A stretch of DNA of 64,000 nt from an uncultured Clostridia bacterium (GTDB lineage: Bacteria > Bacillota > Clostridia > Monoglobales > Monoglobaceae). Shown in pieces: positions 1 through 64,000 of this stretch (within the stretch, counting starts at the first letter, position 1; every line of letters begins with the position of its first letter). The notes under the pieces are model-generated. The model made no database searches. It was not told where the DNA came from and saw only the letters and a list, made by a program, of their open reading frames with translations. The stretch spans positions 62,001 through 126,000 of the forward strand of contig CANRNL010000001.1 in assembly GCA_947631965.1 (NCBI GenBank). The letters run 5' to 3'. Position numbers and translations under genes: made by a program.

Positions 1-852
1 GGGCGCCACAATTTCTATCTGCTCCATTTCGGTCGCGCTGTTGAACTCTATCGGTATGGCAAGCTCTCCGCCCTCGCTCTTTGAGGTGACGGAAACCGGA
101 TTTTGGTTGTTCTCCGCAAATATATCGCTTATACTTCCCTCTACATTGACATAATCGTTTATAACATCTGTCTTAACCGCCTTCTGAGCGATAAGCGCGG
201 TGTCGAAAATCTGCGCGTCGCCCGTGCCGTCTATCTGGTGGTTAACGTACGCGAGGTCTACGATATTGACCTCGCCGTCGCCGTTTAGGTCATAAACGCC
301 GAGATTGTCCGTCTTTCCAAGCTCATCCGACATCAAATCGCGGTCTTTTTTATTCACCTTGCCGTCGCCGTTTAGGTCGCCTATCGAGAATGTGTCGCCG
401 CCCGTGCCGACTATCACCTGACGCGAGTAGTCGTCTATGCTTATGACGGGGGTCTTGTACGGAACGTATCCGTCTCCCTTAAACTCAAAGCTGTAATCGC
501 CGAGCGGAAGTCCGGGAACGGTTATGTCGAGATAGCCTATCTCCTTTTCGCCGTTCATAACTCCGCCTTCGGTATTTTTCTTTGTAACAACCGCCCTGTC
601 GCTTATCTCTCCGCTAACGCCGCCGTCAAACGGAATTTCGCCTATCGCGCTTCCGTTTTTGTCATACAGTGTAACATTGATATTCTTCTCCCGCACAGTC
701 GCAAGAAGCTGCGGATAGTCGAAACGCAGCGTCGCGTGCAGTGAACCGGTTATATCCGTGTTCTGCTCATCCGCCGCGAAAACCGTCGCGGGAACGGTTG
801 TAAGCGTAAGAGCTGCACTCAGTATCGTTGCCAATAACCTTTTCTTGTTCAC
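1..852 (-). CDS. Partial secreted protein with type I dockerin-like domain (C-terminus beyond window edge)
   Basis: Not in ORF track because it runs off the left edge. Manual reverse translation gives MNKKRLLATILSAALTLTTVPATVFAADEQNTDITGSLHATLRFDYPQ...GDYSFEFKGDGYVPYKTPVISI...SIGDLNGDGKVNKKDRDLMSDELGKTDNLGVYDLNGDGEVNIVDLAYVNHQIDGTG. Signal peptide plus duplicated DLNGDGxVN..D calcium loops. GTG start at 852 with AGGAGG ~7 nt upstream (in-frame ATG at 858 is too close to the RBS). Confidence 0.85.
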   Translation of the reverse strand, partial: MNKKRLLATILSAALTLTTVPATVFAADEQNTDITGSLHATLRFDYPQLLATVREKNINVTLYDKNGSAIGEIPFDGGVSGEISDRAVVTKKNTEGGVMNGEKEIGYLDITVPGLPLGDYSFEFKGDGYVPYKTPVISIDDYSRQVIVGTGGDTFSIGDLNGDGKVNKKDRDLMSDELGKTDNLGVYDLNGDGEVNIVDLAYVNHQIDGTGDAQIFDTALIAQKAVKTDVINDYVNVEGSISDIFAENNQNPVSVTSKSEGGELAIPIEFNSATEMEQIEIVAP

Positions 853-909
853 AATCATTCCTCCTTATTTTTAATAGCCGTTAAATTCGGCAATAATATG
901 CTTACTATT

Positions 910-939
910 ATTTTACTTATTTTTGGGGTATATTGTCAA
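910..939 (-). promoter_or_regulatory. Putative sigmaA promoter for the partial dockerin gene
   Basis: On minus strand TTGACA (939-934), 18 bp spacer, TAAAAT (915-910), upstream of the GTG start at 852. Confidence 0.55.
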
Positions 940-996
940 CGTACGCAACAAAGATGTTACACGTTCGCAACGAAAATTTAATATTTCAAAAAATGT

Positions 997-2211
997 TTAT
1001 TCGCCGTATTCGGCGGTGAGCATTTCGCGGAGGGCGGGAGAGTCAATCAGTGAATGATAGGTAAACATTATTTCGCCGTCTATACGAGGCTCGGCGCGGT
1101 TCCTCTCTATCTGCGCCTTTATCTCCTCCACTCCGCGCTCGCCGTACCACGCGCTGCTCTCGTCGCTCTCCTGCGCCGCCTTATACGCCGCCATTCCTAT
1201 GTAAAGCTCCGCCGCCGTGCCGTCCGTCACATCGCTCCACCAGTCGCACAGCGTCGCGTAGTCCGCAAGCTCAAAGCCTATGTTCCAATATATCTGAGGC
1301 GCGATATAATCCACTATTCCCTTCTTCACCCAGCCGCGCGAGTCGGCGGACGCGGCGTAATAACTTTCGTTGCCGCCCTTTGTGTCGCTTCCGAGCGGAT
1401 TGGAAGAGCGGTTTGCCCACACTCCCGCCGGACTTATGCCGAATTTGGCGCTCGGCTTCTTCGCCTTTACTGTATCATAGATTGCGCTCACGAGCGCGTC
1501 CACGTTTTCTCTGCGCCAGTCCTCGATGTTTTTGCCGTCGCCGTATTTTGCAAACGCCTCGCTGTCGTCAAACTCGCCGCTCGGATAGAAGTAATCGTCC
1601 ATATGTATGCCGTCCGCGTCGTACCGCTCCAAAATCTCCGAAACGCCGCTTACCACAAGGTCGCGGACCTCGGGAAGCCCCGGATTTAAGTACAGCTTGC
1701 CGCCGCACTCGACCGAAAAGCCGTCCGAGAGCGCGGGATTATTTTCCGCGAGTGCGGCGCTCTCCGCCTCGTCCGACGATACGCGGAAAGGATTTATCCA
1801 CGCATGAAGCGCAATTTTTTTCTCGTGCGCCCGCTCGATAATATATTCGAGCGGGTCAAAGCCGTCGGGCGGCTCCGCGCCCTGCCTGCCCGTCAGATAT
1901 TTTGACCACGGAAAAATGTCCGACTTATACATTGCGTCGCAGGCGGGACGAACCTGAAAGAAAATCGCGTTAAAGCCCATATCCGCGGCGTTTTGCACGA
2001 TAGCGTCAAGCTCGCTTTTAAGCTGAGCCGCGGACAGTCCTTCGGCGGACGGAAAGTCTATGCCGAACACCGTCGAAACCCAAACACCGCGCATTTCGTC
2101 GCTCTCGCCCGACACCTCTCCGCTAGAGCGCGGGCAGCGCGAATTTACCGCAAACGTCAGCGCGACCATAACAATAATCGAAAGTATTTTGAAATATAAA
2201 AATTTTTTCAT
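997..2211 (-). CDS. GHL10/DUF187-type glycosyl hydrolase-like secreted protein
   Basis: Motifs DEMRGVWVSTVFGIDFPS, GFNAIFFQVRPACDAMYKS, LHAWINPFRV, YDADGIHMDDYFYP typical of glycosyl hydrolase-like 10 (DUF187). N-terminal signal segment MKKFLYFKILSIIVMVALTFA. ORF track start 2271 trimmed to ATG 2211 with GAGGGG RBS. Confidence 0.85.
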   Translation of the reverse strand: MKKFLYFKILSIIVMVALTFAVNSRCPRSSGEVSGESDEMRGVWVSTVFGIDFPSAEGLSAAQLKSELDAIVQNAADMGFNAIFFQVRPACDAMYKSDIFPWSKYLTGRQGAEPPDGFDPLEYIIERAHEKKIALHAWINPFRVSSDEAESAALAENNPALSDGFSVECGGKLYLNPGLPEVRDLVVSGVSEILERYDADGIHMDDYFYPSGEFDDSEAFAKYGDGKNIEDWRRENVDALVSAIYDTVKAKKPSAKFGISPAGVWANRSSNPLGSDTKGGNESYYAASADSRGWVKKGIVDYIAPQIYWNIGFELADYATLCDWWSDVTDGTAAELYIGMAAYKAAQESDESSAWYGERGVEEIKAQIERNRAEPRIDGEIMFTYHSLIDSPALREMLTAEYGE

Positions 2212-2328
2212 AATTATCCCCCTCGGCACTGCTTGTTTCCCGTTTTTAATGTTATGCGCCCGATAAAACAATAATTCCGCGTAATAAAAAATCAGCCCGC
2301 CGAACCGACAGACTGATTTTTAATAAAC

Positions 2329-2666
2329 TCGTCGCAAGTTTCCCTTTTTGGTCGTAGAGGCGAACCGTGTTCGCCCGTCGCGGATGCACTCACGCGAAAA
2401 CTTAATTAGAAACGGTAAAGTAAGGTTTCGGCTTTACCGTCATTGGGTTTTGCCGCGTGTTTTAGGCAACAGCCTTACACGCGGCGGGTCGCCAGGGCAG
2501 AGCCCTGACCGTTCTTTTCGTACTTTTCTTACGTAAGAAAAGTACATAACCCGCCCGCGCGAAGCGCGGGCATTACGGGCGAACACGGTTCGCCCCTACA
2601 TCGTCGCAAGTTTCCATTTACGAGATTACGCGGCTTTCGTTCTTTTCTTGCTATCAAGAAAAGAAC
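2329..2666. repeat. Hairpin-rich intergenic element bounded by near-perfect 25-bp inverted repeats and 15-bp direct repeats
   Basis: Inverted repeat GTAGAGGCGAACCGTGTTCGCCCGT (2354-2378) / ACGGGCGAACACGGTTCGCCCCTAC (2575-2599), one mismatch. Direct repeat TCGTCGCAAGTTTCC at 2329-2343 and 2601-2615. Internal stems: 2412-2440, 2452-2485, 26-bp perfect palindrome 2520-2545, 2553-2571. Adjacent perfect 12-bp hairpin 2639-2666. Confidence 0.75.
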
Positions 2667-2674
2667 ATAAAAAC

Positions 2675-4189
2675 CTAATCAACATGCATATTTATCTTGC
2701 CGAAGTCAAAGTCCTCGCTCACGTTTTTGCTTATGTTATGCTTCGTCGCGGCTTTGAGAAGCACCGAGCGGTTACGCTTTGTAACGAGCGGGTCCTCGAT
2801 TATTCCGGGTCCGCCGATACAGCCGTAAGCGCACGCCATACCCTCCAAAATATCCGCGTCGAGCTTACCCGCCTTGAGAAGCATAAGCATCTTTTTGCAC
2901 TCCTCCGCGCCGTTGCACCGCTCGACCTTGACCGGCTTTTCAAAGTTCTTTTCCTTCAAAACCTGTCCGACCGCCGCCGCAACGCCGCCCGACACCGCGA
3001 ATTCCTTACCGTAATATGTGCCGTCGTCCTCTTCGGGGTCCGGCTTTTCAAACTCTATCTCCTTTGCGTCGAACATTCCCAAAAGCTCCTCGAACGTGAG
3101 AACATAGTCGGCGTTGTCCGATATTCCGAAATTCTTTATTTCGTTTTTCTTCGCGATACACGGACCGATAAACGTCACCGAGCAACCCTCGTACATCGCC
3201 TTCAAATATCTCGAAAGCGCGGCGGCGGGAGAAAGCGTCGTTGACATATTCTCAAAGACCTGAGGGAAGTGCTTGATTATCATTTGCTTAAAGGCGGGAC
3301 AGCAGGACGTGGTAAGCGGCTTGCCCTCCGCCATATGCTCCTCAAGCTCCTCGGCTTCATAGTACGCAGTGGCGTCGCCGCCGAGAGCCACCTCAAAAGC
3401 GTCGGTAAATCCGATTTTTTTAAGAGCCGCCTTAATCATTGTCACGGTCACGTCCGCGCCGAACTGACCCTCGATGGACGGCGCAAAAATCGCAAACACC
3501 TTTTTCTTGTCCGATTTGGCGGACGCGTCCGCATTTTCGTTTACAAACTCCTCGTGCGTCATCGCGGTTTTCAGTTCCTCGATAACGCTCGTCATAAACG
3601 AAAGATCTGAAATCGCGCCAAACGGACAGTCGCGCACGCACGCGCCGCAGTTTATGCACTTGTCCTCTTCGATTTTTGCGATTTTATTTTCGTCATATGT
3701 AATTGCGTTGACCGGACACGCCGCTTTACAGGGGCGCACCAGGTCGGTAATCGCGTTATACGGGCATACCTTGGCACATCTGCCGCACTCATGGCACTTT
3801 TGCTGGTCTATGTAAGCGCCGTGGGGCGTTATGCTTATCGCGCCGAACGAGCAAGCCTTAACGCACTTCTTCGCGATACACTTCTGACAGTTCGGAGTTA
3901 CATGAAATCTGCTGAGCGGACAGCCCTCGCAGCCCTCGCGTATTACATGAACTATATTTTCGCCGCCTTCCTCGCCTGCGGGGAGCTTGCCCGTGGCAAG
4001 CCTGACGCGCTGACGCACGATTTCCCGCTCCTTAAAGACACAGCATCTGAATTTCGGAGTAATTCCCGGAATGACCATATAAGGAATTTCGTCCTTATGT
4101 TCCTCCAGCGTTCCTTCAAACGCAAATTTTGCAACGCACTTGAAAACATCATGCTTTATATTATTGACATCGGAATAATACTGCGCCAT
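2675..4189 (-). CDS. [FeFe]-hydrogenase-like protein with N-terminal 4Fe-4S ferredoxin domains (group-B-like)
   Basis: H-cluster motifs TTSCCPAF, GPCIAKKNE, EGMACAYGCIGGPG; multiple CxxCxxC(x)3C(P) clusters. ATG 4189 has GGAGGGG RBS; the track start 4204 is a TTG. Confidence 0.87.
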   Translation of the reverse strand: MAQYYSDVNNIKHDVFKCVAKFAFEGTLEEHKDEIPYMVIPGITPKFRCCVFKEREIVRQRVRLATGKLPAGEEGGENIVHVIREGCEGCPLSRFHVTPNCQKCIAKKCVKACSFGAISITPHGAYIDQQKCHECGRCAKVCPYNAITDLVRPCKAACPVNAITYDENKIAKIEEDKCINCGACVRDCPFGAISDLSFMTSVIEELKTAMTHEEFVNENADASAKSDKKKVFAIFAPSIEGQFGADVTVTMIKAALKKIGFTDAFEVALGGDATAYYEAEELEEHMAEGKPLTTSCCPAFKQMIIKHFPQVFENMSTTLSPAAALSRYLKAMYEGCSVTFIGPCIAKKNEIKNFGISDNADYVLTFEELLGMFDAKEIEFEKPDPEEDDGTYYGKEFAVSGGVAAAVGQVLKEKNFEKPVKVERCNGAEECKKMLMLLKAGKLDADILEGMACAYGCIGGPGIIEDPLVTKRNRSVLLKAATKHNISKNVSEDFDFGKINMHVD

Positions 4190-4223
4190 ATAAATCCCCT
4201 CCAAAAGCTAATCAATCGCTATC

Positions 4224-4252
4224 ATTGTAGCATATTATATAAATTTAGTCAA
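4224..4252 (-). promoter_or_regulatory. Putative sigmaA promoter for the hydrogenase-like gene
   Basis: Minus strand TTGACT (4252-4247), 17 bp spacer, TACAAT (4229-4224). Confidence 0.6.
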
Positions 4253-4260
4253 CATATCGG

Positions 4261-5307
4261 CTATAATAACAAATTAACAAAATTTTCTCTCTTTTTGAAC
4301 AAGCCCCTAAAGGACTTATCTTCTTCATACCCCGACGCGAGCGCGGCAAGCCGCCTCACGTCAACCGAAATATCCGCGTGTCCCGTGACACACACCACCA
4401 ATCCGCGCGATATTTGAAACACCGCGTTATTGCGCTCTATATTTTCGTCGGTAACCCTTATGCGAATGTTTCCCTCAAAATCCCGCGCCAAAATTTCAAG
4501 GACTGTCCGCACATCAACGATACGCATCATCGCAAAGCGTTTGCTCTCCGCTTCGGCGAAGCCGCTCTCAAACGCGGAGCTAGGCGCGGTGATTTTGAAA
4601 TTCTCCGCGCCAATCTCGCCGAGCAAGCTCTCGGCGGCGCGCGGATTTTCGCACATCATTTCAAAGACTTCGGCGGTATCCGTGCTTTTATCAAGCCGAT
4701 ACAGCGCGTAACCGCCGTCGGCGATAACACAGCCGCCGCCCGAATTTAATATTACGTCCTCCAGAATAAGCCGCCAGTCCTGCCCGCTCCGAATGACAAA
4801 CCCGTTGAGCGCCGCCGTGCAGCGCCTGTAAATGCCGTCAAGCCGAGAGGCGGTTTCGTCCGAAAGAGCGGCTGTATATGCTCCGCTCCTCTTAAAACGT
4901 CTGCCGCGCAGAGTGTAAACCGTCTTATCGCAGTACGCCGAAAAGCCCTGCTTCTCGTAAAATTCAAAGCTGAAAGGCACCAAAATCGCAATCGGAATAC
5001 CGCGCCGCGCCATCAGCGAAAACGCCTCCGCCTGCAAGCTTTTGTAACAGCCGCGCATACGATATTCGGGGAGCGTCGCAACGCCCGAAATATACGACAC
5101 GGGAACAGCTTGACCGCAAAGGCTGAGCGTGTACGGCATAAGCTGCATATTCGCGCACAAAACGCCGTCCTCCTCAAAAACAAGAGTGTTTTTCGGGGAG
5201 TAGTTCCGTGAAAAATTCCATTTTATAAAATGAGGAGGGTCGTCGAAGCATATATCCCACATATTCGCTATAAGCTTCGTCTCGTCCTCCCTCGCAAGAC
5301 GTATCAT
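4261..5307 (-). CDS. GNAT family N-acetyltransferase, Eis-like
   Basis: VSYISGVATLPEYRMRGCYKSLQAEAFSLMARRGIPIAILVPFSFEFYEKQGFSAY matches the Eis-type GNAT acetyl-CoA motif, followed by an SCP2-like C-terminal part. Start trimmed to ATG 5307. Confidence 0.78.
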   Translation of the reverse strand: MIRLAREDETKLIANMWDICFDDPPHFIKWNFSRNYSPKNTLVFEEDGVLCANMQLMPYTLSLCGQAVPVSYISGVATLPEYRMRGCYKSLQAEAFSLMARRGIPIAILVPFSFEFYEKQGFSAYCDKTVYTLRGRRFKRSGAYTAALSDETASRLDGIYRRCTAALNGFVIRSGQDWRLILEDVILNSGGGCVIADGGYALYRLDKSTDTAEVFEMMCENPRAAESLLGEIGAENFKITAPSSAFESGFAEAESKRFAMMRIVDVRTVLEILARDFEGNIRIRVTDENIERNNAVFQISRGLVVCVTGHADISVDVRRLAALASGYEEDKSFRGLFKKRENFVNLLL

Positions 5308-5387
5308 TAAAGCCACCACCGATACAATTATACAATATTTTTTGATTAGGTTCAACTATTTTTGTACATATTTGGCGCTCCGTCAAA

Positions 5388-5416
5388 TTGACTTTGCAAA
5401 AACAGGGGTGTATAAT
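5388..5416 (+). promoter_or_regulatory. Consensus sigmaA promoter for ABC transporter
   Basis: TTGACT (5388-5393), 17 bp, TATAAT (5411-5416), immediately upstream of RBS GGAGGGGG and ATG 5440. Confidence 0.75.
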
Positions 5417-5439
5417 AGCGTTTGGAGGGGGTATGTATT

Positions 5440-7263
5440 ATGAAGGTCCTCAAACGAATCGGAGGTAAGGCTTCTTTCTCAAGTCAGGATATGGAGAAAT
5501 TTGACTTTATACCGAGATTTTCAAAAAACAGGAACCACAGCTTCAGAACGCTGGCAAGCCTCTACAAGGGCAATTACGGTAAGCTGTCCGGCTCGTCGTT
5601 TTTGTACTTTATAAAGCATTTGCCCACCCTTTTATTGCCCGCGGTGACCGCGAACATAATCAACGCGGCGACCTACGGCGTCGGAAACAGTATGCGCGTC
5701 ATAATATTAAACGTGATTTTTATGCTCGTGCTTTTGATTATCCACGTTCCCACAAACTACTTTCACACAAAGCTGTACTCCCGCGCGATAAGATTTGTCG
5801 AGGCGGCGCTTCGCAACTCCATAACGCGAAAGCTCCAGCAGCTTTCAATATCGTATCATAACCTTATGCAGTCGGGACGATTGCTCTCCAAGGTTATGCG
5901 CGACGTCGAAGCTATACAAACTCTGTCACATCAGCTCTTTATAAATATTGTAAACGTGATTATGAGCCTCGCTATTGCGATAGGCTTCACGCTTTCAAAA
6001 AGCGTGACCGTTTTCCTGTTCTTTGTCGCAACTGTTCCCGTGGCGGCGGCGGTAATGTTTTATTTCAAAAAGGATATTAAAACGCGCAACCGCGAGTTCA
6101 GGCAGGAAATGGAGCTTACCAGCGCGAAGGTGGTCGAAATGATAGACCTGGTTCCGATAACCCGCGCACACGCGCTTGAGGACTACGAGATAGCGCGTAT
6201 CTCAAATCAGCTTGTCGAGACTGCCGAAAAGGGCTATCGTCTCGATATAATACAGTCGCTTTTCGGAGATATAAGCTGGACCGTATTTATGGTCTTTCAG
6301 GTCATCTGTCTCGGATTTACGGGTCTTTTGGCATACCGCGGCAGTATAATGGTCGGCGACATCGCTATGTATCAGTCATATTTTTCAACCATTGTGAGCC
6401 AGATTCTGGCGATAACCAACCTGCTCCCAATCATATCCAAGGGCTTGGAGTCAGTTACCTCCATAGGTGACGTACTGCTTGAGGAAAACGTGGAGGACAG
6501 CAAGCACAAAAGAAAGCTCAAGGGCGTTGACGGCAATTTTGAGTTTAAAAACGTCGGATTTTCATATATGGGAAGCGACACGCCGGTGCTGTCCGACTTC
6601 ACTCTGTCCGTCAAGGCGGGCGAAACCATAGCGTTCGTTGGAGAGTCGGGCGCGGGCAAGACCACGCTTTTGAACCTTATAATCGGATATATGTACCCGT
6701 CAAAGGGAAAGATTTTGATTGACGGCAACGACATAACCGACATAAATCTGCAAAGCTACCGAAAGCATATCGCGGTCGTGCCGCAGAACTCTATCCTGTT
6801 CACGGGTACGATAAAGGACAACATTACCTACGGCAGAGCCAATGTTTCGGACGAGGAGCTAAAAAGCGTTATCGAGGACGCAAACCTCACCGAGCTTATA
6901 GAAAGCCTGCCCGACGGCTGGGATACTCCGATAACCGAGCATGGAAACAACCTTTCGGGCGGACAGCGGCAGCGAGTGTCGATTGCCCGCGCGCTGATAC
7001 GAAACCCAAAAATTATAATTCTGGACGAGGCGACCTCGGCGCTCGACACCGTTTCGGAGCGAAAAATACAGAGCGCTCTCGAAAACTTAAAGGACGGCAG
7101 AACGACGTTTATCGTGGCGCACCGACTTTCAACCATTAAAAACGCCGACCGAATAGCGGTAATTTCGGAGGGCGTATGCCGTGAAATAGGAAACTATGAT
7201 GAGCTTATGGCAAAGCACGGACTTTTCTATCATATGCAAAATGTTCAAAACGCGGACGCGTAA
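5440..7263 (+). CDS. ABC transporter, fused permease/ATP-binding protein (exporter type)
   Basis: TM region followed by Walker A GESGAGKTT, signature LSGGQRQR, Walker B IIILDEATSALD, H-loop VAHRLST. Only clear plus-strand gene in the window. Confidence 0.95.
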   Translation: MKVLKRIGGKASFSSQDMEKFDFIPRFSKNRNHSFRTLASLYKGNYGKLSGSSFLYFIKHLPTLLLPAVTANIINAATYGVGNSMRVIILNVIFMLVLLIIHVPTNYFHTKLYSRAIRFVEAALRNSITRKLQQLSISYHNLMQSGRLLSKVMRDVEAIQTLSHQLFINIVNVIMSLAIAIGFTLSKSVTVFLFFVATVPVAAAVMFYFKKDIKTRNREFRQEMELTSAKVVEMIDLVPITRAHALEDYEIARISNQLVETAEKGYRLDIIQSLFGDISWTVFMVFQVICLGFTGLLAYRGSIMVGDIAMYQSYFSTIVSQILAITNLLPIISKGLESVTSIGDVLLEENVEDSKHKRKLKGVDGNFEFKNVGFSYMGSDTPVLSDFTLSVKAGETIAFVGESGAGKTTLLNLIIGYMYPSKGKILIDGNDITDINLQSYRKHIAVVPQNSILFTGTIKDNITYGRANVSDEELKSVIEDANLTELIESLPDGWDTPITEHGNNLSGGQRQRVSIARALIRNPKIIILDEATSALDTVSERKIQSALENLKDGRTTFIVAHRLSTIKNADRIAVISEGVCREIGNYDELMAKHGLFYHMQNVQNADA

Positions 7264-7271
7264 ATAAAGTA

Positions 7272-7304
7272 AAAAAGAGGCTTTCAAAACGAAAGCCTCT
7301 TTTT
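7272..7304. terminator. Bidirectional intrinsic terminator between ABC transporter and clpC
   Basis: AAAAAGAGGCTTTC (7272-7285) / GAAAGCCTCTTTTT (7291-7304), perfect 14-bp stem, A-tract and T-tract at opposite ends. Confidence 0.88.
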
Positions 7305-7313
7305 TGTTTTGCT

Positions 7314-9770
7314 TTACTCCTCGGAGCGAACTGCCGAGAACTTTTCACCATCCGCCTTTATGGTTATATTGTCGCCCGACTTTATCTTTCCCGCGAGCAT
7401 TTCCTCCGCTATCATATCCTCGATTTTCGACTGTATCGCGCGGCGGAGCGGGCGCGCGCCGTATATCGGGTCGAAGCCCTGCTTTGCAATCTCGCTTATC
7501 GCGCTGTCGTCCACGTGAGCGGTAATTCCGTTGGACGCAAGACCGTCGATAAGAGTCTTCATCATCTTTGACGCGATTTCGCGTATATTGTCCTCGGTCA
7601 GCTTATGGAACACGATTATATCGTCCACCCTGTTCAAAAATTCGGGTCGGAACGCTCTCTTTACCTCGGACATTACATTGGATTTGATTTTCTCGTAATT
7701 GCTGTCGTTATCCTTTTCGCCGCCGGCGGCAAAGCCGAGCGACTTATCCTCGGTTATGGAACGCGCGCCGAGATTCGAGGTCATAATTATGACCGTGTTC
7801 CTAAAGTCCACGCGCTTGCCCTGCGCGTCGGTCAAAATACCGTCGTCCAAAATCTGAAGCAGTATGTTGAAAACGTCAGGGTGCGCCTTTTCAATCTCGT
7901 CAAAGAGAATTACCGAGTAGGGCTTTCGGCGTACCTTTTCGGTGAGCTGACCGCCCTCGTCGTAGCCCACATATCCGGGAGGCGAGCCGACAAGACGCGA
8001 AACGGTATGCTTTTCCATATACTCGGACATATCTATTCTTATCATAGCGTCCTCGTCTCCGAACATCGCCTCGGCAAGCGCCTTGGAAAGCTCGGTCTTA
8101 CCTACGCCGGTGGGTCCTAAGAATATAAACGAGCCTATCGGGCGCTTCGGGTCTTTAAGACCGACTCTGCCGCGCCTTATTGCCTTTGAAACGGCGCTGA
8201 CCGCTTCTTCCTGTCCTATAACCCGTTTATGAAGCTCTTCTTCCAAGTGGAGAAGTCTCTCGCTCTCTGTCTGTTCAAGCGACTTTACGGGGATGCCCGT
8301 CCACGAGGAAATAAGCTGAGCCACCACGTCTTTTGTGACCTGAACCTCGTTCGTGTTCGCGGAGCTTCGCCAGTTTTCCCTTACCGAGTCAAGCTCTGCG
8401 ACAAGCTCGTTTTCCTTATCGCGCAGCTTCGCCGCCTGTTCGTATTCCTGAGCGGTTATGGCCTCCTCCTTCTCCTGCTTTATTCTGTTTATTTTTTCTT
8501 CAAGCTCCTTGACGTCGGGAGGCGCGGTAAGCTGATTGAGCCTTATTCTCGATGCGGCTTCGTCAATAAGGTCTATCGCCTTATCGGGCAAAAATCTGTC
8601 CGAAATGTATCTCACCGACATTTTAACCGCCGCTTCTATCGCTTCATCTGTAATTTTTACCTTATGGTGCGCTTCGTATTTGTCGCGGATACCCTTTAAA
8701 ATCTCAATGCTTTCCTCCTCGGTCGGCTCGTCTACCGTGATGGGCTGAAAACGTCTCTCCAAAGCCGCATCCTTTTCGATATACTTGCGGTACTCGTCAA
8801 GCGTGGTCGCACCGATTAGCTGTATCTCGCCTCGCGCCAGCGACGGCTTTAAAATATTCGCCGCGTCTATCGCGCCTTCCGCCGCGCCCGCTCCGATTAT
8901 GGTGTGAATCTCGTCAATAAACAAAATCACGTTGCCCGCCTTGCGTATTTCTTCTAGAGCCTTTTTAAGTCTGTCCTCAAACTCGCCTCGGTACTTCGCT
9001 CCCGCCACCATAGACGACAGGTCAAGCGCGACTACCTTTTTGTCGGTAAGCGTTTCAGGGACGCTTCCCGCGACTATCTTTTGCGCCAAACCCTCGGCTA
9101 TCGCGGTTTTACCGACGCCCGGCTCGCCTACAAGACAGGGATTGTTCTTGGTGCGCCTGCTGAGTACTTGAATTACACGCTCTATGACCTTGTCCCGTCC
9201 GATTATCGGATCAAACTTGTTCTCCTTTGCCATCTTGGTCAAATCTCTGCCGAACTGGTCAAGCGTCGGGGTCTTTCCGCCGCGGGCGGGTGCGCCGCCC
9301 GAAATTCCCGACGGAGCATCCTCGTCGCCGACCTGGTGATTCAGGAAATTCATAACCGTGTTATACAATCCCTGTAAGCTGACGCCGAGCGAGCCAAGTA
9401 TTCTGACGGCAATGCTTTCGCCCTCACGCAGGAGGGCAATCAGAATATGCTCGGTTCCGATATAGCTGTGTCCGAATTGAGCCGCCTCGTTGTAGCTAAG
9501 CTCAAGTATACGCTTTGTACGCGGGGTCATACCCTCCGGCGGAATGTCGGTCGGCTCGCCGGTTCCGACAAACGCCGAAATTTTCTCGATTATTTTTTCG
9601 GCGGTTACGCCCACCTCGGAAAGCGCGCGGGATGCTACGCCCTCGCCCTCCTGCGTAAGTCCGAGCAAAATATGCTCGGTTCCGATATAGTTGTGACCCA
9701 AATCCATTGCGCCCTCTTCCGCAAGGTTGAGCGCGGTCTGAGCGCGTTCGGTAAATCTGTTGTTAAGCAT
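7314..9770 (-). CDS. clpC: ATP-dependent Clp protease ATP-binding subunit ClpC
   Basis: [38 protein letters not shown]; two AAA modules ([30 protein letters not shown]); UVR motif; last gene of ctsR-mcsA-mcsB-clpC; overlaps mcsB by 8 nt. Confidence 0.97.
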
Positions 9771-10845
9771 TTAAATCATCTCCTTGCTCCGCGTATCCTG
9801 CGGCTTTATTTTCTTTGTTCGAACCGTTTAAATCGTCCGAACAGGGAGCCTTTGTAAGCTCCTTTGTTATTTCCGCACGCTTTAAATCTCTTTCGCGTGC
9901 GCTGAAAATGTTAAATGTGTTTACTATGGTCGCGGGGAAGGTATGGTACATAACCTCGTTAAGCTTCTCGACTGAAACGTCCTTTATTATTCCGAGAGAG
10001 ATTCCGAGCCGCACATCTGAAAGGCGCGCCAGCGCCTCCTGCCCGCTCATAAGTCTTGCGTTGGTAAGTATTCCCAGAGAACGCAGAACTCTGTCCTCCG
10101 TTTCATATTTACTGTTTTCATACAGCTTTTTGCGAAGCTCCCGCTCCTTTTCGACTATTTCACCGGTTATCTGCTCCAGCTTGTTCCATATTTCTTCTTC
10201 GGAAACGCCGAGCGTCACCTGATTTGAAATCTGGAATATATTGCCCGCCGAATTACTTCCCTCTCCGTAAAGTCCGCGCACCGTCATACCCAGCGTTGAA
10301 AGAGAGCGGAAAATCCTGTCGGCGCTGTTGCTCATAACCATAGCCGGCAAAAACACCATTACCGACGCTCTCATACCCGTGCCGACGTTCGTGGGGCAGC
10401 AGGTCAGATAGCCTATCTGAGGGTCAAACGCAAAATCCACGCTCGCCTCCAGCTTATCATCCAGTCTGTTCGCTTCAACAAGACAGTTCCTGTCAAGCCC
10501 CGACGACATATACTGTATCCTGATATGGTCCTCCTCGTTCAGCATAATCGCGGCGCGCTCGTCGCCGCTCAGCAAAAGTCCGGTCCTGCGTGTCGACGAT
10601 ACCATTTCGGGACTTATTATGTGCTTTTCGGCAAGAGCCTGACGCTCGTAGTCGCGCATTGAGGAAATGTCGATAAACTTCATATCCTTGTCGCCCTCAA
10701 ACGCCTTGCGGCATTTTTCTATAACGTCGCCCTGATTCTTTTTCGTCATACGCGGCGCAAACGGTATCGAAGCAATATTTCGCGCCAGTCTGACCCTTGT
10801 GGAGAGTACCACATCGCCCATATTTCCGTTTTCGGTGTACCACAT
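9763..10845 (-). CDS. mcsB: Protein arginine kinase McsB
   Basis: DVVLSTRVRLARNIASIPF, phosphagen kinase-like fold, NEEDHIRIQ motif; synteny with mcsA and clpC. Confidence 0.96.
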   Translation of the reverse strand: MWYTENGNMGDVVLSTRVRLARNIASIPFAPRMTKKNQGDVIEKCRKAFEGDKDMKFIDISSMRDYERQALAEKHIISPEMVSSTRRTGLLLSGDERAAIMLNEEDHIRIQYMSSGLDRNCLVEANRLDDKLEASVDFAFDPQIGYLTCCPTNVGTGMRASVMVFLPAMVMSNSADRIFRSLSTLGMTVRGLYGEGSNSAGNIFQISNQVTLGVSEEEIWNKLEQITGEIVEKERELRKKLYENSKYETEDRVLRSLGILTNARLMSGQEALARLSDVRLGISLGIIKDVSVEKLNEVMYHTFPATIVNTFNIFSARERDLKRAEITKELTKAPCSDDLNGSNKENKAAGYAEQGDDLNA

Positions 10846-10848
10846 AAT

Positions 10849-11343
10849 TTATTCCCCCCTAAGCTCCTTGATTTTATCGCGTATCTTCGCCGCCTGTTCA
10901 AATTCCTGCTTCATAACGGCGCGGTTCAGCTCGGTTTCGAGCTTTTCTATGCGGCGGCTGCGGCTTATCTCCGAGCCCGCTCTGCCGGGAATTTTACCGG
11001 TGTGCTGAGCGTTGCCGTGTATCTGCTTAATGGTGTTTGCCAGCCGCGAACGAAATACGTTGTAGCAGTCGGCGCAGCCTATCCTGCTCTTTTGACAAAT
11101 TTCGTCAAACGTAATGCCGCAGGTCGGGCAGACGTTCTGCACGCCCGTCTGCATATCGGCGGAGGTTCCGCCGAACAGACCCGACAAAAAGTTGTTCACT
11201 CCGAACGGGTCGCCGCCGAACGGTAAAAAAGTGAACTCCTCGTTGGCGCACGCGCTGCACAGATGCAGTTCCTCCTTTTTTCCGTTCACAATTCTGGAAA
11301 AGTGGTTGTTGGCTTCATTTTTTCCGCATCTTTGACATTTCAT
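10849..11343 (-). CDS. mcsA: Protein-arginine kinase activator McsA
   Basis: MKCQRCGKNEANNHF, paired CxxC zinc motifs, C-terminal UVR motif (LETELNRAVMKQEFEQAAKIRDKIKEL). Confidence 0.95.
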   Translation of the reverse strand: MKCQRCGKNEANNHFSRIVNGKKEELHLCSACANEEFTFLPFGGDPFGVNNFLSGLFGGTSADMQTGVQNVCPTCGITFDEICQKSRIGCADCYNVFRSRLANTIKQIHGNAQHTGKIPGRAGSEISRSRRIEKLETELNRAVMKQEFEQAAKIRDKIKELRGE

Positions 11344-11360
11344 AATAAATACCCCCTTAT

Positions 11361-11807
11361 TTATTTTGCGATGTTTACCAAAATATTTTTGAATATGGCG
11401 GCCCTCACCATATCCTGCTCCGGACGCTTCAGCGGTATCGCCTTGTCGCCGAGCGCGGACACCACTATTTTTGCCTCGTCCGCGGTCAAAAATCCGTTGT
11501 CGTACAAATTTTGAACTATGGCGCGGGCGTCGTCAAACGCGAGCGAGCCGCCTATCACATTGACCGTGTGCATAACGTAGTTTCCGCCGACCGGCGCGAC
11601 CTGAGAAATTTTAATGTATCCGCCGCCGCCGCGCCTGCTCTCTACAATATACCCTCTTTCGGGTGAAAATCTCGTCGAAATAACATAGTTAATTTGAGAA
11701 GGTACACAATTAAAATGATTCGCAAGCTCGTTTCGTTTAAGCTCGATTTCTCCGCTCTCGCTTAGCATATCCTTTATAAACTGTTCAATCAAATTGCTGA
11801 GCTTCAT
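11361..11807 (-). CDS. ctsR: Transcriptional regulator CtsR
   Basis: MKLSNLIEQFIKDML...ELANHFNCVPSQINYVISTRFSPERGYIVESRRGGGGYIKI; first gene of the operon. Start trimmed to ATG 11807 with GAGGTG RBS. Confidence 0.96.
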   Translation of the reverse strand: MKLSNLIEQFIKDMLSESGEIELKRNELANHFNCVPSQINYVISTRFSPERGYIVESRRGGGGYIKISQVAPVGGNYVMHTVNVIGGSLAFDDARAIVQNLYDNGFLTADEAKIVVSALGDKAIPLKRPEQDMVRAAIFKNILVNIAK

Positions 11808-11828
11808 CTTTCTCACCTCGTTTTTGAC

Positions 11829-11845
11829 TTTGACTTTCTTTGACC
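11829..11845 (-). promoter_or_regulatory. CtsR operator
   Basis: Minus strand GGTCAAA-GAA-AGTCAAA fits the CtsR heptad repeat RGTCAAANANRGTCAAA; a third AGTCAAA-type heptad overlaps at 11823-11829. Confidence 0.92.
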
Positions 11846-11854
11846 TTTAACAAT

Positions 11855-11882
11855 ATTATAGCACGATTTTTCACTATGTCAA
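11855..11882 (-). promoter_or_regulatory. sigmaA promoter of the ctsR operon
   Basis: Minus strand TTGACA (11882-11877), 16 bp, TATAAT (11860-11855), just upstream of the CtsR operator. Confidence 0.82.
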
Positions 11883-11912
11883 TAGTTTTTCCAAAAATTT
11901 TTTAAAAATTTT

Positions 11913-11949
11913 TAAATAAAAAATCGACTGCCTTTCGGCAGCCGATTTT
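11913..11949 (-). terminator. Intrinsic terminator downstream of the SLH protein gene
   Basis: Minus strand AAAATCGGCTGCC-GAAA-GGCAGTCGATTTTTTATTT; stem fully paired on the minus strand (one G:U), followed by a U-tract. Confidence 0.85.
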
Positions 11950-11962
11950 CGGTTTTATTCGT

Positions 11963-14900
11963 TTACTGCTCGGTGTACTCGCAGGAGGCGAGGAGTATAT
12001 CGTCATACGCCCACGACGAGGAAATATCATCAAAAGGATTTTCAAGCGTCTCGCGGATTTCGTCGGTCATACTTCTTCCCAAAATTCGGTTTATGATTGT
12101 GACCGCCTCCGCTCTGGTAATCGCGTTTTCGGGTCTGAACGTACCGTCCTCATAGCCCGTTATTATGCCGCGCTCCCAAAGCGCGTTGATATGCGGTATG
12201 CACCAGCCGTAGCTGTCATCGGTATCGCTGAAGAATCGCGCTTCGCCGCTTCCGAGACTGATTCCCATATATTTTGCCGCCATAACCGCAAATTCCGCTC
12301 TGGTAATTCGACCCTCCGGACGCGCCGTGCCGTCCTCATAACCGGATATATAGTTCTTCACAGCCGCGTAATTCATATAGTTCGCGTACCACTCGGTCGG
12401 GTCTACGTCGGCAAACACGCTCGGATATTTTTCGGAGCCGTCATAGCCGCCGTCGAGGACTGCGAGTATTTTGACAGTTTCGGCTCTCGTTATCGCGCTG
12501 TTGGGCTTAAATTTCACCGTTCCGTCCTCGCGGTAACCGTTTATATACGGCTTTACCGTATCGACGTCGGATTTATCTTCGTCGCCGCTCGGCGTCGGCT
12601 CGGGTTCTCGGATTGTACCCTTACGTCCGGGACGCGAATCTTTTTCTTCCTCCTTTTGCTCCTCTTGCTCGTAAACCGTAACATAATACTTGCGGGAAAC
12701 GCCGTATTTGTTTGTCACCGTGTATTCAACCGGCTCTTCCTCCGAAGCGGAGAAGTCCGCCGCGCCCTTGGGCGAATAATCCGCGCCGTCCGACACCCTT
12801 ACAGTGGGTCTGAGGCTCTTAAGGTCTGTGCCGTAGGGCATTATTATTTTAATGTAATCGTCGCTTAGCTCGGTATCGCCTATCTGACCTTCCAGCGTGA
12901 AGCCGAGGATATACGGGTCCTCACCCACAAGATTTATACGGACTGTATATACTGTCTGAGTTAAGCCGTCCGCGCTCGACAGAGTGTAGCTGACGGGTTC
13001 GCCGCTGAAATCGATCGACGCACCCGCTTCGGGATATATAACGTCCGAATCATACACTATGTTCGGAACGACCGACTTCAATTTGTCCGCATAAATATAC
13101 GGTACGTCAATAGTAATTTCCTTTCCGTTGTAACGGGTTTCTCCCTCCTGCAAACCGTCGGGAAGAGTGATTTCAAGCAGATAGTCGGACGTATGCGGAA
13201 CAACTATCTTATCAAAGTTCTGCTCAAACGTTATCTCGCTTTGTTCAAAGCCGTCCACGGTAAACACAAGCTCGTATTCCTCGTCGATATTTTCGGTGTT
13301 GGGCGGCATATCAAAGGTCGCCGCCGCCTTACCCGCCTCGTTGAACGTCACCGTGCCTTCTATCACGGTGCTGCCTCTGACCGCATTGACCGAAACGCTG
13401 TCGAAGAATATTCCCTCTATTTCGGCGCGAGCCGTGCCGCCCTTGTTGCTGCGCGGCTGGGAGAGCTTGACGCTCTTTATCGTCGGCGAGCCGTCGCGCG
13501 TTACATATACCGTATATGTTCTCGTGCCTCCGTTTGCATCCGTCACGGTGTACTGCGCCGAATACTCGCCTCTCCTGCCCGTGGGGGTAAACGCGCCCGC
13601 CGTACAGGTTCCGCCCGTCACTTCAACGTCCGCCTCGACCTCCGACAGGTCGGTGTCATATGGCAGAGTGACCGTTATCGTGCTGTCCTCATCATTTATC
13701 TCGCCCGATTTACCGTTTATCTCAAATTTTGTGATTTCGCCTTTAACGTCCTCGATAACACCGTGCGGAACTATTATCTTTCCGACGCTCTGCTCAAACG
13801 TTATCTCGCTTTGTTCAAAGCCGTCCACGGCAAACACAAGCTCGTATTCCTCATCGATATTTTCGGTGTTGGGCGGCATATTAAAGGTCACATAGACGTT
13901 GCCTTCGCTGTCGATAGACGTGGTTCCCGCAATACTTGTACCGTTTCTGACCGCGTTCACGGTAAGGCTGTCGTAGAACACGCCCTTTATATCCACTCTC
14001 GCGACTCCGCCCTCGGAGTCGGTCGGCTGGGTAATCTCGACGCTCATTATCGTCGGGCTGCCCTCTCGGGTTATATATACCGTATAGGCTCTGGAGTCGT
14101 CGTCCTTCGCGTGAACCATATACTGCGCCGAATATACCGCTCGTTCGCCGGTCAAAGCGAAGTTGGTTCCCTTTTCAACCTCGTCGCCGTCTATCTCTAT
14201 AGTCGGCTCCAAGCTGTTCAAATCGGTGTTATACGGCTGTGTTATATGCACGGTGAGGTTTTCCTCGTCTATAACGCCCTCCTCTGCGCCTATCACAAAG
14301 CTCTTGATGCTTCGTGTGGTTCTGCGCGGCACGGTTATCGTACCCGCTTCAACCTCGTTGCCGTTTATCGTAACTATAATTTTATACTCTTTTTCCTCGT
14401 AGGTCATATTTCTCTCGTCCAGAGATATTAAGCCCTCCGCGTAGCCGCCGTAGCTCTCGCCGTAGCTGAGAATTACGCCGTGGTACTCCTCCTCGCCGCA
14501 GACCGCCTTAAATGCCAGATTGTCCGCCGGACCGTTCGGGTCGGTGTCTCTTTTGGGTATAAAGTTACCCTCTATCTCAACTCTGATACCCGATACGTCC
14601 GCAAAGGATGTGGGAGGATTTTCGACCGCCGCACCCGTGATTGTGTTCGGGTCCTTTCGCGTTACATTTACGGTATACTCCCTCGTCTCTCCGCTTTCGG
14701 AGGTAATTGTATAGGTCACCGGAGCGCCGAAGTCGAGCGCGGTATCCGCCGACGGTTCGCACGTCGCGCCCGCGCTGAACGCTATATTTGCGGGAGTGAT
14801 ACTTCTCAAATCGGTGTTATAGGGAACGGACACGTTTATCGTACCCTTTGTTCCGTCGCTTGAAATTTCTATGTCCGAGGTCGTCACGTCCTCGCTGTCA

Positions 14901-17900
14901 ATCAGGACAAACTCGGTGATTTCACGCGCGTTCGCCTCGCTGGGGCGGATAACAAGCTGATTTTCCGCGGCAAACGGCGAGAGCGCGCCAATTTCAACGG
15001 TTATATTATACACTCGGCTCGTGTTGTCGTCGGGGTTTTCCGGCACCGGCAAAAGCGCGGTGTAGAAGTCGCCGCTCGCCGACTTTTCGGCCTGAGCCGT
15101 AATTTCGGTGCCGTTGCTTGTATCGCCGCTCACCAGCGTCGCCTTTACAATTATATCCGGACTTCCCGCAATCGCGTTTTTGGCGTTGTCAAGATTTTCG
15201 CCGTACACGTTGATTGGTACGTTTCCGGGCTTGCTTGATGTGGGATTCTCAAATTCCACCTTTGTAACAGACGGGGTCGCCTGCTTCTGAGCCGTTATGG
15301 TGTACGTCCTCTGCGCCCCGTTTTCAGCCGTTACAATACAAATCAGCGAATTGCTGACGTCTAGCGGTCCGCTCTTATCCAAGGGACTGCTGTGTTCGGT
15401 ATCGTCGGGAGAGTAGATTGCATACGAAGCGAAAAATCCGTCCAAAATCGTCAGAGTATTTATGACGAACTGCGTTAAATCCGCGTCATACGGCATAGTA
15501 ACTTCTATCGTACCCGTGCCGTCCTCGTCGTTGTTCGCTATGTTTACGCCAATTTGATTTTCGGCTTCAAACTCGGTTATATCGGTGTTGCTTTCCGTTT
15601 TTCGCGGAACGCTTATCTGATTGTCGAACTCCTTGACCGAAAAGTCCTCGCCTATCGAAACCGAAAGCGTATGCTGCGCCATACTTACGGTACTCTCGTT
15701 CGCGGGAACGGTAACATCCGCGACGTAGCTGACTATGCCGCCCTTGCTCTGAGGCGTTGCGACCGCGTTCTTCTCTCCGTCCAGCCATACGTTTACAACT
15801 CTGTTTGCCTCCTGCTCCGCAGTGACAATTCTTTCAAGCAGCGAACCCGTGAAGGTGACGCTGACCGTGCCGCCGTCGCTCGTTTCGGGATTTGTAAACG
15901 CCGCGTCTCTGAAGGAGGGCGCCGCCTCTTTGTATACGCGCACCGTATACACCTTGTCGTGTTCTCTTCCCAAAGCGGATGTTACGGTGTACTCGGCAGA
16001 CCTGAAGCTTGTCATATCGGTAAAGCGGTGCGGCTCTTCCACGGCGGGAGATACTCCGGTACCGACATACTCTATCTTTGACGCATAATAGTATTCCTGC
16101 CAGGTGTGGTCAAACGGCATATATACGCTTATTGCTTCGGTGCCGCTGTCCTCGATAATTTCGGAGCGTACCTGCTTAGAATCTTCGATGTCCGCAAGAC
16201 CGTCGCCGCTGAGGTCTACGTCGCAGGCAAGCTCAAATTCGCTTATATATGCGGTCGAGGTGTTCTTTTGAACTCTCACGCTTGCCGCAACGGTCGGGCT
16301 GAGCGTTTCGCCTTCGTCCAAAGAATAATATACGTCGTAATCGCCGAATTCATCAGCGCTTTTGTTTAATGGGAAGGTGAGCGTAGCCGTGCATCCACCT
16401 TCATCCTTTTCGGTGACATATTCACTGTCGGTCGGAGTATCGGTCGTGCCCTTGGGGTAGGCGAGTAACATAACATTTCCCGAAATCATCGAGCCTTCGA
16501 CGGTGTATGTTATCGAGCCGCCCATATACGGAAGAACCGAAGCTGTGGGCGTTATGCTGTCCACTCGAACGGTGTAGAGCGTGGTCATGGTGTCGGAGCC
16601 GTCAACCGAAGCCGTGCCCTTATATACCATACCGTTATAGGTGACCGCCATTTCGTACTCGCCGTCGGGTACAAGCAGATAGAGCGTGTCGTCCTCTCCT
16701 ATATAATATTTCTTTTCGTTGTATTCGCAAATATACGGTTCATCATCTCCGCGCGTTGTATCAAGCGCGGCGGCAAGCTGACGAAGCGGTGTAGACTTGT
16801 CGTCGGCAAGCACGGGGCGCACGATATTCGCGGGCGCGGAGTTGTTCACTATCCTCATATATGAGTTGCTGTCGGTATAAAAACGGGAGTAATCGGTCGA
16901 GCCGGTAACCGCCGCCTGACCCGTTCCGCCGACAAAAGCACACGCTACGTCTTTCGCGGTCATAACGGCAGTGCCGAGGCTTATCGCCGAAGCTGCCTCC
17001 GCGGATATGTTCAGCACGTTGTTTGCCGCGTCGCCGTCCTTGCCCGTAAACGAAATTGTGCAGCCCGGATTTACCGAGGACACCTGAACGGGCGAACGGT
17101 CGGAGCCTGAGAGCGTGCATATTCCGTCAACCGTAATATCCGCGCTCACGTTACTGAGCATAAGCGCATAGCTCGTGACGGCGCCTGTGCAGGATATGTT
17201 TACATTTTTAAGGGTTATCGGCGGGATTTCATCTTCGCCGCTGTCGCCCGGAAGGATAGATATAAAATGCTCCGCCGTCTCTCCGATTATAACGTACCCC
17301 GCGGCGTTAGGCTCGTAAACCGTGCCGCCGCAGTTCACGCTGTCCGGCTTTATGGTTATATCGTACTTAGACACGTCGAGTATCTGAAGCCCGTTCTCGT
17401 CCTTTTCGACCTCGCCTTCGAGCTTCATAACAACTTTATATTCGCGGGCGGTCAGGTCGTGACTGAGTATATAGTATTTTGCGGTGAGATATTCGCCGTC
17501 ATCATTGTGATATTCTGTCACAAGCGGCGCGTCGCTTTTTCCGCTCGACGAGTTCGGGCGCGCCTCCGCGCCTATATACTCGGTAATCGGAACTATGGAA
17601 TCTCTCTTTATGTTGTTCGGAACCGACAGCGTGACGGTGTTTTGCGCGTCGTCTATGACCGCCTCACCGGTCTGACCCACTACCGAGAACGAGGTCAGCT
17701 TCTTGTCGCCGCCGCCCGCCTGCGCCGTAAACTCATTGTCGTTATTTGCGTTTATACTTGTAAATAGGTAATACGCCGTGTCCTCTCCGTAAACTCGTAT
17801 CCAGCGTTTTCCGGTCGTGAGGTTGCGAAGATACAGATAGAGCTTGCCTTCCTCGTCCGTAAACGTCTTAATTTTGGAGGTAGTGTCATCCTCGCCCTCG

Positions 17901-20803
17901 GATGTGACCGAATAGTCTACCGCCGTAACTTTGCTCACTCCTTCGAGGGTGAGAATAACTCGGTAGAGCGGTCTTGCTTCACTGTTTTCGGGCTGTTTTT
18001 CAAACGTCGACTTAACGCTTCCGCCATTTATCACTATTTTTGTTGCCTCCGCCGCCGCGCCCGAGCCGCCGTAGCCTATACCGCAGCCCGAACCGGCGCT
18101 TTGCGCATAAAGCATACCGCCGTTCATTGTAAACGACATGCCGCCGTACAAGGCAGGGTCGGTGTTTCCACCGCCGCCTATGCCCGCCGCGTTACCCGCT
18201 CCGTAGGCATAGACGATACCGCCGTTTATAACCACCTCGCACACATCTGTGCTTTCGGAGTCCGCGCCGATACCCGCTCCGCTGTCCGAAACCGTACCGT
18301 CATCCGCTCCGACTCCGTCGCCTCCGCGAGCGGTAAGCGTACCGCTGTTAACGGTCAGTTTTCCAACTCCGCCGATACCCGCGTACTCACCCGACTCTAT
18401 ATCGAGAGATCCGTCGCCCTGTATTATAAGCTCCGATGTACGCGGCGAATTTACGGTGCGTCCCTCCGAGTATATCTTGTTCGTTCCCGACAAATCGAGA
18501 GTAAGCACAACGTTGTCTCCGAGGGTAAGCGCCGAAAAGGTCTGTCCGCGCCTGTGCAAATCTATGTTATTTATATTGACGGTGGGGCTTACGCCTCTGA
18601 CGGTTATTTCAACGTCGGCGGCGTGCGCCGTCCCCTGCTCGATATATACGGTTTCGGTGACCGGTATGCCGGTGTAAGTACGTCCGCCGATACCGCCGGC
18701 GGTCACCTTCATGGTGTCCGCACCGTCCTTTTCTATGGTTATATGTCCGTCCGAGAGGTAAACCTTGCACTTGTCGTTGCCCTCAACGGTTATCGTCTTT
18801 TGAGCCGTGTATGATTTTTCGTTTATGACTGCCGTAACTTTAAGAGTTATCGTTTCGCTGCCCTCGGCATAGTTTACAACAAGATTTCCGCCCGAAACCT
18901 CTGCGCGTGTACCGCTCTCAACAATCTCATAGCTATACGACGAGAGATTGTGCGTCGGATACTCGCAGTCGGATGACGGAGTAAACGAGGGGGCTTTTAA
19001 TAATATGCTCTGCGAGCCGTCAGTCTTGCTGACGCTCACCGAGTCAGGTATGTCGCTCGGCAGGACAAGCTCCGCAGTGCCGTCGTCACAGGTACAGGAG
19101 TCCTGCTCTGACATATTTGTTGCCGAGAGGTAGTATACATAGTCCTCCGGCGCACCCGATGCGCTCTCTATATCCTCTGAAATTTCGGAGCAGTAGAGCA
19201 GATATTGATCTCCGCTCTCCGCATTATATATCGCCGAAAATGCGCTTACCTCGCTTGTGACCGCAGGGTCGTCCTCCACGAAAACGTAGAGCTGACCGCG
19301 TCCCACGTTATCGGTGTATGTACTCCAGCCTGCCGACTCCTCGGTAACAAGAGCGTCGCGCAAATCAATATCGAGTACCTCCGCTTCGGGCATCGAAAGA
19401 GTGACGCGGCGCATACTCTCCGCGCTGTCGTTTACGGGAGTGCCGGTTATTCTGCCGATAACGCTTCCGCCGTTTATCTTTGTAACGCCGTTATTTACTC
19501 CTATGTTGCCGGCGGCATAGTTAGAGGTTGCCTCGACAAAGCCGCCGTTTATCGACAGGTCGAGATTTTTTCCTCCGCCGAGCGCATAGCCGTTGCCCGA
19601 ATAAAGGTAGAGCTTGCCGCCGTTTATCTCAATACGCTCTTCACTCGCACGGGAAAGGGTCGGGGTCGCCGCGCCTATCGCCGAGCTTGAGCAGGTGGCG
19701 GACGCCTTTGTGGTCGTGGCGTTGATTATTCCGCCGTTTACAATAATTTCTCCGCCCATTGTGCCGCCGTTGCCGTCGCCTATCGCGGCGCAGGCAATAC
19801 TGCCCGTCTCGGCGCTGATGTTTCCGCCGTTTATGATGATTTTACCAAAGCCGCCGTATGTGTTGTCATGAGCCTCCGTTGCCGCTCTGCCGCCTCGATT
19901 CGCTCCTATCGCCGCCGCATAGCTCGTACTCTTTGCGTTGAGCGCGCCGCTTCCGTCTATCGTGAGTTCGCCTTTACTGTCCGCTGTAGCGTGTACCGCT
20001 ATTGCGGCAAAGCCTACCGCCAAAGCCACAACGCTGTTGGAGCCGCGCAAATGAAGCGTGAGCTTTGCGCCCGCCTCAACTTTTATCGGAGACGACGATG
20101 ACGCTTCTATCGTGACATTTTCAAGCGTAAGCTCCGCATCGACGCCGCTTTGTACCGTTATCGTGTTTGCGGTGGAAAGATTGCCCGCAAAATACGCGCC
20201 CGTCTCCGAGAGAATACACGGAGCCGAGGTGAGTTCCTCGGTAATATCAGTCTCGCCTGCCGCCGCCGCGAATATCTCTACGCCCTCCTCCGGAGCGTCA
20301 ATGACATTCGGCAGGGCAAAGGTCTTATAGCCATTTAAAATAAAATCGTCCGGCAGCATAAAAGAATAGTCGGGCTTCTTGCCGCCGTTCTCTTTTTCTG
20401 TCGGTTCGCTTGTTTCTTCGGGTTCGCTTGTCACTTCGGGCGCACTTGTCGCTTCGGGTTCACTCGTCGCTTCGGGCGCACTTGTTTCTTCGGGCGCACT
20501 CGTTTCTTCGGGCGCACTTGTCTCTTCGGGCGCACTCGTTTCTTTGGGCGCACTTGTTTCTTCGTGTTCGCTCGTCGCTTCGGGCACACTCGTTTCCTCG
20601 TGTTCGCTCGTCACTTCGGGCGCACTCGTCGCTTCGGGTGCGTCGGTCACTGGTGCTAAAGCCTCCGCGGACGGCGCGGGAAGCATATCCGAAAAGGACG
20701 GAGTGGTGTTCTCCGTCTCGGGGTCGGCCGCTCCGACCGAAATATTAACATAGGCGAAAAGCATTGTCAGGGTCAATAGTAAGGAAACCGATTTTCTTTT
20801 CAT
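11963..20803 (-). CDS. Large S-layer-homology (SLH) surface protein with Cthe_2159-like beta-helix and tandem DUF5018-like/Ig-like modules
   Basis: Signal peptide MKRKSVSLLLTLTMLFAYVNISVGA; T/S-A-P-E-E repeats; repeated '(I/V)NGG' beta-helix segments resembling carbohydrate-binding Cthe_2159-like domains; tandem 'PY.TDL...Y.V....G..R.Y.V.V' DUF5018-like units; three C-terminal SLH repeats (INGYREDGTVKFKPNSAITRAE, ISGYEDGTARPEGRITRAEF, ITGYEDGTFRPENAITRAEA). Confidence 0.92.
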   Translation of the reverse strand: MKRKSVSLLLTLTMLFAYVNISVGAADPETENTTPSFSDMLPAPSAEALAPVTDAPEATSAPEVTSEHEETSVPEATSEHEETSAPKETSAPEETSAPEETSAPEETSAPEATSEPEATSAPEVTSEPEETSEPTEKENGGKKPDYSFMLPDDFILNGYKTFALPNVIDAPEEGVEIFAAAAGETDITEELTSAPCILSETGAYFAGNLSTANTITVQSGVDAELTLENVTIEASSSSPIKVEAGAKLTLHLRGSNSVVALAVGFAAIAVHATADSKGELTIDGSGALNAKSTSYAAAIGANRGGRAATEAHDNTYGGFGKIIINGGNISAETGSIACAAIGDGNGGTMGGEIIVNGGIINATTTKASATCSSSAIGAATPTLSRASEERIEINGGKLYLYSGNGYALGGGKNLDLSINGGFVEATSNYAAGNIGVNNGVTKINGGSVIGRITGTPVNDSAESMRRVTLSMPEAEVLDIDLRDALVTEESAGWSTYTDNVGRGQLYVFVEDDPAVTSEVSAFSAIYNAESGDQYLLYCSEISEDIESASGAPEDYVYYLSATNMSEQDSCTCDDGTAELVLPSDIPDSVSVSKTDGSQSILLKAPSFTPSSDCEYPTHNLSSYSYEIVESGTRAEVSGGNLVVNYAEGSETITLKVTAVINEKSYTAQKTITVEGNDKCKVYLSDGHITIEKDGADTMKVTAGGIGGRTYTGIPVTETVYIEQGTAHAADVEITVRGVSPTVNINNIDLHRRGQTFSALTLGDNVVLTLDLSGTNKIYSEGRTVNSPRTSELIIQGDGSLDIESGEYAGIGGVGKLTVNSGTLTARGGDGVGADDGTVSDSGAGIGADSESTDVCEVVINGGIVYAYGAGNAAGIGGGGNTDPALYGGMSFTMNGGMLYAQSAGSGCGIGYGGSGAAAEATKIVINGGSVKSTFEKQPENSEARPLYRVILTLEGVSKVTAVDYSVTSEGEDDTTSKIKTFTDEEGKLYLYLRNLTTGKRWIRVYGEDTAYYLFTSINANNDNEFTAQAGGGDKKLTSFSVVGQTGEAVIDDAQNTVTLSVPNNIKRDSIVPITEYIGAEARPNSSSGKSDAPLVTEYHNDDGEYLTAKYYILSHDLTAREYKVVMKLEGEVEKDENGLQILDVSKYDITIKPDSVNCGGTVYEPNAAGYVIIGETAEHFISILPGDSGEDEIPPITLKNVNISCTGAVTSYALMLSNVSADITVDGICTLSGSDRSPVQVSSVNPGCTISFTGKDGDAANNVLNISAEAASAISLGTAVMTAKDVACAFVGGTGQAAVTGSTDYSRFYTDSNSYMRIVNNSAPANIVRPVLADDKSTPLRQLAAALDTTRGDDEPYICEYNEKKYYIGEDDTLYLLVPDGEYEMAVTYNGMVYKGTASVDGSDTMTTLYTVRVDSITPTASVLPYMGGSITYTVEGSMISGNVMLLAYPKGTTDTPTDSEYVTEKDEGGCTATLTFPLNKSADEFGDYDVYYSLDEGETLSPTVAASVRVQKNTSTAYISEFELACDVDLSGDGLADIEDSKQVRSEIIEDSGTEAISVYMPFDHTWQEYYYASKIEYVGTGVSPAVEEPHRFTDMTSFRSAEYTVTSALGREHDKVYTVRVYKEAAPSFRDAAFTNPETSDGGTVSVTFTGSLLERIVTAEQEANRVVNVWLDGEKNAVATPQSKGGIVSYVADVTVPANESTVSMAQHTLSVSIGEDFSVKEFDNQISVPRKTESNTDITEFEAENQIGVNIANNDEDGTGTIEVTMPYDADLTQFVINTLTILDGFFASYAIYSPDDTEHSSPLDKSGPLDVSNSLICIVTAENGAQRTYTITAQKQATPSVTKVEFENPTSSKPGNVPINVYGENLDNAKNAIAGSPDIIVKATLVSGDTSNGTEITAQAEKSASGDFYTALLPVPENPDDNTSRVYNITVEIGALSPFAAENQLVIRPSEANAREITEFVLIDSEDVTTSDIEISSDGTKGTINVSVPYNTDLRSITPANIAFSAGATCEPSADTALDFGAPVTYTITSESGETREYTVNVTRKDPNTITGAAVENPPTSFADVSGIRVEIEGNFIPKRDTDPNGPADNLAFKAVCGEEEYHGVILSYGESYGGYAEGLISLDERNMTYEEKEYKIIVTINGNEVEAGTITVPRRTTRSIKSFVIGAEEGVIDEENLTVHITQPYNTDLNSLEPTIEIDGDEVEKGTNFALTGERAVYSAQYMVHAKDDDSRAYTVYITREGSPTIMSVEITQPTDSEGGVARVDIKGVFYDSLTVNAVRNGTSIAGTTSIDSEGNVYVTFNMPPNTENIDEEYELVFAVDGFEQSEITFEQSVGKIIVPHGVIEDVKGEITKFEINGKSGEINDEDSTITVTLPYDTDLSEVEADVEVTGGTCTAGAFTPTGRRGEYSAQYTVTDANGGTRTYTVYVTRDGSPTIKSVKLSQPRSNKGGTARAEIEGIFFDSVSVNAVRGSTVIEGTVTFNEAGKAAATFDMPPNTENIDEEYELVFTVDGFEQSEITFEQNFDKIVVPHTSDYLLEITLPDGLQEGETRYNGKEITIDVPYIYADKLKSVVPNIVYDSDVIYPEAGASIDFSGEPVSYTLSSADGLTQTVYTVRINLVGEDPYILGFTLEGQIGDTELSDDYIKIIMPYGTDLKSLRPTVRVSDGADYSPKGAADFSASEEEPVEYTVTNKYGVSRKYYVTVYEQEEQKEEEKDSRPGRKGTIREPEPTPSGDEDKSDVDTVKPYINGYREDGTVKFKPNSAITRAETVKILAVLDGGYDGSEKYPSVFADVDPTEWYANYMNYAAVKNYISGYEDGTARPEGRITRAEFAVMAAKYMGISLGSGEARFFSDTDDSYGWCIPHINALWERGIITGYEDGTFRPENAITRAEAVTIINRILGRSMTDEIRETLENPFDDISSSWAYDDILLASCEYTEQ
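13202..13890 (-). repeat. Tandem domain-scale repeat, 570-bp period
   Basis: 'tgctcaaacgttatctcgctttgttcaaagccgtccacgg' at 13221 and again at 13791; encodes the repeated PNTENIDEEYELVF(T/A)VDGFEQSEITFEQ unit (190-aa period). Confidence 0.85.
20403..20650 (-). repeat. 18-bp tandem repeat encoding SAPEET hexapeptides
   Basis: Repeating '(t)tcgggcgcacttgtttc' units encoding TSAPEETSAPEET in the 2946-aa SLH protein. Confidence 0.9.
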
Positions 20804-20836
20804 ATTAAAATCCCTCGCTTATGCGCTCGCGCGCTT

Positions 20837-23008
20837 TTAATCAATCCACGGATAGTATGAGGTAAGCGGCGCGGTATATCGGTTGCGTATAGCGTCCGCG
20901 TCGGCGGAGGTTATCTCGCCGTCCTTGTTAACGTCCCATACCCTCGCCTGCGACACGTTCTGCGCCGCGCTCGATACGGGAGAATCCGACAAATATTTGT
21001 CGATGGCGTTTGCGTCAAGAGTATTGACGTTGCCGTTGCCGTTTACGTCGCCTATCCTGCCGACGACCATAATATATCTTGTGAATTTTACCTCGTCGTT
21101 GTAGCTGTACGTCACCTTATAAAGGTTCGGGTCGCCGCCCTCCTGTTCGGGAGAGCTGCCCGCGACGGTCTGCGTGCCGCTTGCCGTTGTGACCGTCATT
21201 CCCGCGTCGTGATAGTCGCTTAAGTTTTTCACAATCACGGTGTATTCGTCGGTATCAAGCTCCTTGCCGTTTATCGACTTGTAAATGTCGCGGTTGATAC
21301 CGAGCAGTAAAAGCTCCTCGTCGGTTTTGGTGGCGGGAGAGTTGCCCTTTTCTATAGAAAAGCTGTCCGCGAAGCTTATCGTCATTTTCGCTTCCGGATT
21401 GGTTATCTCGGCGGTATAGTTGTCGGATACGCGTATCGTTATGGTGTACTCTCCGACCTCGGAAACACTGTTTTCGTACTCCGCTCCGCCCTTTTGATAA
21501 ACAACGGTGTAGCTGTCGTCAAACGGTGTGCCGCTCTCGTCCTGCGCGGTTATCGTCGCACTGTGCGGAGCGCCGTCATACTCGACCGTAGTGGTATCGG
21601 GGTCTATCGTAAACAAAATTTTCTTGGGGTTTATTGTAAGAGTTTCGGGGGTCACGCTTGCGACCTCGTAATTGGGGTCATTGACCTCAACCGAAATGGC
21701 GTACTCGCCCGCGTCGGTCGGCAGACTGCCGTCGAGCGGCTCGCCGTCCTTTGAGTAGGATACGGTGTAGCCCTCCAAGTAGCTGCCGCCGTAATGCTCG
21801 GTAGCCGAGGCGAGTGTTACCTCGTGCGTGCCCTTATCGTATGTGACCGTCGCGGAATCGTTGTCAAACACAAAGCTGACCGGATTTTTGGCAATCGTGA
21901 GCGTATTCGGGACGACCGAAATTTCGGAATAGTTGGGGTCGGTCGCGGTCACGATTATCTCGTATGTACCCGCGTCGGTCGGGAGATTGGATTCATTGTC
22001 GAAAGTGCGCGGGTCGCCTTCCTCCGCAAGCACCTCTTTATATGTAACGGTATAGTCCTCGCCCTCCCGCCATTCGGGGTAGGTGGTCGGGGTTACCGTC
22101 GCCTTATGACCCTTGCCGTTGTAAAACGTCTCATTATCCGAAACCGAAAACGCAACCGCGTTCGCGCTTATTGTGAGCGTGGCGGTGTCGGTCGCGGTAA
22201 TGTAGTTGGGGTCGGTCGTGTAAGCTGTGACCGTATATACGCCCACAGCCTTCGGCTTTTCTCTCAGGATGTCGGAAGTGCCATTCTTGCGGTACTCCAC
22301 GGTATACGGAGTGTGTTCGGGAGATACAACAACCTCCATATCGTACTCCGTGCCGTAAGCTACGGTTTTGTCCACGACCGAAATCGTAGCCTCGTCGCTT
22401 TTTGCTACCCTCAGTGATATATCTCTCAGATTTTTCTCGTTGCCTAAAGTCGTGTCGTAAATATGAATTATTCTACAGCCCGGCGCATAAAGGTTTATCG
22501 AATATTCGCCCGCCGTGGTAACTTTGCTGAGCTTTTCGGTGCCGTAGCTCGCGGTGTACTCCACATCCGTACCGTCACCTTCGTCGGTAATGCACTCAAA
22601 TGTCGCACCGTATTGCTCGCCCGCCTTGTATGTGTAATCATAATTCGAGACTATGAACGAAACGTCACGCGGGACAAAGTATACCGAAAAGGTCACGTCC
22701 AGACGCTCGCCGAGCGAGTCGGTTATTTTTATTTTTATATCCGAAAATGTAGCCTGCGCCTTGGGCGTTCCGCTTATAACGCCTTCTTTGCTGAGGCTCA
22801 GTCCGTAAGGTAATCCGTCGTTGAGCATTTCATAGGTATAAGGCTCCGTGCCGCCCGAAACGACCGTGTTTAAATCGTAGCTGTAATATTGGTACGCCTT
22901 ACCGTCGGGAAGCGAACGCCTCGAAACCGTTATACCGTCCGCAAAAACAGCCGTTCCCATCGTCACAATGAGCGCGGCGGCAAGAAAAAATGAAATCAGC
23001 CTTTTCAT
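20837..23008 (-). CDS. Secreted protein with putative-Ig (He_PIG-like) and MBG-like repeats and C-terminal type I dockerin
   Basis: Signal peptide MKRLISFFLAAALIVTMGTAVFA; repeated 'Y.G..H..T......D.YTV.Y...G......P.DAG.Y.I.V...D.NY' MBG-like units; C-terminal GDVNGNGNVNTLDANAIDKYL...WDVNKDGEITSADADAIRNRY dockerin; tail SYYPWID. Confidence 0.9.
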   Translation of the reverse strand: MKRLISFFLAAALIVTMGTAVFADGITVSRRSLPDGKAYQYYSYDLNTVVSGGTEPYTYEMLNDGLPYGLSLSKEGVISGTPKAQATFSDIKIKITDSLGERLDVTFSVYFVPRDVSFIVSNYDYTYKAGEQYGATFECITDEGDGTDVEYTASYGTEKLSKVTTAGEYSINLYAPGCRIIHIYDTTLGNEKNLRDISLRVAKSDEATISVVDKTVAYGTEYDMEVVVSPEHTPYTVEYRKNGTSDILREKPKAVGVYTVTAYTTDPNYITATDTATLTISANAVAFSVSDNETFYNGKGHKATVTPTTYPEWREGEDYTVTYKEVLAEEGDPRTFDNESNLPTDAGTYEIIVTATDPNYSEISVVPNTLTIAKNPVSFVFDNDSATVTYDKGTHEVTLASATEHYGGSYLEGYTVSYSKDGEPLDGSLPTDAGEYAISVEVNDPNYEVASVTPETLTINPKKILFTIDPDTTTVEYDGAPHSATITAQDESGTPFDDSYTVVYQKGGAEYENSVSEVGEYTITIRVSDNYTAEITNPEAKMTISFADSFSIEKGNSPATKTDEELLLLGINRDIYKSINGKELDTDEYTVIVKNLSDYHDAGMTVTTASGTQTVAGSSPEQEGGDPNLYKVTYSYNDEVKFTRYIMVVGRIGDVNGNGNVNTLDANAIDKYLSDSPVSSAAQNVSQARVWDVNKDGEITSADADAIRNRYTAPLTSYYPWID

Positions 23009-23054
23009 AAAAAACGTCTCCCGTATAAATTAAAAAACATTTGTGAATCAAATA

Positions 23055-23171
23055 CCGTGCTGTCCGCTTCAGATTACATTTTTATGTTTATGTCCGCATA
23101 TTATTGAGTTTATATTTAAAATGTAATTTGAAGCGGGCAGCACGGGGCGGAAACCGCCCCGTGTACTGCCC
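23055..23171. other. Overlapping alternative stem-loops (candidate regulatory RNA or processing element)
   Basis: 28-nt arms 23055-23082 / 23118-23145 with two non-identical positions; arm 23135-23150 also pairs with 23154-23171 (GGGCAGCACGGGGCGG-AAA-CCGCCCCGTGTACTGCCC). Confidence 0.6.
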
Positions 23172-23200
23172 TTACCGAAAACTCAATTCGGTTTTATTGA

Positions 23201-26200
23201 TTATTTAATGAGCTGTCTCTCATTTACCGCGAGAATAATGTCGTTTTCAGCCCAGTGTCCCGAAATATCGGAGGGTATTATATTCTCAATCGGCGTAGAG
23301 GGAGCAAGAACCCTGTTGATTATAGCAACCGTCTCTGCTCTCGTTATCGGAGATACGGGACCGAACGAACCGTCCGCATAGCCCGATATTATACCGTTTG
23401 CTTCAAGAGTTGCTATATACTGGCTTGCCCAGTAATCCGCTTCAACGTCGCTGAACAATCCTTCCTCATATGTGAGGAGGCTCATCTTCTGAGCTTTTGC
23501 GATAACCGTGCAAACCTCGGAACGAGTTATGGTGTTCTCCGGCTGGAATGTGCCGTCGTTATAACCCGTAAGAACATTTAATCCTTCGAGGTAGCCGATG
23601 TACTTCGAGTACCAAGCGTCAGCCGCAACATCAGGGAACGATGCAACATAGCTGCTCGGAATGTCGTCGCCGTAGCTGAGTCTTGCAATCATAGCCGCAA
23701 GCTCCGCACGGGTAATGTTGTTATCGGGCAGGAATGTTCCGTCCGGATAGCCCGCCGCATAAGGCTTGGTGTACTCCGCGTCGATTGCGGGCGGCTGAAC
23801 GTCTATGCTGCCGTTCTGCTCATAGAGCGCGGTAAACGTGGTGTTCTTGGTGATTGCAACCTGAGTCGGGTCAACGATTGTTTCGCCGTCCGTAGACCAG
23901 CCTGCGAATGTCCAGCCCTCTTCAGCCGTTACAGACGGTACGTTTGAAGGCTTGCCGTTTATCGAAACGGTTTCCTTTGTCTTAGCGTCCTCGGCAAAGC
24001 TGCCGTGAGAACCTGCGCTGTACGATACGGTGTAAGACGTCACCGCACCGCCGCCGACGCCACCACCGCCGCTGCCGGGTCTTGAACCGGTGCTTACGGT
24101 GTAGTATACGGTCCAGTCGCCGTTTACGGCATAGTTTTCAATAGGCGTCTGAGTCTCGGTACCTTCTACGTTTTCGAGATAGTAGTAAGCCTTAACATTC
24201 TTCGGAGCCGTTACGCCGAGAAGTTCAAGAAGTGCCGCGCTGTCCGCTACCGTTACTTCGTCGGTGTAAACAGAAGCATACTCCGCGCCGCCTCTCGCCG
24301 CAACCAGCTTAACGAGATACTTGTGCGCCGTTACAACGGTTACGGACGAGTCGGGAGACTCGTTGTAGTCGTCGCTTCCCGCGAACTTAACCTTAACGTC
24401 GTACTCTTTGCCCTGCTCAAGCTCCATAGCTTCGAGTTCTTCCTCGGTCTTGGGGCCTTCGCCGTTTACGAAGTACTGAACAGCCGTTCCGTTGGGCGAT
24501 ACAACGCTCTCCGCAACAAACTTGTTGGTCTTGGGATCAACCGTAACCTGCGGAGCCGCCGGAGCGTCCTGGTCAGCCTTTACAAGAGTGGTCGCAACCG
24601 TCTTGGTGTCGGCGCTGAGAACGTAGTTGTCAGCCGCGTCACCTGTCAGAGTAATGCCGGTAAGAACCGCGTCCGTTCCGCTGAGTGCTGCGGTAATTCC
24701 CTCAAGGTTAACGGATACGTTTTCTTTGTCCGCATCCTCAACGCCAGCGTTGATAGTTGCCGACTTAACCGTTGCAACTCCGAGCGTTCTGGTTACGTCA
24801 AATACCACGTCGTCTATGTTTATGGTCTTTCTGTTCGCTTTAAGCGTTACCGTGGTGGTAAGACCTTCGTAATCAACCGTTACAACCGTCTCACCGTAGG
24901 GAAGCGGCTGAGTAATATCAAACGGTTCGCCGTTTACTGTAAGCGTGCAGGCCTCAAGTGAAATAACGGTTGTCTGATTGTTCTCGTCGGTTCCAGTCAC
25001 GTTTATAGTCGGTACGAGGTTCGGGTAGGTGTACTCTTCGCTCGTAGCCGTAATACTAATTATAGAAAGTTCCACAACCTTGCCGGTCGTCGTTGCGGGA
25101 GCCTCTACCAAATTGTAGTTGCCGCCGTCCGCGCCGGTGAGCGAGGTATTGCTGATAGTTACCTCAGCGCTGTCGCTTACGTTGCTCGGGTCGGTAAACG
25201 TCCATGTGTACTTGAGGTTTACAGTGTCGCCGCTTATAAGACCGGTCGAGTTGTCGGCTGTAAGAGCCATTTCTTTCTCACCTGTCGCGGGGTCGCCCTC
25301 TTTTATTGAAAGCTCGTCGGTGATAGCCGTTACCGTAATGTCAGCCTTGTTTATCTTACCCGTGAGGGTCGGCAGTGTAGTAGTTGAAAGTATATACTTA
25401 TCTGCGAAGTCGCTCTCGGTTACCTGCGGGTTGCTGATTGTTATGGTTGCCGAGTCGCTCGCGTCCTTGCTTGCAAACGCCGCGTCAGCCGTTACGGTGT
25501 ACGAATCCGGTTCCACAAGACCGTCTATGCTGTAAGTTATAGCAGCGCCTACGGGAAGAGCCGTTGTGCCGTCGTAGGTCTTTTCAGCTGTACCCTCTGC
25601 TTTGAGCGTAACCGTCTTCTTTTCTGCGGGAACATTAATTGTAGTGGTCGAGCCGTCGGGTCCGTTTACGGTAAACGTGTTATCTCCCACAGCGTAGGTG
25701 GCGTCGGGCGATAATGCGCTTCCGCCAAACTCAACGCTCAAGCCCTTTGACACAAAGTCGGAATACTGAACCTGCTCGGTATCTCCGTTGTCATAGGTTA
25801 TTGTAACAGTTACGCCGCTGAGGTCTACGGCGTCGCCGTAGGTCGCGCTCGTCGGAGCGCCCGAAACTGCAAGACTGCTTGCTTTCTTGCCCGATGCTTC
25901 TATGGTGAACTCAGTTGACTCAACCGCGCCCTTTACTACCTTAAAGGTATTTGTGCCAAGCGCAAACTTGGTGTTAGCGTCAACGTCTGACCAAGTACCG
26001 TCCGCGCCTTTGATTTGAAGCTTAAGTCCCTTGGATTCAAAATCCTTAATGGTGATATTATCTTCCGACGCACCGCTCGCGAGTGTAAGCGCAACCTTAA
26101 ACTGCTCCAAAGTAGCGTTTTCGAGAACTGCGGTAACGCGCTGTCCTTCGATTGCGCTAACGTCGTTCGTTACGGTAATGGTTCTGACAGGGTCATCCGT

Positions 26201-27961
26201 TATCGACAGCGTTATCGGACCGGATACAACCGACTGCGTAGAATCGGTTATAACAATTACCATATCCTTCTCCAGCGTGGTGCCTGCCTCTACCTTTTCA
26301 TAGGTATATGCGGGACCGTCGCCCTTTCTCACATAAAGACCGAAGTCTTTAAGCGCGGGATAGGTGGAATCGTCAGCGATTGCAGTGAGTACGTCCACGT
26401 CAGTGTACTCTGTGCCGTCGCTTAAGGAGAACGTCGCCTTAACGCCGCTCGCCAAATCGAGAATATTATCGCCTACCGCGCCCGAAATCGTGCCGTTAAC
26501 ACCTTTGATTTCGGTAACAGTTACCGCAATCGGGGTAAACTCGCCAATCTCAACTATCTTGCCGCCGTAAACCGCGTAGAGATAACGCGCTGTTCCGTCA
26601 GGCCACGTCGCGGGCATATCCTGAAGATCTCCGCTTTCCGCATCATCAATGCCGCTGCTTGCCGCATACTTCCAAGTAACGCTCGACGTAACGTCTGCGC
26701 TGGTGGAATTGTTGTACTGTGCGGTAACGGTAATTCCGTCATACGTCGGAGCTTTGCCGATGTACTGCTGCGGAATGTCGCCGCTCTTGGTAAGCTCGGT
26801 AACGGTAACTTCGGTGACTGTGATTTCGCCGTAATCAAACACATAATCGCCTACAACTATGTATAAGTGCTGACCGTTCATCGCGGCAGTCGCCTTGCCG
26901 TCCTCTATCTTGCTGAGCGCCTTTGCGTCTTCCGCAGTCGTCTTGCCGGCTTCGCCGTAATATAATTCTACCGTGTCGCCCGCGCCGAGTTCCAAGTATA
27001 CTTCTGACTGGTCGGTGGTGTACTGCACCTTGCCGTAATCAAGCGTGTCGCCCGCAATAAACTCTTTCTTCGTGCCGTCCGCCTTAATACCATTCTTGAC
27101 AGGCGCTCCCGCGGGGAAGAAGTTGACGCCGCTTGCGTCATATTCCATAATGTTAAGGATTTCGTTGCTTGCTTCTACTGTATTTTTGGTAGGTGTGTTA
27201 CCTGTTGACATCTGATAGTGCGTCTGTGTATCGGTAACCATACCAAAGTCAAGAATATAAGCTGTATTTTCTTCTGCAAATTGAAGCACTTTTGTTCCTG
27301 CCGGAATTTCGCTTCCGTTCTTTGTCAATTTAAGCTGGAAAATGGCTATTATATCACCATCATTCGGGATATAGGTTACATCATAGTTATCCACATTATC
27401 CCATTTCATATCAAACATGATATTAGCGCCAAGTGCTCCGCTTGCCGTATACTGCGTCTTATCAAGACTATATGAATAGGTATCATCGTCATCTTTATAG
27501 TAATACCACCAACCATCTTGTTCGATAGGAGAATTTATACTCCTATTATATGCCGTAGCGTTTGCCGCTGCAGGGCCAAGATAAGTGGTATTAATATCAA
27601 TCTTTGCCGAAAATTCCGAAATACCAAAACCGCCGGAGTTCTCAACTTCGTCATATGCGTCTTTGATATTGCCTATACCGCTGATTTGCAAACCTATATA
27701 GAAAGTATCATTTGCCGATTTGCTTGCCAAATCAAGTGATTCGGGTGCTACGACCTTATAGCCGTACTTACCTATATCGGTTTGCTGTGAATCCTCATCT
27801 GTGTCCAGCGCAACAAGGCTTAATTTTGCCTTGGGCTTACCGTCTTTCAGTCCCTGCGGGTCTCTTATCGCAGCAACATTGATAAAATCAAACTGCACCA
27901 CCAGCGAAAAGACCATCGCAAGCGAGAGAATAAACGATAAAACTCTCTTTACCATTCTCAT
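23201..27961 (-). CDS. SLH-anchored surface protein with N-terminal cohesin-like domain, YDG-like and InlB B-like repeats
   Basis: Signal peptide MRMVKRVLSFILSLAMVFSLVVQ; N-terminal module DTFYIGLQISGIGNI...GISEFSAKIDINTTYLG...GDIIAIFQLKL (cohesin-like, inferred); EKTYDGTTALPVGAAITYSIDGL (YDG); YTVSYSAGSHGSF...FAGWSTDGETIVDPTQVAITKNTTFTALY; three C-terminal SLH repeats (AAGYPDGTFLPDNNITRAEL, LTGYNDGTFQPENTITRSEV, ISGYADGSFGPVSPITRAET). Confidence 0.9.
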   Translation of the reverse strand: MRMVKRVLSFILSLAMVFSLVVQFDFINVAAIRDPQGLKDGKPKAKLSLVALDTDEDSQQTDIGKYGYKVVAPESLDLASKSANDTFYIGLQISGIGNIKDAYDEVENSGGFGISEFSAKIDINTTYLGPAAANATAYNRSINSPIEQDGWWYYYKDDDDTYSYSLDKTQYTASGALGANIMFDMKWDNVDNYDVTYIPNDGDIIAIFQLKLTKNGSEIPAGTKVLQFAEENTAYILDFGMVTDTQTHYQMSTGNTPTKNTVEASNEILNIMEYDASGVNFFPAGAPVKNGIKADGTKKEFIAGDTLDYGKVQYTTDQSEVYLELGAGDTVELYYGEAGKTTAEDAKALSKIEDGKATAAMNGQHLYIVVGDYVFDYGEITVTEVTVTELTKSGDIPQQYIGKAPTYDGITVTAQYNNSTSADVTSSVTWKYAASSGIDDAESGDLQDMPATWPDGTARYLYAVYGGKIVEIGEFTPIAVTVTEIKGVNGTISGAVGDNILDLASGVKATFSLSDGTEYTDVDVLTAIADDSTYPALKDFGLYVRKGDGPAYTYEKVEAGTTLEKDMVIVITDSTQSVVSGPITLSITDDPVRTITVTNDVSAIEGQRVTAVLENATLEQFKVALTLASGASEDNITIKDFESKGLKLQIKGADGTWSDVDANTKFALGTNTFKVVKGAVESTEFTIEASGKKASSLAVSGAPTSATYGDAVDLSGVTVTITYDNGDTEQVQYSDFVSKGLSVEFGGSALSPDATYAVGDNTFTVNGPDGSTTTINVPAEKKTVTLKAEGTAEKTYDGTTALPVGAAITYSIDGLVEPDSYTVTADAAFASKDASDSATITISNPQVTESDFADKYILSTTTLPTLTGKINKADITVTAITDELSIKEGDPATGEKEMALTADNSTGLISGDTVNLKYTWTFTDPSNVSDSAEVTISNTSLTGADGGNYNLVEAPATTTGKVVELSIISITATSEEYTYPNLVPTINVTGTDENNQTTVISLEACTLTVNGEPFDITQPLPYGETVVTVDYEGLTTTVTLKANRKTINIDDVVFDVTRTLGVATVKSATINAGVEDADKENVSVNLEGITAALSGTDAVLTGITLTGDAADNYVLSADTKTVATTLVKADQDAPAAPQVTVDPKTNKFVAESVVSPNGTAVQYFVNGEGPKTEEELEAMELEQGKEYDVKVKFAGSDDYNESPDSSVTVVTAHKYLVKLVAARGGAEYASVYTDEVTVADSAALLELLGVTAPKNVKAYYYLENVEGTETQTPIENYAVNGDWTVYYTVSTGSRPGSGGGGVGGGAVTSYTVSYSAGSHGSFAEDAKTKETVSINGKPSNVPSVTAEEGWTFAGWSTDGETIVDPTQVAITKNTTFTALYEQNGSIDVQPPAIDAEYTKPYAAGYPDGTFLPDNNITRAELAAMIARLSYGDDIPSSYVASFPDVAADAWYSKYIGYLEGLNVLTGYNDGTFQPENTITRSEVCTVIAKAQKMSLLTYEEGLFSDVEADYWASQYIATLEANGIISGYADGSFGPVSPITRAETVAIINRVLAPSTPIENIIPSDISGHWAENDIILAVNERQLIK

Positions 27962-27963
27962 TT
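27114..27963 (-). repeat. Copy A of ~850-bp direct repeat encoding signal peptide plus cohesin-like module
   Basis: Aligns without gaps (constant offset 5060) to 32174-33023; about two dozen mismatches by eye; 27302-27747 identical to 32362-32807. Confidence 0.95.
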
Positions 27964-28030
27964 TTTTGCCCTCCTGTTTAATTGTAGTAGTTTATGTTAA
28001 GCTTAATTATTTTCGTATTAACGTCTCTCC

Positions 28031-28059
28031 GTGCGGCGGGAAGCTTCTTCCCGCCGCAC
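28031..28059. other. Perfect 13-bp GC-rich stem-loop in the intergenic region
   Basis: GTGCGGCGGGAAG-CTT-CTTCCCGCCGCAC; no U-tract on the minus strand after the hairpin. Confidence 0.8.
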
Positions 28060-28071
28060 AAAATTTTGTGA

Positions 28072-31000
28072 TTACTCTTTATCCCAGCTTATTGTGTTGT
28101 CCGCCTTAATGTAAGGATAGAACTGTCCTATACTGGTAAATGAACCGCGAATAGATTTCGTCAGATTAGTAGCATCTGCCGGGTTAACCGCACCCGTATT
28201 GTCAAAGTCACATATTCTGTAATAATACAAGCCGCGAGTAACTCCTGTTACACCATCCAGAGGTGCATAAGAATCTCTTATCATCTTATTCAAATTCGTT
28301 GCATCAGAAGGATTAACAACCAACGTCATATCCACATCGCCAAGCTCCCAAAGAACAACCACATTTCTCGAAGCTGTTATATCCTCGCCGGTTACCGGGT
28401 CGCTGATAGTGTATTCGAGTTTATATACGCCGGGGCGAATATATACCTTCTCAGCCTCAACCGTCGCGGACAACCTGTCGAATGTGTAATCCCCGCTGCT
28501 GTCGCTTGCAAAAGTTGCCGAGGTCGCTCCGCCCATATCCGTAGCGTTCGCATGAGATATCTTGCTGACCGTCATCTTTAACGTGCAGCTCGGACTTTCT
28601 ATCTTATTGCCCTCGGAATCGGTTGCGGTATATCCGGGGTCTACGAGCGCGTCGCCCTGATATATGAACAGCGCGTTGGGGTCTTTGTCCATATTTTTTG
28701 CGCCGTCGGGAGCAGTACCCAAAGTTTCGTCTTCGTTCCATGCCAGCGACCAGTATGTGATATTCGTCTTGGCGCTGTTTGGCAGATTGTCGCCCGCGGT
28801 AAACTTAGAGCCTTTTCCGTCACCGTCAAACGCTGTCTTCGCCGCGGCTACCTTATCAGCGTCCCAAGAGCCGCCGTTTGCCTCGCTCATTCGCTCGATA
28901 AGTCCGTAGGGCGAGTTGCCCGGCTTAAACTCTATCTTCGCTTCAACAAGGCGCTGAACGTGAATGGTGTACTCCTGCTTAGGCGTGTCCGCATTCTTGG
29001 GCGTTACGGTTACCTTAACGTCGTTCGAGCTGCCTTCCTTCGCGCCCTCAAGTCCCTCGATGTGGTACTTGCCGTCGCTGGGGTCCTTTTCAACAACATG
29101 ACCATTGAACTCAACCTTAACGTCATAATCCGGCTCAGCCTCAACCGTTATATCTACCTCGTCGGTATCCTTGTCGGCTCTTACATAATAGTCGGTGTCC
29201 GTCTTTTCCTCGGGGTCAAACGGCTTCGCCGTGGTGTAGTTGTCGTCCTTGAGGTCGAGGTCGCTGCCATCGGGCTTGGAAACCTTCAAATCGGTGGCCT
29301 TCGGGTCGTTGAGGATAACGTGGAACACGATATTCTCGCCTTTTGCCGCGCCTGCGTAAGTCGGCAGACCGCCCGAACCGTCGTATACCTTACCGGTCAC
29401 TGTTCCTATCTCGTAGTTATCATCGGTAAGCGTTACCTTAACCACATACCAGCCAACCGTCAGCGCGCTCGCGTCGGTCGCATCCGACGCAACCTCGCCG
29501 GCGTCTATCGTCAAATCGCTCGTGTCACTCGGAGTCCACTTGTAGTACTTGGTCTCATAGTCTGAGAACGGTGCGCTCTGAGCGTCGGTCACGGTAATGG
29601 TCGGCTCTGCCGCGTTCGTACTCGACGAGGAAACCTTTACTTCCTGCGTGGTTTCGGTCACTGCAACCGTTACGCCCTGCTTAACCACACTAAGAGTGCC
29701 GGGGTTAATTACCGAAACCTTAGCGTCGGGGTCGTTGTTGTCAAGCTCCACAACTACCTTATATTCGCCTACGTCCTTGGGAGCGGTGGTATCCGCACTG
29801 CCCGCGTCCTGCGAGGACAGGTGGTACTTAAGCGTATAATGCGTCTGGAAGTCGGTCGTAACGTCCTTAGAGGTGTCTGTCAGCTTGTCCTCCTCGCCAA
29901 CGTTGGTTATGTCGTAAACCTTAACATAGGTCGGAGGTTGATTTTCACCGTTGTATACCGTCTGATTATAGCCGTTCCAATCTCCGGCGGGATTGTTGTA
30001 GCCTATATCAAATCTCAGCGTCTTTTCCCAAACAGCGTAAACTATGTCGTCGTTCTCAAATTTCGGGCTGCCCACGGTTACCGCCTGAGACTCCTCCGTC
30101 TTATCCAAAGCCCACTTTAAGAACTTGTAGCCCTCTTTCGTCGGGGTATCGGGAAGCGCGGCGAGCGCGTCACCCTTCTTTATCTTCATTTCGGTCGGAC
30201 TTGCTGCGCCGCCGCCGTTGGTGTCAAACGTAATCGTGATTTCCTGACTGCCGCCTTCGGTGTCAACCGTCCACTGCGCATAAACCGTCGTGTTGGCGTC
30301 ATTGTCGGGGTCGTTCTTTTCTTGGGTGAATTCGTAGCTTTCGTTTACGGTATCGCCCGTACCGTTCGGCTTGGTGTTCCACGAGTCGAACTTATAGCCG
30401 TCTCTCGTAGGCGGATCGGGCATATTGCCTTCGCCGATGGAAGTGTTTAACTCAACGTCCTTGTATGCCGGATTTGCTTCGGTCACGTTGTCGCCGTCGT
30501 TCGCGTTGGAATCAAAGGTAACTCTTACGCCTGCTCCTGCGTGCGGACCTAAAACATAGCCCCACTGTGCATAAAGCGTAACCTTGCCGTCTTGGAACGC
30601 ATCTCCCGCTTTGTCGGCGAGATCCTCAAATGTCCAATCTTCTCCGTCGTTCTTTTCTTCTATGTTAACGCCCGCGCCGTTCTGCTTGGTGTTCCAGCCG
30701 ATAAAGTCATAGGTGCCATTTGTCGGCTTGGTCGAGGTCAGCGTGAACGTTTCGTCGGGAAGTCCCGAAACTTCGGGAATAGCAGGAGACGCGCCATCTC
30801 CGTTAAGGTTATATTCGACGGTTATCTTGTCTGTCCACTGCGCGTAAACCGTTTTAGCGGCGCTTACCGTTGTATCTTTGTCAAACTTGGCTCCGTCGCC
30901 GCCCTCGTTCTCGTTCCACTCTTTGAACTTCGAGCCTTCCTTTGACGGCTCGGTCGGCATCATATCGCCGAGCGAGTCTCCGCTCTCAATAGTCACTTCT

Positions 31001-33021
31001 GTGTATTTATTTTCGGGGTCGACTACGCCGTTTGCGCCCGCCGCCTTAAACGTAACTACTACGGGGTTTGAACCGCTGTGCGTCCAGTGTGCGTACAGCG
31101 TCTCGGTGTCGTTCGCCTGATAGCCTGAGTCAAACTTAACCTCGGCGTCGGTGTTCGCCGCGGGGTCTCTGAACCAGCCCTTGAATGTATAGTTGTCAAC
31201 CGTCGGGTTATCTGTTATCTGCTCTTTATATACCGTGTCGCCCTTGTTGACTGTTATCGACGAGGGGTTAACCGTAGCGTCCGCCGCATCTATAACAGCG
31301 TCAAACGTGAGCGTAACCTGCTCGGCTCCCGCCGCCGTCCAAATCGCGAACAAGTCGGTGCTTTCATTAAATATATGAGTGTTCAAATCACCCTGAGTTA
31401 TTGGCGTTCCCGTGCCGTTCTGCTTGGTGTTCCACTCTTTGAAGGTGTAATTAGCTCTTGACGGCTGAGACGGTGCTTCTTGACCGCTGTTATCCTGTAT
31501 CGAAGTTTCCGGCTTTAAGGTAAGGCTCTTGAGGTTATTGCCCTTGCCTTCGCCTTGATCGTGATTATAGTTGTCATAGAAGTTGACCGTTATCATCTTT
31601 GTCCAAACCGCATACAAATCTCCTGTTTCGCTGAAGTCGGTAGACGTAAGCGTATCGTCGTTGTATGTGGTTGAGGGGCCGCTTTGCTCCTTAGCCCAGC
31701 CCGCAAGAACGTAGCCCGTGGGAGGTGCGGTCTTAATAGATTCCAGCTTGCTAAGCTCGCTCTCAGCTATCATATGCGTCGTCGGGTCGGCATAGAGGGT
31801 CGCCTCTGTGTCTTGCCCCTGCTTGTCCGAATCTGCGGGATAGTTGGAGTGGAATTTTATCGACTCGCCCTGCTCCCACTTGGAGTAGAGCTTAACGGTG
31901 TTGTCGCCTCCGCCCTGCGTGGAGTAAAGCTCAGCTATATTGGTATTAATGTCGACCTTGTTGCCGTAATCGCCGCCGCTCGAACCGTCCTTGGTGTACC
32001 AGCCCGCAAAATACTTGCCGTCCGCCGTGGGGGAGTATTCTTTAACCGCTGCATCAGCCGCCTGTATTTGCTCGCTCGTAAGGCGAGGGCTGTCTTCTTT
32101 TACACTCTCCGTATGTATAGTGCTTTCGTCTGAAGATGAGCCGTTGCCAACAAAGTTAACCGTGTATGTAACCGGGAAGAAGTTGACGCCGCTTGCATCA
32201 TATTCCATAATGTTAAGGATTTCGTTGCTTGCATCTGATGTCTTTTTTGTAGGTGTGTTACCTGTTGACATCTGATAGTGTGTCTGTGTATCGGTAACCA
32301 TACCAAAGTCAAGAATATAAGCTGTATTTTCTTCTGCAAATTGAAGCAACTTCGTTCCTGTCGGAATTTCGCTTCCGTTCTTTGTCAATTTAAGCTGGAA
32401 AATGGCTATTATATCACCATCATTCGGGATATAGGTTACATCATAGTTATCCACATTATCCCATTTCATATCAAACATGATATTAGCGCCAAGTGCTCCG
32501 CTTGCCGTATACTGCGTCTTATCAAGACTATATGAATAGGTATCATCGTCATCTTTATAGTAATACCACCAACCATCTTGTTCGATAGGAGAATTTATAC
32601 TCCTATTATATGCCGTAGCGTTTGCCGCTGCAGGGCCAAGATAAGTGGTATTAATATCAATCTTTGCCGAAAATTCCGAAATACCAAAACCGCCGGAGTT
32701 CTCAACTTCGTCATATGCGTCTTTGATATTGCCTATACCGCTGATTTGCAAACCTATATAGAAAGTATCATTTGCCGATTTGCTTGCCAAATCAAGTGAT
32801 TCGGGTGTTACGACTTTATAGCCGTACTTACCTATATCGGTTTGCTGCGAATCCTCATCTGTGTCCAGCGCAACAAGGCTTAATTTTGCCTTGGGCTTAC
32901 CGTCTTTCAGTCCCTGCGGGTCCCTTGCCGCAGCAGCGTTGATAAAATCAAACTGCACTACCAGCGAAAAGACCATCGCAAGCGAGAGAATAAACGATAA
33001 AACTTTTTTTGCCACTCTCAT
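28072..33021 (-). CDS. Secreted protein: cohesin-like N-terminus, about eight InlB B-like (Listeria-Bacteroides) repeats, GNSP module, C-terminal dockerin
   Basis: N-terminus ~97% nt identical to the 23201-27961 gene; tandem '...Y.F..WNTK.NG.G........TLYAQW' repeats; KIEFKPGNSPYGLIERMSEANGG module; dockerin DVDMTLVVNPSDATNLNKMI...DFDNTGAVNPADATNLTKSI; tail FYPYIKADNTISWDKE. Start trimmed to ATG 33021 (track start 33036 is TTG). Confidence 0.9.
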   Translation of the reverse strand: MRVAKKVLSFILSLAMVFSLVVQFDFINAAAARDPQGLKDGKPKAKLSLVALDTDEDSQQTDIGKYGYKVVTPESLDLASKSANDTFYIGLQISGIGNIKDAYDEVENSGGFGISEFSAKIDINTTYLGPAAANATAYNRSINSPIEQDGWWYYYKDDDDTYSYSLDKTQYTASGALGANIMFDMKWDNVDNYDVTYIPNDGDIIAIFQLKLTKNGSEIPTGTKLLQFAEENTAYILDFGMVTDTQTHYQMSTGNTPTKKTSDASNEILNIMEYDASGVNFFPVTYTVNFVGNGSSSDESTIHTESVKEDSPRLTSEQIQAADAAVKEYSPTADGKYFAGWYTKDGSSGGDYGNKVDINTNIAELYSTQGGGDNTVKLYSKWEQGESIKFHSNYPADSDKQGQDTEATLYADPTTHMIAESELSKLESIKTAPPTGYVLAGWAKEQSGPSTTYNDDTLTSTDFSETGDLYAVWTKMITVNFYDNYNHDQGEGKGNNLKSLTLKPETSIQDNSGQEAPSQPSRANYTFKEWNTKQNGTGTPITQGDLNTHIFNESTDLFAIWTAAGAEQVTLTFDAVIDAADATVNPSSITVNKGDTVYKEQITDNPTVDNYTFKGWFRDPAANTDAEVKFDSGYQANDTETLYAHWTHSGSNPVVVTFKAAGANGVVDPENKYTEVTIESGDSLGDMMPTEPSKEGSKFKEWNENEGGDGAKFDKDTTVSAAKTVYAQWTDKITVEYNLNGDGASPAIPEVSGLPDETFTLTSTKPTNGTYDFIGWNTKQNGAGVNIEEKNDGEDWTFEDLADKAGDAFQDGKVTLYAQWGYVLGPHAGAGVRVTFDSNANDGDNVTEANPAYKDVELNTSIGEGNMPDPPTRDGYKFDSWNTKPNGTGDTVNESYEFTQEKNDPDNDANTTVYAQWTVDTEGGSQEITITFDTNGGGAASPTEMKIKKGDALAALPDTPTKEGYKFLKWALDKTEESQAVTVGSPKFENDDIVYAVWEKTLRFDIGYNNPAGDWNGYNQTVYNGENQPPTYVKVYDITNVGEEDKLTDTSKDVTTDFQTHYTLKYHLSSQDAGSADTTAPKDVGEYKVVVELDNNDPDAKVSVINPGTLSVVKQGVTVAVTETTQEVKVSSSSTNAAEPTITVTDAQSAPFSDYETKYYKWTPSDTSDLTIDAGEVASDATDASALTVGWYVVKVTLTDDNYEIGTVTGKVYDGSGGLPTYAGAAKGENIVFHVILNDPKATDLKVSKPDGSDLDLKDDNYTTAKPFDPEEKTDTDYYVRADKDTDEVDITVEAEPDYDVKVEFNGHVVEKDPSDGKYHIEGLEGAKEGSSNDVKVTVTPKNADTPKQEYTIHVQRLVEAKIEFKPGNSPYGLIERMSEANGGSWDADKVAAAKTAFDGDGKGSKFTAGDNLPNSAKTNITYWSLAWNEDETLGTAPDGAKNMDKDPNALFIYQGDALVDPGYTATDSEGNKIESPSCTLKMTVSKISHANATDMGGATSATFASDSSGDYTFDRLSATVEAEKVYIRPGVYKLEYTISDPVTGEDITASRNVVVLWELGDVDMTLVVNPSDATNLNKMIRDSYAPLDGVTGVTRGLYYYRICDFDNTGAVNPADATNLTKSIRGSFTSIGQFYPYIKADNTISWDKE

Positions 33022-33023
33022 TC
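32174..33023 (-). repeat. Copy B of ~850-bp direct repeat
   Basis: See copy A at 27114-27963. Confidence 0.95.
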
Positions 33024-33093
33024 TTTTGTCCTCCAAACTTTATAATATATCTTCTAATTTAATTATTTTTTAAAATCATTTCGCCAAGTTGAT

Positions 33094-35214
33094 TTACTTC
33101 GTCCAGCTTATATTACCGTCCGCAGTTATATACGGATAAAATCTTTCTATACTTTCATATGCCCCTCTCAAATACTTACTCGAATTAGTAGCATCTGAGC
33201 TATTAACCGCACCCGTATTGTCAAAGTCACATATTCTGTAAAAATACAAACATCGGGGTACGCCTTCAACACCATTTAACGGTGTATAAGAGCCTTGCAG
33301 CATTTTATTTAAATTTGTAGCGTCAGAAGGATTAATAACCAACGTCATATCCACATCGCCAAGGTCCCAAAGAACAACTACATTTCTCGAAGCCGTTATA
33401 TTCTCACCGGTTACCGGGTCGCTGACAGTGTATTCGAGTTTATATACGTCGGGGCGAATATATATTTTTTGTGATTCAACCGTTGCGGAAAGAGCGTCAA
33501 AGCCGTATTCGCCGCTGCCGTCGCTTGCAATAGTTGCCGCAACTGCCGCACCCATATAAGTTGCGTTCGCTCGCGACATTATGTTAACGGTCATTTTCGT
33601 CGTACATTCCGCACCTTCTATTTCGTTGCCCTCGGAATCAAACGCCTTATATCCTGGGTCTACAAGCGCGTCGCCCTGATAGATAAACAGTGCATACGGG
33701 TCTTTATCCATATTCACATCATCAGAAGGCGCATCGCCCAATGATTCGTTCTCATTCCACGCCAGCGACCAATATGTGATATTCGTCTTGGCATTATCCG
33801 GCAGATTGTCACCCGCCACGAATTTTGACGCTTTTCCGTTGCCGTCAAATGCCGTCTTAGCCGCCGCGACCTTATCAGCGTTCCAGTCGCCGCCGTTTGC
33901 CTCGCTCATTCGCTCGATAAGTCCGTAGGGCGAGTTGCCCGGCTTAAACTCTATTCTCGGCTTCAGCAGTCTGCGAATATACAGCGTGTATTCGCCGTTC
34001 ACGTTTACCACGTTATAGCCGTCGCTCGCGCCGAGGTCGGCAGCATCAAGCGTTTCGAGCGGTATATCCGCGTAGTAGTTTGCGCCTTCGCCTATATAAG
34101 ACGATGCCGGCGACGAATTCACGGTCACTGCCGCGCCCGCCGTTATCAATATCCTCACCTTATCGACCTCGTTTTCCACGCTGACATAGTATTCCTTTTG
34201 CTCAACGCGGAAGCCGTAGGCTCCGTCCTGCGTCTTATCGTGATACATATCCGCCGACTCGTCAAAGCTCTCGTCATTCGTTTCGGGGTCTTCCGCGTTC
34301 GGCGTATACTTTACCTTTTTAACATCTATATTTGAAATTGTCGCGCCTTCGGTAAACAGCAATATATTTCCGCTCGGCGCAAACACGTTCTTCAAATTTG
34401 TATATTCGGTGCCGGAGTCAGCGTCAAGCCATTCGCCCTCATAGTCTGCGCCGTACATACCCGAACCTATGTCAAACGTCTCAGGTCCGAGTACGGGCTG
34501 AATTACCTCCGCGGTACCGCTCAGCGGCACGGCTGTAACATCAAACGGCATTTTCAGAAAATACTGCTTTGTGCCGTCGTCGCTCATTCCGTAAAATCTG
34601 GCGTTTTCTATGTCTGCGCCGGTGTATCTTATATTCACGGTACACATTCTCCAGTTTGTACCCGTTCCGACGAGAGGCATCGTCTGCGCCGCGTCCTTAT
34701 TTATATCCGTATCGGATACCGCGACTATCTCATAATCGCTACTCCACGACGACGCGGTGTTGGCGCCGAGGTTTTGAGCTTCTATTTCCTCCTGCCAGCC
34801 GCTTGTGCCGTTATGAGGCTCTATGTAATCGCTGTCGTACGCGAATGACATTTCAAACGAATACACGCCCTTTGTAAACAGCGCAAGGTTCGCATCGTCC
34901 ATTTTAAGACCGTCGTCCGTGCTGACCGCGCTCACGCCAAGCCAAATTTCGCCCTCCTCGCGCAAAGACGCGGAAGGCGCGCCCGTCGCTTCGGGAGCCG
35001 CACCGCTTCCCATATACTCCACGGCAAGGCTTATCTTATTCGCCGCTTCAGCGGACACAGTCGGTATGTCCGCCGCCGAGGGCAGAGATATACACGTCAC
35101 AGCGAGCGCGGCTGATACCGCCGCCGCTATTTTCTTAGATATGCTTCTCTTGAAATTCGGCTTCCATATCTTAGATTTTTTAAGATTTTCTGTCTGCGCT
35201 TTTTGCTCTGTCAT
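33094..35214 (-). CDS. Secreted protein: cohesin-like N-terminus, GNSP module, C-terminal dockerin
   Basis: Long signal peptide (KKIAAAVSAALAVTCISLPSAADIPTVSA); ALFTKGVYSFEMSFAYDSDYIEPH cohesin-like strand (inferred); RIEFKPGNSPYGLIERMSEANGG module; dockerin DVDMTLVINPSDATNLNKML...DFDNTGAVNSSDATNSSKYL; tail FYPYITADGNISWTK. Likely cotranscribed with the upstream gene. Confidence 0.87.
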   Translation of the reverse strand: MTEQKAQTENLKKSKIWKPNFKRSISKKIAAAVSAALAVTCISLPSAADIPTVSAEAANKISLAVEYMGSGAAPEATGAPSASLREEGEIWLGVSAVSTDDGLKMDDANLALFTKGVYSFEMSFAYDSDYIEPHNGTSGWQEEIEAQNLGANTASSWSSDYEIVAVSDTDINKDAAQTMPLVGTGTNWRMCTVNIRYTGADIENARFYGMSDDGTKQYFLKMPFDVTAVPLSGTAEVIQPVLGPETFDIGSGMYGADYEGEWLDADSGTEYTNLKNVFAPSGNILLFTEGATISNIDVKKVKYTPNAEDPETNDESFDESADMYHDKTQDGAYGFRVEQKEYYVSVENEVDKVRILITAGAAVTVNSSPASSYIGEGANYYADIPLETLDAADLGASDGYNVVNVNGEYTLYIRRLLKPRIEFKPGNSPYGLIERMSEANGGDWNADKVAAAKTAFDGNGKASKFVAGDNLPDNAKTNITYWSLAWNENESLGDAPSDDVNMDKDPYALFIYQGDALVDPGYKAFDSEGNEIEGAECTTKMTVNIMSRANATYMGAAVAATIASDGSGEYGFDALSATVESQKIYIRPDVYKLEYTVSDPVTGENITASRNVVVLWDLGDVDMTLVINPSDATNLNKMLQGSYTPLNGVEGVPRCLYFYRICDFDNTGAVNSSDATNSSKYLRGAYESIERFYPYITADGNISWTK

Positions 35215-35230
35215 ATCGGACACACCTCCT

Positions 35231-38200
35231 TTATTCGGATTTTGTTTCGTTATATTCAGACTGAGTTATATTTATATATCTGTCGCGGTTTTGCCATCCT
35301 TTTAATATTCTCTCGATTCCGTTGCTGTCAAGCATACTCACATAGCCGTCCGCGTTGACGTCGAGTATTCTGTGGCGATAAACCTTTGAGCCGGTCGCGA
35401 AGCCCGCCACCTTTTCGTTCGCTATGTCCTCGCCGCTCTTGTATCGCTCGCGAATCCTCTTTGCGTCGGTATCCTCGGTCTTTTTGTTAATATTCACATC
35501 ACCGGGCGGATACAGCACTATAAGCGGCTTGCGCGCAACTATGTTTTCTCCGTTGTAATCCTCATAGATATACTCTAACTCATATATGCCGGGTCGTATT
35601 CTGTACTTTTTAAGCTCGCTTATATCGCCGTCGTCGCCAAGCTCCGCGACTTCAACCTTCATATCCGAAAAGTCAGCCGCGTTTCCTGTGCCGACGGGTT
35701 TGAGCGTCCTCAGAGTAACCCTCTTGTGCGACAAACCATTCGCGGTAACGTCCTTGCCCAACGAATTTTTAAGCGTTATGTAGCCCGAATCGTACAGTAC
35801 GCTGTCGTCGTCTTTCAGCACCGTGAACAGTGCGTAGTTATCGGTATCGTAATTCACACCTGTCCACGCCGCCTCGGTATAAGCGTAATCCGCTATCGAG
35901 CCGCTCGGCACATAGTCTGCGGATTTAAATATATATCCGTCGTCGACAAACGCCTGCTGCTTCACGCTCTTATCGCCGCCGTCCGCGAGCGTCTTATCTC
36001 TCATTATCCTTCCGAAAGGCGAGTTACCGTAAGCAAACACCGCTCTGTCGCTTTCCGCTATCTTTCTGTATACGTTTATCTTATATCCTCTTGTTACTTC
36101 GCCCTCGCCGTCTATATCGTTGTAGGTAAAGGACAGCTCGATAACATTCTTCGAGGGTCCGACCTCCAGCGTGAGCGCGCTCGTCTTGTAATAATCGTCG
36201 TCTGTGGGGTCGTTTATTGTACCGCTGACCGCAGGCGACGCGGTTCCGCCCTCGTCATATACCGTGTTCTTAACCGATTTTTCGGAGTTTTTAACCTCGT
36301 CGGCATCTTTAAGCTTAAACCACAAATTCACGGCTTCGGTATCGTTAGGCACGACTACATAATATTCTCTTGTCGCGGGGTCGAACACTATCTCCTGCCA
36401 GCTTTCATCCATAAGCGGAAGCCCGTTGTCCTTGCTCTCGTTTAATTCTTCATTTGCAAGCACATACAGCTCGTCCGCTCTAAGCTTAGCGCCTATCGTT
36501 TCGTCGAATACCGCCGTCAGCGTTATATCCTCCGCCGGCATTTCAAACGTTATATCCTCTGCCGTTATATAATCTCCGCTTACATAGTCGTGATATTTGT
36601 TCTCCAAATATCCCTTGAGTTCTTCGTTGTCGGTTTTCCAGCCGACGAACTTATAGTCCTCGCTTTCTGCCTTTGCAACAGCCTCTACTTCCTTTTCAGC
36701 CTCTTGAGTGTATACGCCGCTTACAGTCTCGGCGGTACCGTAATCGCAGTCCTCGCCGCTCGGCGTTTCTACTTTCATATCTATTTTGTATACCGGCGCC
36801 TCCACCACTTCAAATACCAACGGGTCTATCTTTCCCAGAAGCTTATCGGCGGAGTATATCTCCGCGCTTGCGGTGTATTTTCCGACCGGCAGTCCTATCT
36901 TCGTGCTTATATCTATCTCCGCGCTCTCCAAGCCGTGCAATATGAGAGGCAGAGTCTTTGTTACGATAAACGCCTCGACATTCCCGCCGTCCGACGATGC
37001 GAGCGTCAGCTTTACCGTGATGTTATATATATCTCCTACACCGTTGTTGGTTACTCTAAAGCTCTGTTTCTGCAAGCGGTCGTAATCGTATCCGACCTGC
37101 TGTGTGTTATAGACAAAGCTCGTCGGTCTTATAACCAGTCTTTCGGGATTCGCGTCGTCTGTTTCGCGATACTTTATCCTTACCTTTATTCCGCCGTCGT
37201 TGTTGACCGTGCCGTAATTCGTATATGCCGCACCGTCCAGCAGTACGCCTTCTACGGTAATAACGCTGTCTGTGTCGTCTATCTCCGACCAGGATTCCAC
37301 GGTGAACGCGGACAGTCCGCCCGGCTCGCCGCCGTCATATCCGTCATACGTCGTGCCTACGCGATGCTCCGAAAGCGGCAGCTCCACCGTAGTCGGAAGA
37401 GAAGAACCGCTCTTTACGGGCATTAACGCCGCATAGCTCAAAGAGTAATCAAAAACATATGTGTTTGCGTCATAATATGTATCGCTGTCGGGGGTCGGCG
37501 CAAGATACTTATTTCTTCTCGGATTTGATGTAAACAAGACGGTCGGGGTCTTGACTTTCATCGTGCCGCCCATCATCGACTGTTCTCTGACCGCCGTTAT
37601 CGAAAACTTACCCAGGCGTTCGCCGAGGTTTATCGCTTTCGCCGCGTTTTCCGCAAGCTCTATATCCGCCGACAGCTTTATCGTCGCGGTGTCGCCGCTG
37701 TATGATACCTCGTAGGTTATTCCCGCCGCCGACGTATCTATCAATTCTCCGCTCGGCAGCCTTATCTCAAACTCGGTGTTCTCATCAATATTGGTGCCGT
37801 CTGCGGATTTCACTTTAATTTCCATAACGCCGTCGTCGTCGGTGTGTGCGTTTGCGGTTATCTCAAATAACGGAGACGAGCCGTCCTCAAGAACCACAAT
37901 GTTTCTCTCAACGGTCGGAGCGCTTATACCGCTCACCGTCAGCCACGGGTATGTGCTGCCCAATGACGCCGCGTTTTCCACCATACAGGTTATCGTGTTT
38001 ACCGTCGTACTTGAAGCCTGCGTAAACATCTGCATATAGTCAAGCGCGTCCTGCGACGGTTCACCGCCGTTCAAAGTAAACGTCTTGCCGCTTCCCGTAT
38101 AGCTCGATATATTCTGCGCCGGTATACCTCCGTTTAAAAGCACTCTGTCGAGTATCGGTCTTGCCTTGGTCGGAAGATTGAGGTCAAGAACACTGCTCGG

Positions 38201-39346
38201 AAAGTCGGGCGCGTCTTTTACATATGTAATGCTCTGATTGTCAACATCAAAGCCCAAAAGAGTGACCGGAAGAACATCCACCTGAACAGTCATATTAAAT
38301 TCCTGCTCTCGGAAGTAATACTTATACGAGAACTCATAGGAGCCGCCCTTGGGGCTCCAAAAGCCCGTGTAGCTGCTGTTCTCCCTATCCCAAGTTATTT
38401 TGGCGGGATAGCGGGAACCGTCCGAATAAACGGTTTCCACCACGGTGGCTCTCTCGTTCAAAAAGTCGTATAAATCCTGGTCTGTTCCGCTTTTGTATAA
38501 ATCATATGCCGTAACCGTAAACTTATCGGAATACGGCTCTATCGAAACGAAGTCGGTCGAAATATTCACGCTGTAACCTATCTTTATGTCGTTGTCGAAG
38601 TTTTCGACATAAACACCGTCTTCATTCTGCTCCATATATTTTGCTCGCACGCAGTCGTCCGAATTGCCCGCCTGCGGGCTTCCCTTGCCGTACATCTCCC
38701 AAAACGGAACTATCTCGACAAGAGTTTCCAGCTTTTCCTGAGGCAGCCTTGACAATTCCTCGGGGTTCTTGACCAAAAAACTAATCTGACCAAGGGTCAC
38801 GCCCGTATCGTTGTCGGCGATGATATGGAGCGCTCCGCCGACATCGCCGATATACTCTCCTATTTCCGCCGCCGGAGCAAAGCTCATCGAAAAATATCCG
38901 TTGCTGAAATCGGCGCACGAAAGAGGAAGGTTGCGAATAGCTCCCAGACCGGGTATATATGTATATTGGTCCAATATCGCTCCGTCGGGGAACGCATCGG
39001 TATTCATACGGAAAAACGCCCCGTCTCGGTAAAAGCTGTCGTCGGATTTTCTTGTGCCGTCGGACGAAGTAAGCTCCTTATTATTCGTGAAGTCCGAAAG
39101 CGCGAGGTAATCCGTGTCGTATTTCACGCAAAAGTCAAAGCCCAAAACGTCGATATTTTTAATCGACACGTCAAACAAGCCCTGCACCGTGCTCGACGAG
39201 GAATTTACAACCAAATGAACTCCGTCAATCTGCAAAAGAGCGTTGTCATATTTCAAAACGGATATGTCCGCCGAAAAAACGACTGTTGAAATCAAACAAA
39301 ATATGACAATCGCGCATATTACAGCGTTTTTGCTCAATTTCACCAT
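35231..39346 (-). CDS. Secreted multidomain protein: cohesin-like N-terminus, cadherin-like module, divergent GNSP module, C-terminal dockerin
   Basis: Signal peptide MVKLSKNAVICAIVIFCLISTVVFSA; NIDVLGFDFCVKYDTDYLALSD...GVTLGQISFLVKN (cohesin-like); AVFAYGNSPFGRIMRDKTLADGGD module; dockerin DVNINKKTEDTDAKRIRERY...DVNADGYVSMLDSNGIERIL. Start trimmed from 39490. Confidence 0.85.
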   Translation of the reverse strand: MVKLSKNAVICAIVIFCLISTVVFSADISVLKYDNALLQIDGVHLVVNSSSSTVQGLFDVSIKNIDVLGFDFCVKYDTDYLALSDFTNNKELTSSDGTRKSDDSFYRDGAFFRMNTDAFPDGAILDQYTYIPGLGAIRNLPLSCADFSNGYFSMSFAPAAEIGEYIGDVGGALHIIADNDTGVTLGQISFLVKNPEELSRLPQEKLETLVEIVPFWEMYGKGSPQAGNSDDCVRAKYMEQNEDGVYVENFDNDIKIGYSVNISTDFVSIEPYSDKFTVTAYDLYKSGTDQDLYDFLNERATVVETVYSDGSRYPAKITWDRENSSYTGFWSPKGGSYEFSYKYYFREQEFNMTVQVDVLPVTLLGFDVDNQSITYVKDAPDFPSSVLDLNLPTKARPILDRVLLNGGIPAQNISSYTGSGKTFTLNGGEPSQDALDYMQMFTQASSTTVNTITCMVENAASLGSTYPWLTVSGISAPTVERNIVVLEDGSSPLFEITANAHTDDDGVMEIKVKSADGTNIDENTEFEIRLPSGELIDTSAAGITYEVSYSGDTATIKLSADIELAENAAKAINLGERLGKFSITAVREQSMMGGTMKVKTPTVLFTSNPRRNKYLAPTPDSDTYYDANTYVFDYSLSYAALMPVKSGSSLPTTVELPLSEHRVGTTYDGYDGGEPGGLSAFTVESWSEIDDTDSVITVEGVLLDGAAYTNYGTVNNDGGIKVRIKYRETDDANPERLVIRPTSFVYNTQQVGYDYDRLQKQSFRVTNNGVGDIYNITVKLTLASSDGGNVEAFIVTKTLPLILHGLESAEIDISTKIGLPVGKYTASAEIYSADKLLGKIDPLVFEVVEAPVYKIDMKVETPSGEDCDYGTAETVSGVYTQEAEKEVEAVAKAESEDYKFVGWKTDNEELKGYLENKYHDYVSGDYITAEDITFEMPAEDITLTAVFDETIGAKLRADELYVLANEELNESKDNGLPLMDESWQEIVFDPATREYYVVVPNDTEAVNLWFKLKDADEVKNSEKSVKNTVYDEGGTASPAVSGTINDPTDDDYYKTSALTLEVGPSKNVIELSFTYNDIDGEGEVTRGYKINVYRKIAESDRAVFAYGNSPFGRIMRDKTLADGGDKSVKQQAFVDDGYIFKSADYVPSGSIADYAYTEAAWTGVNYDTDNYALFTVLKDDDSVLYDSGYITLKNSLGKDVTANGLSHKRVTLRTLKPVGTGNAADFSDMKVEVAELGDDGDISELKKYRIRPGIYELEYIYEDYNGENIVARKPLIVLYPPGDVNINKKTEDTDAKRIRERYKSGEDIANEKVAGFATGSKVYRHRILDVNADGYVSMLDSNGIERILKGWQNRDRYINITQSEYNETKSE

Positions 39347-39561
39347 ATCGCTTTTCACACCCTTTCGATTGGATTGTACGATTTGATTGTACTCTCGCCG
39401 AAAAACGAAACCCAACCCCGCCTCCTTGTCGGATGGGGCAGTTTTCGCTTGGTTATAAATTATTTCACGATCGGCTTGCGGCGCTTGCACACCGTATTTT
39501 GTCGCACGGTCGACTTTACATAGGGCGTAATATACGTCTAAAGCACAATACGCCTATTTAG

Positions 39562-39590
39562 ATTATATAACATCTATAATAAATTGTCAA
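39562..39590 (-). promoter_or_regulatory. Consensus sigmaA promoter for the 35231-39346 operon
   Basis: Minus strand TTGACA (39590-39585), 17 bp, TATAAT (39567-39562). Confidence 0.82.
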
Positions 39591-39644
39591 CATTATATAA
39601 TAAATTTACAAAATTTGTTACTTTTTTGTAACATTTTTTAAATA

Positions 39645-39678
39645 AAGAAACAGAGCGGAACTTTCCGCTCTGTTTCTT
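39645..39678 (-). terminator. Intrinsic terminator downstream of giant gene
   Basis: AAGAAACAGAGCGGAA / TTCCGCTCTGTTTCTT near-perfect palindrome, followed on minus strand by TATTTAAAAAATG; lies 25 nt past the stop codon at 39703. Confidence 0.8.
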
Positions 39679-39702
39679 ATTCTGTGAGTTCGGCTACGGA
39701 GC

Positions 39703-42700
39703 CTACTTCTCAACGTAGTGCTTAAGCTCTGCCGTGCGATCCCAAGGATAATTTTGCGCTCCCGTAATATTGTCTATTGTTCGGGTAACGCTCTTATAAC
39801 TGGTTGACATATCGAATGCGTCGGTCCAGCTGAGTATCATTCCGTCTCGGTCAAGGTCGCAGGTTCCTCTGAATACAACTTCACCGTCATAGTGAATCCA
39901 CATCAGTATCCTCTCGCCTCTGCCGTTCTCGTAATAGCCGTAGGACGCGTATCCGTTTTCGTCTATACCGCCGAGAATTATATCGCTTGAATTATAAGCA
40001 ATTCCGTTATAGCTCTTGGTGCTGTTCTTAACCTTTTCGGGCATCACGCCAACCGCCATAAGTCTTCTCTCGGCAAGAATCTTAGCCATACCGTTCTCAC
40101 TCGCATCCTCATCCTCAGCCTCGGGCTCTGCGTCGGTGTTATCCTCTGCCTCATAGCCGTCCGCTTCGAGTTCGGAGTTGTCTGTCTCGTCAGCCTCGAC
40201 CGGCTCTTCCTCAGCTTCCGCTTCGGGTTCTTCTTCAGCTTTCGCTTCGGGTTCAGCCTCAACCTCGTCTTCAACAGCCGCGAGTTCAACCTCCGCCTCG
40301 GTATTTTCGGGCTCGGTTTCAGCTTCGGGTTCAGCCTCAGCTTCCGCCTCGGTTTTGGCGGTATCGCCACTTACCTCGGTATCGGTCTCGTCGCCGCTTG
40401 TCTCGTCGGACTTGTCGGTGTCGGGCTTAGTCTCAGTCTCGTCGCCGCTTGTCTCGTCGGACTTGTCGGTGTCGGGCTTAGTCTCTGCCTCGTCGCCGCT
40501 TGTCTCGTCGTACTTGTCGGTGTCGGGCTTAGTCTCAGTCTCGTCGCCGTTTGTCTCGTCGGACTTGTCGGTGTCGGGCTTGGTTTCTGCCTCGTCGCCG
40601 CTTGTCTCGTCGGACTTGTCGGCGTCATCCGACTCTTCGGGTTCTCCGTCAAGGACTTCCGCATCGCCTTCACTGCTCAGATACTTATCCGGATTATCCA
40701 AAAGCGTAAAGACAATTTCATACGACTCAAGCAAGGTGTTATCCATAAACATCGTCATAACCGAGAAGTCGGTTTCGTCTACCACGCCGTTACTGCTGCC
40801 GTAATCGGTTACGTTTCCGCTTATACAGGTCTTCGGTCCGAAGTCGTACTCCGCTTTCGCGAAGGTCTTGGAGCTCTTTATATTGCATATCTCGGTGTTG
40901 AGATAACCGTCGGTATGAAGGACTACCTTAAACAGTCCTTCCTCCGGAAGCTTGAACTCAAAGTCGGCTCCGAATTTACCGCCTTCGTTGTTGGCTACCT
41001 CCATTACGTTGCTGTTGCTTCCGTCGTGGTTTGCGGGCAGCCATTCGCCGTCGTCTTCATCCCACTTATAAAGCGATACGGTACCACTTGCGTCAAACAT
41101 TGTTTGTCCTTTGCTGCTGTTAAGTATGGCTGTATAAATGGTGCCTTTTACATAGGTCTGAAGTTCGGGTTCTTCAAGCTCGGTGTCTCTCGTTACCGTT
41201 ACATAGTAGCTGCCGCTCCTGTTACCGCCTACGCCGCTGACAATGTCAAAGGTGAACTTGAATTCCTTTTGGTCGAGCGCAAGCTCAAATTCCTTGGTAA
41301 TTTCAAGACCCGACATCGTTCCGCTCTCGCTGTAAACCTGCTCTCCGTCAAGAGATATGTTTACGGTCGGGAGGTACTCATCTGTCTTGAGCTTAAACTC
41401 GATGTTCTGGTCAAGTGCGTCAACGAGGACGTTGTACTCTATCTGCTCCTTACTGAACGTCGGGTCAAGCAGCTCATATTCGTCGTCAGGGTCGGTATCG
41501 GTAACAACCAATCCCACACCTTCGCTGAAGAACGCGGTGTTGGCTCTTACAACCTTTATTACATAGGTGTATGCCGTGTCGTTGTTTTCTCCTACCGTTG
41601 CGAATATATAGGAGATATTGTCCTCGCTCAGCTTGATGTTCCAGTCGATATTGCCTATCTGCTTCGCGGTATCCACTCCGTTGTAGGTGAAGTAGATGTC
41701 GTCCTCCGGATTGAGCGCGGTCGCATCAAGCTTGAGATATTCCGCAGCCTTGGATACGACTACATCATACGGTCCGGGTCCGCTGAACGAGCCTGCGGTC
41801 AGAAGCTCTGCGTCTGCCGCTTTAAGGCTTTCAAGTCTGGACTCTCCGTCCTTGCGAGCCGTGCGGGTAAGCTTAATCTCGTACCTGCCCGTCTTGGTTC
41901 CGCTTGCGACGATTACCTTTACTCTCGTTACCGCGTCGTCCGCTTCAAAGAACTCAGCCGGCAGAGTTACACTAACGGGCATTCCGCTCTGAGCGGTTAT
42001 CTGATTGCCGTCCGCCGTTTCTATAACTATCGTGTCGTCCTCACTCTCCGCCGTTACGGTCAGCGTCACCGTGTTGTCGGTGTAATCCACAACCGCGCTG
42101 TATGCCGTAACTTCGGGTTCAAATTCGGGCGTCATCTCGTACAAGCCGTCTGACGGAGCCGTCTCGTCGGTAAGAACGAGGTCTTGCAGTTTAACGGTCG
42201 CGAGATACTGCTCGCTTCTGGTCACATTCAAGATGTATTCAACGCTTTCGCCGTCAACCTCAAACTTAACCTTAACCGTCCAGCTCGTATCGTCAAGACT
42301 TACATTGAACAAGCGTCCGCTTCCGTTTTCTACGTTTTCGTATTCGCCATCGTCAATGCTCATACTGATTTGCGGGCTCTTCGAGTCGTCGTAGCCGTGA
42401 GATGCGAATACCGTAAATTCTTCAACATCCTTGCCTATCAGAACGTCGTACTCCTTAACAAGCGGGTCGTACTCGCTCTGCATCTCCGCGTTGTAGTCGG
42501 TCCAAATGTTGGAGAGTATCGGCTTGTCGGTGTTGTATACCTTAACCGTGTACTCGTTTACAAGCTCATAGCCCGTATCGGAGAACTTGGTCGCTCTGAA
42601 TACGAACTCTGCGGAAGAACTGTCGGCGGGTATGGTCTGAGCAATGTTGCTCGGCAGACCGCTTACAACCGCGTAATCGTCAAGCTCCTCGTTGAACAGT

Positions 42701-45700
42701 TCGATGTAGGTCTGATTGTCGTTCGGACGAGCGAACAGATATATCGTGCCGCCGTCGTTTATAAGCTCGTACTTGCCGAATACCGTCGGGTCAAATGCGC
42801 TCAGGAAGTTCGCCTGCGCGGTAGAGCTGCTGTTCTGGTCCGCCATTATTCTTGTGATATACGGCTCATAGGTGTCGCTCTCGCCCTTGTAAGCATATAC
42901 CACATAGGACTCAAACGTCGCGTTCGCATCCGCTCCGCTTCTAACCGAAATGTCAAATCTTTCCTTCTCGGTAGACATCGAGAACGTCTCGCCGCTCGGG
43001 TCAATCTCCTTGCCGTTTACCGTAACTATGTTGCCGCCAGACGCATTTACATTCAAGGTCAGGCTGCTCGCATCCTCATCGACGTATATCGTCTGAGCGA
43101 TTGCCGAAGCCTGAATATCGGTACCGTCGAGATGACCCGCTACGCTTTCGTCGGGCGCAGCCTTGAGAACGGTCACGGAGTATCTCTGAATCGTATCGCC
43201 GTTCGTTACCGTGATAATTCTTACCGTCTTGTTGCCGGTGAGAGCTACCGTGCCGGTTCCCGAAACGGTCGCGTATTCGGAAGCCGCCTCCGCGTCTATG
43301 TCAACGCTCTCTGCATCCGCGTCAACATATACATAGTAGTTAAGCTCTCTCGGTGAGAAGTCGGGCATAATGTCATATCCGTCAACCGTGACAGATGCGA
43401 GATCCGCCGAGCTTTCAACCGTGCTCTTGCGGTAAACGCTGAGCGTGTATGCCTTGCGCGGTATCTTGGTGGTGTTGTCGTCGTACAGCTTGAACGTCAC
43501 CATATTGAGCGCGCCGGCTTTGAGTGCCTGAACGTATGTTCCGTTTACAAGGTTGTCGTTTGCCTTCACGATACCGGTGTTCGCCGCCGCGGATATATCT
43601 ATGCTCGCCACATTCTGCGGTACGGTCACATAATAGTTCGTAACTTCTCTTGAGAAGCTCGGTACTACCGTGCCCTTGTTGAGCTGCAGCTGAGTCAGAT
43701 AGTACGGAGTGTCGTCCTTTGCTCTGTAAACATATACGATATATGTCTGCTCGGTCGCTCCGTCCGCCGCCGTAAGCACAACGGTTATCGTGTTCTTTCC
43801 TATTTCGAGGTCGATAAGGTCGGACTCGGTTCCGCTTGCAACAATGAGATTGTTAATCTTTATTTCCGCCGCGCTGTCCGAGGTAGGTCTGAGCCTTATC
43901 TGCTCGGTGTCGTTTTCTACATATACCTCATATACCTTGGTATCGGTGTTAAACGCCGGTGTAAGCTCGTATCCGCTCGGATAGGAAACTTCAAGGTCGT
44001 CGAGGCTCGGAGTTTCAACGCCCGCTCCCGCGCGATTTACTATCAGCGTGTAGTAAGTAACGTTGCCGTGCGAGTTGCTAAGCTGTATTACATATACGTT
44101 GTTGCCGTAAACCACGTCACTGAACTTCTTCTCAACTCCGTTTGCCATCGTTTCGACAATTCCGCTCTGCGGAAGTATCTTGATTGCCACATCGGATGCG
44201 TTGCTCGGGTCGTTCGACTGCGCCCATACCGTTATGCCCGCTACGTCGAAGTCGCTCGGCACGCTTGCGAAGTAGGTATGCGTGTCTGCGTCGAAATCAG
44301 GTATAATCGGGTACTGTACCGCCGCGTCGTCGCGGAGCCTCAACGCCTGCGACAGTGACGGTATCGGCGTTTCGGTCATATTGCGGTGCAGCGTTACGGT
44401 GTACTGAGTACCGCCGGTTTCGCCCTTAGCTTTAACCGTAAAGGTTACGACCTTCGTCTCGCCCTCCGCGATGCTCGTGCTGAAGCTGAATGTTCCGTCA
44501 GCGGCGGGTATGAGCGGTGTGGTCGTTCCGCCCACGGACGCGTCTATGTCTACAAGGTCGGGAGACTTCGGAACGGGGTTCAATGTCACAGTAGATACAT
44601 CATAGTTATACGCCAGGTAGTAATTGTGTATCTGACTGTTAAACAGCGGCGTCATTACACCCTTTTCTTTATCGCTGTACTTGATGTCTATAAGCTCGGT
44701 CGCGTCGCCGCGGGTCTGCCTGTAAACATTCAATACATATACCGTCTTCGTGAAGCTTACGTCGCTCGCGTCGGTCGCGGGAGCGGTTACGGTAATAACT
44801 ACCTTGTTGTCTCCCTCAACCAGCGGAATATCCATAGCGTGATTTTCGCCCGTCTTTATCTGGTCGTAATCGCGCATCTCGCTTCTTACCCAAATCGTGG
44901 CTTTATTGTTCTCCGCGTAGGTGTGGAGGTTGATGCTCTCCACATTCGTGCCCACCGTCAGCTTAAACGCTCTGGTAGAGGTCTGAGTTATCGCGGATGT
45001 GTAGTTGTCCACCGTGAGCGAGTTGAGCCTTGAGCTTTCGCTGTTGGCTATCTCTCTGTTGATTATTACAGAGTAGTAGTACTCCGCCTTCTTCATATTG
45101 GAGGTTTCTACGCTTACCTTAATGATGTATACGTTGTCGCCCTCGGTGAGGTTGAGCTGCTGCGGGTCGCCGCTTAACGGATGCGTTTCCGCTCCGCCGT
45201 TGCTCATATCGTACATCGTAAGTGTGATGTTCGCACCCATCGAGGTGTTCGGCACGATGGTAAGATACTCATACGCTTCCACGTTGGATACGTTTGCGTA
45301 GTAGTTGTAGTCAGTCTCCGCCGATGAGAACGGAGCCATCGTCAGTTCGTGATTTGCCAAGCTTATGCTCGACAGATAGTTGAACTTCGGATTTGTGTTT
45401 ATCTGCTCGTTCTTGTAGAGTATTATCTTATACTCTCTCATTCTGGTTCCGTTGTCGTTGGACAGAACAGTGAATATTACTTCGGTCGTCGACCTCGAAT
45501 CAAGGTCGCGGTCAACCGCAGGATGGTCTGCGGAGTTGCCTATCGTAACCACGTTCTTCTCAACAGGACCGCTCTCGTCAACAATCGTGCCGTCCTCCGT
45601 GGTGTACTTAACCGTGCTGGTAACCTTATAGTCATCATCAAACGCATCGGATACGAACGCCTCTATGCTTATCGGATGCTCGCTCTCTATCAGCGCACCC

Positions 45701-48700
45701 TCGACGCTCATATAATACGGATTGCCTATGCTGTATATTTCAGGGTCAAACATCGGTACAAGGCTGTAATATGTGCCGTCTATCGTGATACGGATATCCT
45801 CCAGAGCCGCCTCAGCCGCGGGCTTCTCACGGCGGATATTTACAACGTAAACCTTCGTAACCGTCTTATCCTGCGATACAACTTCTATTCTGAACATATT
45901 GTCGCCGTATTTGAGGTTTTCTACCTTGTAGCCGGCGCCGTTCTGAGCGGTGAAGTCTATCGCCTGGTCGTCGTAGTAAAGGGTCAGCGACGCATTGGTT
46001 GTAGCCAAAATTCTGCTGAACTCAAGCTCGCTCGTTTCCTTGGTTACGTCGATGGTGTATGCAAAGGTCTGACTGCCAAACGCCGGTGTGAGCGCGCCCA
46101 CGCCTGCGGACTGCACAACGTCGAGAGCTTCGAGGCTCGCTTCGTTGGACATCCTCTTTACATATACCTCATACGACCTCGGATTTGTCTCGTCTACCAT
46201 AACGATGATGCTCTGCGGGTCTTGATAATGGTTGAGATAGGTCTGCTTGGTGTACTGAGTATCGGTGATGCCGCCGTCGGCATAATCGAATTCGTGCGTT
46301 CCTATCTTGACCTTGTTGCCCGCGTTGAGCGTTATAACTCTGAGGTACGGGTCATACGGTGCGTTGTAAGGAATGTATATCTCGTAGCGGTTTTGAGCGC
46401 TGTTCCACTTCGCCGCTATCGGGTTGTTTGCCGTAGGTGTGAACGTGTTGCTCTCAACGTCCATATAGATGCTGAGTATGTCTCCCGTCACGCCGATGAG
46501 CTGTAAGTTGTAATCCTTGCTGTCAACGCCGAGTACGTCTACGCCGATGTCCACATTTGCCTCGTTCTCTACCGGGTCGGTGAGGGCCAGCGTCGCCTTG
46601 TGCGTGTCTGTCACGGTGTCTCCCAGGTGAGTGAGAGTAACGTCCGCTCTCGTATCGGTCGCGGTCGCCACTATCTCAGGCGTCGTGCCGTTCTCGACGT
46701 ATGCCACATAGGTGTTTGCACCGTCGTAAACAGCGGGATAGCCGTTTACGAGTACGCTTTCAAGCTCTGCCTTTATCGGCTTTCTGTAAACGTGCAGCGT
46801 GTAGGTCTTGGGTTCGCCGTCCTCGCTCGTAACAATCACATAGAATACGTTATCGCCGTAGTTAAGCTCTACCTCTTGGTTTATCTCAACCTTAGCCGAC
46901 GCGAGAGATGCGCCGTTGCCGTCTGTCATAGATACCTTGGTCGATGCGCCCGCATAGCCCCACGCAGCGTGGTCGTGTCTTGCGTGAGCGTAGATAAGTA
47001 CCTTTTCGGTATCCGACGAAACCTCTGTCGAGTAAACAGCCGTGTTAGCCGTGTAATCGTCGCTGTCCGAAGCCACATAAGGCGGCGTCAGCGTGTAATC
47101 CGACAAATTGGTGATATGACGTACCGCAAGCTCGCTGAGAAGCGTGTCGTCTGACGGAACGTGTATATCGAGGTTGTAGGTTCTTATGAAGTGCGGAACC
47201 TTCAGATATACCGGAACTCTCACATATTCGGGAGTAACTCCGTCGGTAATCGTGCTGATGTACTGCTTCACATAGCTGCTTATGCCGCCGCTGAAGTCCT
47301 CCATACTCAGCTCGCTGCCGTTGCCTATCTGTATTCTCGTCTGATACTGTTCGGGAGCCCAATGCTGGCTCTTGCCGTATTCCTCAAGCTCCTTAGCCGT
47401 CGTGTACGCGGTCGCGTATATGTCGTATTCCGACAGACCCGGTCGCGTCTTAACGGTGTAGTTCTCAACCGTCTTGATGAACGAGGGTACAAGCTCAAGC
47501 TGCTCGGTATCTTCCGTCTCGGTTACATATACATCATCAAGATATACGTCTACCGGTATATGATGTATAAGCAGCGGATAGAATACCTTGCTTCCGCCAA
47601 TATCTATCTCTATCCAGAAGTAGTTGTCTCCTGTCTCAACATTTACGTCTGTCTGGAGGTAGCCCTTGTTCGGCGAACCTACAGTCGTACCGGCTATGTT
47701 GGTGTTCCAGTAGGACAGCGTTACGTCCGCGTTGGTGTTGGCAGCCCAAATCTTCACGTCTGCCAACGCCTCGTCGCCCGCGCTGTACGAGTACGCTTCA
47801 AATCCGGGGTCGCCGAATATTACCGCCTCGACAACCTCGTTGCCGTTTACAAGAATCTCGCCGATATTGTTGTTGACCATTTCGCGCCTTACTATTATAT
47901 AGTAGGTGTCGAGCAGCATTTCGCTGTCGTCATATACATATATCGGAACTATCGTTTCAACGTCGGTGAGCGGTATGTTGTTGACCGTCAGCATTGAGTT
48001 GCCGGGCGATACCTCTCTCATTATGCCGTCGTCGCCGACCTTTATCTTGTAGCTCTTGTTCGGAGCCGCCATCGCGATATTGAACGTAACTTCGGATACC
48101 GAGAACGGAAGCTTGGTGGGTCGCTCGTAGGTCGTAGACTCCTTGCCGCCCACACGCTTTGTCATCTCGCCGTTTACCATTACGCTGAGGTCGTATACAT
48201 GCTGATACCTTGTAATTACAACCTCGTAGTTCTGCGGATGCGCCTCGTCAAGCGGCGAAACCACCTTGACGGGAACAGTCGTGAAGCTGTCGGTTTCAAT
48301 ATCGTTAAGCTGAACGTCATCCATATAAGCCGGAATACGGTCGGTATCCTGAGCATCCTCCTGATTGAGATGCAGTCCGGGATACTCTACCGTCGCGAAG
48401 TTGTTCTCAGCCGTTACCTTGAGTATGGCTGTGTCGTCGTCGGGCATATACGGTATGGATACCAGATATGTGGTAAACGCGTTTATACTGGTGTTGTACC
48501 ATATTACCGTCTGACTTCCGTCCACGATAGTATCGTTTATCGGATAATCTCTCTCGTTGAGAGGCTCGTAATTCTCAGGCGACCTGAGTCCCGCCTTGAC
48601 CTCGGCAATTCTCGTGCTTTGAGGTCTGTTGACCATCGTTATCTTGTAATCGGTATAGTCGCTGCCTGTTCTGGGCATTACTCTGAAGTAGTATGTCACC

Positions 48701-51700
48701 GTGGTCAAATTGCCCAGCGAGGTCTGTTCACCGCGAACGCCGTCATTTCCCGCAACTGTCGGGTCGTATCTTTCGCCGTTCGGCGGTGAGTAGCTCGTCT
48801 TGTAGAACGATACATACGAATACGGGTCTTTGGTGTATACCCTGGGTCTTACCCACGTTGCATCGGTCGGCAGGTCTACCTTATACTCAATAATGTTATT
48901 GGTTATGCCGGATACCATACCCTCGGCTGCTCCGTTTGTCGAGGAGTCGGACTCCGCTACAACTCTCAGAACGCCCGTCTCGGACGAGGTCTTTTGAATT
49001 GTAAGCATATAATCCTGATAGTAGCCGTCCTTTGCCTTAACCACTATGTGAACCTTTATTCTGTCAAGACCCGACATACTCGCCTCGGTGGAAAGCAAAT
49101 CTTCCGTATCGTTTGTGAGCGGAATTTCGGTCGTCTCGTCAACCAGATAGAACGCCACGTCTGACGACATACCCTTCATCTGAGTCTTGATATACGCGGT
49201 TATCGCGGACGGATTGATGTTCGCGGAATAGTTGCGCATATACTTGCCTCTCAGGTAGCGTCCGTCGGACTGCTGGTCTCTGTCGGCGTCGGGTATTTCC
49301 TCCTCCGAATCGAACCTTGCAAGCTCGAACGAGTACGGGTCGGTCTTTCTGTTGCCGACGCTGATGTCCAAATCGAGGTCGCTTCTTAAGGTATCCTTGG
49401 GCAGTCTTGTTATAACAAGGCTCGTGTCCATATACTGGTCAGTCTCCAGAGACGGTGCGGTGCTGATTACGTCCTTAGAGCCGACGCGTATATCTATTGT
49501 CTTTGTCGCGTTTATCGCTATACTGCTGAGGTCTACCGCATTTTCCTCGTTCTGTCCGGTCACATAGCCGTAGGTGCCGGGAACAAACTTAATGTATTCC
49601 TCTGAATCGTCAGCCACAGCCACGATGTCCGCAATATTCTCGTCATAGCCTATATCTATTGTGAACAGATACGGGTCATTCGCGTCTCTTATCGCGGTTC
49701 GTCCGTTAAAGGTTATCGACTTGACTGTCATATTGTTGACAACTCTCGAAACCTTAACGATGTATTCCGCCGGAGCGGTATCGCCCTCATACGCATATAC
49801 CAATACGCTGTATGTCTGCCAATGTACCTCTACCGGCATCTTGTGGTTGGACGAAGTCGTAAACGTTGACATCTCGGTTCGGTCGTCAGCCTCGTCGAAC
49901 GGCAGAGTCTCGTCTATAAGGTTGCCGCTCGATACGCCGGAGGACACATCCTTTATCTCTATTCGAGCGGACGCGCTCTCTGCCTGAATTTCTATCGGTA
50001 CTTCGGTCTCTCCGTACCTTGTTACAAATTCTATCGGCTTATCGGTCGTAAGTCCTTCAACTCTTACATCCTTCTTCTGCGGGTCGTTCGGGTAAACCGC
50101 TACCATACTGAGCGCTCTGTTGCTGCTCAGTCGTTCAAGTCTTACCGAGTAGGTTCTTCCCAGTCCGTCGCTCGTGCTGTCGTTCGCGAGCATCTGAGCC
50201 TGCGTTCTTATTCTGAAGTGAACGACGTAGCTCTGCTGCGGCTTGAGGTTGGTAAGTCTTACCGTCTTTTCGTGCGTCGAGTAGTTGTACGACCACTGAC
50301 CGGTGTATGCGTCCTGAATATCAACGCCCGCGTATTCGTACTCCGCCGCAACTTTCATCTCAAGCTCGGTTATGTCGGCGTCTATATCAACTCGGTAATC
50401 ATACTGTGAGTACGGGTCGTCGCCCACATAATCCGCACGCTTCGCAGTCTCGTTTTCTATATTCTCGTCGGTTATTCTGCCGACCTTGTCAACCCATACG
50501 CCGTGAAGCAGCTCGTCATCTTTCTCGACCTTCTCCACTTCGTTGTTTTCGGAGTCGGCAAGATAAATCCTTATGATGTAATCCTGAGGCTTCGCCGAGG
50601 AGTCGACCGCTCCCGCTTCGGGACGGATTCTGAACTCAACCTCGTACGGGCTGTACGCATCCTTGGGCAGTATGTCGCTCGACGGCATCTCATACATATG
50701 GGATACTCTGTATCTCATACGAACCGAAGAATTGTATACCCAGTCGTTCGGTGCGAGCGCGTAATCTCTAAGCTCCGCCGTGGTTCCCGAAGTATAGGTC
50801 GCCGCCTGTACCTCTATCGGAACCTCCGTATCGAGTACCGATTCGGGAACGAACGCCTCGAAGTACGGTATACCGCTCGGGTCGTCGTAATACGGTCCGT
50901 ATGCGTTGCTGCTGTTTACTCTTACATAATCAACATCTGTATTTACCGAAAGGATGGTTATTTCAAGAGTGTTCTTGGAAACCTTGCTGCCGTCCTCGGA
51001 GGTAACCGTGTACGAAACCGTCTTGCTTATTGCGCCTTCGGTCACGGGTATGAGTATACCCTTAATCTCGTCGCCGTTCATTACGGTGTCGTCGTCCGTC
51101 TCGCCTATGAAGGACGGATTTCTGCCCGAATAGGTCTGCTCGTTAATGGTTATCTTCGCCTTATCCGAGTTAGCCTTGATATATACCTTTACATATCTTC
51201 TGCCGGTTTCGGGGTCAACCACCATTGTTGCCTCGCTGACGGTGAAGTAATCCTTATAACCGGTCGTTGTGGTATCGCCGCGCGTTCTGTATGTGTCGTT
51301 TACTGTTGTCTCGGTAACGTTTATCGTGTCGTCCTCGGACATTCTGTAAACCGTAATCACATACCTGTGTCCGTACTGCGGGTCGGCTGTCACGCCGTCC
51401 TCGTCAAGGTCTGCTTCGGGATACGAATATACATAAATCTCGGTCGTCTCGTTGTCGCTGAGCGGATTTATTGCCATACTTACCGTAGTATTGGTCGGCT
51501 GCGGGTCGAAGTCCGTAAGTGTCAAGTACGTCGGGTCAACCGCGTCGCTCACTCTTACGAGCGGGTCATACGGGCTCGGCGCGTACTCCTTGGTGTTGAA
51601 GTAAACCGAGTTCTTGCCGACCGCACGGCTTACGCCTACGCGGTAATATGTGGTGTTGCCTTCGGTATAACCATCGTTGTCCTCCATATTGAGCGTCTTG

Positions 51701-54700
51701 CCGTCGATGATTATATCTATATCCTTATCCGCGTTCGTGTACTTCTTGCCTATGAGCAAGTCGTAGGTCTTGTAAAGACCAATCTTATCCTTAATGTCTG
51801 CCGCGTCAATGTTGTTTGCCGCGCCGACTTGGACTTTAACCATCGTGAAGCCGCCGTCCTCATCACGGAGCGGTATCTGAAGCACGAGGTTTTGGAGTTC
51901 TTTCCAGCCCGCGTCGGTCAGAGATACGCTCGACCAGTTTACATCCTCGTCGCTCGCATCAAAGTTCTCGGCACGCTCGTCGTATTCCGCGAACTTCTCT
52001 TCGTACTCTGCCATTGCCGCCTCGAATGTCTCGTCGGACGGATACTGGTCCTCAGTCGGCTTAATGGGCTTGTTCAGATAGCCTATTCTTACATAGTTGA
52101 CGTAAGAGCCGCCGTCAACCGCCGTCGCGGTGACTTTCGCGCTTTCAGCCTTCGGATTTATTCTTGCAATGTACTTCTCGCCGTCAAACTGCGGAGCCTC
52201 GTCCACACCGCCGAGTGTGTCGGAAACCAGAATACTCTCAAGACTGAGGTCAAGTATATTCACGTTGATGTAGAATGTCTTGCTCGTGGTTCCGTCCGCC
52301 GCAAGAACCGTTACCTGTACGCGGCTGAGGAGGGTTCCGAGTGTTCCTGTGCTGATATGGTAGTTATAACCGGTTCCCTGTACGTTAACCTGAGCGCGCA
52401 GAGCCTTTGTAACCGCTTCGAGGTCGTACTCGTTAATGCCGTCGGGTATCCAAAGCTGATACTCGCCGGTCGCACTGTCGTACGTCGCCGCCGAACGAAC
52501 GGGCGTTCCGCCGTCGTCGTATATTGCCGTTACGCTCTCAAGGTCGGTCAGGTTGCTGTTTCTGTAAATATACAGGTACGAGGTCAGTATCGAGTTGCCG
52601 TCAAGAGCCTTGGACTTAACCTGATAGATTGTAAGCTCTCTGTGGTCAAGCTCTTCGTTGTCAGCCTCCCAGATATATCCGTCGGTACTCTGCGGGTCTG
52701 CCGCCTGCTCGCCGACTATGGTTATGCTGCCGTCGCTCGCCACGGTGTAGTCAACGCGTGCCGCGCTTACCATGGTAAACGTATCCTGCGCCTGAACATA
52801 TACCTTGTCAAGAACTATGGTTTCATCAAACGACGCGGTCGCCTCGGTCGGCAGGTCGAAGGTGTAGATAACATCTCCGCTCTCTGTCGTCTCGGTGTTA
52901 TTTGCATTATAAACCTTGCCGTCGTAGGTCACCTGTACCTTTGCAAGCGCGGGATTGATGCTCTGCCTTGACATATGCAGTACATAATGTCCTTTAAGTC
53001 CGTCAGGCGTCGTAACGTCTATCGGAATATAGAAGTCCATAATGCTGAGGTCAAGCTTGAAGTCTATCGCCGCAATTTCGTGAATATATCCGGTGTTGTT
53101 CTTATTGTTTATGCTTACGTTTGCGTTAACGTTTGTCGCCTCGGCGCGTATCGCGATGTATTCGAGGTCACGGCTTATTACATACTCGTATACGCCGTTC
53201 TCGTCCGCGGTCAGAACCTCCGCTCCGACCGACATCAGCTGTCCGCCGTCGAGTATGTGCGGGTCGACCTTAACCTCACGCAGTCCAGTGAAGTACTGCG
53301 AGGGCTTAAGAACCAGCTTATACTCTGCGGTGTTGCCGCGTCCGTTGATGACGGTTATCGTGTAGGTCGTGCTTTCCTTGGTCTGGTCAACCGCCAGAGC
53401 CCCGTTTGTCCACGTTCTGCCGTCTTCGTCTATCATACCGCTTTCGGTTATGTCACTGCCCGTAGCGTCGTCAACTATTTTCACTCTGCCGGATTCGGGA
53501 GTGATTCTCGCCTCTACGCTTTCGACATTGTCCTTAACCTCGGCGATATAGGTGTTGCCCGTGCGGGTTATCTCAACGCCGTTTATCTCAACTCTTTCAA
53601 GATTTGCCGCGTCGGACTCCTTGATAATAACGAGCATATGCTCCTCTTCGGCCGCGCCGGACGCAACTCTGAAGCGTATCTCTGTTCTCTCGTTGATAAG
53701 TCCGCCGAGAACTCCCTCAAACTCGCCGATATACTTCGCGCTGTCATAAGAGGGCCACTCTACCGTTACGGTCGCGCTCGGATTCTTCGTCTTAATGTAT
53801 ATCTTAGCCGAATTCTTGGTGTCTCTGATATATACGATATGCTCACATTCGGGTTCAACGCCGACCTCGCTCAAAAGAACCGCGCCGCCTATTGAGAGGG
53901 TCTGCATTGACATACTGTTTACTCTGAGTTCGGGCATTCCGCCGCCGGGCAAGTACCATACGTCGTCGAAGTCCCAACCGTCGAACGTATCCATATCCGT
54001 GAGGTCGCCTGTGCCGCTGCCGTTCGTGCCTTCGTAGGACGGGTCGTCGAATACCATATCCATACCGATGCCGGACGAGCTGTGCGTATTCTCCAGAGTA
54101 CCGCCGGAGCCGTTGCTGAGAGTTATTCCCGCGCGATTGCCCGTGCCGGTAAAGCTCGGATATGCGTATGCACGTCTTATGGTGCCGTCGTTGTACGCCG
54201 CGATTCCCGCCGCGTTATTGTTGCCGAGTATGATTCCCGATACATAGGAGTCTTCTATAAGACCGCTGTTGCGGTATACCATTCCGCCCGCAGCCGCGTC
54301 GGAGTCTCCGCCGACATTGCCGCCGCTTACAGCTACCTGAGAGATAGTTCCCGCGTTTTCGCCTGCCAGAACGCCTACGCCCTCATCGCCTTCAGCCGCC
54401 GATACCGAAGCGTCCTTAATCAGGATGTTCTCTATCGTACCGCTGTTGACCGTGAACAGACCGTCTTGACTTACGTTGAGACCTATCATCTTATAGCCGT
54501 TTCCGTTAAGGCTTCCGCTAAACTCGCCGAGCGGGCTTATCGTACCGAGCGTCGACATATCAATGTCTGTTACCAGCTCGTAGTGCTTGGTAAGACTGTC
54601 TGCGTCGTTGCCGATACTCTTAATGCCTATCGCCGAATCAATCTTGTAGGGCTTAGCCGCGGTGCCGTTGGGTATCGTAAGCGAGGATACCGGAGCATCG

Positions 54701-57700
54701 TCGCTCTGACCCTTAAGGGTCGGATACTCGCCGGGAGCCGCTATCGTCCATACGTCGTCGAAGTCCCAACCGTTGAAGGTATCTTCCTTGGTAAGGTCGT
54801 GCGCCCATACAGACTCGCTGTTTGTAACCGTAATACCTTCGCCGGCAATAACCGGATACGGATTTATGGTGTAAGAGTTCGATATTTCGCCAACGCCGTT
54901 TCCGTTGGAAGTTGCGGCTATTCCTGCCACATATCCTTCCGCAGTAACGGTACCTGCGTTATATACGTTTTCTACCTTGGCACTGCTGCCCATCGAACCG
55001 ACAATACCGCCCGCCGATGTATTTCCGCCATTGGTATTAACCGAAGCAACATCCGCCTTGTTGTAGGAGTTAATGATGGTGCCGTTGTTGTTACCTGCTA
55101 TGCCGCCTATGTAAATACCGCTGCCCTTAACAGTACCGCTCGATACCGCAACTCTGCTTATCGTGCCTCTGTTGACTCCGGCTACCGTACCAACTGAGTT
55201 TCTTCCGCTGATGTTTACGTTTTCAAACTTAATGTTGTCTATGGTGCCTTCGTTTATAACGAACAAGCCTCCGATACCGTTGCCGCCCTCATTGGACATT
55301 GTAAGTCTGCGTATCGTAAATCCGTTGCCGCCGTTGCTCGTGAGCGAGCCGGTAAAGGATTTTTGCAATCCGCTTTGTACTGTTCCGATCGGCGTCCACT
55401 CTAAGCCGCCGAGGTCTATATCGTTCATCAGAACGTAGTGCGCCGACATATCGTTTGCTATATTCTTGAGGTCGATAGCGTTTCTTATCTTATACGGATT
55501 TTCTTCCGAACCGTCGCCCGGATCCTCGGTCTCGCTCGATTCGCCGTCATCGCACGACGCCTTCGCCGCAACGTACTCGTCCTCGGTGCCTCTCTCTGCT
55601 ATTACAAGCTCAACGCTCGTGCTTCCGCCCTCCTTGGAGATAAAGAGCGCGTAATCCATATAGTCGCCGCTTGCCGAGGTAACTCTTATCGTGAACCTTG
55701 TAACGTCGCCGGTGAGCAGAGCGTTGGTAACGTCTACCTCGCCGTTCGTACCCGAAGCTACCAAAGAGGAGCTTTCGTCGTACAAATCTACCTGAGAGGT
55801 TATCAGCCATGCGGAGACGTGTATCGTCGCAGTCGAGCTGCCCGACGAAACCGTAGCCGTATATCTGCCGAGAACATCCATCTCGGCGGGCGTACCGTCA
55901 ACGACTACTCTTGTAAGGCTGAGGTCTCTCGAAATCTTCTGGATAACCACATTCTTGCTGACCTCGCCGCTTGTACCGTCATACGGATAGGTGTAGATTG
56001 TGAACGGAACGACCGTTGTCGTGCCTGTCAGGTCGAACAGCTTGGTGTTCTCGGAAAGCACAGGCTCGTTAGTCTCGCTCGCCCTGCCCAAGAGTACCTT
56101 GGAAATCTTGCTTCCCGCAACGACCATAACTTCGGCCTGCGTAGCGTTGTACGCCGCCTGGTATACATACTGTCCGTCAGTCTCTTCGACCTTCTGCTTG
56201 TTAACATATACCGCCGCTTCGCCGTCGCCGTTTGTGCCCTTTATAATATAGAGGGTGTATTCCTCGGTCTTGCCTTCGGCTTCTATCTCGAAGTGAACCT
56301 CGGTTATGTCGTCCGTGAGCTGGATAAGCTCGGTCGCGCTCGGACTGCCGGTCTTGGTTACCAGCTTGACGATTGCGCTGTCGTTGGACGCGGTTACCTT
56401 GAGTATGCCGTCCGCCAGAGCGGGTACGTTTACTGCGTATACGTTATTGAAGCCTTCAACCTTATCCGCGGTAACTCCCGCAAATACGACGCTTTCAACA
56501 CCCGTATCGCCTGTGTCGGCATACGTTATGGTAATCTTATGCTCGTCGCTCTCGGTCGCGTCGTCATAGCTTACTATCTTGAAGCGGAATTCGGTTTCGC
56601 CGTCGCTGTCAAGCTCAAGATTTTCAAATATCCTGCTGCTCAGGTGGTCGGACCAAATCGCGCTGTCCTCGGTGCCGTCGCCTATTCCGTCGCCGTAGAA
56701 CTTAACCTTAGCCATAGCTCCGAGCGGCAAAACGGTTACGTCTACCGGAGCGTCTTCATCAGCCGCTACGGTGTAGTCGCCGTTGCTGTCGGCGGTCAGT
56801 TCGTTCTCGTCAACATAAACCTTATCAACGCCGAGTTCTTCGTAATCTCTGTAAATATACAGCGTGTACTTCTGAATAACCTTCTCGGACGAGGACTGTA
56901 CCGTGAACGGTATTGTCTCAACGTCGCTTATGAGGGTATAGTTTACTGACAACTCGCCCTGCGCGCTGTTGTGCGTGAGCAATCCGGGTATCGTTATGGT
57001 CGCGCCGCCGTTTACGGTGCGGATAACTACCCTTGCGGGGTTCTTGCCCTTCGGGTCGGACGGATTTGACGGAATGGATATTTCGTAAATCGTCGGGTTG
57101 TTTCTGCGTGCAACCGCCGAAATATCGTTTACGGTCACCGCGTGACCCTCTCCCGCGAGGTCTACGTTGTCGGTCTTCTTATAAATGCTTATCGTGTACT
57201 TCTTCTCCGCGTTCGGCGTGAGTACCGTGCCGTCCGACAGTTCGGTATAGAGCTGCGAGCGAACCGTTACTTCAAGCGTCGTCTCCTCGCTGTTTTGGTC
57301 GAGTACTATTCCGTCTGTCTCCCAACGGTTGGAGTACGGACTTGTAAGCGTCTGGTTATACGCTCCGCCGATACTTACTATCTTAAGACCGCTGTCCAGA
57401 CCCTGAACCGTTACGTCTGCGCTTGTTACGTCGTTCTCAACGCTGAACGAATACTTGGTGCCGTTGAATATCGGCGTGCTGTTCTCGTCGCCGTTTACGT
57501 CGACATACTCAAGCGACAGGTCATCCGACGCGCCCTTAAGAATGAGGTAATACTCTATGGGAGCCGCCGACATATTCTGCGGCTGGAGCTTAATTCTGAA
57601 GTATCTTACAGCTCCAATATCAACGCCCGCGTTTACGGGGAAGGTGTAATCCGTGCCGGAGTGAGCCGTGTAGCTTACGGGGCTGTTTATTACATTGCCG

Positions 57701-60700
57701 CCCACCGCGTCTACCTCTACAAACTCGGTTATATGCGCGTTCGCGTCGTCGGTGGTTATATCCACGTTCGTGGTGCGTCTCGGCATACTTGCTTCATAGA
57801 TACGCGAGCCTACGCTCATATCCACATTGTACTCGCCCGCAAGACCCTTAGCGGTCACAATCTTAACAATCTCCGCTTCGGTTCTCGTCTTTCTGAATTC
57901 AAGCGCGTAGCTTGCCACGCTGCCGTTCTCGGCGCGTACTTCAATCACATACTTGCCCTCATGCTCGGACGGGTTGAGTACAAAGCTGCCGGTATTCTGA
58001 GTTGACCAGCTCTGACCATGCCACTCGTTGTTATCGTCATAGTAGCCGACTCTCATATTGGATGCCGGTGAAGTCTCTATATCAACAACCGCGGAGGTCA
58101 CCCTATCCGGCTCGTCAAGGAAGAGTACATATGTGTCTGTCTTGCCGTCGCTGTCGTTATCCTCTTCGGACGCGGGGTCGTTCATATACGTCACATAAAT
58201 TATTTCGTTCGCGCCGCTGCGCCTGTAAACTCTCAGCTTCTTGGGAGTCTGCCAGCTCGTGTTATCCGGGTCTGCCGCCGCGCTCTGAGAGAGAACATAT
58301 ATATCGAACTCAAGATATTCGGGATTTATGCCGTCCCAATCGTGTATGTCCTTAGGACCGAGCGTCGTAACGTGAGTATCGACTATATCGCCCATATTTG
58401 TCGGAGCGGGCGAGCCTGCCTCAACCACCATAACTCTCGCATACTGCGAGCTTGTGGTAACCTTTATCGTAGCGTAGACGTCCTCCCAGCTTACACTGCC
58501 GTTGTAATACGGCGTCGGGTTGAGCGCGAGAGGCGCTTCCAGACCGTTCACCTCAACGGTTACATCGGTGTCGGTGCTTTGTTTGAGTACTTTCAGCTTA
58601 TACGTCTTGACATAGCTGCTGCCGTCCTTGGTAATGTCAACCTCATATATTCCGGCTTCGGTTTCGGTTATGCCGGTGAGGTCAACGCTGAAGGTATAGG
58701 TATCTACGTCGGGATACTTCGCCGAACCTGCCGCATACGGCGGGTTAACGGGTCTTATCGCGGAAATAATCGCATCCTCGTCTTTGCTGACCGCTTCAAG
58801 GATAATGTCGTCGGTGAGGACATTTCCTCTTACGAATACGGTCACTTCGCCGGTGCTTTCCGTATCCTCGTAAATCTGACCCATATAGCTTGCCTTGAGT
58901 CCCAAATCCATATCGGCGGGAGTAACTATTATATAGTATGTCTTTACCGAGTTGCCGCTCGATGTGACTTCTACCTCTACAAGGTAGGAATCGTTGCCCT
59001 CGGAGCTTTCGTTGTACTTATAGGTCAGCGCTCCGAGCGAGAACTGCTTGGTAACAACACTGCCGTCGGTCGAGTAAGCGCCGCTCTCGCCTGCCGCCTC
59101 GAACTTCGTTACCGTCGAGGTCGCGTCCTCCAGCTTAACGCTCAGCGTAAAGTCGGTTGTAGAGCCGCTTCCCTGAGGTACGAATACATGGTATGCGGTA
59201 AGCGAGCCTACGCCTACGGTAACCTGATCGTCGTCGCTCTCGTCTACATATGTGAACTTCTTTCTCTCGGCTTCATCGTTCGTGGTCGGATATGATGTTA
59301 CCGATGTAATTCTTGTGTTGTTATTCTTTCTGTACAGATACAGCTTGTAGGTCGCCGCCTTATCTTCGGAAGAAGCATCCGAAACGGTTACGGTCACTAC
59401 GGTAACGTCGCTCACGTCAGCTTTGACAAGCTCGGCCTGCTCAATCACAGACGCCTGAGTTGTGTCGGCGCTATTGTCCATTATCGCGCCCGTCTCAACC
59501 GCTATTTCAACCGAATAGTTGCTGTCGGTCTTAGCGGCGAGCTTAGCGAACTCCGCTTCGCTCTCCACATAGTAGAAGTACGAACCGTCGGGCTTCTGAT
59601 ATGTGCTGTCGAGAGCGTTGTCGCTCGTCCAGTCGCTGTCTACCCAGAGCGACAGCTTGTAATTGTCGCTGAGGCGCTCAAGGTGGAGCAGGTTCTCATA
59701 TACGTTGCCCTTGTCGTCATACAGCTTGAAGGATATGTCCTTGGAGTTCGTGCCGATGGGCATTGCTATTTCCATCTCGGCATATCCGCCCGCAGTCCTC
59801 TCGCCGTTTTCTATTTGTACCGAATGGCTTGTGCTCATTGAGCGTACACCAACCAGAACCTTCTCCGCGTCGGGAAGAACATTGTAGAAGGTGTAGTTTT
59901 CGCCGTACGGCTGTGTAGCGTCACCGGTCGGGTCGTTGGCTTTAATGCCGTTTACGGTTATTTCTTCAACCGCGAGCGCCGCGTCGGTGCCTATTACTCT
60001 TATTGTGTAAACTCTGTTATCCTTTGTTCCGTCCTGAGAAGCCGACTTGATAAACTTATCTACCGAGCCGCCGCCCATTATTCCCGTGAGGTCTATCGCC
60101 GTCTGAGTGTACGGCGCGCCGTATGCAGCGCTTGCAATCTGTGCGTCGCCGAAGCTCTCGTAAATTCCCGACAACTTCGCAAGCTCGTCGGCTGTCATTA
60201 CCGTAAAGTCTGCCGAAGTCCAGTTTTCGGGCACTTCAACTATCCACATATTGCTTTCCGCATAGTCGTCCGCCTTATGAGCGTAGTACGAACCGACCTT
60301 GACGTACTCCAGATTATCATCATCATTGGTATCTCTTATGATAAGAGTGTACTCCTCGGTGCTGTATCCGTCCGCGCCGGTTACGGTTATGCGGTATCTG
60401 CTTATGGGCTGGTCGTGGAGAGCAGTCTCCTCGTTCTCCCACGTTCCGCCGACTACGGTATTGCCTTCTATCGGATTGTAGCTCAAGTCAAACGGTGATG
60501 TAGCGGTGTCTCTGCTTATCGCGTCAACACTAACCGATGCGTTGCTGTCCTGAGCCGTTATCTGAATCATCGCGTTGAGCCAGTTTGCAACCTCGCCGTC
60601 TCTCTCATAGGTGTAAACCTTGCTTACGGGCTGTACCTCGCTGTAAGGAACCGCGGACGCGCCGTCGCCGTCCTTGTGTCCTACGCGAACCTCTTTAAGC

Positions 60701-63700
60701 GCGGTGTTCACAACCACCTTGGTTACTTCGAGCGTGTAAGTCGTGTCGGTGCCGTCCTGCGCCACAACCTTTATCGGTATGTTGGTGGGCTGAGCGGGCA
60801 GCGCAATCGTATTAACGCGTCTCGCGCCCGTCTCGGTGTTGTCCACGCTGCCTTCGTTCGCGTTGATATAGATGTTCTGTACGCGAGGCGTTTCGGGCGT
60901 TGCAATCACGTTGATGTTGCTTACCGTGTTGGCTACCTTAACCTTATACGTCTTGGTATCGGGGTCGTAGGTCGCTTCAACCGTCTTGCCGTTTACTTCT
61001 ATCTCAACCTTTTCAAGGTTGCTGTTGTTCGACTCGGAGTAGATGCGCAGCATATGAACATCCCACGCGCTGCCGTCCTCCGCTCTTACATATATCGGAA
61101 CCTCGGCATACTTGCCGTTGGTAAGGCTTACGCCCGTGAGGTTCAGTCTTACGTTATCCTTCGTGTCGCCGTCGTAGAAGCTCAGACCCGCGGGAAGTGC
61201 GCTCGGTTTAACGTAAGAGCTGTTCTCATAGATTTGAGTATCTATCGCTATCTGAGCGTTTATATCAGCCGCCTTTGCTCGAACGGGGAGATTTATTCTG
61301 CCGTTCTCGGCATAGACCACATAATATTCTTCGCCGGTCGCCGCATCCGTCTTCTCTTCGAGGCTGCTGTCCTCGTCCTCAATCTTGGGCGACTTGACAA
61401 ACTCTATTCCTGTCTCCGACGTCTTCTTGCGGATTATGAGCTTATACGGCTTAAATGTCACACCGTCCTCAGCCATAACAGCCACGGTGAGCGTCATTTC
61501 GCCGTCGTTGAGCGACAGAGGCAAAGTTATTATCTTATCCGCCGTGCTTGAAGCTCCTTCAAAGTCTGTTTCGTCAATATCATCCGCTCCTACGGCGGGG
61601 TTGAATATGACTACCTTAGACGTGGTTTCAAGCGTCTTTGCTTCAATGTTGATGTGCTTGTTCGGGTCGGTAATATCCTCTGCGTTTATACCCAGATAGT
61701 AGTATACCTCTCCGTCCTCGTCCGTGAGCGTCTTAACCTTGCCCGTGTAATTCGGACTGTCGGCTTCTTCGGTGGGCTGTGCGTCCACGCTGAGCAGAGC
61801 CACGTTGCTCGACGCGTAGGTTACCTCAACCACCCATACGTCAGGCGGGTCTATGCCGTCCGCGCGGGTTATGAACAGGTTGAAGCGAACCTTGTTGTTG
61901 TCAACTCGGTCGAGATACTCGTTCGGAACGGTAAGCTCTACTATTCCGCCCTGCAGCACGTCTGCGCCGCTTGTGTCGTTCCAAACCGATGTCGCGTACG
62001 CGGTCTTGTTCGAGCTGTGGCTTATCGAGCCTGCCGCCGCCTTGGAATATGCGTTGCCGACGTGTACTCTCAGCTTGATACCGTCGTCGGAGTACGGCGA
62101 CGAGCCTCTGAAGGTCTTTATGGAGTCAAATCTCTCAGCCGTCTTTCCGCCGATTTCGAGACTGTCAACTCTGTTTGTCGGAGGCTGCTTATACAGATAT
62201 ATCGGATACGGATACGGTACCGCCTTAGTGCCGTCCTCCGCCTCAACATATGCGTAAAGCATTGTCGGTCCCGGATATGTTATTGTCGTCTCAGCCTCGT
62301 CAAAGTAGGTCGCGTCCTCCGCAGCCGCGCCGCTGTGCGGTTCGGTGGAGAGGGTCACTCTGAGCGACTTATCCTCGTTGCCGTCTGCGTCGGTTCCGAC
62401 AGCCTTAATCGTCTGCTTGGTGTTGTCGGTTCCGTCCTCGGACGGTTCGAGAGTATACTTAAAGTATGTTCCCGCTCCGTCGCTTACAAGCTCCGCTTCT
62501 TTGTCGCCCACGAATACCTTGATATTCGTGTTGCCCGACATCTTAACAATGTCTATTCTGTAAGCCTTGGAGCCGTAGCCTATCGACGGAGGATAAACCG
62601 CCGCGTATATCGTGGTCGTGTCGCTGTCGCCGCTGAGGGTTACGTCTATGCTCGCAACATTCGACGAAGCCGCCAGTGCCGCGTTTTCGGCAGAGGGCTG
62701 GTCGAGCGCGACGCCCGTCCTCGAATTCGCCTGTGCCGCACGAACGTTTACTCTCGTGAACTTATCGGTATTCTTAACCTTTACAACATATCTGTCGTTT
62801 TCGAGGTCGTATGTAACCGGATAATTTCCGAGTGTTATCGACGCTCCGACAGACGCTATATTGAACGCCTCTATGCTGTCGAGTCTCGGATCCGCCGACT
62901 CTCTGTAAAGTCGCAGCGTGTAGGTCTTGCTGTTAACTTTCAGCTGAACGTCCATATATCCCTGGTCGTTGGTTTCAATATCTATTGTGTTGTTCGCCTT
63001 ATTTGTCGCGGGAGTTTCCGAGCCTATCTGAACCGTCGCATCGCGGAGCATCGAGATAAGCGTTACATCCGCCGTCGCGTCGTTGTCGCCTACCGACCAT
63101 ACATACATTTCCTGACCGTCCAGCTTGGTTCTCGGTATATTGCCGCTGTCGTTTACTGATACATACGGCTCGTCTCCGACCCTTATTATGGTCAGCGTGT
63201 AAGGTGCGCCGCTAAGTCCGCCCGCGGTAACAGTCAAAGTAACGTCGTCTTGCAGCTTGCTCGGGTCGAGCTTCAAGCCTTCGTATGTGAAGTCGCTGTC
63301 CTTATCAACGCTTCTCTGATTGTTCGCTCCGCCTGCGGAATATGCCGGCGAATGAGTTACCGCCGCGACATCCACTACCGGAACAGCCTTAACGTCCGCG
63401 TTTACGGTATCCTCCGGAATAACCACTTCGTACTCCAGCGGAGACTTGCGGGTCGCGGTGTATACCGAGCTTCCGCCTTCCGCATCGTACGCCGTAACGG
63501 TTATATTGTCGGACATCTGCGTTGCCGCCGTCTGTCTGTAAATCGTAAGGATATGGTCTTTGTAGTCCGCGTCGCTGCTCTGCGGGGTTACTCTGATACC
63601 GACCGTCTTGAACGACTCGTCGGCTTTCATTTCAACCGCTTGAACATCATAGAACTTATCGTGCGTAAATACATCCGAGTGGTCGGAGTTAACCTTTACG

Positions 63701-64000
63701 CCCGCGAGCGCTATCTCGCTCGACTCAAGAACCTCGCCGTATACATACAGCGTCTTATCCTGCGGTTCTCCTTCTTCGTTGATAACCGCGTAATAATTAC
63801 CCGTATTTCCTATTTCGTACGCCGTTACGACATTACTGTCAGTCGCGGGGTCGGCGTTCTTTAATTTATTGTGTCCTTCCTCCGTCAAATCAAAGGTTTC
63901 GGTTTCGGAGTTTTCTCCGACCTTTAACGTCTTGATTGCGGCGTCGTTTGAATATCTTGTGGTATGAGCCTTATACAGATTTACATATCTTATCTGATTC
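39703..64000 (-). CDS. Giant secreted protein of tandem cadherin-like beta-sandwich domains with internal GLUG beta-helix island and dockerin-like C-terminus (5' end beyond window)
   Basis: Uninterrupted minus frame from 39703 to the window edge; manual translation upstream of the track's TTG 'start' gives NQIRYVNLYKAHTTRYSNDAAIKTLKVGENSETETFDLTEEGHNK with no stop. Dozens of repeats of the form 'L..L.V.......P.F.....Y...V......V.v.A.......V...........L..G.N...V.V...DG....Y.V.V.R'. Confidence 0.93.
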   Translation of the reverse strand, partial: NQIRYVNLYKAHTTRYSNDAAIKTLKVGENSETETFDLTEEGHNKLKNADPATDSNVVTAYEIGNTGNYYAVINEEGEPQDKTLYVYGEVLESSEIALAGVKVNSDHSDVFTHDKFYDVQAVEMKADESFKTVGIRVTPQSSDADYKDHILTIYRQTAATQMSDNITVTAYDAEGGSSVYTATRKSPLEYEVVIPEDTVNADVKAVPVVDVAAVTHSPAYSAGGANNQRSVDKDSDFTYEGLKLDPSKLQDDVTLTVTAGGLSGAPYTLTIIRVGDEPYVSVNDSGNIPRTKLDGQEMYVWSVGDNDATADVTLISMLRDATVQIGSETPATNKANNTIDIETNDQGYMDVQLKVNSKTYTLRLYRESADPRLDSIEAFNIASVGASITLGNYPVTYDLENDRYVVKVKNTDKFTRVNVRAAQANSRTGVALDQPSAENAALAASSNVASIDVTLSGDSDTTTIYAAVYPPSIGYGSKAYRIDIVKMSGNTNIKVFVGDKEAELVSDGAGTYFKYTLEPSEDGTDNTKQTIKAVGTDADGNEDKSLRVTLSTEPHSGAAAEDATYFDEAETTITYPGPTMLYAYVEAEDGTKAVPYPYPIYLYKQPPTNRVDSLEIGGKTAERFDSIKTFRGSSPYSDDGIKLRVHVGNAYSKAAAGSISHSSNKTAYATSVWNDTSGADVLQGGIVELTVPNEYLDRVDNNKVRFNLFITRADGIDPPDVWVVEVTYASSNVALLSVDAQPTEEADSPNYTGKVKTLTDEDGEVYYYLGINAEDITDPNKHINIEAKTLETTSKVVIFNPAVGADDIDETDFEGASSTADKIITLPLSLNDGEMTLTVAVMAEDGVTFKPYKLIIRKKTSETGIEFVKSPKIEDEDSSLEEKTDAATGEEYYVVYAENGRINLPVRAKAADINAQIAIDTQIYENSSYVKPSALPAGLSFYDGDTKDNVRLNLTGVSLTNGKYAEVPIYVRAEDGSAWDVHMLRIYSESNNSNLEKVEIEVNGKTVEATYDPDTKTYKVKVANTVSNINVIATPETPRVQNIYINANEGSVDNTETGARRVNTIALPAQPTNIPIKVVAQDGTDTTYTLEVTKVVVNTALKEVRVGHKDGDGASAVPYSEVQPVSKVYTYERDGEVANWLNAMIQITAQDSNASVSVDAISRDTATSPFDLSYNPIEGNTVVGGTWENEETALHDQPISRYRITVTGADGYSTEEYTLIIRDTNDDDNLEYVKVGSYYAHKADDYAESNMWIVEVPENWTSADFTVMTADELAKLSGIYESFGDAQIASAAYGAPYTQTAIDLTGIMGGGSVDKFIKSASQDGTKDNRVYTIRVIGTDAALAVEEITVNGIKANDPTGDATQPYGENYTFYNVLPDAEKVLVGVRSMSTSHSVQIENGERTAGGYAEMEIAMPIGTNSKDISFKLYDDKGNVYENLLHLERLSDNYKLSLWVDSDWTSDNALDSTYQKPDGSYFYYVESEAEFAKLAAKTDSNYSVEIAVETGAIMDNSADTTQASVIEQAELVKADVSDVTVVTVTVSDASSEDKAATYKLYLYRKNNNTRITSVTSYPTTNDEAERKKFTYVDESDDDQVTVGVGSLTAYHVFVPQGSGSTTDFTLSVKLEDATSTVTKFEAAGESGAYSTDGSVVTKQFSLGALTYKYNESSEGNDSYLVEVEVTSSGNSVKTYYIIVTPADMDLGLKASYMGQIYEDTESTGEVTVFVRGNVLTDDIILEAVSKDEDAIISAIRPVNPPYAAGSAKYPDVDTYTFSVDLTGITETEAGIYEVDITKDGSSYVKTYKLKVLKQSTDTDVTVEVNGLEAPLALNPTPYYNGSVSWEDVYATIKVTTSSQYARVMVVEAGSPAPTNMGDIVDTHVTTLGPKDIHDWDGINPEYLEFDIYVLSQSAAADPDNTSWQTPKKLRVYRRSGANEIIYVTYMNDPASEEDNDSDGKTDTYVLFLDEPDRVTSAVVDIETSPASNMRVGYYDDNNEWHGQSWSTQNTGSFVLNPSEHEGKYVIEVRAENGSVASYALEFRKTRTEAEIVKIVTAKGLAGEYNVDMSVGSRIYEASMPRRTTNVDITTDDANAHITEFVEVDAVGGNVINSPVSYTAHSGTDYTFPVNAGVDIGAVRYFRIKLQPQNMSAAPIEYYLILKGASDDLSLEYVDVNGDENSTPIFNGTKYSFSVENDVTSADVTVQGLDSGLKIVSIGGAYNQTLTSPYSNRWETDGIVLDQNSEETTLEVTVRSQLYTELSDGTVLTPNAEKKYTISIYKKTDNVDLAGEGHAVTVNDISAVARRNNPTIYEISIPSNPSDPKGKNPARVVIRTVNGGATITIPGLLTHNSAQGELSVNYTLISDVETIPFTVQSSSEKVIQKYTLYIYRDYEELGVDKVYVDENELTADSNGDYTVAADEDAPVDVTVLPLGAMAKVKFYGDGIGDGTEDSAIWSDHLSSRIFENLELDSDGETEFRFKIVSYDDATESDEHKITITYADTGDTGVESVVFAGVTADKVEGFNNVYAVNVPALADGILKVTASNDSAIVKLVTKTGSPSATELIQLTDDITEVHFEIEAEGKTEEYTLYIIKGTNGDGEAAVYVNKQKVEETDGQYVYQAAYNATQAEVMVVAGSKISKVLLGRASETNEPVLSENTKLFDLTGTTTVVPFTIYTYPYDGTSGEVSKNVVIQKISRDLSLTRVVVDGTPAEMDVLGRYTATVSSGSSTATIHVSAWLITSQVDLYDESSSLVASGTNGEVDVTNALLTGDVTRFTIRVTSASGDYMDYALFISKEGGSTSVELVIAERGTEDEYVAAKASCDDGESSETEDPGDGSEENPYKIRNAIDLKNIANDMSAHYVLMNDIDLGGLEWTPIGTVQSGLQKSFTGSLTSNGGNGFTIRRLTMSNEGGNGIGGLFVINEGTIDNIKFENVNISGRNSVGTVAGVNRGTISRVAVSSGTVKGSGIYIGGIAGNNNGTIINSYNKADVASVNTNGGNTSAGGIVGSMGSSAKVENVYNAGTVTAEGYVAGIAATSNGNGVGEISNSYTINPYPVIAGEGITVTNSESVWAHDLTKEDTFNGWDFDDVWTIAAPGEYPTLKGQSDDAPVSSLTIPNGTAAKPYKIDSAIGIKSIGNDADSLTKHYELVTDIDMSTLGTISPLGEFSGSLNGNGYKMIGLNVSQDGLFTVNSGTIENILIKDASVSAAEGDEGVGVLAGENAGTISQVAVSGGNVGGDSDAAAGGMVYRNSGLIEDSYVSGIILGNNNAAGIAAYNDGTIRRAYAYPSFTGTGNRAGITLSNGSGGTLENTHSSSGIGMDMVFDDPSYEGTNGSGTGDLTDMDTFDGWDFDDVWYLPGGGMPELRVNSMSMQTLSIGGAVLLSEVGVEPECEHIVYIRDTKNSAKIYIKTKNPSATVTVEWPSYDSAKYIGEFEGVLGGLINERTEIRFRVASGAAEEEHMLVIIKESDAANLERVEINGVEITRTGNTYIAEVKDNVESVEARITPESGRVKIVDDATGSDITESGMIDEDGRTWTNGALAVDQTKESTTYTITVINGRGNTAEYKLVLKPSQYFTGLREVKVDPHILDGGQLMSVGAEVLTADENGVYEYVISRDLEYIAIRAEATNVNANVSINNKNNTGYIHEIAAIDFKLDLSIMDFYIPIDVTTPDGLKGHYVLHMSRQSINPALAKVQVTYDGKVYNANNTETTESGDVIYTFDLPTEATASFDETIVLDKVYVQAQDTFTMVSAARVDYTVASDGSITIVGEQAADPQSTDGYIWEADNEELDHRELTIYQVKSKALDGNSILTSYLYIYRNSNLTDLESVTAIYDDGGTPVRSAATYDSATGEYQLWIPDGINEYDLEAVTKALRAQVNVQGTGYNYHISTGTLGTLLSRVQVTVLAADGTTSKTFYINVNILDLSLESILVSDTLGGVDEAPQFDGEKYIARINPKAESAKVTATAVDGGSYVNYVRIGYLNKPIKPTEDQYPSDETFEAAMAEYEEKFAEYDERAENFDASDEDVNWSSVSLTDAGWKELQNLVLQIPLRDEDGGFTMVKVQVGAANNIDAADIKDKIGLYKTYDLLIGKKYTNADKDIDIIIDGKTLNMEDNDGYTEGNTTYYRVGVSRAVGKNSVYFNTKEYAPSPYDPLVRVSDAVDPTYLTLTDFDPQPTNTTVSMAINPLSDNETTEIYVYSYPEADLDEDGVTADPQYGHRYVITVYRMSEDDTINVTETTVNDTYRTRGDTTTTGYKDYFTVSEATMVVDPETGRRYVKVYIKANSDKAKITINEQTYSGRNPSFIGETDDDTVMNGDEIKGILIPVTEGAISKTVSYTVTSEDGSKVSKNTLEITILSVNTDVDYVRVNSSNAYGPYYDDPSGIPYFEAFVPESVLDTEVPIEVQAATYTSGTTAELRDYALAPNDWVYNSSVRMRYRVSHMYEMPSSDILPKDAYSPYEVEFRIRPEAGAVDSSAKPQDYIIRIYLADSENNEVEKVEKDDELLHGVWVDKVGRITDENIENETAKRADYVGDDPYSQYDYRVDIDADITELEMKVAAEYEYAGVDIQDAYTGQWSYNYSTHEKTVRLTNLKPQQSYVVHFRIRTQAQMLANDSTSDGLGRTYSVRLERLSSNRALSMVAVYPNDPQKKDVRVEGLTTDKPIEFVTRYGETEVPIEIQAESASARIEIKDVSSGVSSGNLIDETLPFDEADDRTEMSTFTTSSNHKMPVEVHWQTYSVLVYAYEGDTAPAEYIVKVSRVVNNMTVKSITFNGRTAIRDANDPYLFTIDIGYDENIADIVAVADDSEEYIKFVPGTYGYVTGQNEENAVDLSSIAINATKTIDIRVGSKDVISTAPSLETDQYMDTSLVITRLPKDTLRSDLDLDISVGNRKTDPYSFELARFDSEEEIPDADRDQQSDGRYLRGKYMRNYSANINPSAITAYIKTQMKGMSSDVAFYLVDETTEIPLTNDTEDLLSTEASMSGLDRIKVHIVVKAKDGYYQDYMLTIQKTSSETGVLRVVAESDSSTNGAAEGMVSGITNNIIEYKVDLPTDATWVRPRVYTKDPYSYVSFYKTSYSPPNGERYDPTVAGNDGVRGEQTSLGNLTTVTYYFRVMPRTGSDYTDYKITMVNRPQSTRIAEVKAGLRSPENYEPLNERDYPINDTIVDGSQTVIWYNTSINAFTTYLVSIPYMPDDDTAILKVTAENNFATVEYPGLHLNQEDAQDTDRIPAYMDDVQLNDIETDSFTTVPVKVVSPLDEAHPQNYEVVITRYQHVYDLSVMVNGEMTKRVGGKESTTYERPTKLPFSVSEVTFNIAMAAPNKSYKIKVGDDGIMREVSPGNSMLTVNNIPLTDVETIVPIYVYDDSEMLLDTYYIIVRREMVNNNIGEILVNGNEVVEAVIFGDPGFEAYSYSAGDEALADVKIWAANTNADVTLSYWNTNIAGTTVGSPNKGYLQTDVNVETGDNYFWIEIDIGGSKVFYPLLIHHIPVDVYLDDVYVTETEDTEQLELVPSFIKTVENYTVKTRPGLSEYDIYATAYTTAKELEEYGKSQHWAPEQYQTRIQIGNGSELSMEDFSGGISSYVKQYISTITDGVTPEYVRVPVYLKVPHFIRTYNLDIHVPSDDTLLSELAVRHITNLSDYTLTPPYVASDSDDYTANTAVYSTEVSSDTEKVLIYAHARHDHAAWGYAGASTKVSMTDGNGASLASAKVEINQEVELNYGDNVFYVIVTSEDGEPKTYTLHVYRKPIKAELESVLVNGYPAVYDGANTYVAYVENGTTPEIVATATDTRADVTLTHLGDTVTDTHKATLALTDPVENEANVDIGVDVLGVDSKDYNLQLIGVTGDILSIYMDVESNTFTPTANNPIAAKWNSAQNRYEIYIPYNAPYDPYLRVITLNAGNKVKIGTHEFDYADGGITDTQYTKQTYLNHYQDPQSIIVMVDETNPRSYEVYVKRMSNEASLEALDVVQSAGVGALTPAFGSQTFAYTIDVTKETSELEFSRILATTNASLTLYYDDQAIDFTAQNGAGYKVENLKYGDNMFRIEVVSQDKTVTKVYVVNIRREKPAAEAALEDIRITIDGTYYSLVPMFDPEIYSIGNPYYMSVEGALIESEHPISIEAFVSDAFDDDYKVTSTVKYTTEDGTIVDESGPVEKNVVTIGNSADHPAVDRDLDSRSTTEVIFTVLSNDNGTRMREYKIILYKNEQINTNPKFNYLSSISLANHELTMAPFSSAETDYNYYANVSNVEAYEYLTIVPNTSMGANITLTMYDMSNGGAETHPLSGDPQQLNLTEGDNVYIIKVSVETSNMKKAEYYYSVIINREIANSESSRLNSLTVDNYTSAITQTSTRAFKLTVGTNVESINLHTYAENNKATIWVRSEMRDYDQIKTGENHAMDIPLVEGDNKVVITVTAPATDASDVSFTKTVYVLNVYRQTRGDATELIDIKYSDKEKGVMTPLFNSQIHNYYLAYNYDVSTVTLNPVPKSPDLVDIDASVGGTTTPLIPAADGTFSFSTSIAEGETKVVTFTVKAKGETGGTQYTVTLHRNMTETPIPSLSQALRLRDDAAVQYPIIPDFDADTHTYFASVPSDFDVAGITVWAQSNDPSNASDVAIKILPQSGIVETMANGVEKKFSDVVYGNNVYVIQLSNSHGNVTYYTLIVNRAGAGVETPSLDDLEVSYPSGYELTPAFNTDTKVYEVYVENDTEQIRLRPTSDSAAEIKINNLIVASGTESDLIDLEIGKNTITVVLTAADGATEQTYIVYVYRAKDDTPYYLTQLQLNKGTVVPSFSREVTNYYVTVPQNVASIDISAAANTGIVKANDNLVNGTYVQALKAGALNMVTFKLYDDNTTKIPRKAYTLSVYRKSTVESSADLASVTVDGYDIMPDFSPRELNYYVYVDADAESVDIDAEAASEYATVSGTGTVALTGNKTVRIITVTNGDTIQRYSVTVLKAAPDESVAGHLDGTDIQASAIAQTIYVDEDASSLTLNVNASGGNIVTVNGKEIDPSGETFSMSTEKERFDISVRSGADANATFESYVVYAYKGESDTYEPYITRIMADQNSSSTAQANFLSAFDPTVFGKYELINDGGTIYLFARPNDNQTYIELFNEELDDYAVVSGLPSNIAQTIPADSSSAEFVFRATKFSDTGYELVNEYTVKVYNTDKPILSNIWTDYNAEMQSEYDPLVKEYDVLIGKDVEEFTVFASHGYDDSKSPQISMSIDDGEYENVENGSGRLFNVSLDDTSWTVKVKFEVDGESVEYILNVTRSEQYLATVKLQDLVLTDETAPSDGLYEMTPEFEPEVTAYSAVVDYTDNTVTLTVTAESEDDTIVIETADGNQITAQSGMPVSVTLPAEFFEADDAVTRVKVIVASGTKTGRYEIKLTRTARKDGESRLESLKAADAELLTAGSFSGPGPYDVVVSKAAEYLKLDATALNPEDDIYFTYNGVDTAKQIGNIDWNIKLSEDNISYIFATVGENNDTAYTYVIKVVRANTAFFSEGVGLVVTDTDPDDEYELLDPTFSKEQIEYNVLVDALDQNIEFKLKTDEYLPTVNISLDGEQVYSESGTMSGLEITKEFELALDQKEFKFTFDIVSGVGGNRSGSYYVTVTRDTELEEPELQTYVKGTIYTAILNSSKGQTMFDASGTVSLYKWDEDDGEWLPANHDGSNSNVMEVANNEGGKFGADFEFKLPEEGLFKVVLHTDGYLNTEICNIKSSKTFAKAEYDFGPKTCISGNVTDYGSSNGVVDETDFSVMTMFMDNTLLESYEIVFTLLDNPDKYLSSEGDAEVLDGEPEESDDADKSDETSGDEAETKPDTDKSDETNGDETETKPDTDKYDETSGDEAETKPDTDKSDETSGDETETKPDTDKSDETSGDETDTEVSGDTAKTEAEAEAEPEAETEPENTEAEVELAAVEDEVEAEPEAKAEEEPEAEAEEEPVEADETDNSELEADGYEAEDNTDAEPEAEDEDASENGMAKILAERRLMAVGVMPEKVKNSTKSYNGIAYNSSDIILGGIDENGYASYGYYENGRGERILMWIHYDGEVVFRGTCDLDRDGMILSWTDAFDMSTSYKSVTRTIDNITGAQNYPWDRTAELKHYVEK
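40391..40627 (-). repeat. 51-bp tandem repeat (17-aa DKSDETSGDEAETKPDT)
   Basis: 'tcgccg(c/t)ttgtctcgtcg' recurs at 40391, 40442, 40493, 40544, 40595. Confidence 0.93.
53920..55550 (-). other. GLUG-motif beta-helix region inside the giant protein
   Basis: GSEENPYKIRNAIDLKNIANDMSAHYVLMNDIDLGGLEWTPIG...GGIAGNNNGTIINSYNKADV...GGIVGSMG...DTFNGWDFDDVWTIAAPGEYPTLKG, then a second copy ending DTFDGWDFDDVWYLPGGGMPELRV. Confidence 0.85.

Follow-up and report, generated by a model that had tools for sequence, protein, structure and literature searches.

Cohesins, dockerins and SLH repeats are usually read as the working parts of a degradation machine, as in the cellulosome of the Acetivibrio thermocellus type with its SLH-anchoring scaffoldins (PMC11557425). 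Non-cellulosomal cohesin/dockerin systems have been discussed for ANME archaea, where their role is unclear and cell-cell interaction is suspected (PMC9012536, citing Peer et al. 2009). At the far end of the size scale, the giant open reading frames of the Omnitrophota include one whose product measures 39,678 aa and one with nine non-cellulosomal dockerins (PMC10066038). Here we describe a locus in which cohesin/dockerin/SLH parts are clustered with non-catalytic proteins only, in a single presence/absence block. The window, that is, the whole stretch of 64,000 nucleotides that was analysed, corresponds to C1:62,001-126,000 of a 1.95-Mb genome, probably of a gut-type Clostridia bacterium, in 48 contigs that is 81% complete, and from position 11963 to its end it is filled by seven consecutive long open reading frames (Table 1), named below by their lower coordinate, with the last called the giant.

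Table 1. Features of the window and their positions within it.
Feature	Position	Strand	Description
5' part of 1,635-aa dockerin-bearing Peptidase_M60 protein	1..858	(-)	C1:57,951-62,858; outside the block, in the part common to G002
82-kb block, window part	11915..64000	(-)	Genome C1:73,915-155,944; seven genes; about 20 bp instead in sister genome G002 (blastn)
11963, 2,946-aa secreted protein	11963..20803	(-)	Glu/Thr/Pro/Ser-rich N-terminus, Gly/Asn-rich repetitive region, DUF5018/DUF6242-like beta-sandwich repeats, C-terminal SLH as wall anchor (SLH E 6.9e-27)
20837, 723-aa secreted protein	20837..23008	(-)	He_PIG, four MBG_3 repeats, GNSP module, canonical dockerin (Dockerin_1 E 8.7e-12)
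23201, 1,586-aa secreted protein, candidate anchor	23201..27961	(-)	Orphan N-terminal module, YDG/Ig-like repeats, three C-terminal SLH repeats
Orphan N-terminal module of 23201 product	27098..27865	(-)	Candidate cohesin at most (profile comparisons)
13-bp GC-rich stem	28031..28059	(-)	Between 28072 and 23201; no good T tract on this strand
28072, 1,654-aa secreted protein	28072..33036	(-)	Orphan N-module as in 23201, seven Flg_new (Listeria-Bacteroides) repeats, C-terminal X-dockerin; likely start ATG at 33021
33094, 709-aa secreted protein	33094..35223	(-)	N-module at 34489-35052 with weak cohesin-like signal, C-terminal X-dockerin; likely start ATG at 35214
35231, secreted protein	35231..39490	(-)	N-module at 38555-39253 with weak cohesin-like signal; Ig-like, Flg_new_2 and cadherin-like parts; X-dockerin at the C-terminus, one of its loops canonical; 1,371 aa from the better ATG 39346, 1,419 aa from GTG 39490
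Perfect consensus promoter TTGACA-17-TATAAT	39562..39590	(-)	12/12 matches; upstream of 35231, directly after the giant's terminator
Hairpin terminator after giant gene	39640..39675	(-)	AACAGAGCGGAA..TTCCGCTCTGTTTC, then T-rich
Giant open reading frame, 3' part	39703..64000	(-)	Whole frame C1:101,703-155,672

The original prediction described seven consecutive minus-strand genes for giant secreted proteins, and so they are: the open frames from 11963 to 63888 and beyond are all present, and a hydrophobic, signal-like segment stands at the N-terminus of each product (7/7). Two were said to end in SLH repeats, and Pfam places such repeats at the terminus of the 23201 (E 1.3e-34; three repeats) and 11963 products. 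Other Pfam repeats among the block proteins are of the MBG, YDG, Flg_new, DUF5018/6242 and cadherin-like kinds. The prediction had also staked itself on the seven proving free of catalytic domains in HMM searches, and none came to light: Pfam detected no glycoside hydrolase, protease, lyase or other catalytic domain across them, an NCBIfam search of the six smaller proteins added none, and domain searches found no carbohydrate-binding module among the seven. Because a terminator follows the giant gene and a consensus promoter precedes 35231, the sequence suggests division into the transcription units giant, 35231-33094-28072, 23201 and 20837-11963, with the promoter probably driving the second of these and the GC-rich stem possibly acting as an attenuator or marking a transcription-unit boundary.

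The seven genes form one accessory, species-specific block of 82 kb. When C1 is aligned by blastn with contig C11 of the sister species G002, a member of the same genus, the flanks (94.5-95% identity) end at C1:73,914 / C11:41,059 and resume at C1:155,945 / C11:41,080, so that some 20 bp stand in G002 where the block stands here. McsB and IspG, its left and right neighbours, are 4.2 kb apart in G002 and 86 kb apart here, and the missing 82 kb is exactly the seven genes. Where the original prediction looked to related genomes for conserved synteny, G002 offers an empty site between collinear flanks and, anywhere in its genome, no match to the N-module, the X-dockerin or the RCC1 domain. Neither integrase nor transposase was seen among the seven genes of the block, whose GC and GC3 resemble those of flanking genes. 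G002 does retain a short stretch similar to the right end of the block, which, in this comparison of two species, hints that the block was lost there rather than gained here. A ClpC-McsB-McsA-CtsR-type operon lies directly beside the block's left end (window 7314-11816).

Joined with its neighbouring sequence, the window yields a giant that runs far beyond it, in a single open frame of 17,989 codons (1.92 MDa, pI 4.4); the frame first seen within the window is real, but its product is 17,989 aa long, not 8,061. The protein starts MKLKQRLSKWLSTLIMLSMLASSVQTSAA, and its signal-like N-terminus, an Ala/Glu/Lys-rich stretch and most of its roughly 17 RCC1 propellers with their Big_2 spacers (aa ~728-9,601) lie outside the window. 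Inside it are about 49 cadherin-like sandwiches (aa 9,956-17,518) and a GLUG/M26_N-like insert, and the C-terminus there is acidic and dockerin-like. The propellers make up about half of the giant and contain 111 repeats by our own profile in 17 groups of 5-7 (Pfam PF25390/PF00415/PF13540), displaying the tandem sets of about seven that characterise RCC1 beta-propellers. A match to Peptidase_M26_N was rejected as a sign of protease, since it covers only the tail of the N-terminal-region model and falls in GLUG-like repeats. The dockerin-like end ascribed to the giant is visible as two loop-like segments in an acidic terminus, but its score against dockerins of the order (hhalign) lies inside the shuffled range and so does not rise beyond chance.

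The four C-terminal dockerins claimed for the smaller proteins fared better. Those of the 28072, 33094, 35231 and 20837 products are homologous, each with a 'GNSP' module and then two loop-helix motifs; that of 20837 is a strong Pfam match, and the other three fall under the Pfam cut-off and are recognised by profile. Against ten dockerins of the same order, hhalign gave E values of 7e-5 (28072), 1e-5 (33094), 8e-6 (35231) and 3e-11 (20837), with scores of 26-55 vs a maximum of 21 for 60 shuffles, and a joint profile of the four matched mostly dockerins in the PDB (best 4fl4, E 0.0016). Both calcium loops are canonical in 20837 and the second alone in 35231. The 28072 and 33094 dockerins are the two most alike (63-65% identity between their X-dockerins), and because calcium ligands are missing from loop 1 and from position 5 of loop 2, where Thr is found, they may bind differently. 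Neither the order's other genomes nor a GTDB contig scan yielded a relative of the X-dockerin.

Dockerins on non-cellulosomal secreted proteins and a cohesin partner in the same genome are both features of non-cellulosomal systems, and both are present. A Pfam Cohesin search of the 81% complete genome gave one match over the cut-off, a single cohesin on contig C35, in a cohesin-SLH protein also recovered by hhalign (E 1.9e-7); a protein on C4 has an N-terminus that is a probable cohesin by the same comparison (E 1.1e-4), which would make it a cohesin-SLH protein too. The Pfam search found no scaffoldin with several cohesins, though a genome of this completeness could miss one. On C35 (L032, 7884-13217), overlapping genes encode a cohesin-SLH3 anchor and two F5/8-like proteins, one with a dockerin and one with SLH, a trio found again in G002 (L090), and a dockerin protein adjoins a cohesin(-like)-SLH protein on C4 (L034, 4521-8473) and in genome G004 (L086, 4034-9533). 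The C4 dockerin protein bears a long acidic tail. Across the 51 genomes of the order, a cohesin occurs in 42/51, a dockerin in 43/51 and an RCC1-like domain in 31/51. RCC1 can be tied to cohesin/dockerin-type systems because RCC1-propeller proteins of G004 (L084, L085) end in a cohesin-like domain, a sub-threshold Pfam match; L088 of that genome holds a subtilase domain. A GTDB contig scan with an RCC1-cohesin protein found remote RCC1 proteins only. SLH domains bind pyruvylated wall polymer, and the genome has a single match (E 2.0e-40) to the polysaccharide pyruvyl-transferase family PF04230, a family also common in genomes without SLH proteins. At least 100 SLH repeats are scattered over many contigs of this 1.95-Mb genome, denoting an SLH-rich surface proteome.

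Some of these dockerins travel with enzymes. Among the five Pfam-detected dockerin proteins of the genome, the only enzymes are a 1,806-aa protein with an N-terminal dockerin and a pectinesterase domain (L033 on C3, 8584-14004), whose dockerin matches the one in the C4 dockerin protein at 95% identity, and the M60 protease outside the block. The 5' part of the latter, at 1-858, had been predicted to carry a dockerin, and Pfam confirms it (E 7.5e-7 in the partial frame; Dockerin_1 E 8.7e-6 in the 1,635-aa protein), alongside two fn3 domains, an F5/8-like domain and a Peptidase_M60 domain (E 2.5e-18) with HEVGHNMDKLGKAE, the metalloprotease motif HEXXHX8E. M60-like proteins are characteristic of microbes that live on animal mucosa (PMC3267712). 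The label 'enzyme-free' is thus true of the block, which holds no dockerin-borne plant-wall hydrolase, but not of the organism, whose dockerins are also found on an M60-type metalloprotease and a pectinesterase-domain protein.

With moderate confidence, we read the block as an accessory, non-catalytic cell-surface layer with its dockerins held by cohesins and the giant as its outer element. The 11963 and 23201 products would be held on the wall by their SLH repeats, and the 20837, 28072, 33094 and 35231 products through their C-terminal dockerins by cohesins, the receptors being either the cohesin-SLH anchors of other contigs or, with less certainty, the block's own orphan N-modules. The giant, with its propellers followed by cadherin-like sandwiches, would serve as the outermost fibre or coat element, in adhesion or shielding. 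This assembly through cohesin-dockerin pairs, the giant's place in it and its adhesive or shielding role are what we infer from sequence. We favour the surface-layer reading because SLH and dockerin matches occur without any catalytic domain, and RCC1 and cadherin-like arrays sit in an uninterrupted secreted-type frame; because the empty G002 site is exact and G002 lacks homologues of N-module, X-dockerin and RCC1 arrays; because the C35 cohesin-SLH anchor adjoins a dockerin gene, in a trio shared with G002 and resembled by the pairs of G004; and because cohesins and dockerins pervade the order and a PF04230 gene is present, as expected with SLH. Against it stand the want of a significant cohesin in the block, the altered calcium loops of 28072 and 33094, and the giant's end, which scores within chance. 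Since cohesins and dockerins are genome- and order-wide and some dockerins are carried on enzymes, the layer would be an addition to a common toolkit that does include enzymes. That block dockerins share anchors with the enzyme-bearing proteins is unproven, because the 28072 and 33094 dockerins resemble theirs by just 27-32%.

The original prediction drew a tighter picture, which we hold as tentative and rather doubtful: a closed system with divergent cohesins as the N-modules of 23201, 28072, 33094 and 35231, in which 23201 acts as the wall anchor, the other three as monovalent adaptors that form chains, and 20837 and the giant as the cargo. The 256-aa N-modules of 23201 and 28072 are 96-97% identical, one copy sitting with SLH repeats and the other with a dockerin, as expected of a common binding module. 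On an enlarged cohesin profile, moreover, the N-modules of 33094 (21.6 vs a shuffle maximum of 15.9) and 35231 (25.2 vs 22.5) beat their shuffles, with a weak and partial signal at the segment that holds a YD motif, and that of 35231 gives the best Pfam Cohesin match in the block, sub-threshold at E 0.3. Yet a control segment of 28072 scores 25.1 on this profile, level with the 35231 N-module, and the 23201 and 28072 N-modules do no better than shuffles. No block N-terminus passes the Pfam Cohesin cut-off; on the profile of order cohesins, for which C35 served as positive control, 33094 reached E 0.013 and the N-modules of 23201, 28072 and 35231 had no match; PDB sequence searches returned nothing relevant; and AlphaFold2 confidence was too low to use (pLDDT 27 for the four-sequence alignment, 35 for 33094 alone). 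The 23201/28072 module has no relative outside its own genome in 38 genomes of the family, and that of 33094 none over noise in 51 genomes of the order. The claim that at least four proteins start with cohesin-like modules was therefore not borne out, and cohesins at the N-termini are unproven. Profile searches upheld the SLH repeats, the dockerins and the want of catalytic domains, but returned no significant cohesin; of the anchor-adaptor-cargo chain there stand the non-catalytic SLH and dockerin proteins side by side, but not the cohesins that would link them. The C35 anchor and the probable one of C4 could receive the block's dockerins instead. A bolder conjecture, and an unlikely one, would make the block a self-contained, swappable surface organelle: a precise 82-kb cassette, with its own family of orphan cohesin/X-dockerin pairs, which sister species gain or lose whole and which builds a non-catalytic protein coat out of SLH-anchored receptors, adaptors that chain, and an RCC1/cadherin-like fibre of 1.92 MDa that measures several hundred nanometres.

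If the block's proteins did not assemble at all, they would be independent giant adhesins of a diversifying locus, sharing C-terminal modules by duplication, the SLH-bearing ones on the wall and the others released or bound otherwise. We think this improbable. Modules shuffled between neighbouring genes, extreme size and repeat content, orphan modules and the lack of a significant cohesin in the block all suit such a history, but without docking it is difficult to account for four homologous dockerins at a single locus when cohesin-SLH anchors are common in the order. Less probable still is that the block serves a degradative complex, presenting proteins that bind substrate and so bring pectin or mucin to the dockerin-bearing pectinesterase and M60 protease. 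Both enzymes are encoded in the same genome, and the pectinesterase protein shares its near-identical dockerin with the neighbour of the C4 SLH anchor; against this, the seven proteins have no carbohydrate-binding module or catalytic domain, and G002 has retained the M60 dockerin protein region, at 95% identity, although it has no block. A structural, adhesive or shielding role, as originally proposed, is supported as a better fit for the seven than a degradative one. That the giant frame or the whole block is a misjoin or repeat expansion, as an incomplete metagenome-assembled genome in 48 contigs and a highly repetitive gene might lead one to fear, is very improbable: the giant's propellers are 27-65% identical to one another, too diverged for collapsed or expanded assembly, its gene holds a single exact DNA repeat of at least 60 bp (127 bp, 3.6 kb apart), there is no N and the frame is open throughout, GC and GC3 are like those of the flanking genes, and both block flanks are collinear with the sister genome.

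The locus adds a 17,989-aa RCC1/cadherin-like megaprotein to an order of bacteria in which cohesins, dockerins and RCC1 proteins abound. If the assembly is real, the sister species, whose site matches apart from the missing block, makes it a natural experiment on what such an optional coat does for its bacterium. With the Acetivibrio thermocellus-type cellulosome the locus and its genome share secreted dockerin proteins, SLH wall anchors and genomic cohesin-SLH anchors, but the block differs in having no glycoside hydrolase, multi-cohesin scaffoldin or CBM3, and its cohesins are candidates only. Like the ANME-type systems, it places dockerin/cohesin parts on large surface proteins without cellulases and varies between close species; unlike them, it concentrates these parts, along with SLH proteins and a megaprotein, in a single 82-kb block that is precisely present or absent. 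The Omnitrophota giants are likewise very large predicted surface proteins with adhesion-type domains, some larger than ours, whereas this one is a Clostridia protein of RCC1 propellers and cadherin-like repeats with dockerin and SLH neighbours. Closest to home are other RCC1-array proteins of the same order, some of them fused to a cohesin-like domain or a subtilase; among the matches listed their open frames reach about 3,240 aa at most, against the 17,989 aa found here.

Follow-up and report, generated by a model that had tools for sequence, protein, structure and literature searches.

The giant gene and its neighbours

The window is a stretch of 64,000 nucleotides (G000:C1:62001-126000) taken from a 1.95-Mb, 48-contig, 81%-complete assembly, G000. 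On its minus strand, positions 39703-63999 form an open frame of 8,098 codons and a stop, which runs past the window edge. This gene, the genes and signals next to it and the part of a genomic island that surrounds them lie at the following window positions.

11906-64000, no strand: part of the island inside the window, absent from the sister species G001; its flanks are collinear with that species at about 94.5% DNA identity
39703-64000, minus: visible part of the giant gene, residues 9,892-17,989 and the stop
39646-39677, minus: Rho-independent-terminator-like hairpin directly 3' of the giant gene, from sequence and folding
39562-39590, minus: perfect sigma-70 consensus (TTGACA-17-TATAAT) 5' of the partner gene, from sequence
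35231-39490, minus: partner gene, 1,419 aa, with Flg_new_2, cadherin-like domains and a dockerin-like C-terminus
33094-35223, minus: secreted island protein, 709 aa, with a dockerin-like C-terminus
28072-33036, minus: secreted island protein, 1,654 aa, with List_Bact_rpt repeats
23201-27961, minus: island protein, 1,586 aa, with three C-terminal SLH domains (PF00395, E 1.3e-34), a candidate cell-wall anchor
20837-23008, minus: island protein, 723 aa, with MBG, He_PIG and a true Dockerin_1
11963-20803, minus: island protein, 2,946 aa, with C-terminal SLH domains, a candidate cell-wall anchor and the last gene at the window-side end

The contig was read beyond the window and held a single stop-to-stop frame of 18,004 codons (C1:101703-155717), whose real start is the ATG at codon 16. 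The product is 17,989 aa long (1.92 MDa, pI 4.4). This ATG lies at C1:155672, 29,672 bases past base 64000; it is preceded by a ribosome-binding site, AGGGGAGAAG, and opens an N-terminus, MKLKQRLSKWLSTLIMLSMLASSVQTSAAG, which is signal-peptide-like as judged by eye. An earlier sequence-only reading, made from the window's letters, had expected the N-terminus and a signal peptide outside the window and had proposed extending the contig, and the extension bore it out; the TTG at 63888, which it did not take for the true start, is merely the first TTG inside the window. The whole gene measures about 54 kb, and the window holds only the C-terminal 45% of the protein. The frame contains no Ns, its codon-position GC is uniform over all 54 kb, and the chance of such a stop-free frame at the GC content of the gene is about 10^-330, which excludes a random open frame. 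Cysteines, described earlier as very few, number 19 among the 17,989 residues. As read from the contig, the giant ORF is one complete gene for a predicted secreted protein.

A perfect TTGACA-17-TATAAT also stands upstream of the giant gene, outside the window (L003:9845-9817), and the hairpin behind the gene has a perfect 15-bp stem (-24.5 kcal/mol, z -9.0). Because a consensus promoter precedes the gene and a terminator hairpin and a second promoter follow it, the giant gene is probably its own transcription unit. Homologues of the partner gene adjoin giants also in genomes G097, G426, G427 and G430; the family is 25-28% identical in alignment A3 (E 1e-66 to the G097 gene) and its C-terminus matches the X-dockerin of CipA in the PDB (E 4e-5).

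The island spans 82,039 bp (C1:73906-155944), where the sister species, a member of the same genus with a PolC 96% identical to that of G000, has 26 bp. Besides the giant, it encodes six proteins. A true dockerin is found in one of them and SLH domains in two, and at the locus only these neighbouring genes have SLH domains. The island ends (G000:C1:73905 and 155945; G001:C11:41053-41080, L088) are in A+T-rich intergenic DNA with no visible target-site duplication, and no long frame resembling an integrase was noticed within the island or at its ends. By its sequence, the N-terminal part of the 1,586-aa and 1,654-aa genes is a recent duplication (the first 283 residues of the products of 23201-27961 and 28072-33036 are 96% identical, then diverge), joined to an SLH end in one and a dockerin-like end in the other. 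The 709-aa and 1,654-aa proteins are 63% identical over their C-terminal 380 aa, which include degenerate dockerin-like halves (GDVDMTLVxNPSDATNLNKM and RICDFDNTGAVNxxDATN); the partner gene also shares this end, at 27-28%.

Two repeat zones and a split C-terminal module

The chain begins with the signal-peptide-like segment, followed by a conserved N-terminal domain, an Ala/Lys/Glu-rich, low-complexity, disordered-looking stretch, 17 propeller units, about 67 cadherin-like sandwiches, a small beta domain and a split dockerin-like module. The parts of the protein encoded in the window are these.

41164-64000, minus: stalk of about 67 (about 65-70) cadherin-like beta-sandwich domains, residues about 9,716-17,503
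53923-55515, minus: Gly-rich, Peptidase_M26_N-like insert in the stalk, residues about 12,720-13,250 (Pfam PF05342, E 4.9e-10)
40828-41208, minus: C-terminal beta domain, carboxypeptidase-regulatory-like, residues about 17,489-17,615, a block conserved in alignments A2/A4
40744-40827, minus: first dockerin-like half, CISGNVTDYGSSNGVVDETDFSVMTMFM, degenerate, aligned to RAGDVNNDGVIDDADVELF of strain CE91-St43
40045-40644, minus: acidic low-complexity insert splitting the dockerin-like module, 17-aa repeats (DKSDETSGDE..), then Ala/Glu-rich
39808-39861, minus: second dockerin-like half, CDLDRDGMILSWTDAFDM, from alignment A4

The N-terminal half, which lies outside the window, gave 77 RCC1 stretches in Pfam and more than 1,000 bits for WD40_RLD in each third. 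It belongs to the RCC1 propellers, whose mark is repeated blades above cut-off, seven per domain (PF00415, PF13540 and PF25390). Over residues 638-9,717, self-built profiles detected 100 blades together with 18 Ig-like domains of the Big_2 type; the Big_2 domains delimit 17 propeller units, most of them 450-620 aa long, with seven blades detected in six units and fewer in diverged ones. Seventeen RCC1 propellers, linked by Big_2 domains, make up more than half of the giant; it is not a uniform cadherin filament, and the picture drawn from the window was incomplete.

The stalk, about 7,800 aa long with its first ~180 residues outside the window, belongs to the Cadherin-like family (PF12733, curated cut-off 24.2 bits). 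Nine PF12733 stretches were found in the visible half, eight of them (199.4 bits) in window positions 39706-51849 and one (33.5 bits) in 51850-63999. An iterated self-built profile matched 40 stalk repeats, and the number of about 67 domains follows from their median spacing of about 117 aa. The one stalk segment modelled with AF2, residues 16,740-17,170, where profile coverage is partial, was all-beta with a mean pLDDT of only 55; in Foldseek it resembled Ig and cadherin arrays best, titin and protocadherins among them (E as low as 5e-11, at low whole-chain TM), and one match was to the S-layer protein SbsB. The earlier description of the repeats as beta-sandwiches agrees with the Pfam, profile, AF2 and Foldseek results alike, and that of dozens of cadherin-like repeats of 90-110 aa suits the visible half, with a somewhat longer spacing, but not the propeller half. 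A stretch like the M26_N-like insert sits among the first propellers in G097 (1,975-2,337), G426 (2,233-2,513) and G427 (2,242-2,532), as if the insert had moved within the protein.

The C-terminal beta domain was modelled by AF2 as strands with pLDDT mostly 50-76, and CarboxypepD_reg scored below cut-off in the homologue of G427. The acidic insert contains a 51-bp tandem repeat of 4.7 copies, and comparable inserts are present in five homologues. When the two dockerin halves were joined, they scored 31.5, 22.6, 20.4 and 17.3 bits against Dockerin_1 (PF00404, cut-off 22.9 bits) in CE91-St43, G427, G424 and G097, respectively. The giant of the window gave no Dockerin_1 match in Pfam, even with the halves joined, and is not a Dockerin type I member; since those of its relatives score between 17.3 and 31.5 bits, its C-terminus is best read from these alignments as a degenerate homologue of a split dockerin. 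AF2 left the split module without a resolved fold (pLDDT 37.6), and Foldseek with the C-terminus model returned no match at E <= 0.001.

A family of giants in gut Clostridia

The giant is one member of a gut-clostridial family that seems not to have been described. A search of 80 relatives with its C-terminal 799 aa returned the self-match only, as for an orphan gene, and this possibility was ruled out when RCC1 counts and the N-terminal domain revealed the family. RCC1 searches led to a 29,380-codon frame (29,377 residues) in G097, a genome of another family, with the same domain plan and an N-terminal domain 33% identical to that of the window's giant. A search with this domain (alignment A1) led to nine loci in eight further genomes, and sixteen other genomes carry it in total. 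Readable giant frames were found in Oscillospiraceae bacterium HAN068 (17,651 codons), in two uncultured Clostridia (33,038 and 33,070 codons) and in the closed chromosome of Oscillospiraceae bacterium CE91-St43 (AP025582.1), which encodes the largest member (34,110 codons, 3.60 MDa); the frame of Ruminococcaceae bacterium CU972 has at least 18,501 codons and ends in Ns. At the remaining loci the frames are short, in several cases close to a contig end, and these loci are outside the set of readable giants.

All readable giants share the signal-peptide-like start, the signature motif, the propellers, the stalk and the dockerin-like end split by an acidic insert. The start was recognised by eye (K/R n-region, hydrophobic core, small-residue cleavage region) in G000, G097, G424, G426, G427 and G430, and the motif SPE(V/I)xEFLRxxYxxGLxQENSxYDL or a close variant was present in every copy looked at. 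The N-terminal domain was found in 14 of 70 genomes of family f16 and in 4 of 391 in a class-wide sample. Two different copies of it occur in a goat-duodenum genome, G428 (RGIG2264), on C333 and C544 (L044 and L045; frames of 2,794 and 8,075 codons). A second giant may therefore exist in some species, or G428 could be contaminated, an apparently identical record (G445) being listed with 8% contamination.

Across the giants the stalk measures 7,788-10,062 aa, whereas the propeller section ranges from 8,175 to 23,179 aa and the propeller number from 15 to about 37. From G097 to G427, all 35 propeller units had their best match at the same ordinal position, and these orthologues are 36-58% identical, compared with about 30% for units within one protein. 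Units 8-17 of G000 matched units 6-15 of G424 in order, as did nearly all stalk repeats, while units 4-7 of G000 and units 1-5 of G424 were closest to their own neighbouring units. This last pattern indicates that the propeller array has grown at its distal end, with units 4-7 expanded within the lineage of the window.

Between G426 and G427, dN/dS was 0.214 across 33,007 codons and differed little between zones; by this value the giants are under purifying selection. The repeats had been described from the window as highly diverged, old and maintained; the stalk repeats do align in order across species with little resemblance to each other, and positional orthology with purifying selection confirms that description. 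Diversifying selection on duplicated propellers was looked for and not found: the duplicated units of G000 gave dN/dS of 0.23-0.48 (0.29-0.48 for units 4-7), which is constraint, with synonymous sites of older pairs near saturation.

In trees the giant grouped with sequences of genus g66 of family f16 (N-domain 99/98, stalk 100/100), whereas G000 belongs to family f1, whose sampled relatives all lack the N-terminal domain. This grouping and the clean absence from the sister species make a horizontal gain of the island by the window's species probable; loss in many relatives is a possible alternative. The stalk is about 36% identical to that of the nearest sampled relative, which is therefore not the direct donor. 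A mis-binned contig was also considered, given that the nearest giants occur in a different family; the PolC of the contig rules this out, being 96% identical to that of the sister species and about 54% to that of the giant-bearing genus.

Proposed function and comparison with known systems

We consider it rather probable, from the domain content and its conservation, that the giant is a Sec-exported surface fibre which serves in adhesion, with its binding propellers held distally by a spacer of nearly constant length. One gene would give one Sec-exported polypeptide and one very long, thin fibre. The chain would leave the cell N-terminus first and its C-terminal end would remain at the cell surface; N-first export and the C-terminal anchors of most Gram-positive adhesins are the grounds for this orientation. 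The stalk would act as the spacer, and the propellers as a distal row of diverse protein- or glycan-binding surfaces by which the cell may adhere to mucus, to other cells or to food particles; the propellers could instead be structural and not binders. Changes in length would come from propellers added at the distal end, and the species would probably have acquired the locus within an 82-kb island that also brought candidate anchors and partner proteins. With 4.2 nm allowed for each sandwich and 8-9 nm for each propeller unit, the chain is estimated to reach about 0.4 um in the window's species and 0.6-0.7 um in relatives of 33,000-34,000 residues, and one copy would need an estimated 15-40 minutes at usual bacterial elongation rates. 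The word filament used in the sequence-only reading can stand here for one chain, itself about 0.4 um long by this estimate, and not yet for a polymer.

The anchor is the weakest point of the surface-fibre model. The giant has neither an SLH domain (Pfam) nor an LPXTG motif (motif scan) of its own, and the genome has a pyruvyl-transferase gene alongside its SLH proteins. Ordinary cohesin-dockerin anchoring, to judge from the genomes searched, cannot be general, because the closed genome with the biggest giant (G430, CE91-St43) has no Pfam cohesin. Cohesins were detected in G000 (one, borderline), G097, G424, G426 and G427. The single cohesin of G000 (407-aa frame) has as its neighbour, at G000:C35:11002-13088 (L007, L010), a dockerin gene with a 351-aa frame, and the two are possibly a small cohesin-dockerin pair outside the island.

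These cohesins, together with the dockerin-like ends of the giant and of several neighbours, the likeness of the partner family to the CipA X-dockerin and joined halves that pass the Dockerin_1 cut-off in CE91-St43 and nearly do so in G427, would suit a scaffoldin-like platform at the surface or in the matrix, which gathers enzymes and dockerin proteins and plugs its split end into a cohesin-bearing anchor. We regard this platform as unlikely: the giant has no cohesin in its 17,989 residues (Pfam) and does not qualify as a scaffoldin, G430 has none in its genome, G000 has only five Dockerin_1 genes, and the dockerin-like halves of the window's giant fail Pfam.

A coat in which chains pack side by side or end to end, like an S-layer or sheath, with repeats free of specific ligands, would be compatible with very acidic, cysteine-poor, all-beta repeats, with SLH proteins in the same island and with the SbsB match, and an extracellular coat has been proposed for an Omnitrophota protein of 39,678 aa (PMC10066038). 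However, the identity and order of each propeller are fixed, seemingly beyond what generic packing needs, and absence from the sister species and patchiness in the family are not expected of a coat gene, so that such a coat seems improbable.

Giant genes have been reported in predatory organisms (PMC10066038), but a role in contact-dependent antagonism or predation, comparable to polymorphic-toxin stalks or to the surface-degrading giants of predatory bacteria, is very unlikely here, since no toxin, nuclease, protease, glycosidase or other enzymatic domain was recognised by Pfam in all 17,989 residues and no HExxH motif by scan, the C-terminus is conserved and not a variable tip, and a terminator and the partner gene, not a small immunity-like gene, follow the giant.

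An artefact of assembly or annotation, either a chimeric frame or a repeat number altered by short-read assembly, has hardly any probability left. The window's assembly is incomplete and in 48 contigs. The gene has exact internal repeats of up to 127 bp, and stretches of its distal units are up to 90% identical over about 500 bp; the exact number of units 1-7 could for this reason be wrong. Nevertheless, the independent assembly G424 matches the protein in order from about residue 5,250 up to the C-terminus, the codon structure is uniform, both island flanks match the sister species and the PolC on the contig is 96% identical to the one of that species. The in-frame stop or chimera named earlier as the refuting case was not seen, as far as sequence can tell, and both are opposed by the homologous 34,110-codon frame in a closed chromosome and by two further genomes with 33,000-codon frames under purifying selection.

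A larger claim than the adhesive surface fibre itself, that these giants form a new family of megadalton fibres with a near-fixed stalk, an ordered series of propeller binders, each conserved by itself and distinct in function, and a new split-dockerin anchor with an acidic insert and a non-cohesin partner, and that they travel as an island among families of gut Clostridia, we put forward tentatively, as possible and short of probable. No description of a family of RCC1/cadherin-like giants was found in the literature, and its novelty is provisional since preprints and most subscription papers were beyond the search; for now, the giant is provisionally a multidomain surface protein with a new architecture, giant surface proteins themselves being already known. 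Giant genes of gut bacteria need not be erratic, strain-specific oddities, and one chain of 18,000-34,000 residues can stay in register across species under purifying selection. The near-constant stalk with a variable propeller number is a testable claim on reach and binding, and strain CE91-St43, if a culturable stock exists, offers a starting point for biochemistry and for asking what a protein of 3.6 MDa costs to make and how Sec handles it. A survey of huge proteins, which does not mention RCC1, found signal peptides almost only below 20,000 residues (PMC11573180), unlike the giants of 29,000-34,000 residues here, which start with signal-peptide-like segments.

Comparison with cellulosomal scaffoldins and dockerins showed a likeness in the dockerin-like C-terminal module and in the X-dockerin-like end of the partner family, but the window's giant has no cohesin, and roughly 200-450 acidic, low-complexity residues separate the two F-hand halves in the family. 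The propellers are of the same blade family as RCC1 and BLIP-II; however, BLIP-II is a single propeller, whereas the giants have 15 to about 37 per chain with Ig-like domains between them. BLIP-II is itself a secreted bacterial binder (PMC9218822). Filamentous adhesins have a common plan of anchor, repeated stalk and distal tip (PMC7616799), and the periscope and repeat-stalk adhesins Aap and SasG likewise combine an anchor, a repetitive beta stalk and a distal binding part in one chain, but they are LPXTG-anchored and vary in stalk repeat number (PMC7616799), while the window's giant is without LPXTG and its family has a near-constant stalk and a variable distal array. Giant1-5 of Apilactobacillus kunkeei (3,000-8,000 aa) are similar, by the description given of them, in being consecutive, very large surface-protein genes in a small Gram-positive genome, and are two to ten times smaller (PMC12863079). 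The Omnitrophota giants resemble the present ones in size class, in a proposed extracellular role and in being encoded by a single gene of more than 50 kb, and that of V. archaeovorus LiM is larger than any here (PMC10066038). However, 42 transmembrane helices are predicted in the LiM protein, and in most giants of its class conservation is poor and annotated domains are few (PMC10066038), whereas the present family, from a different phylum, has a defined two-zone plan with a signal-peptide-like start and is conserved repeat by repeat across species.
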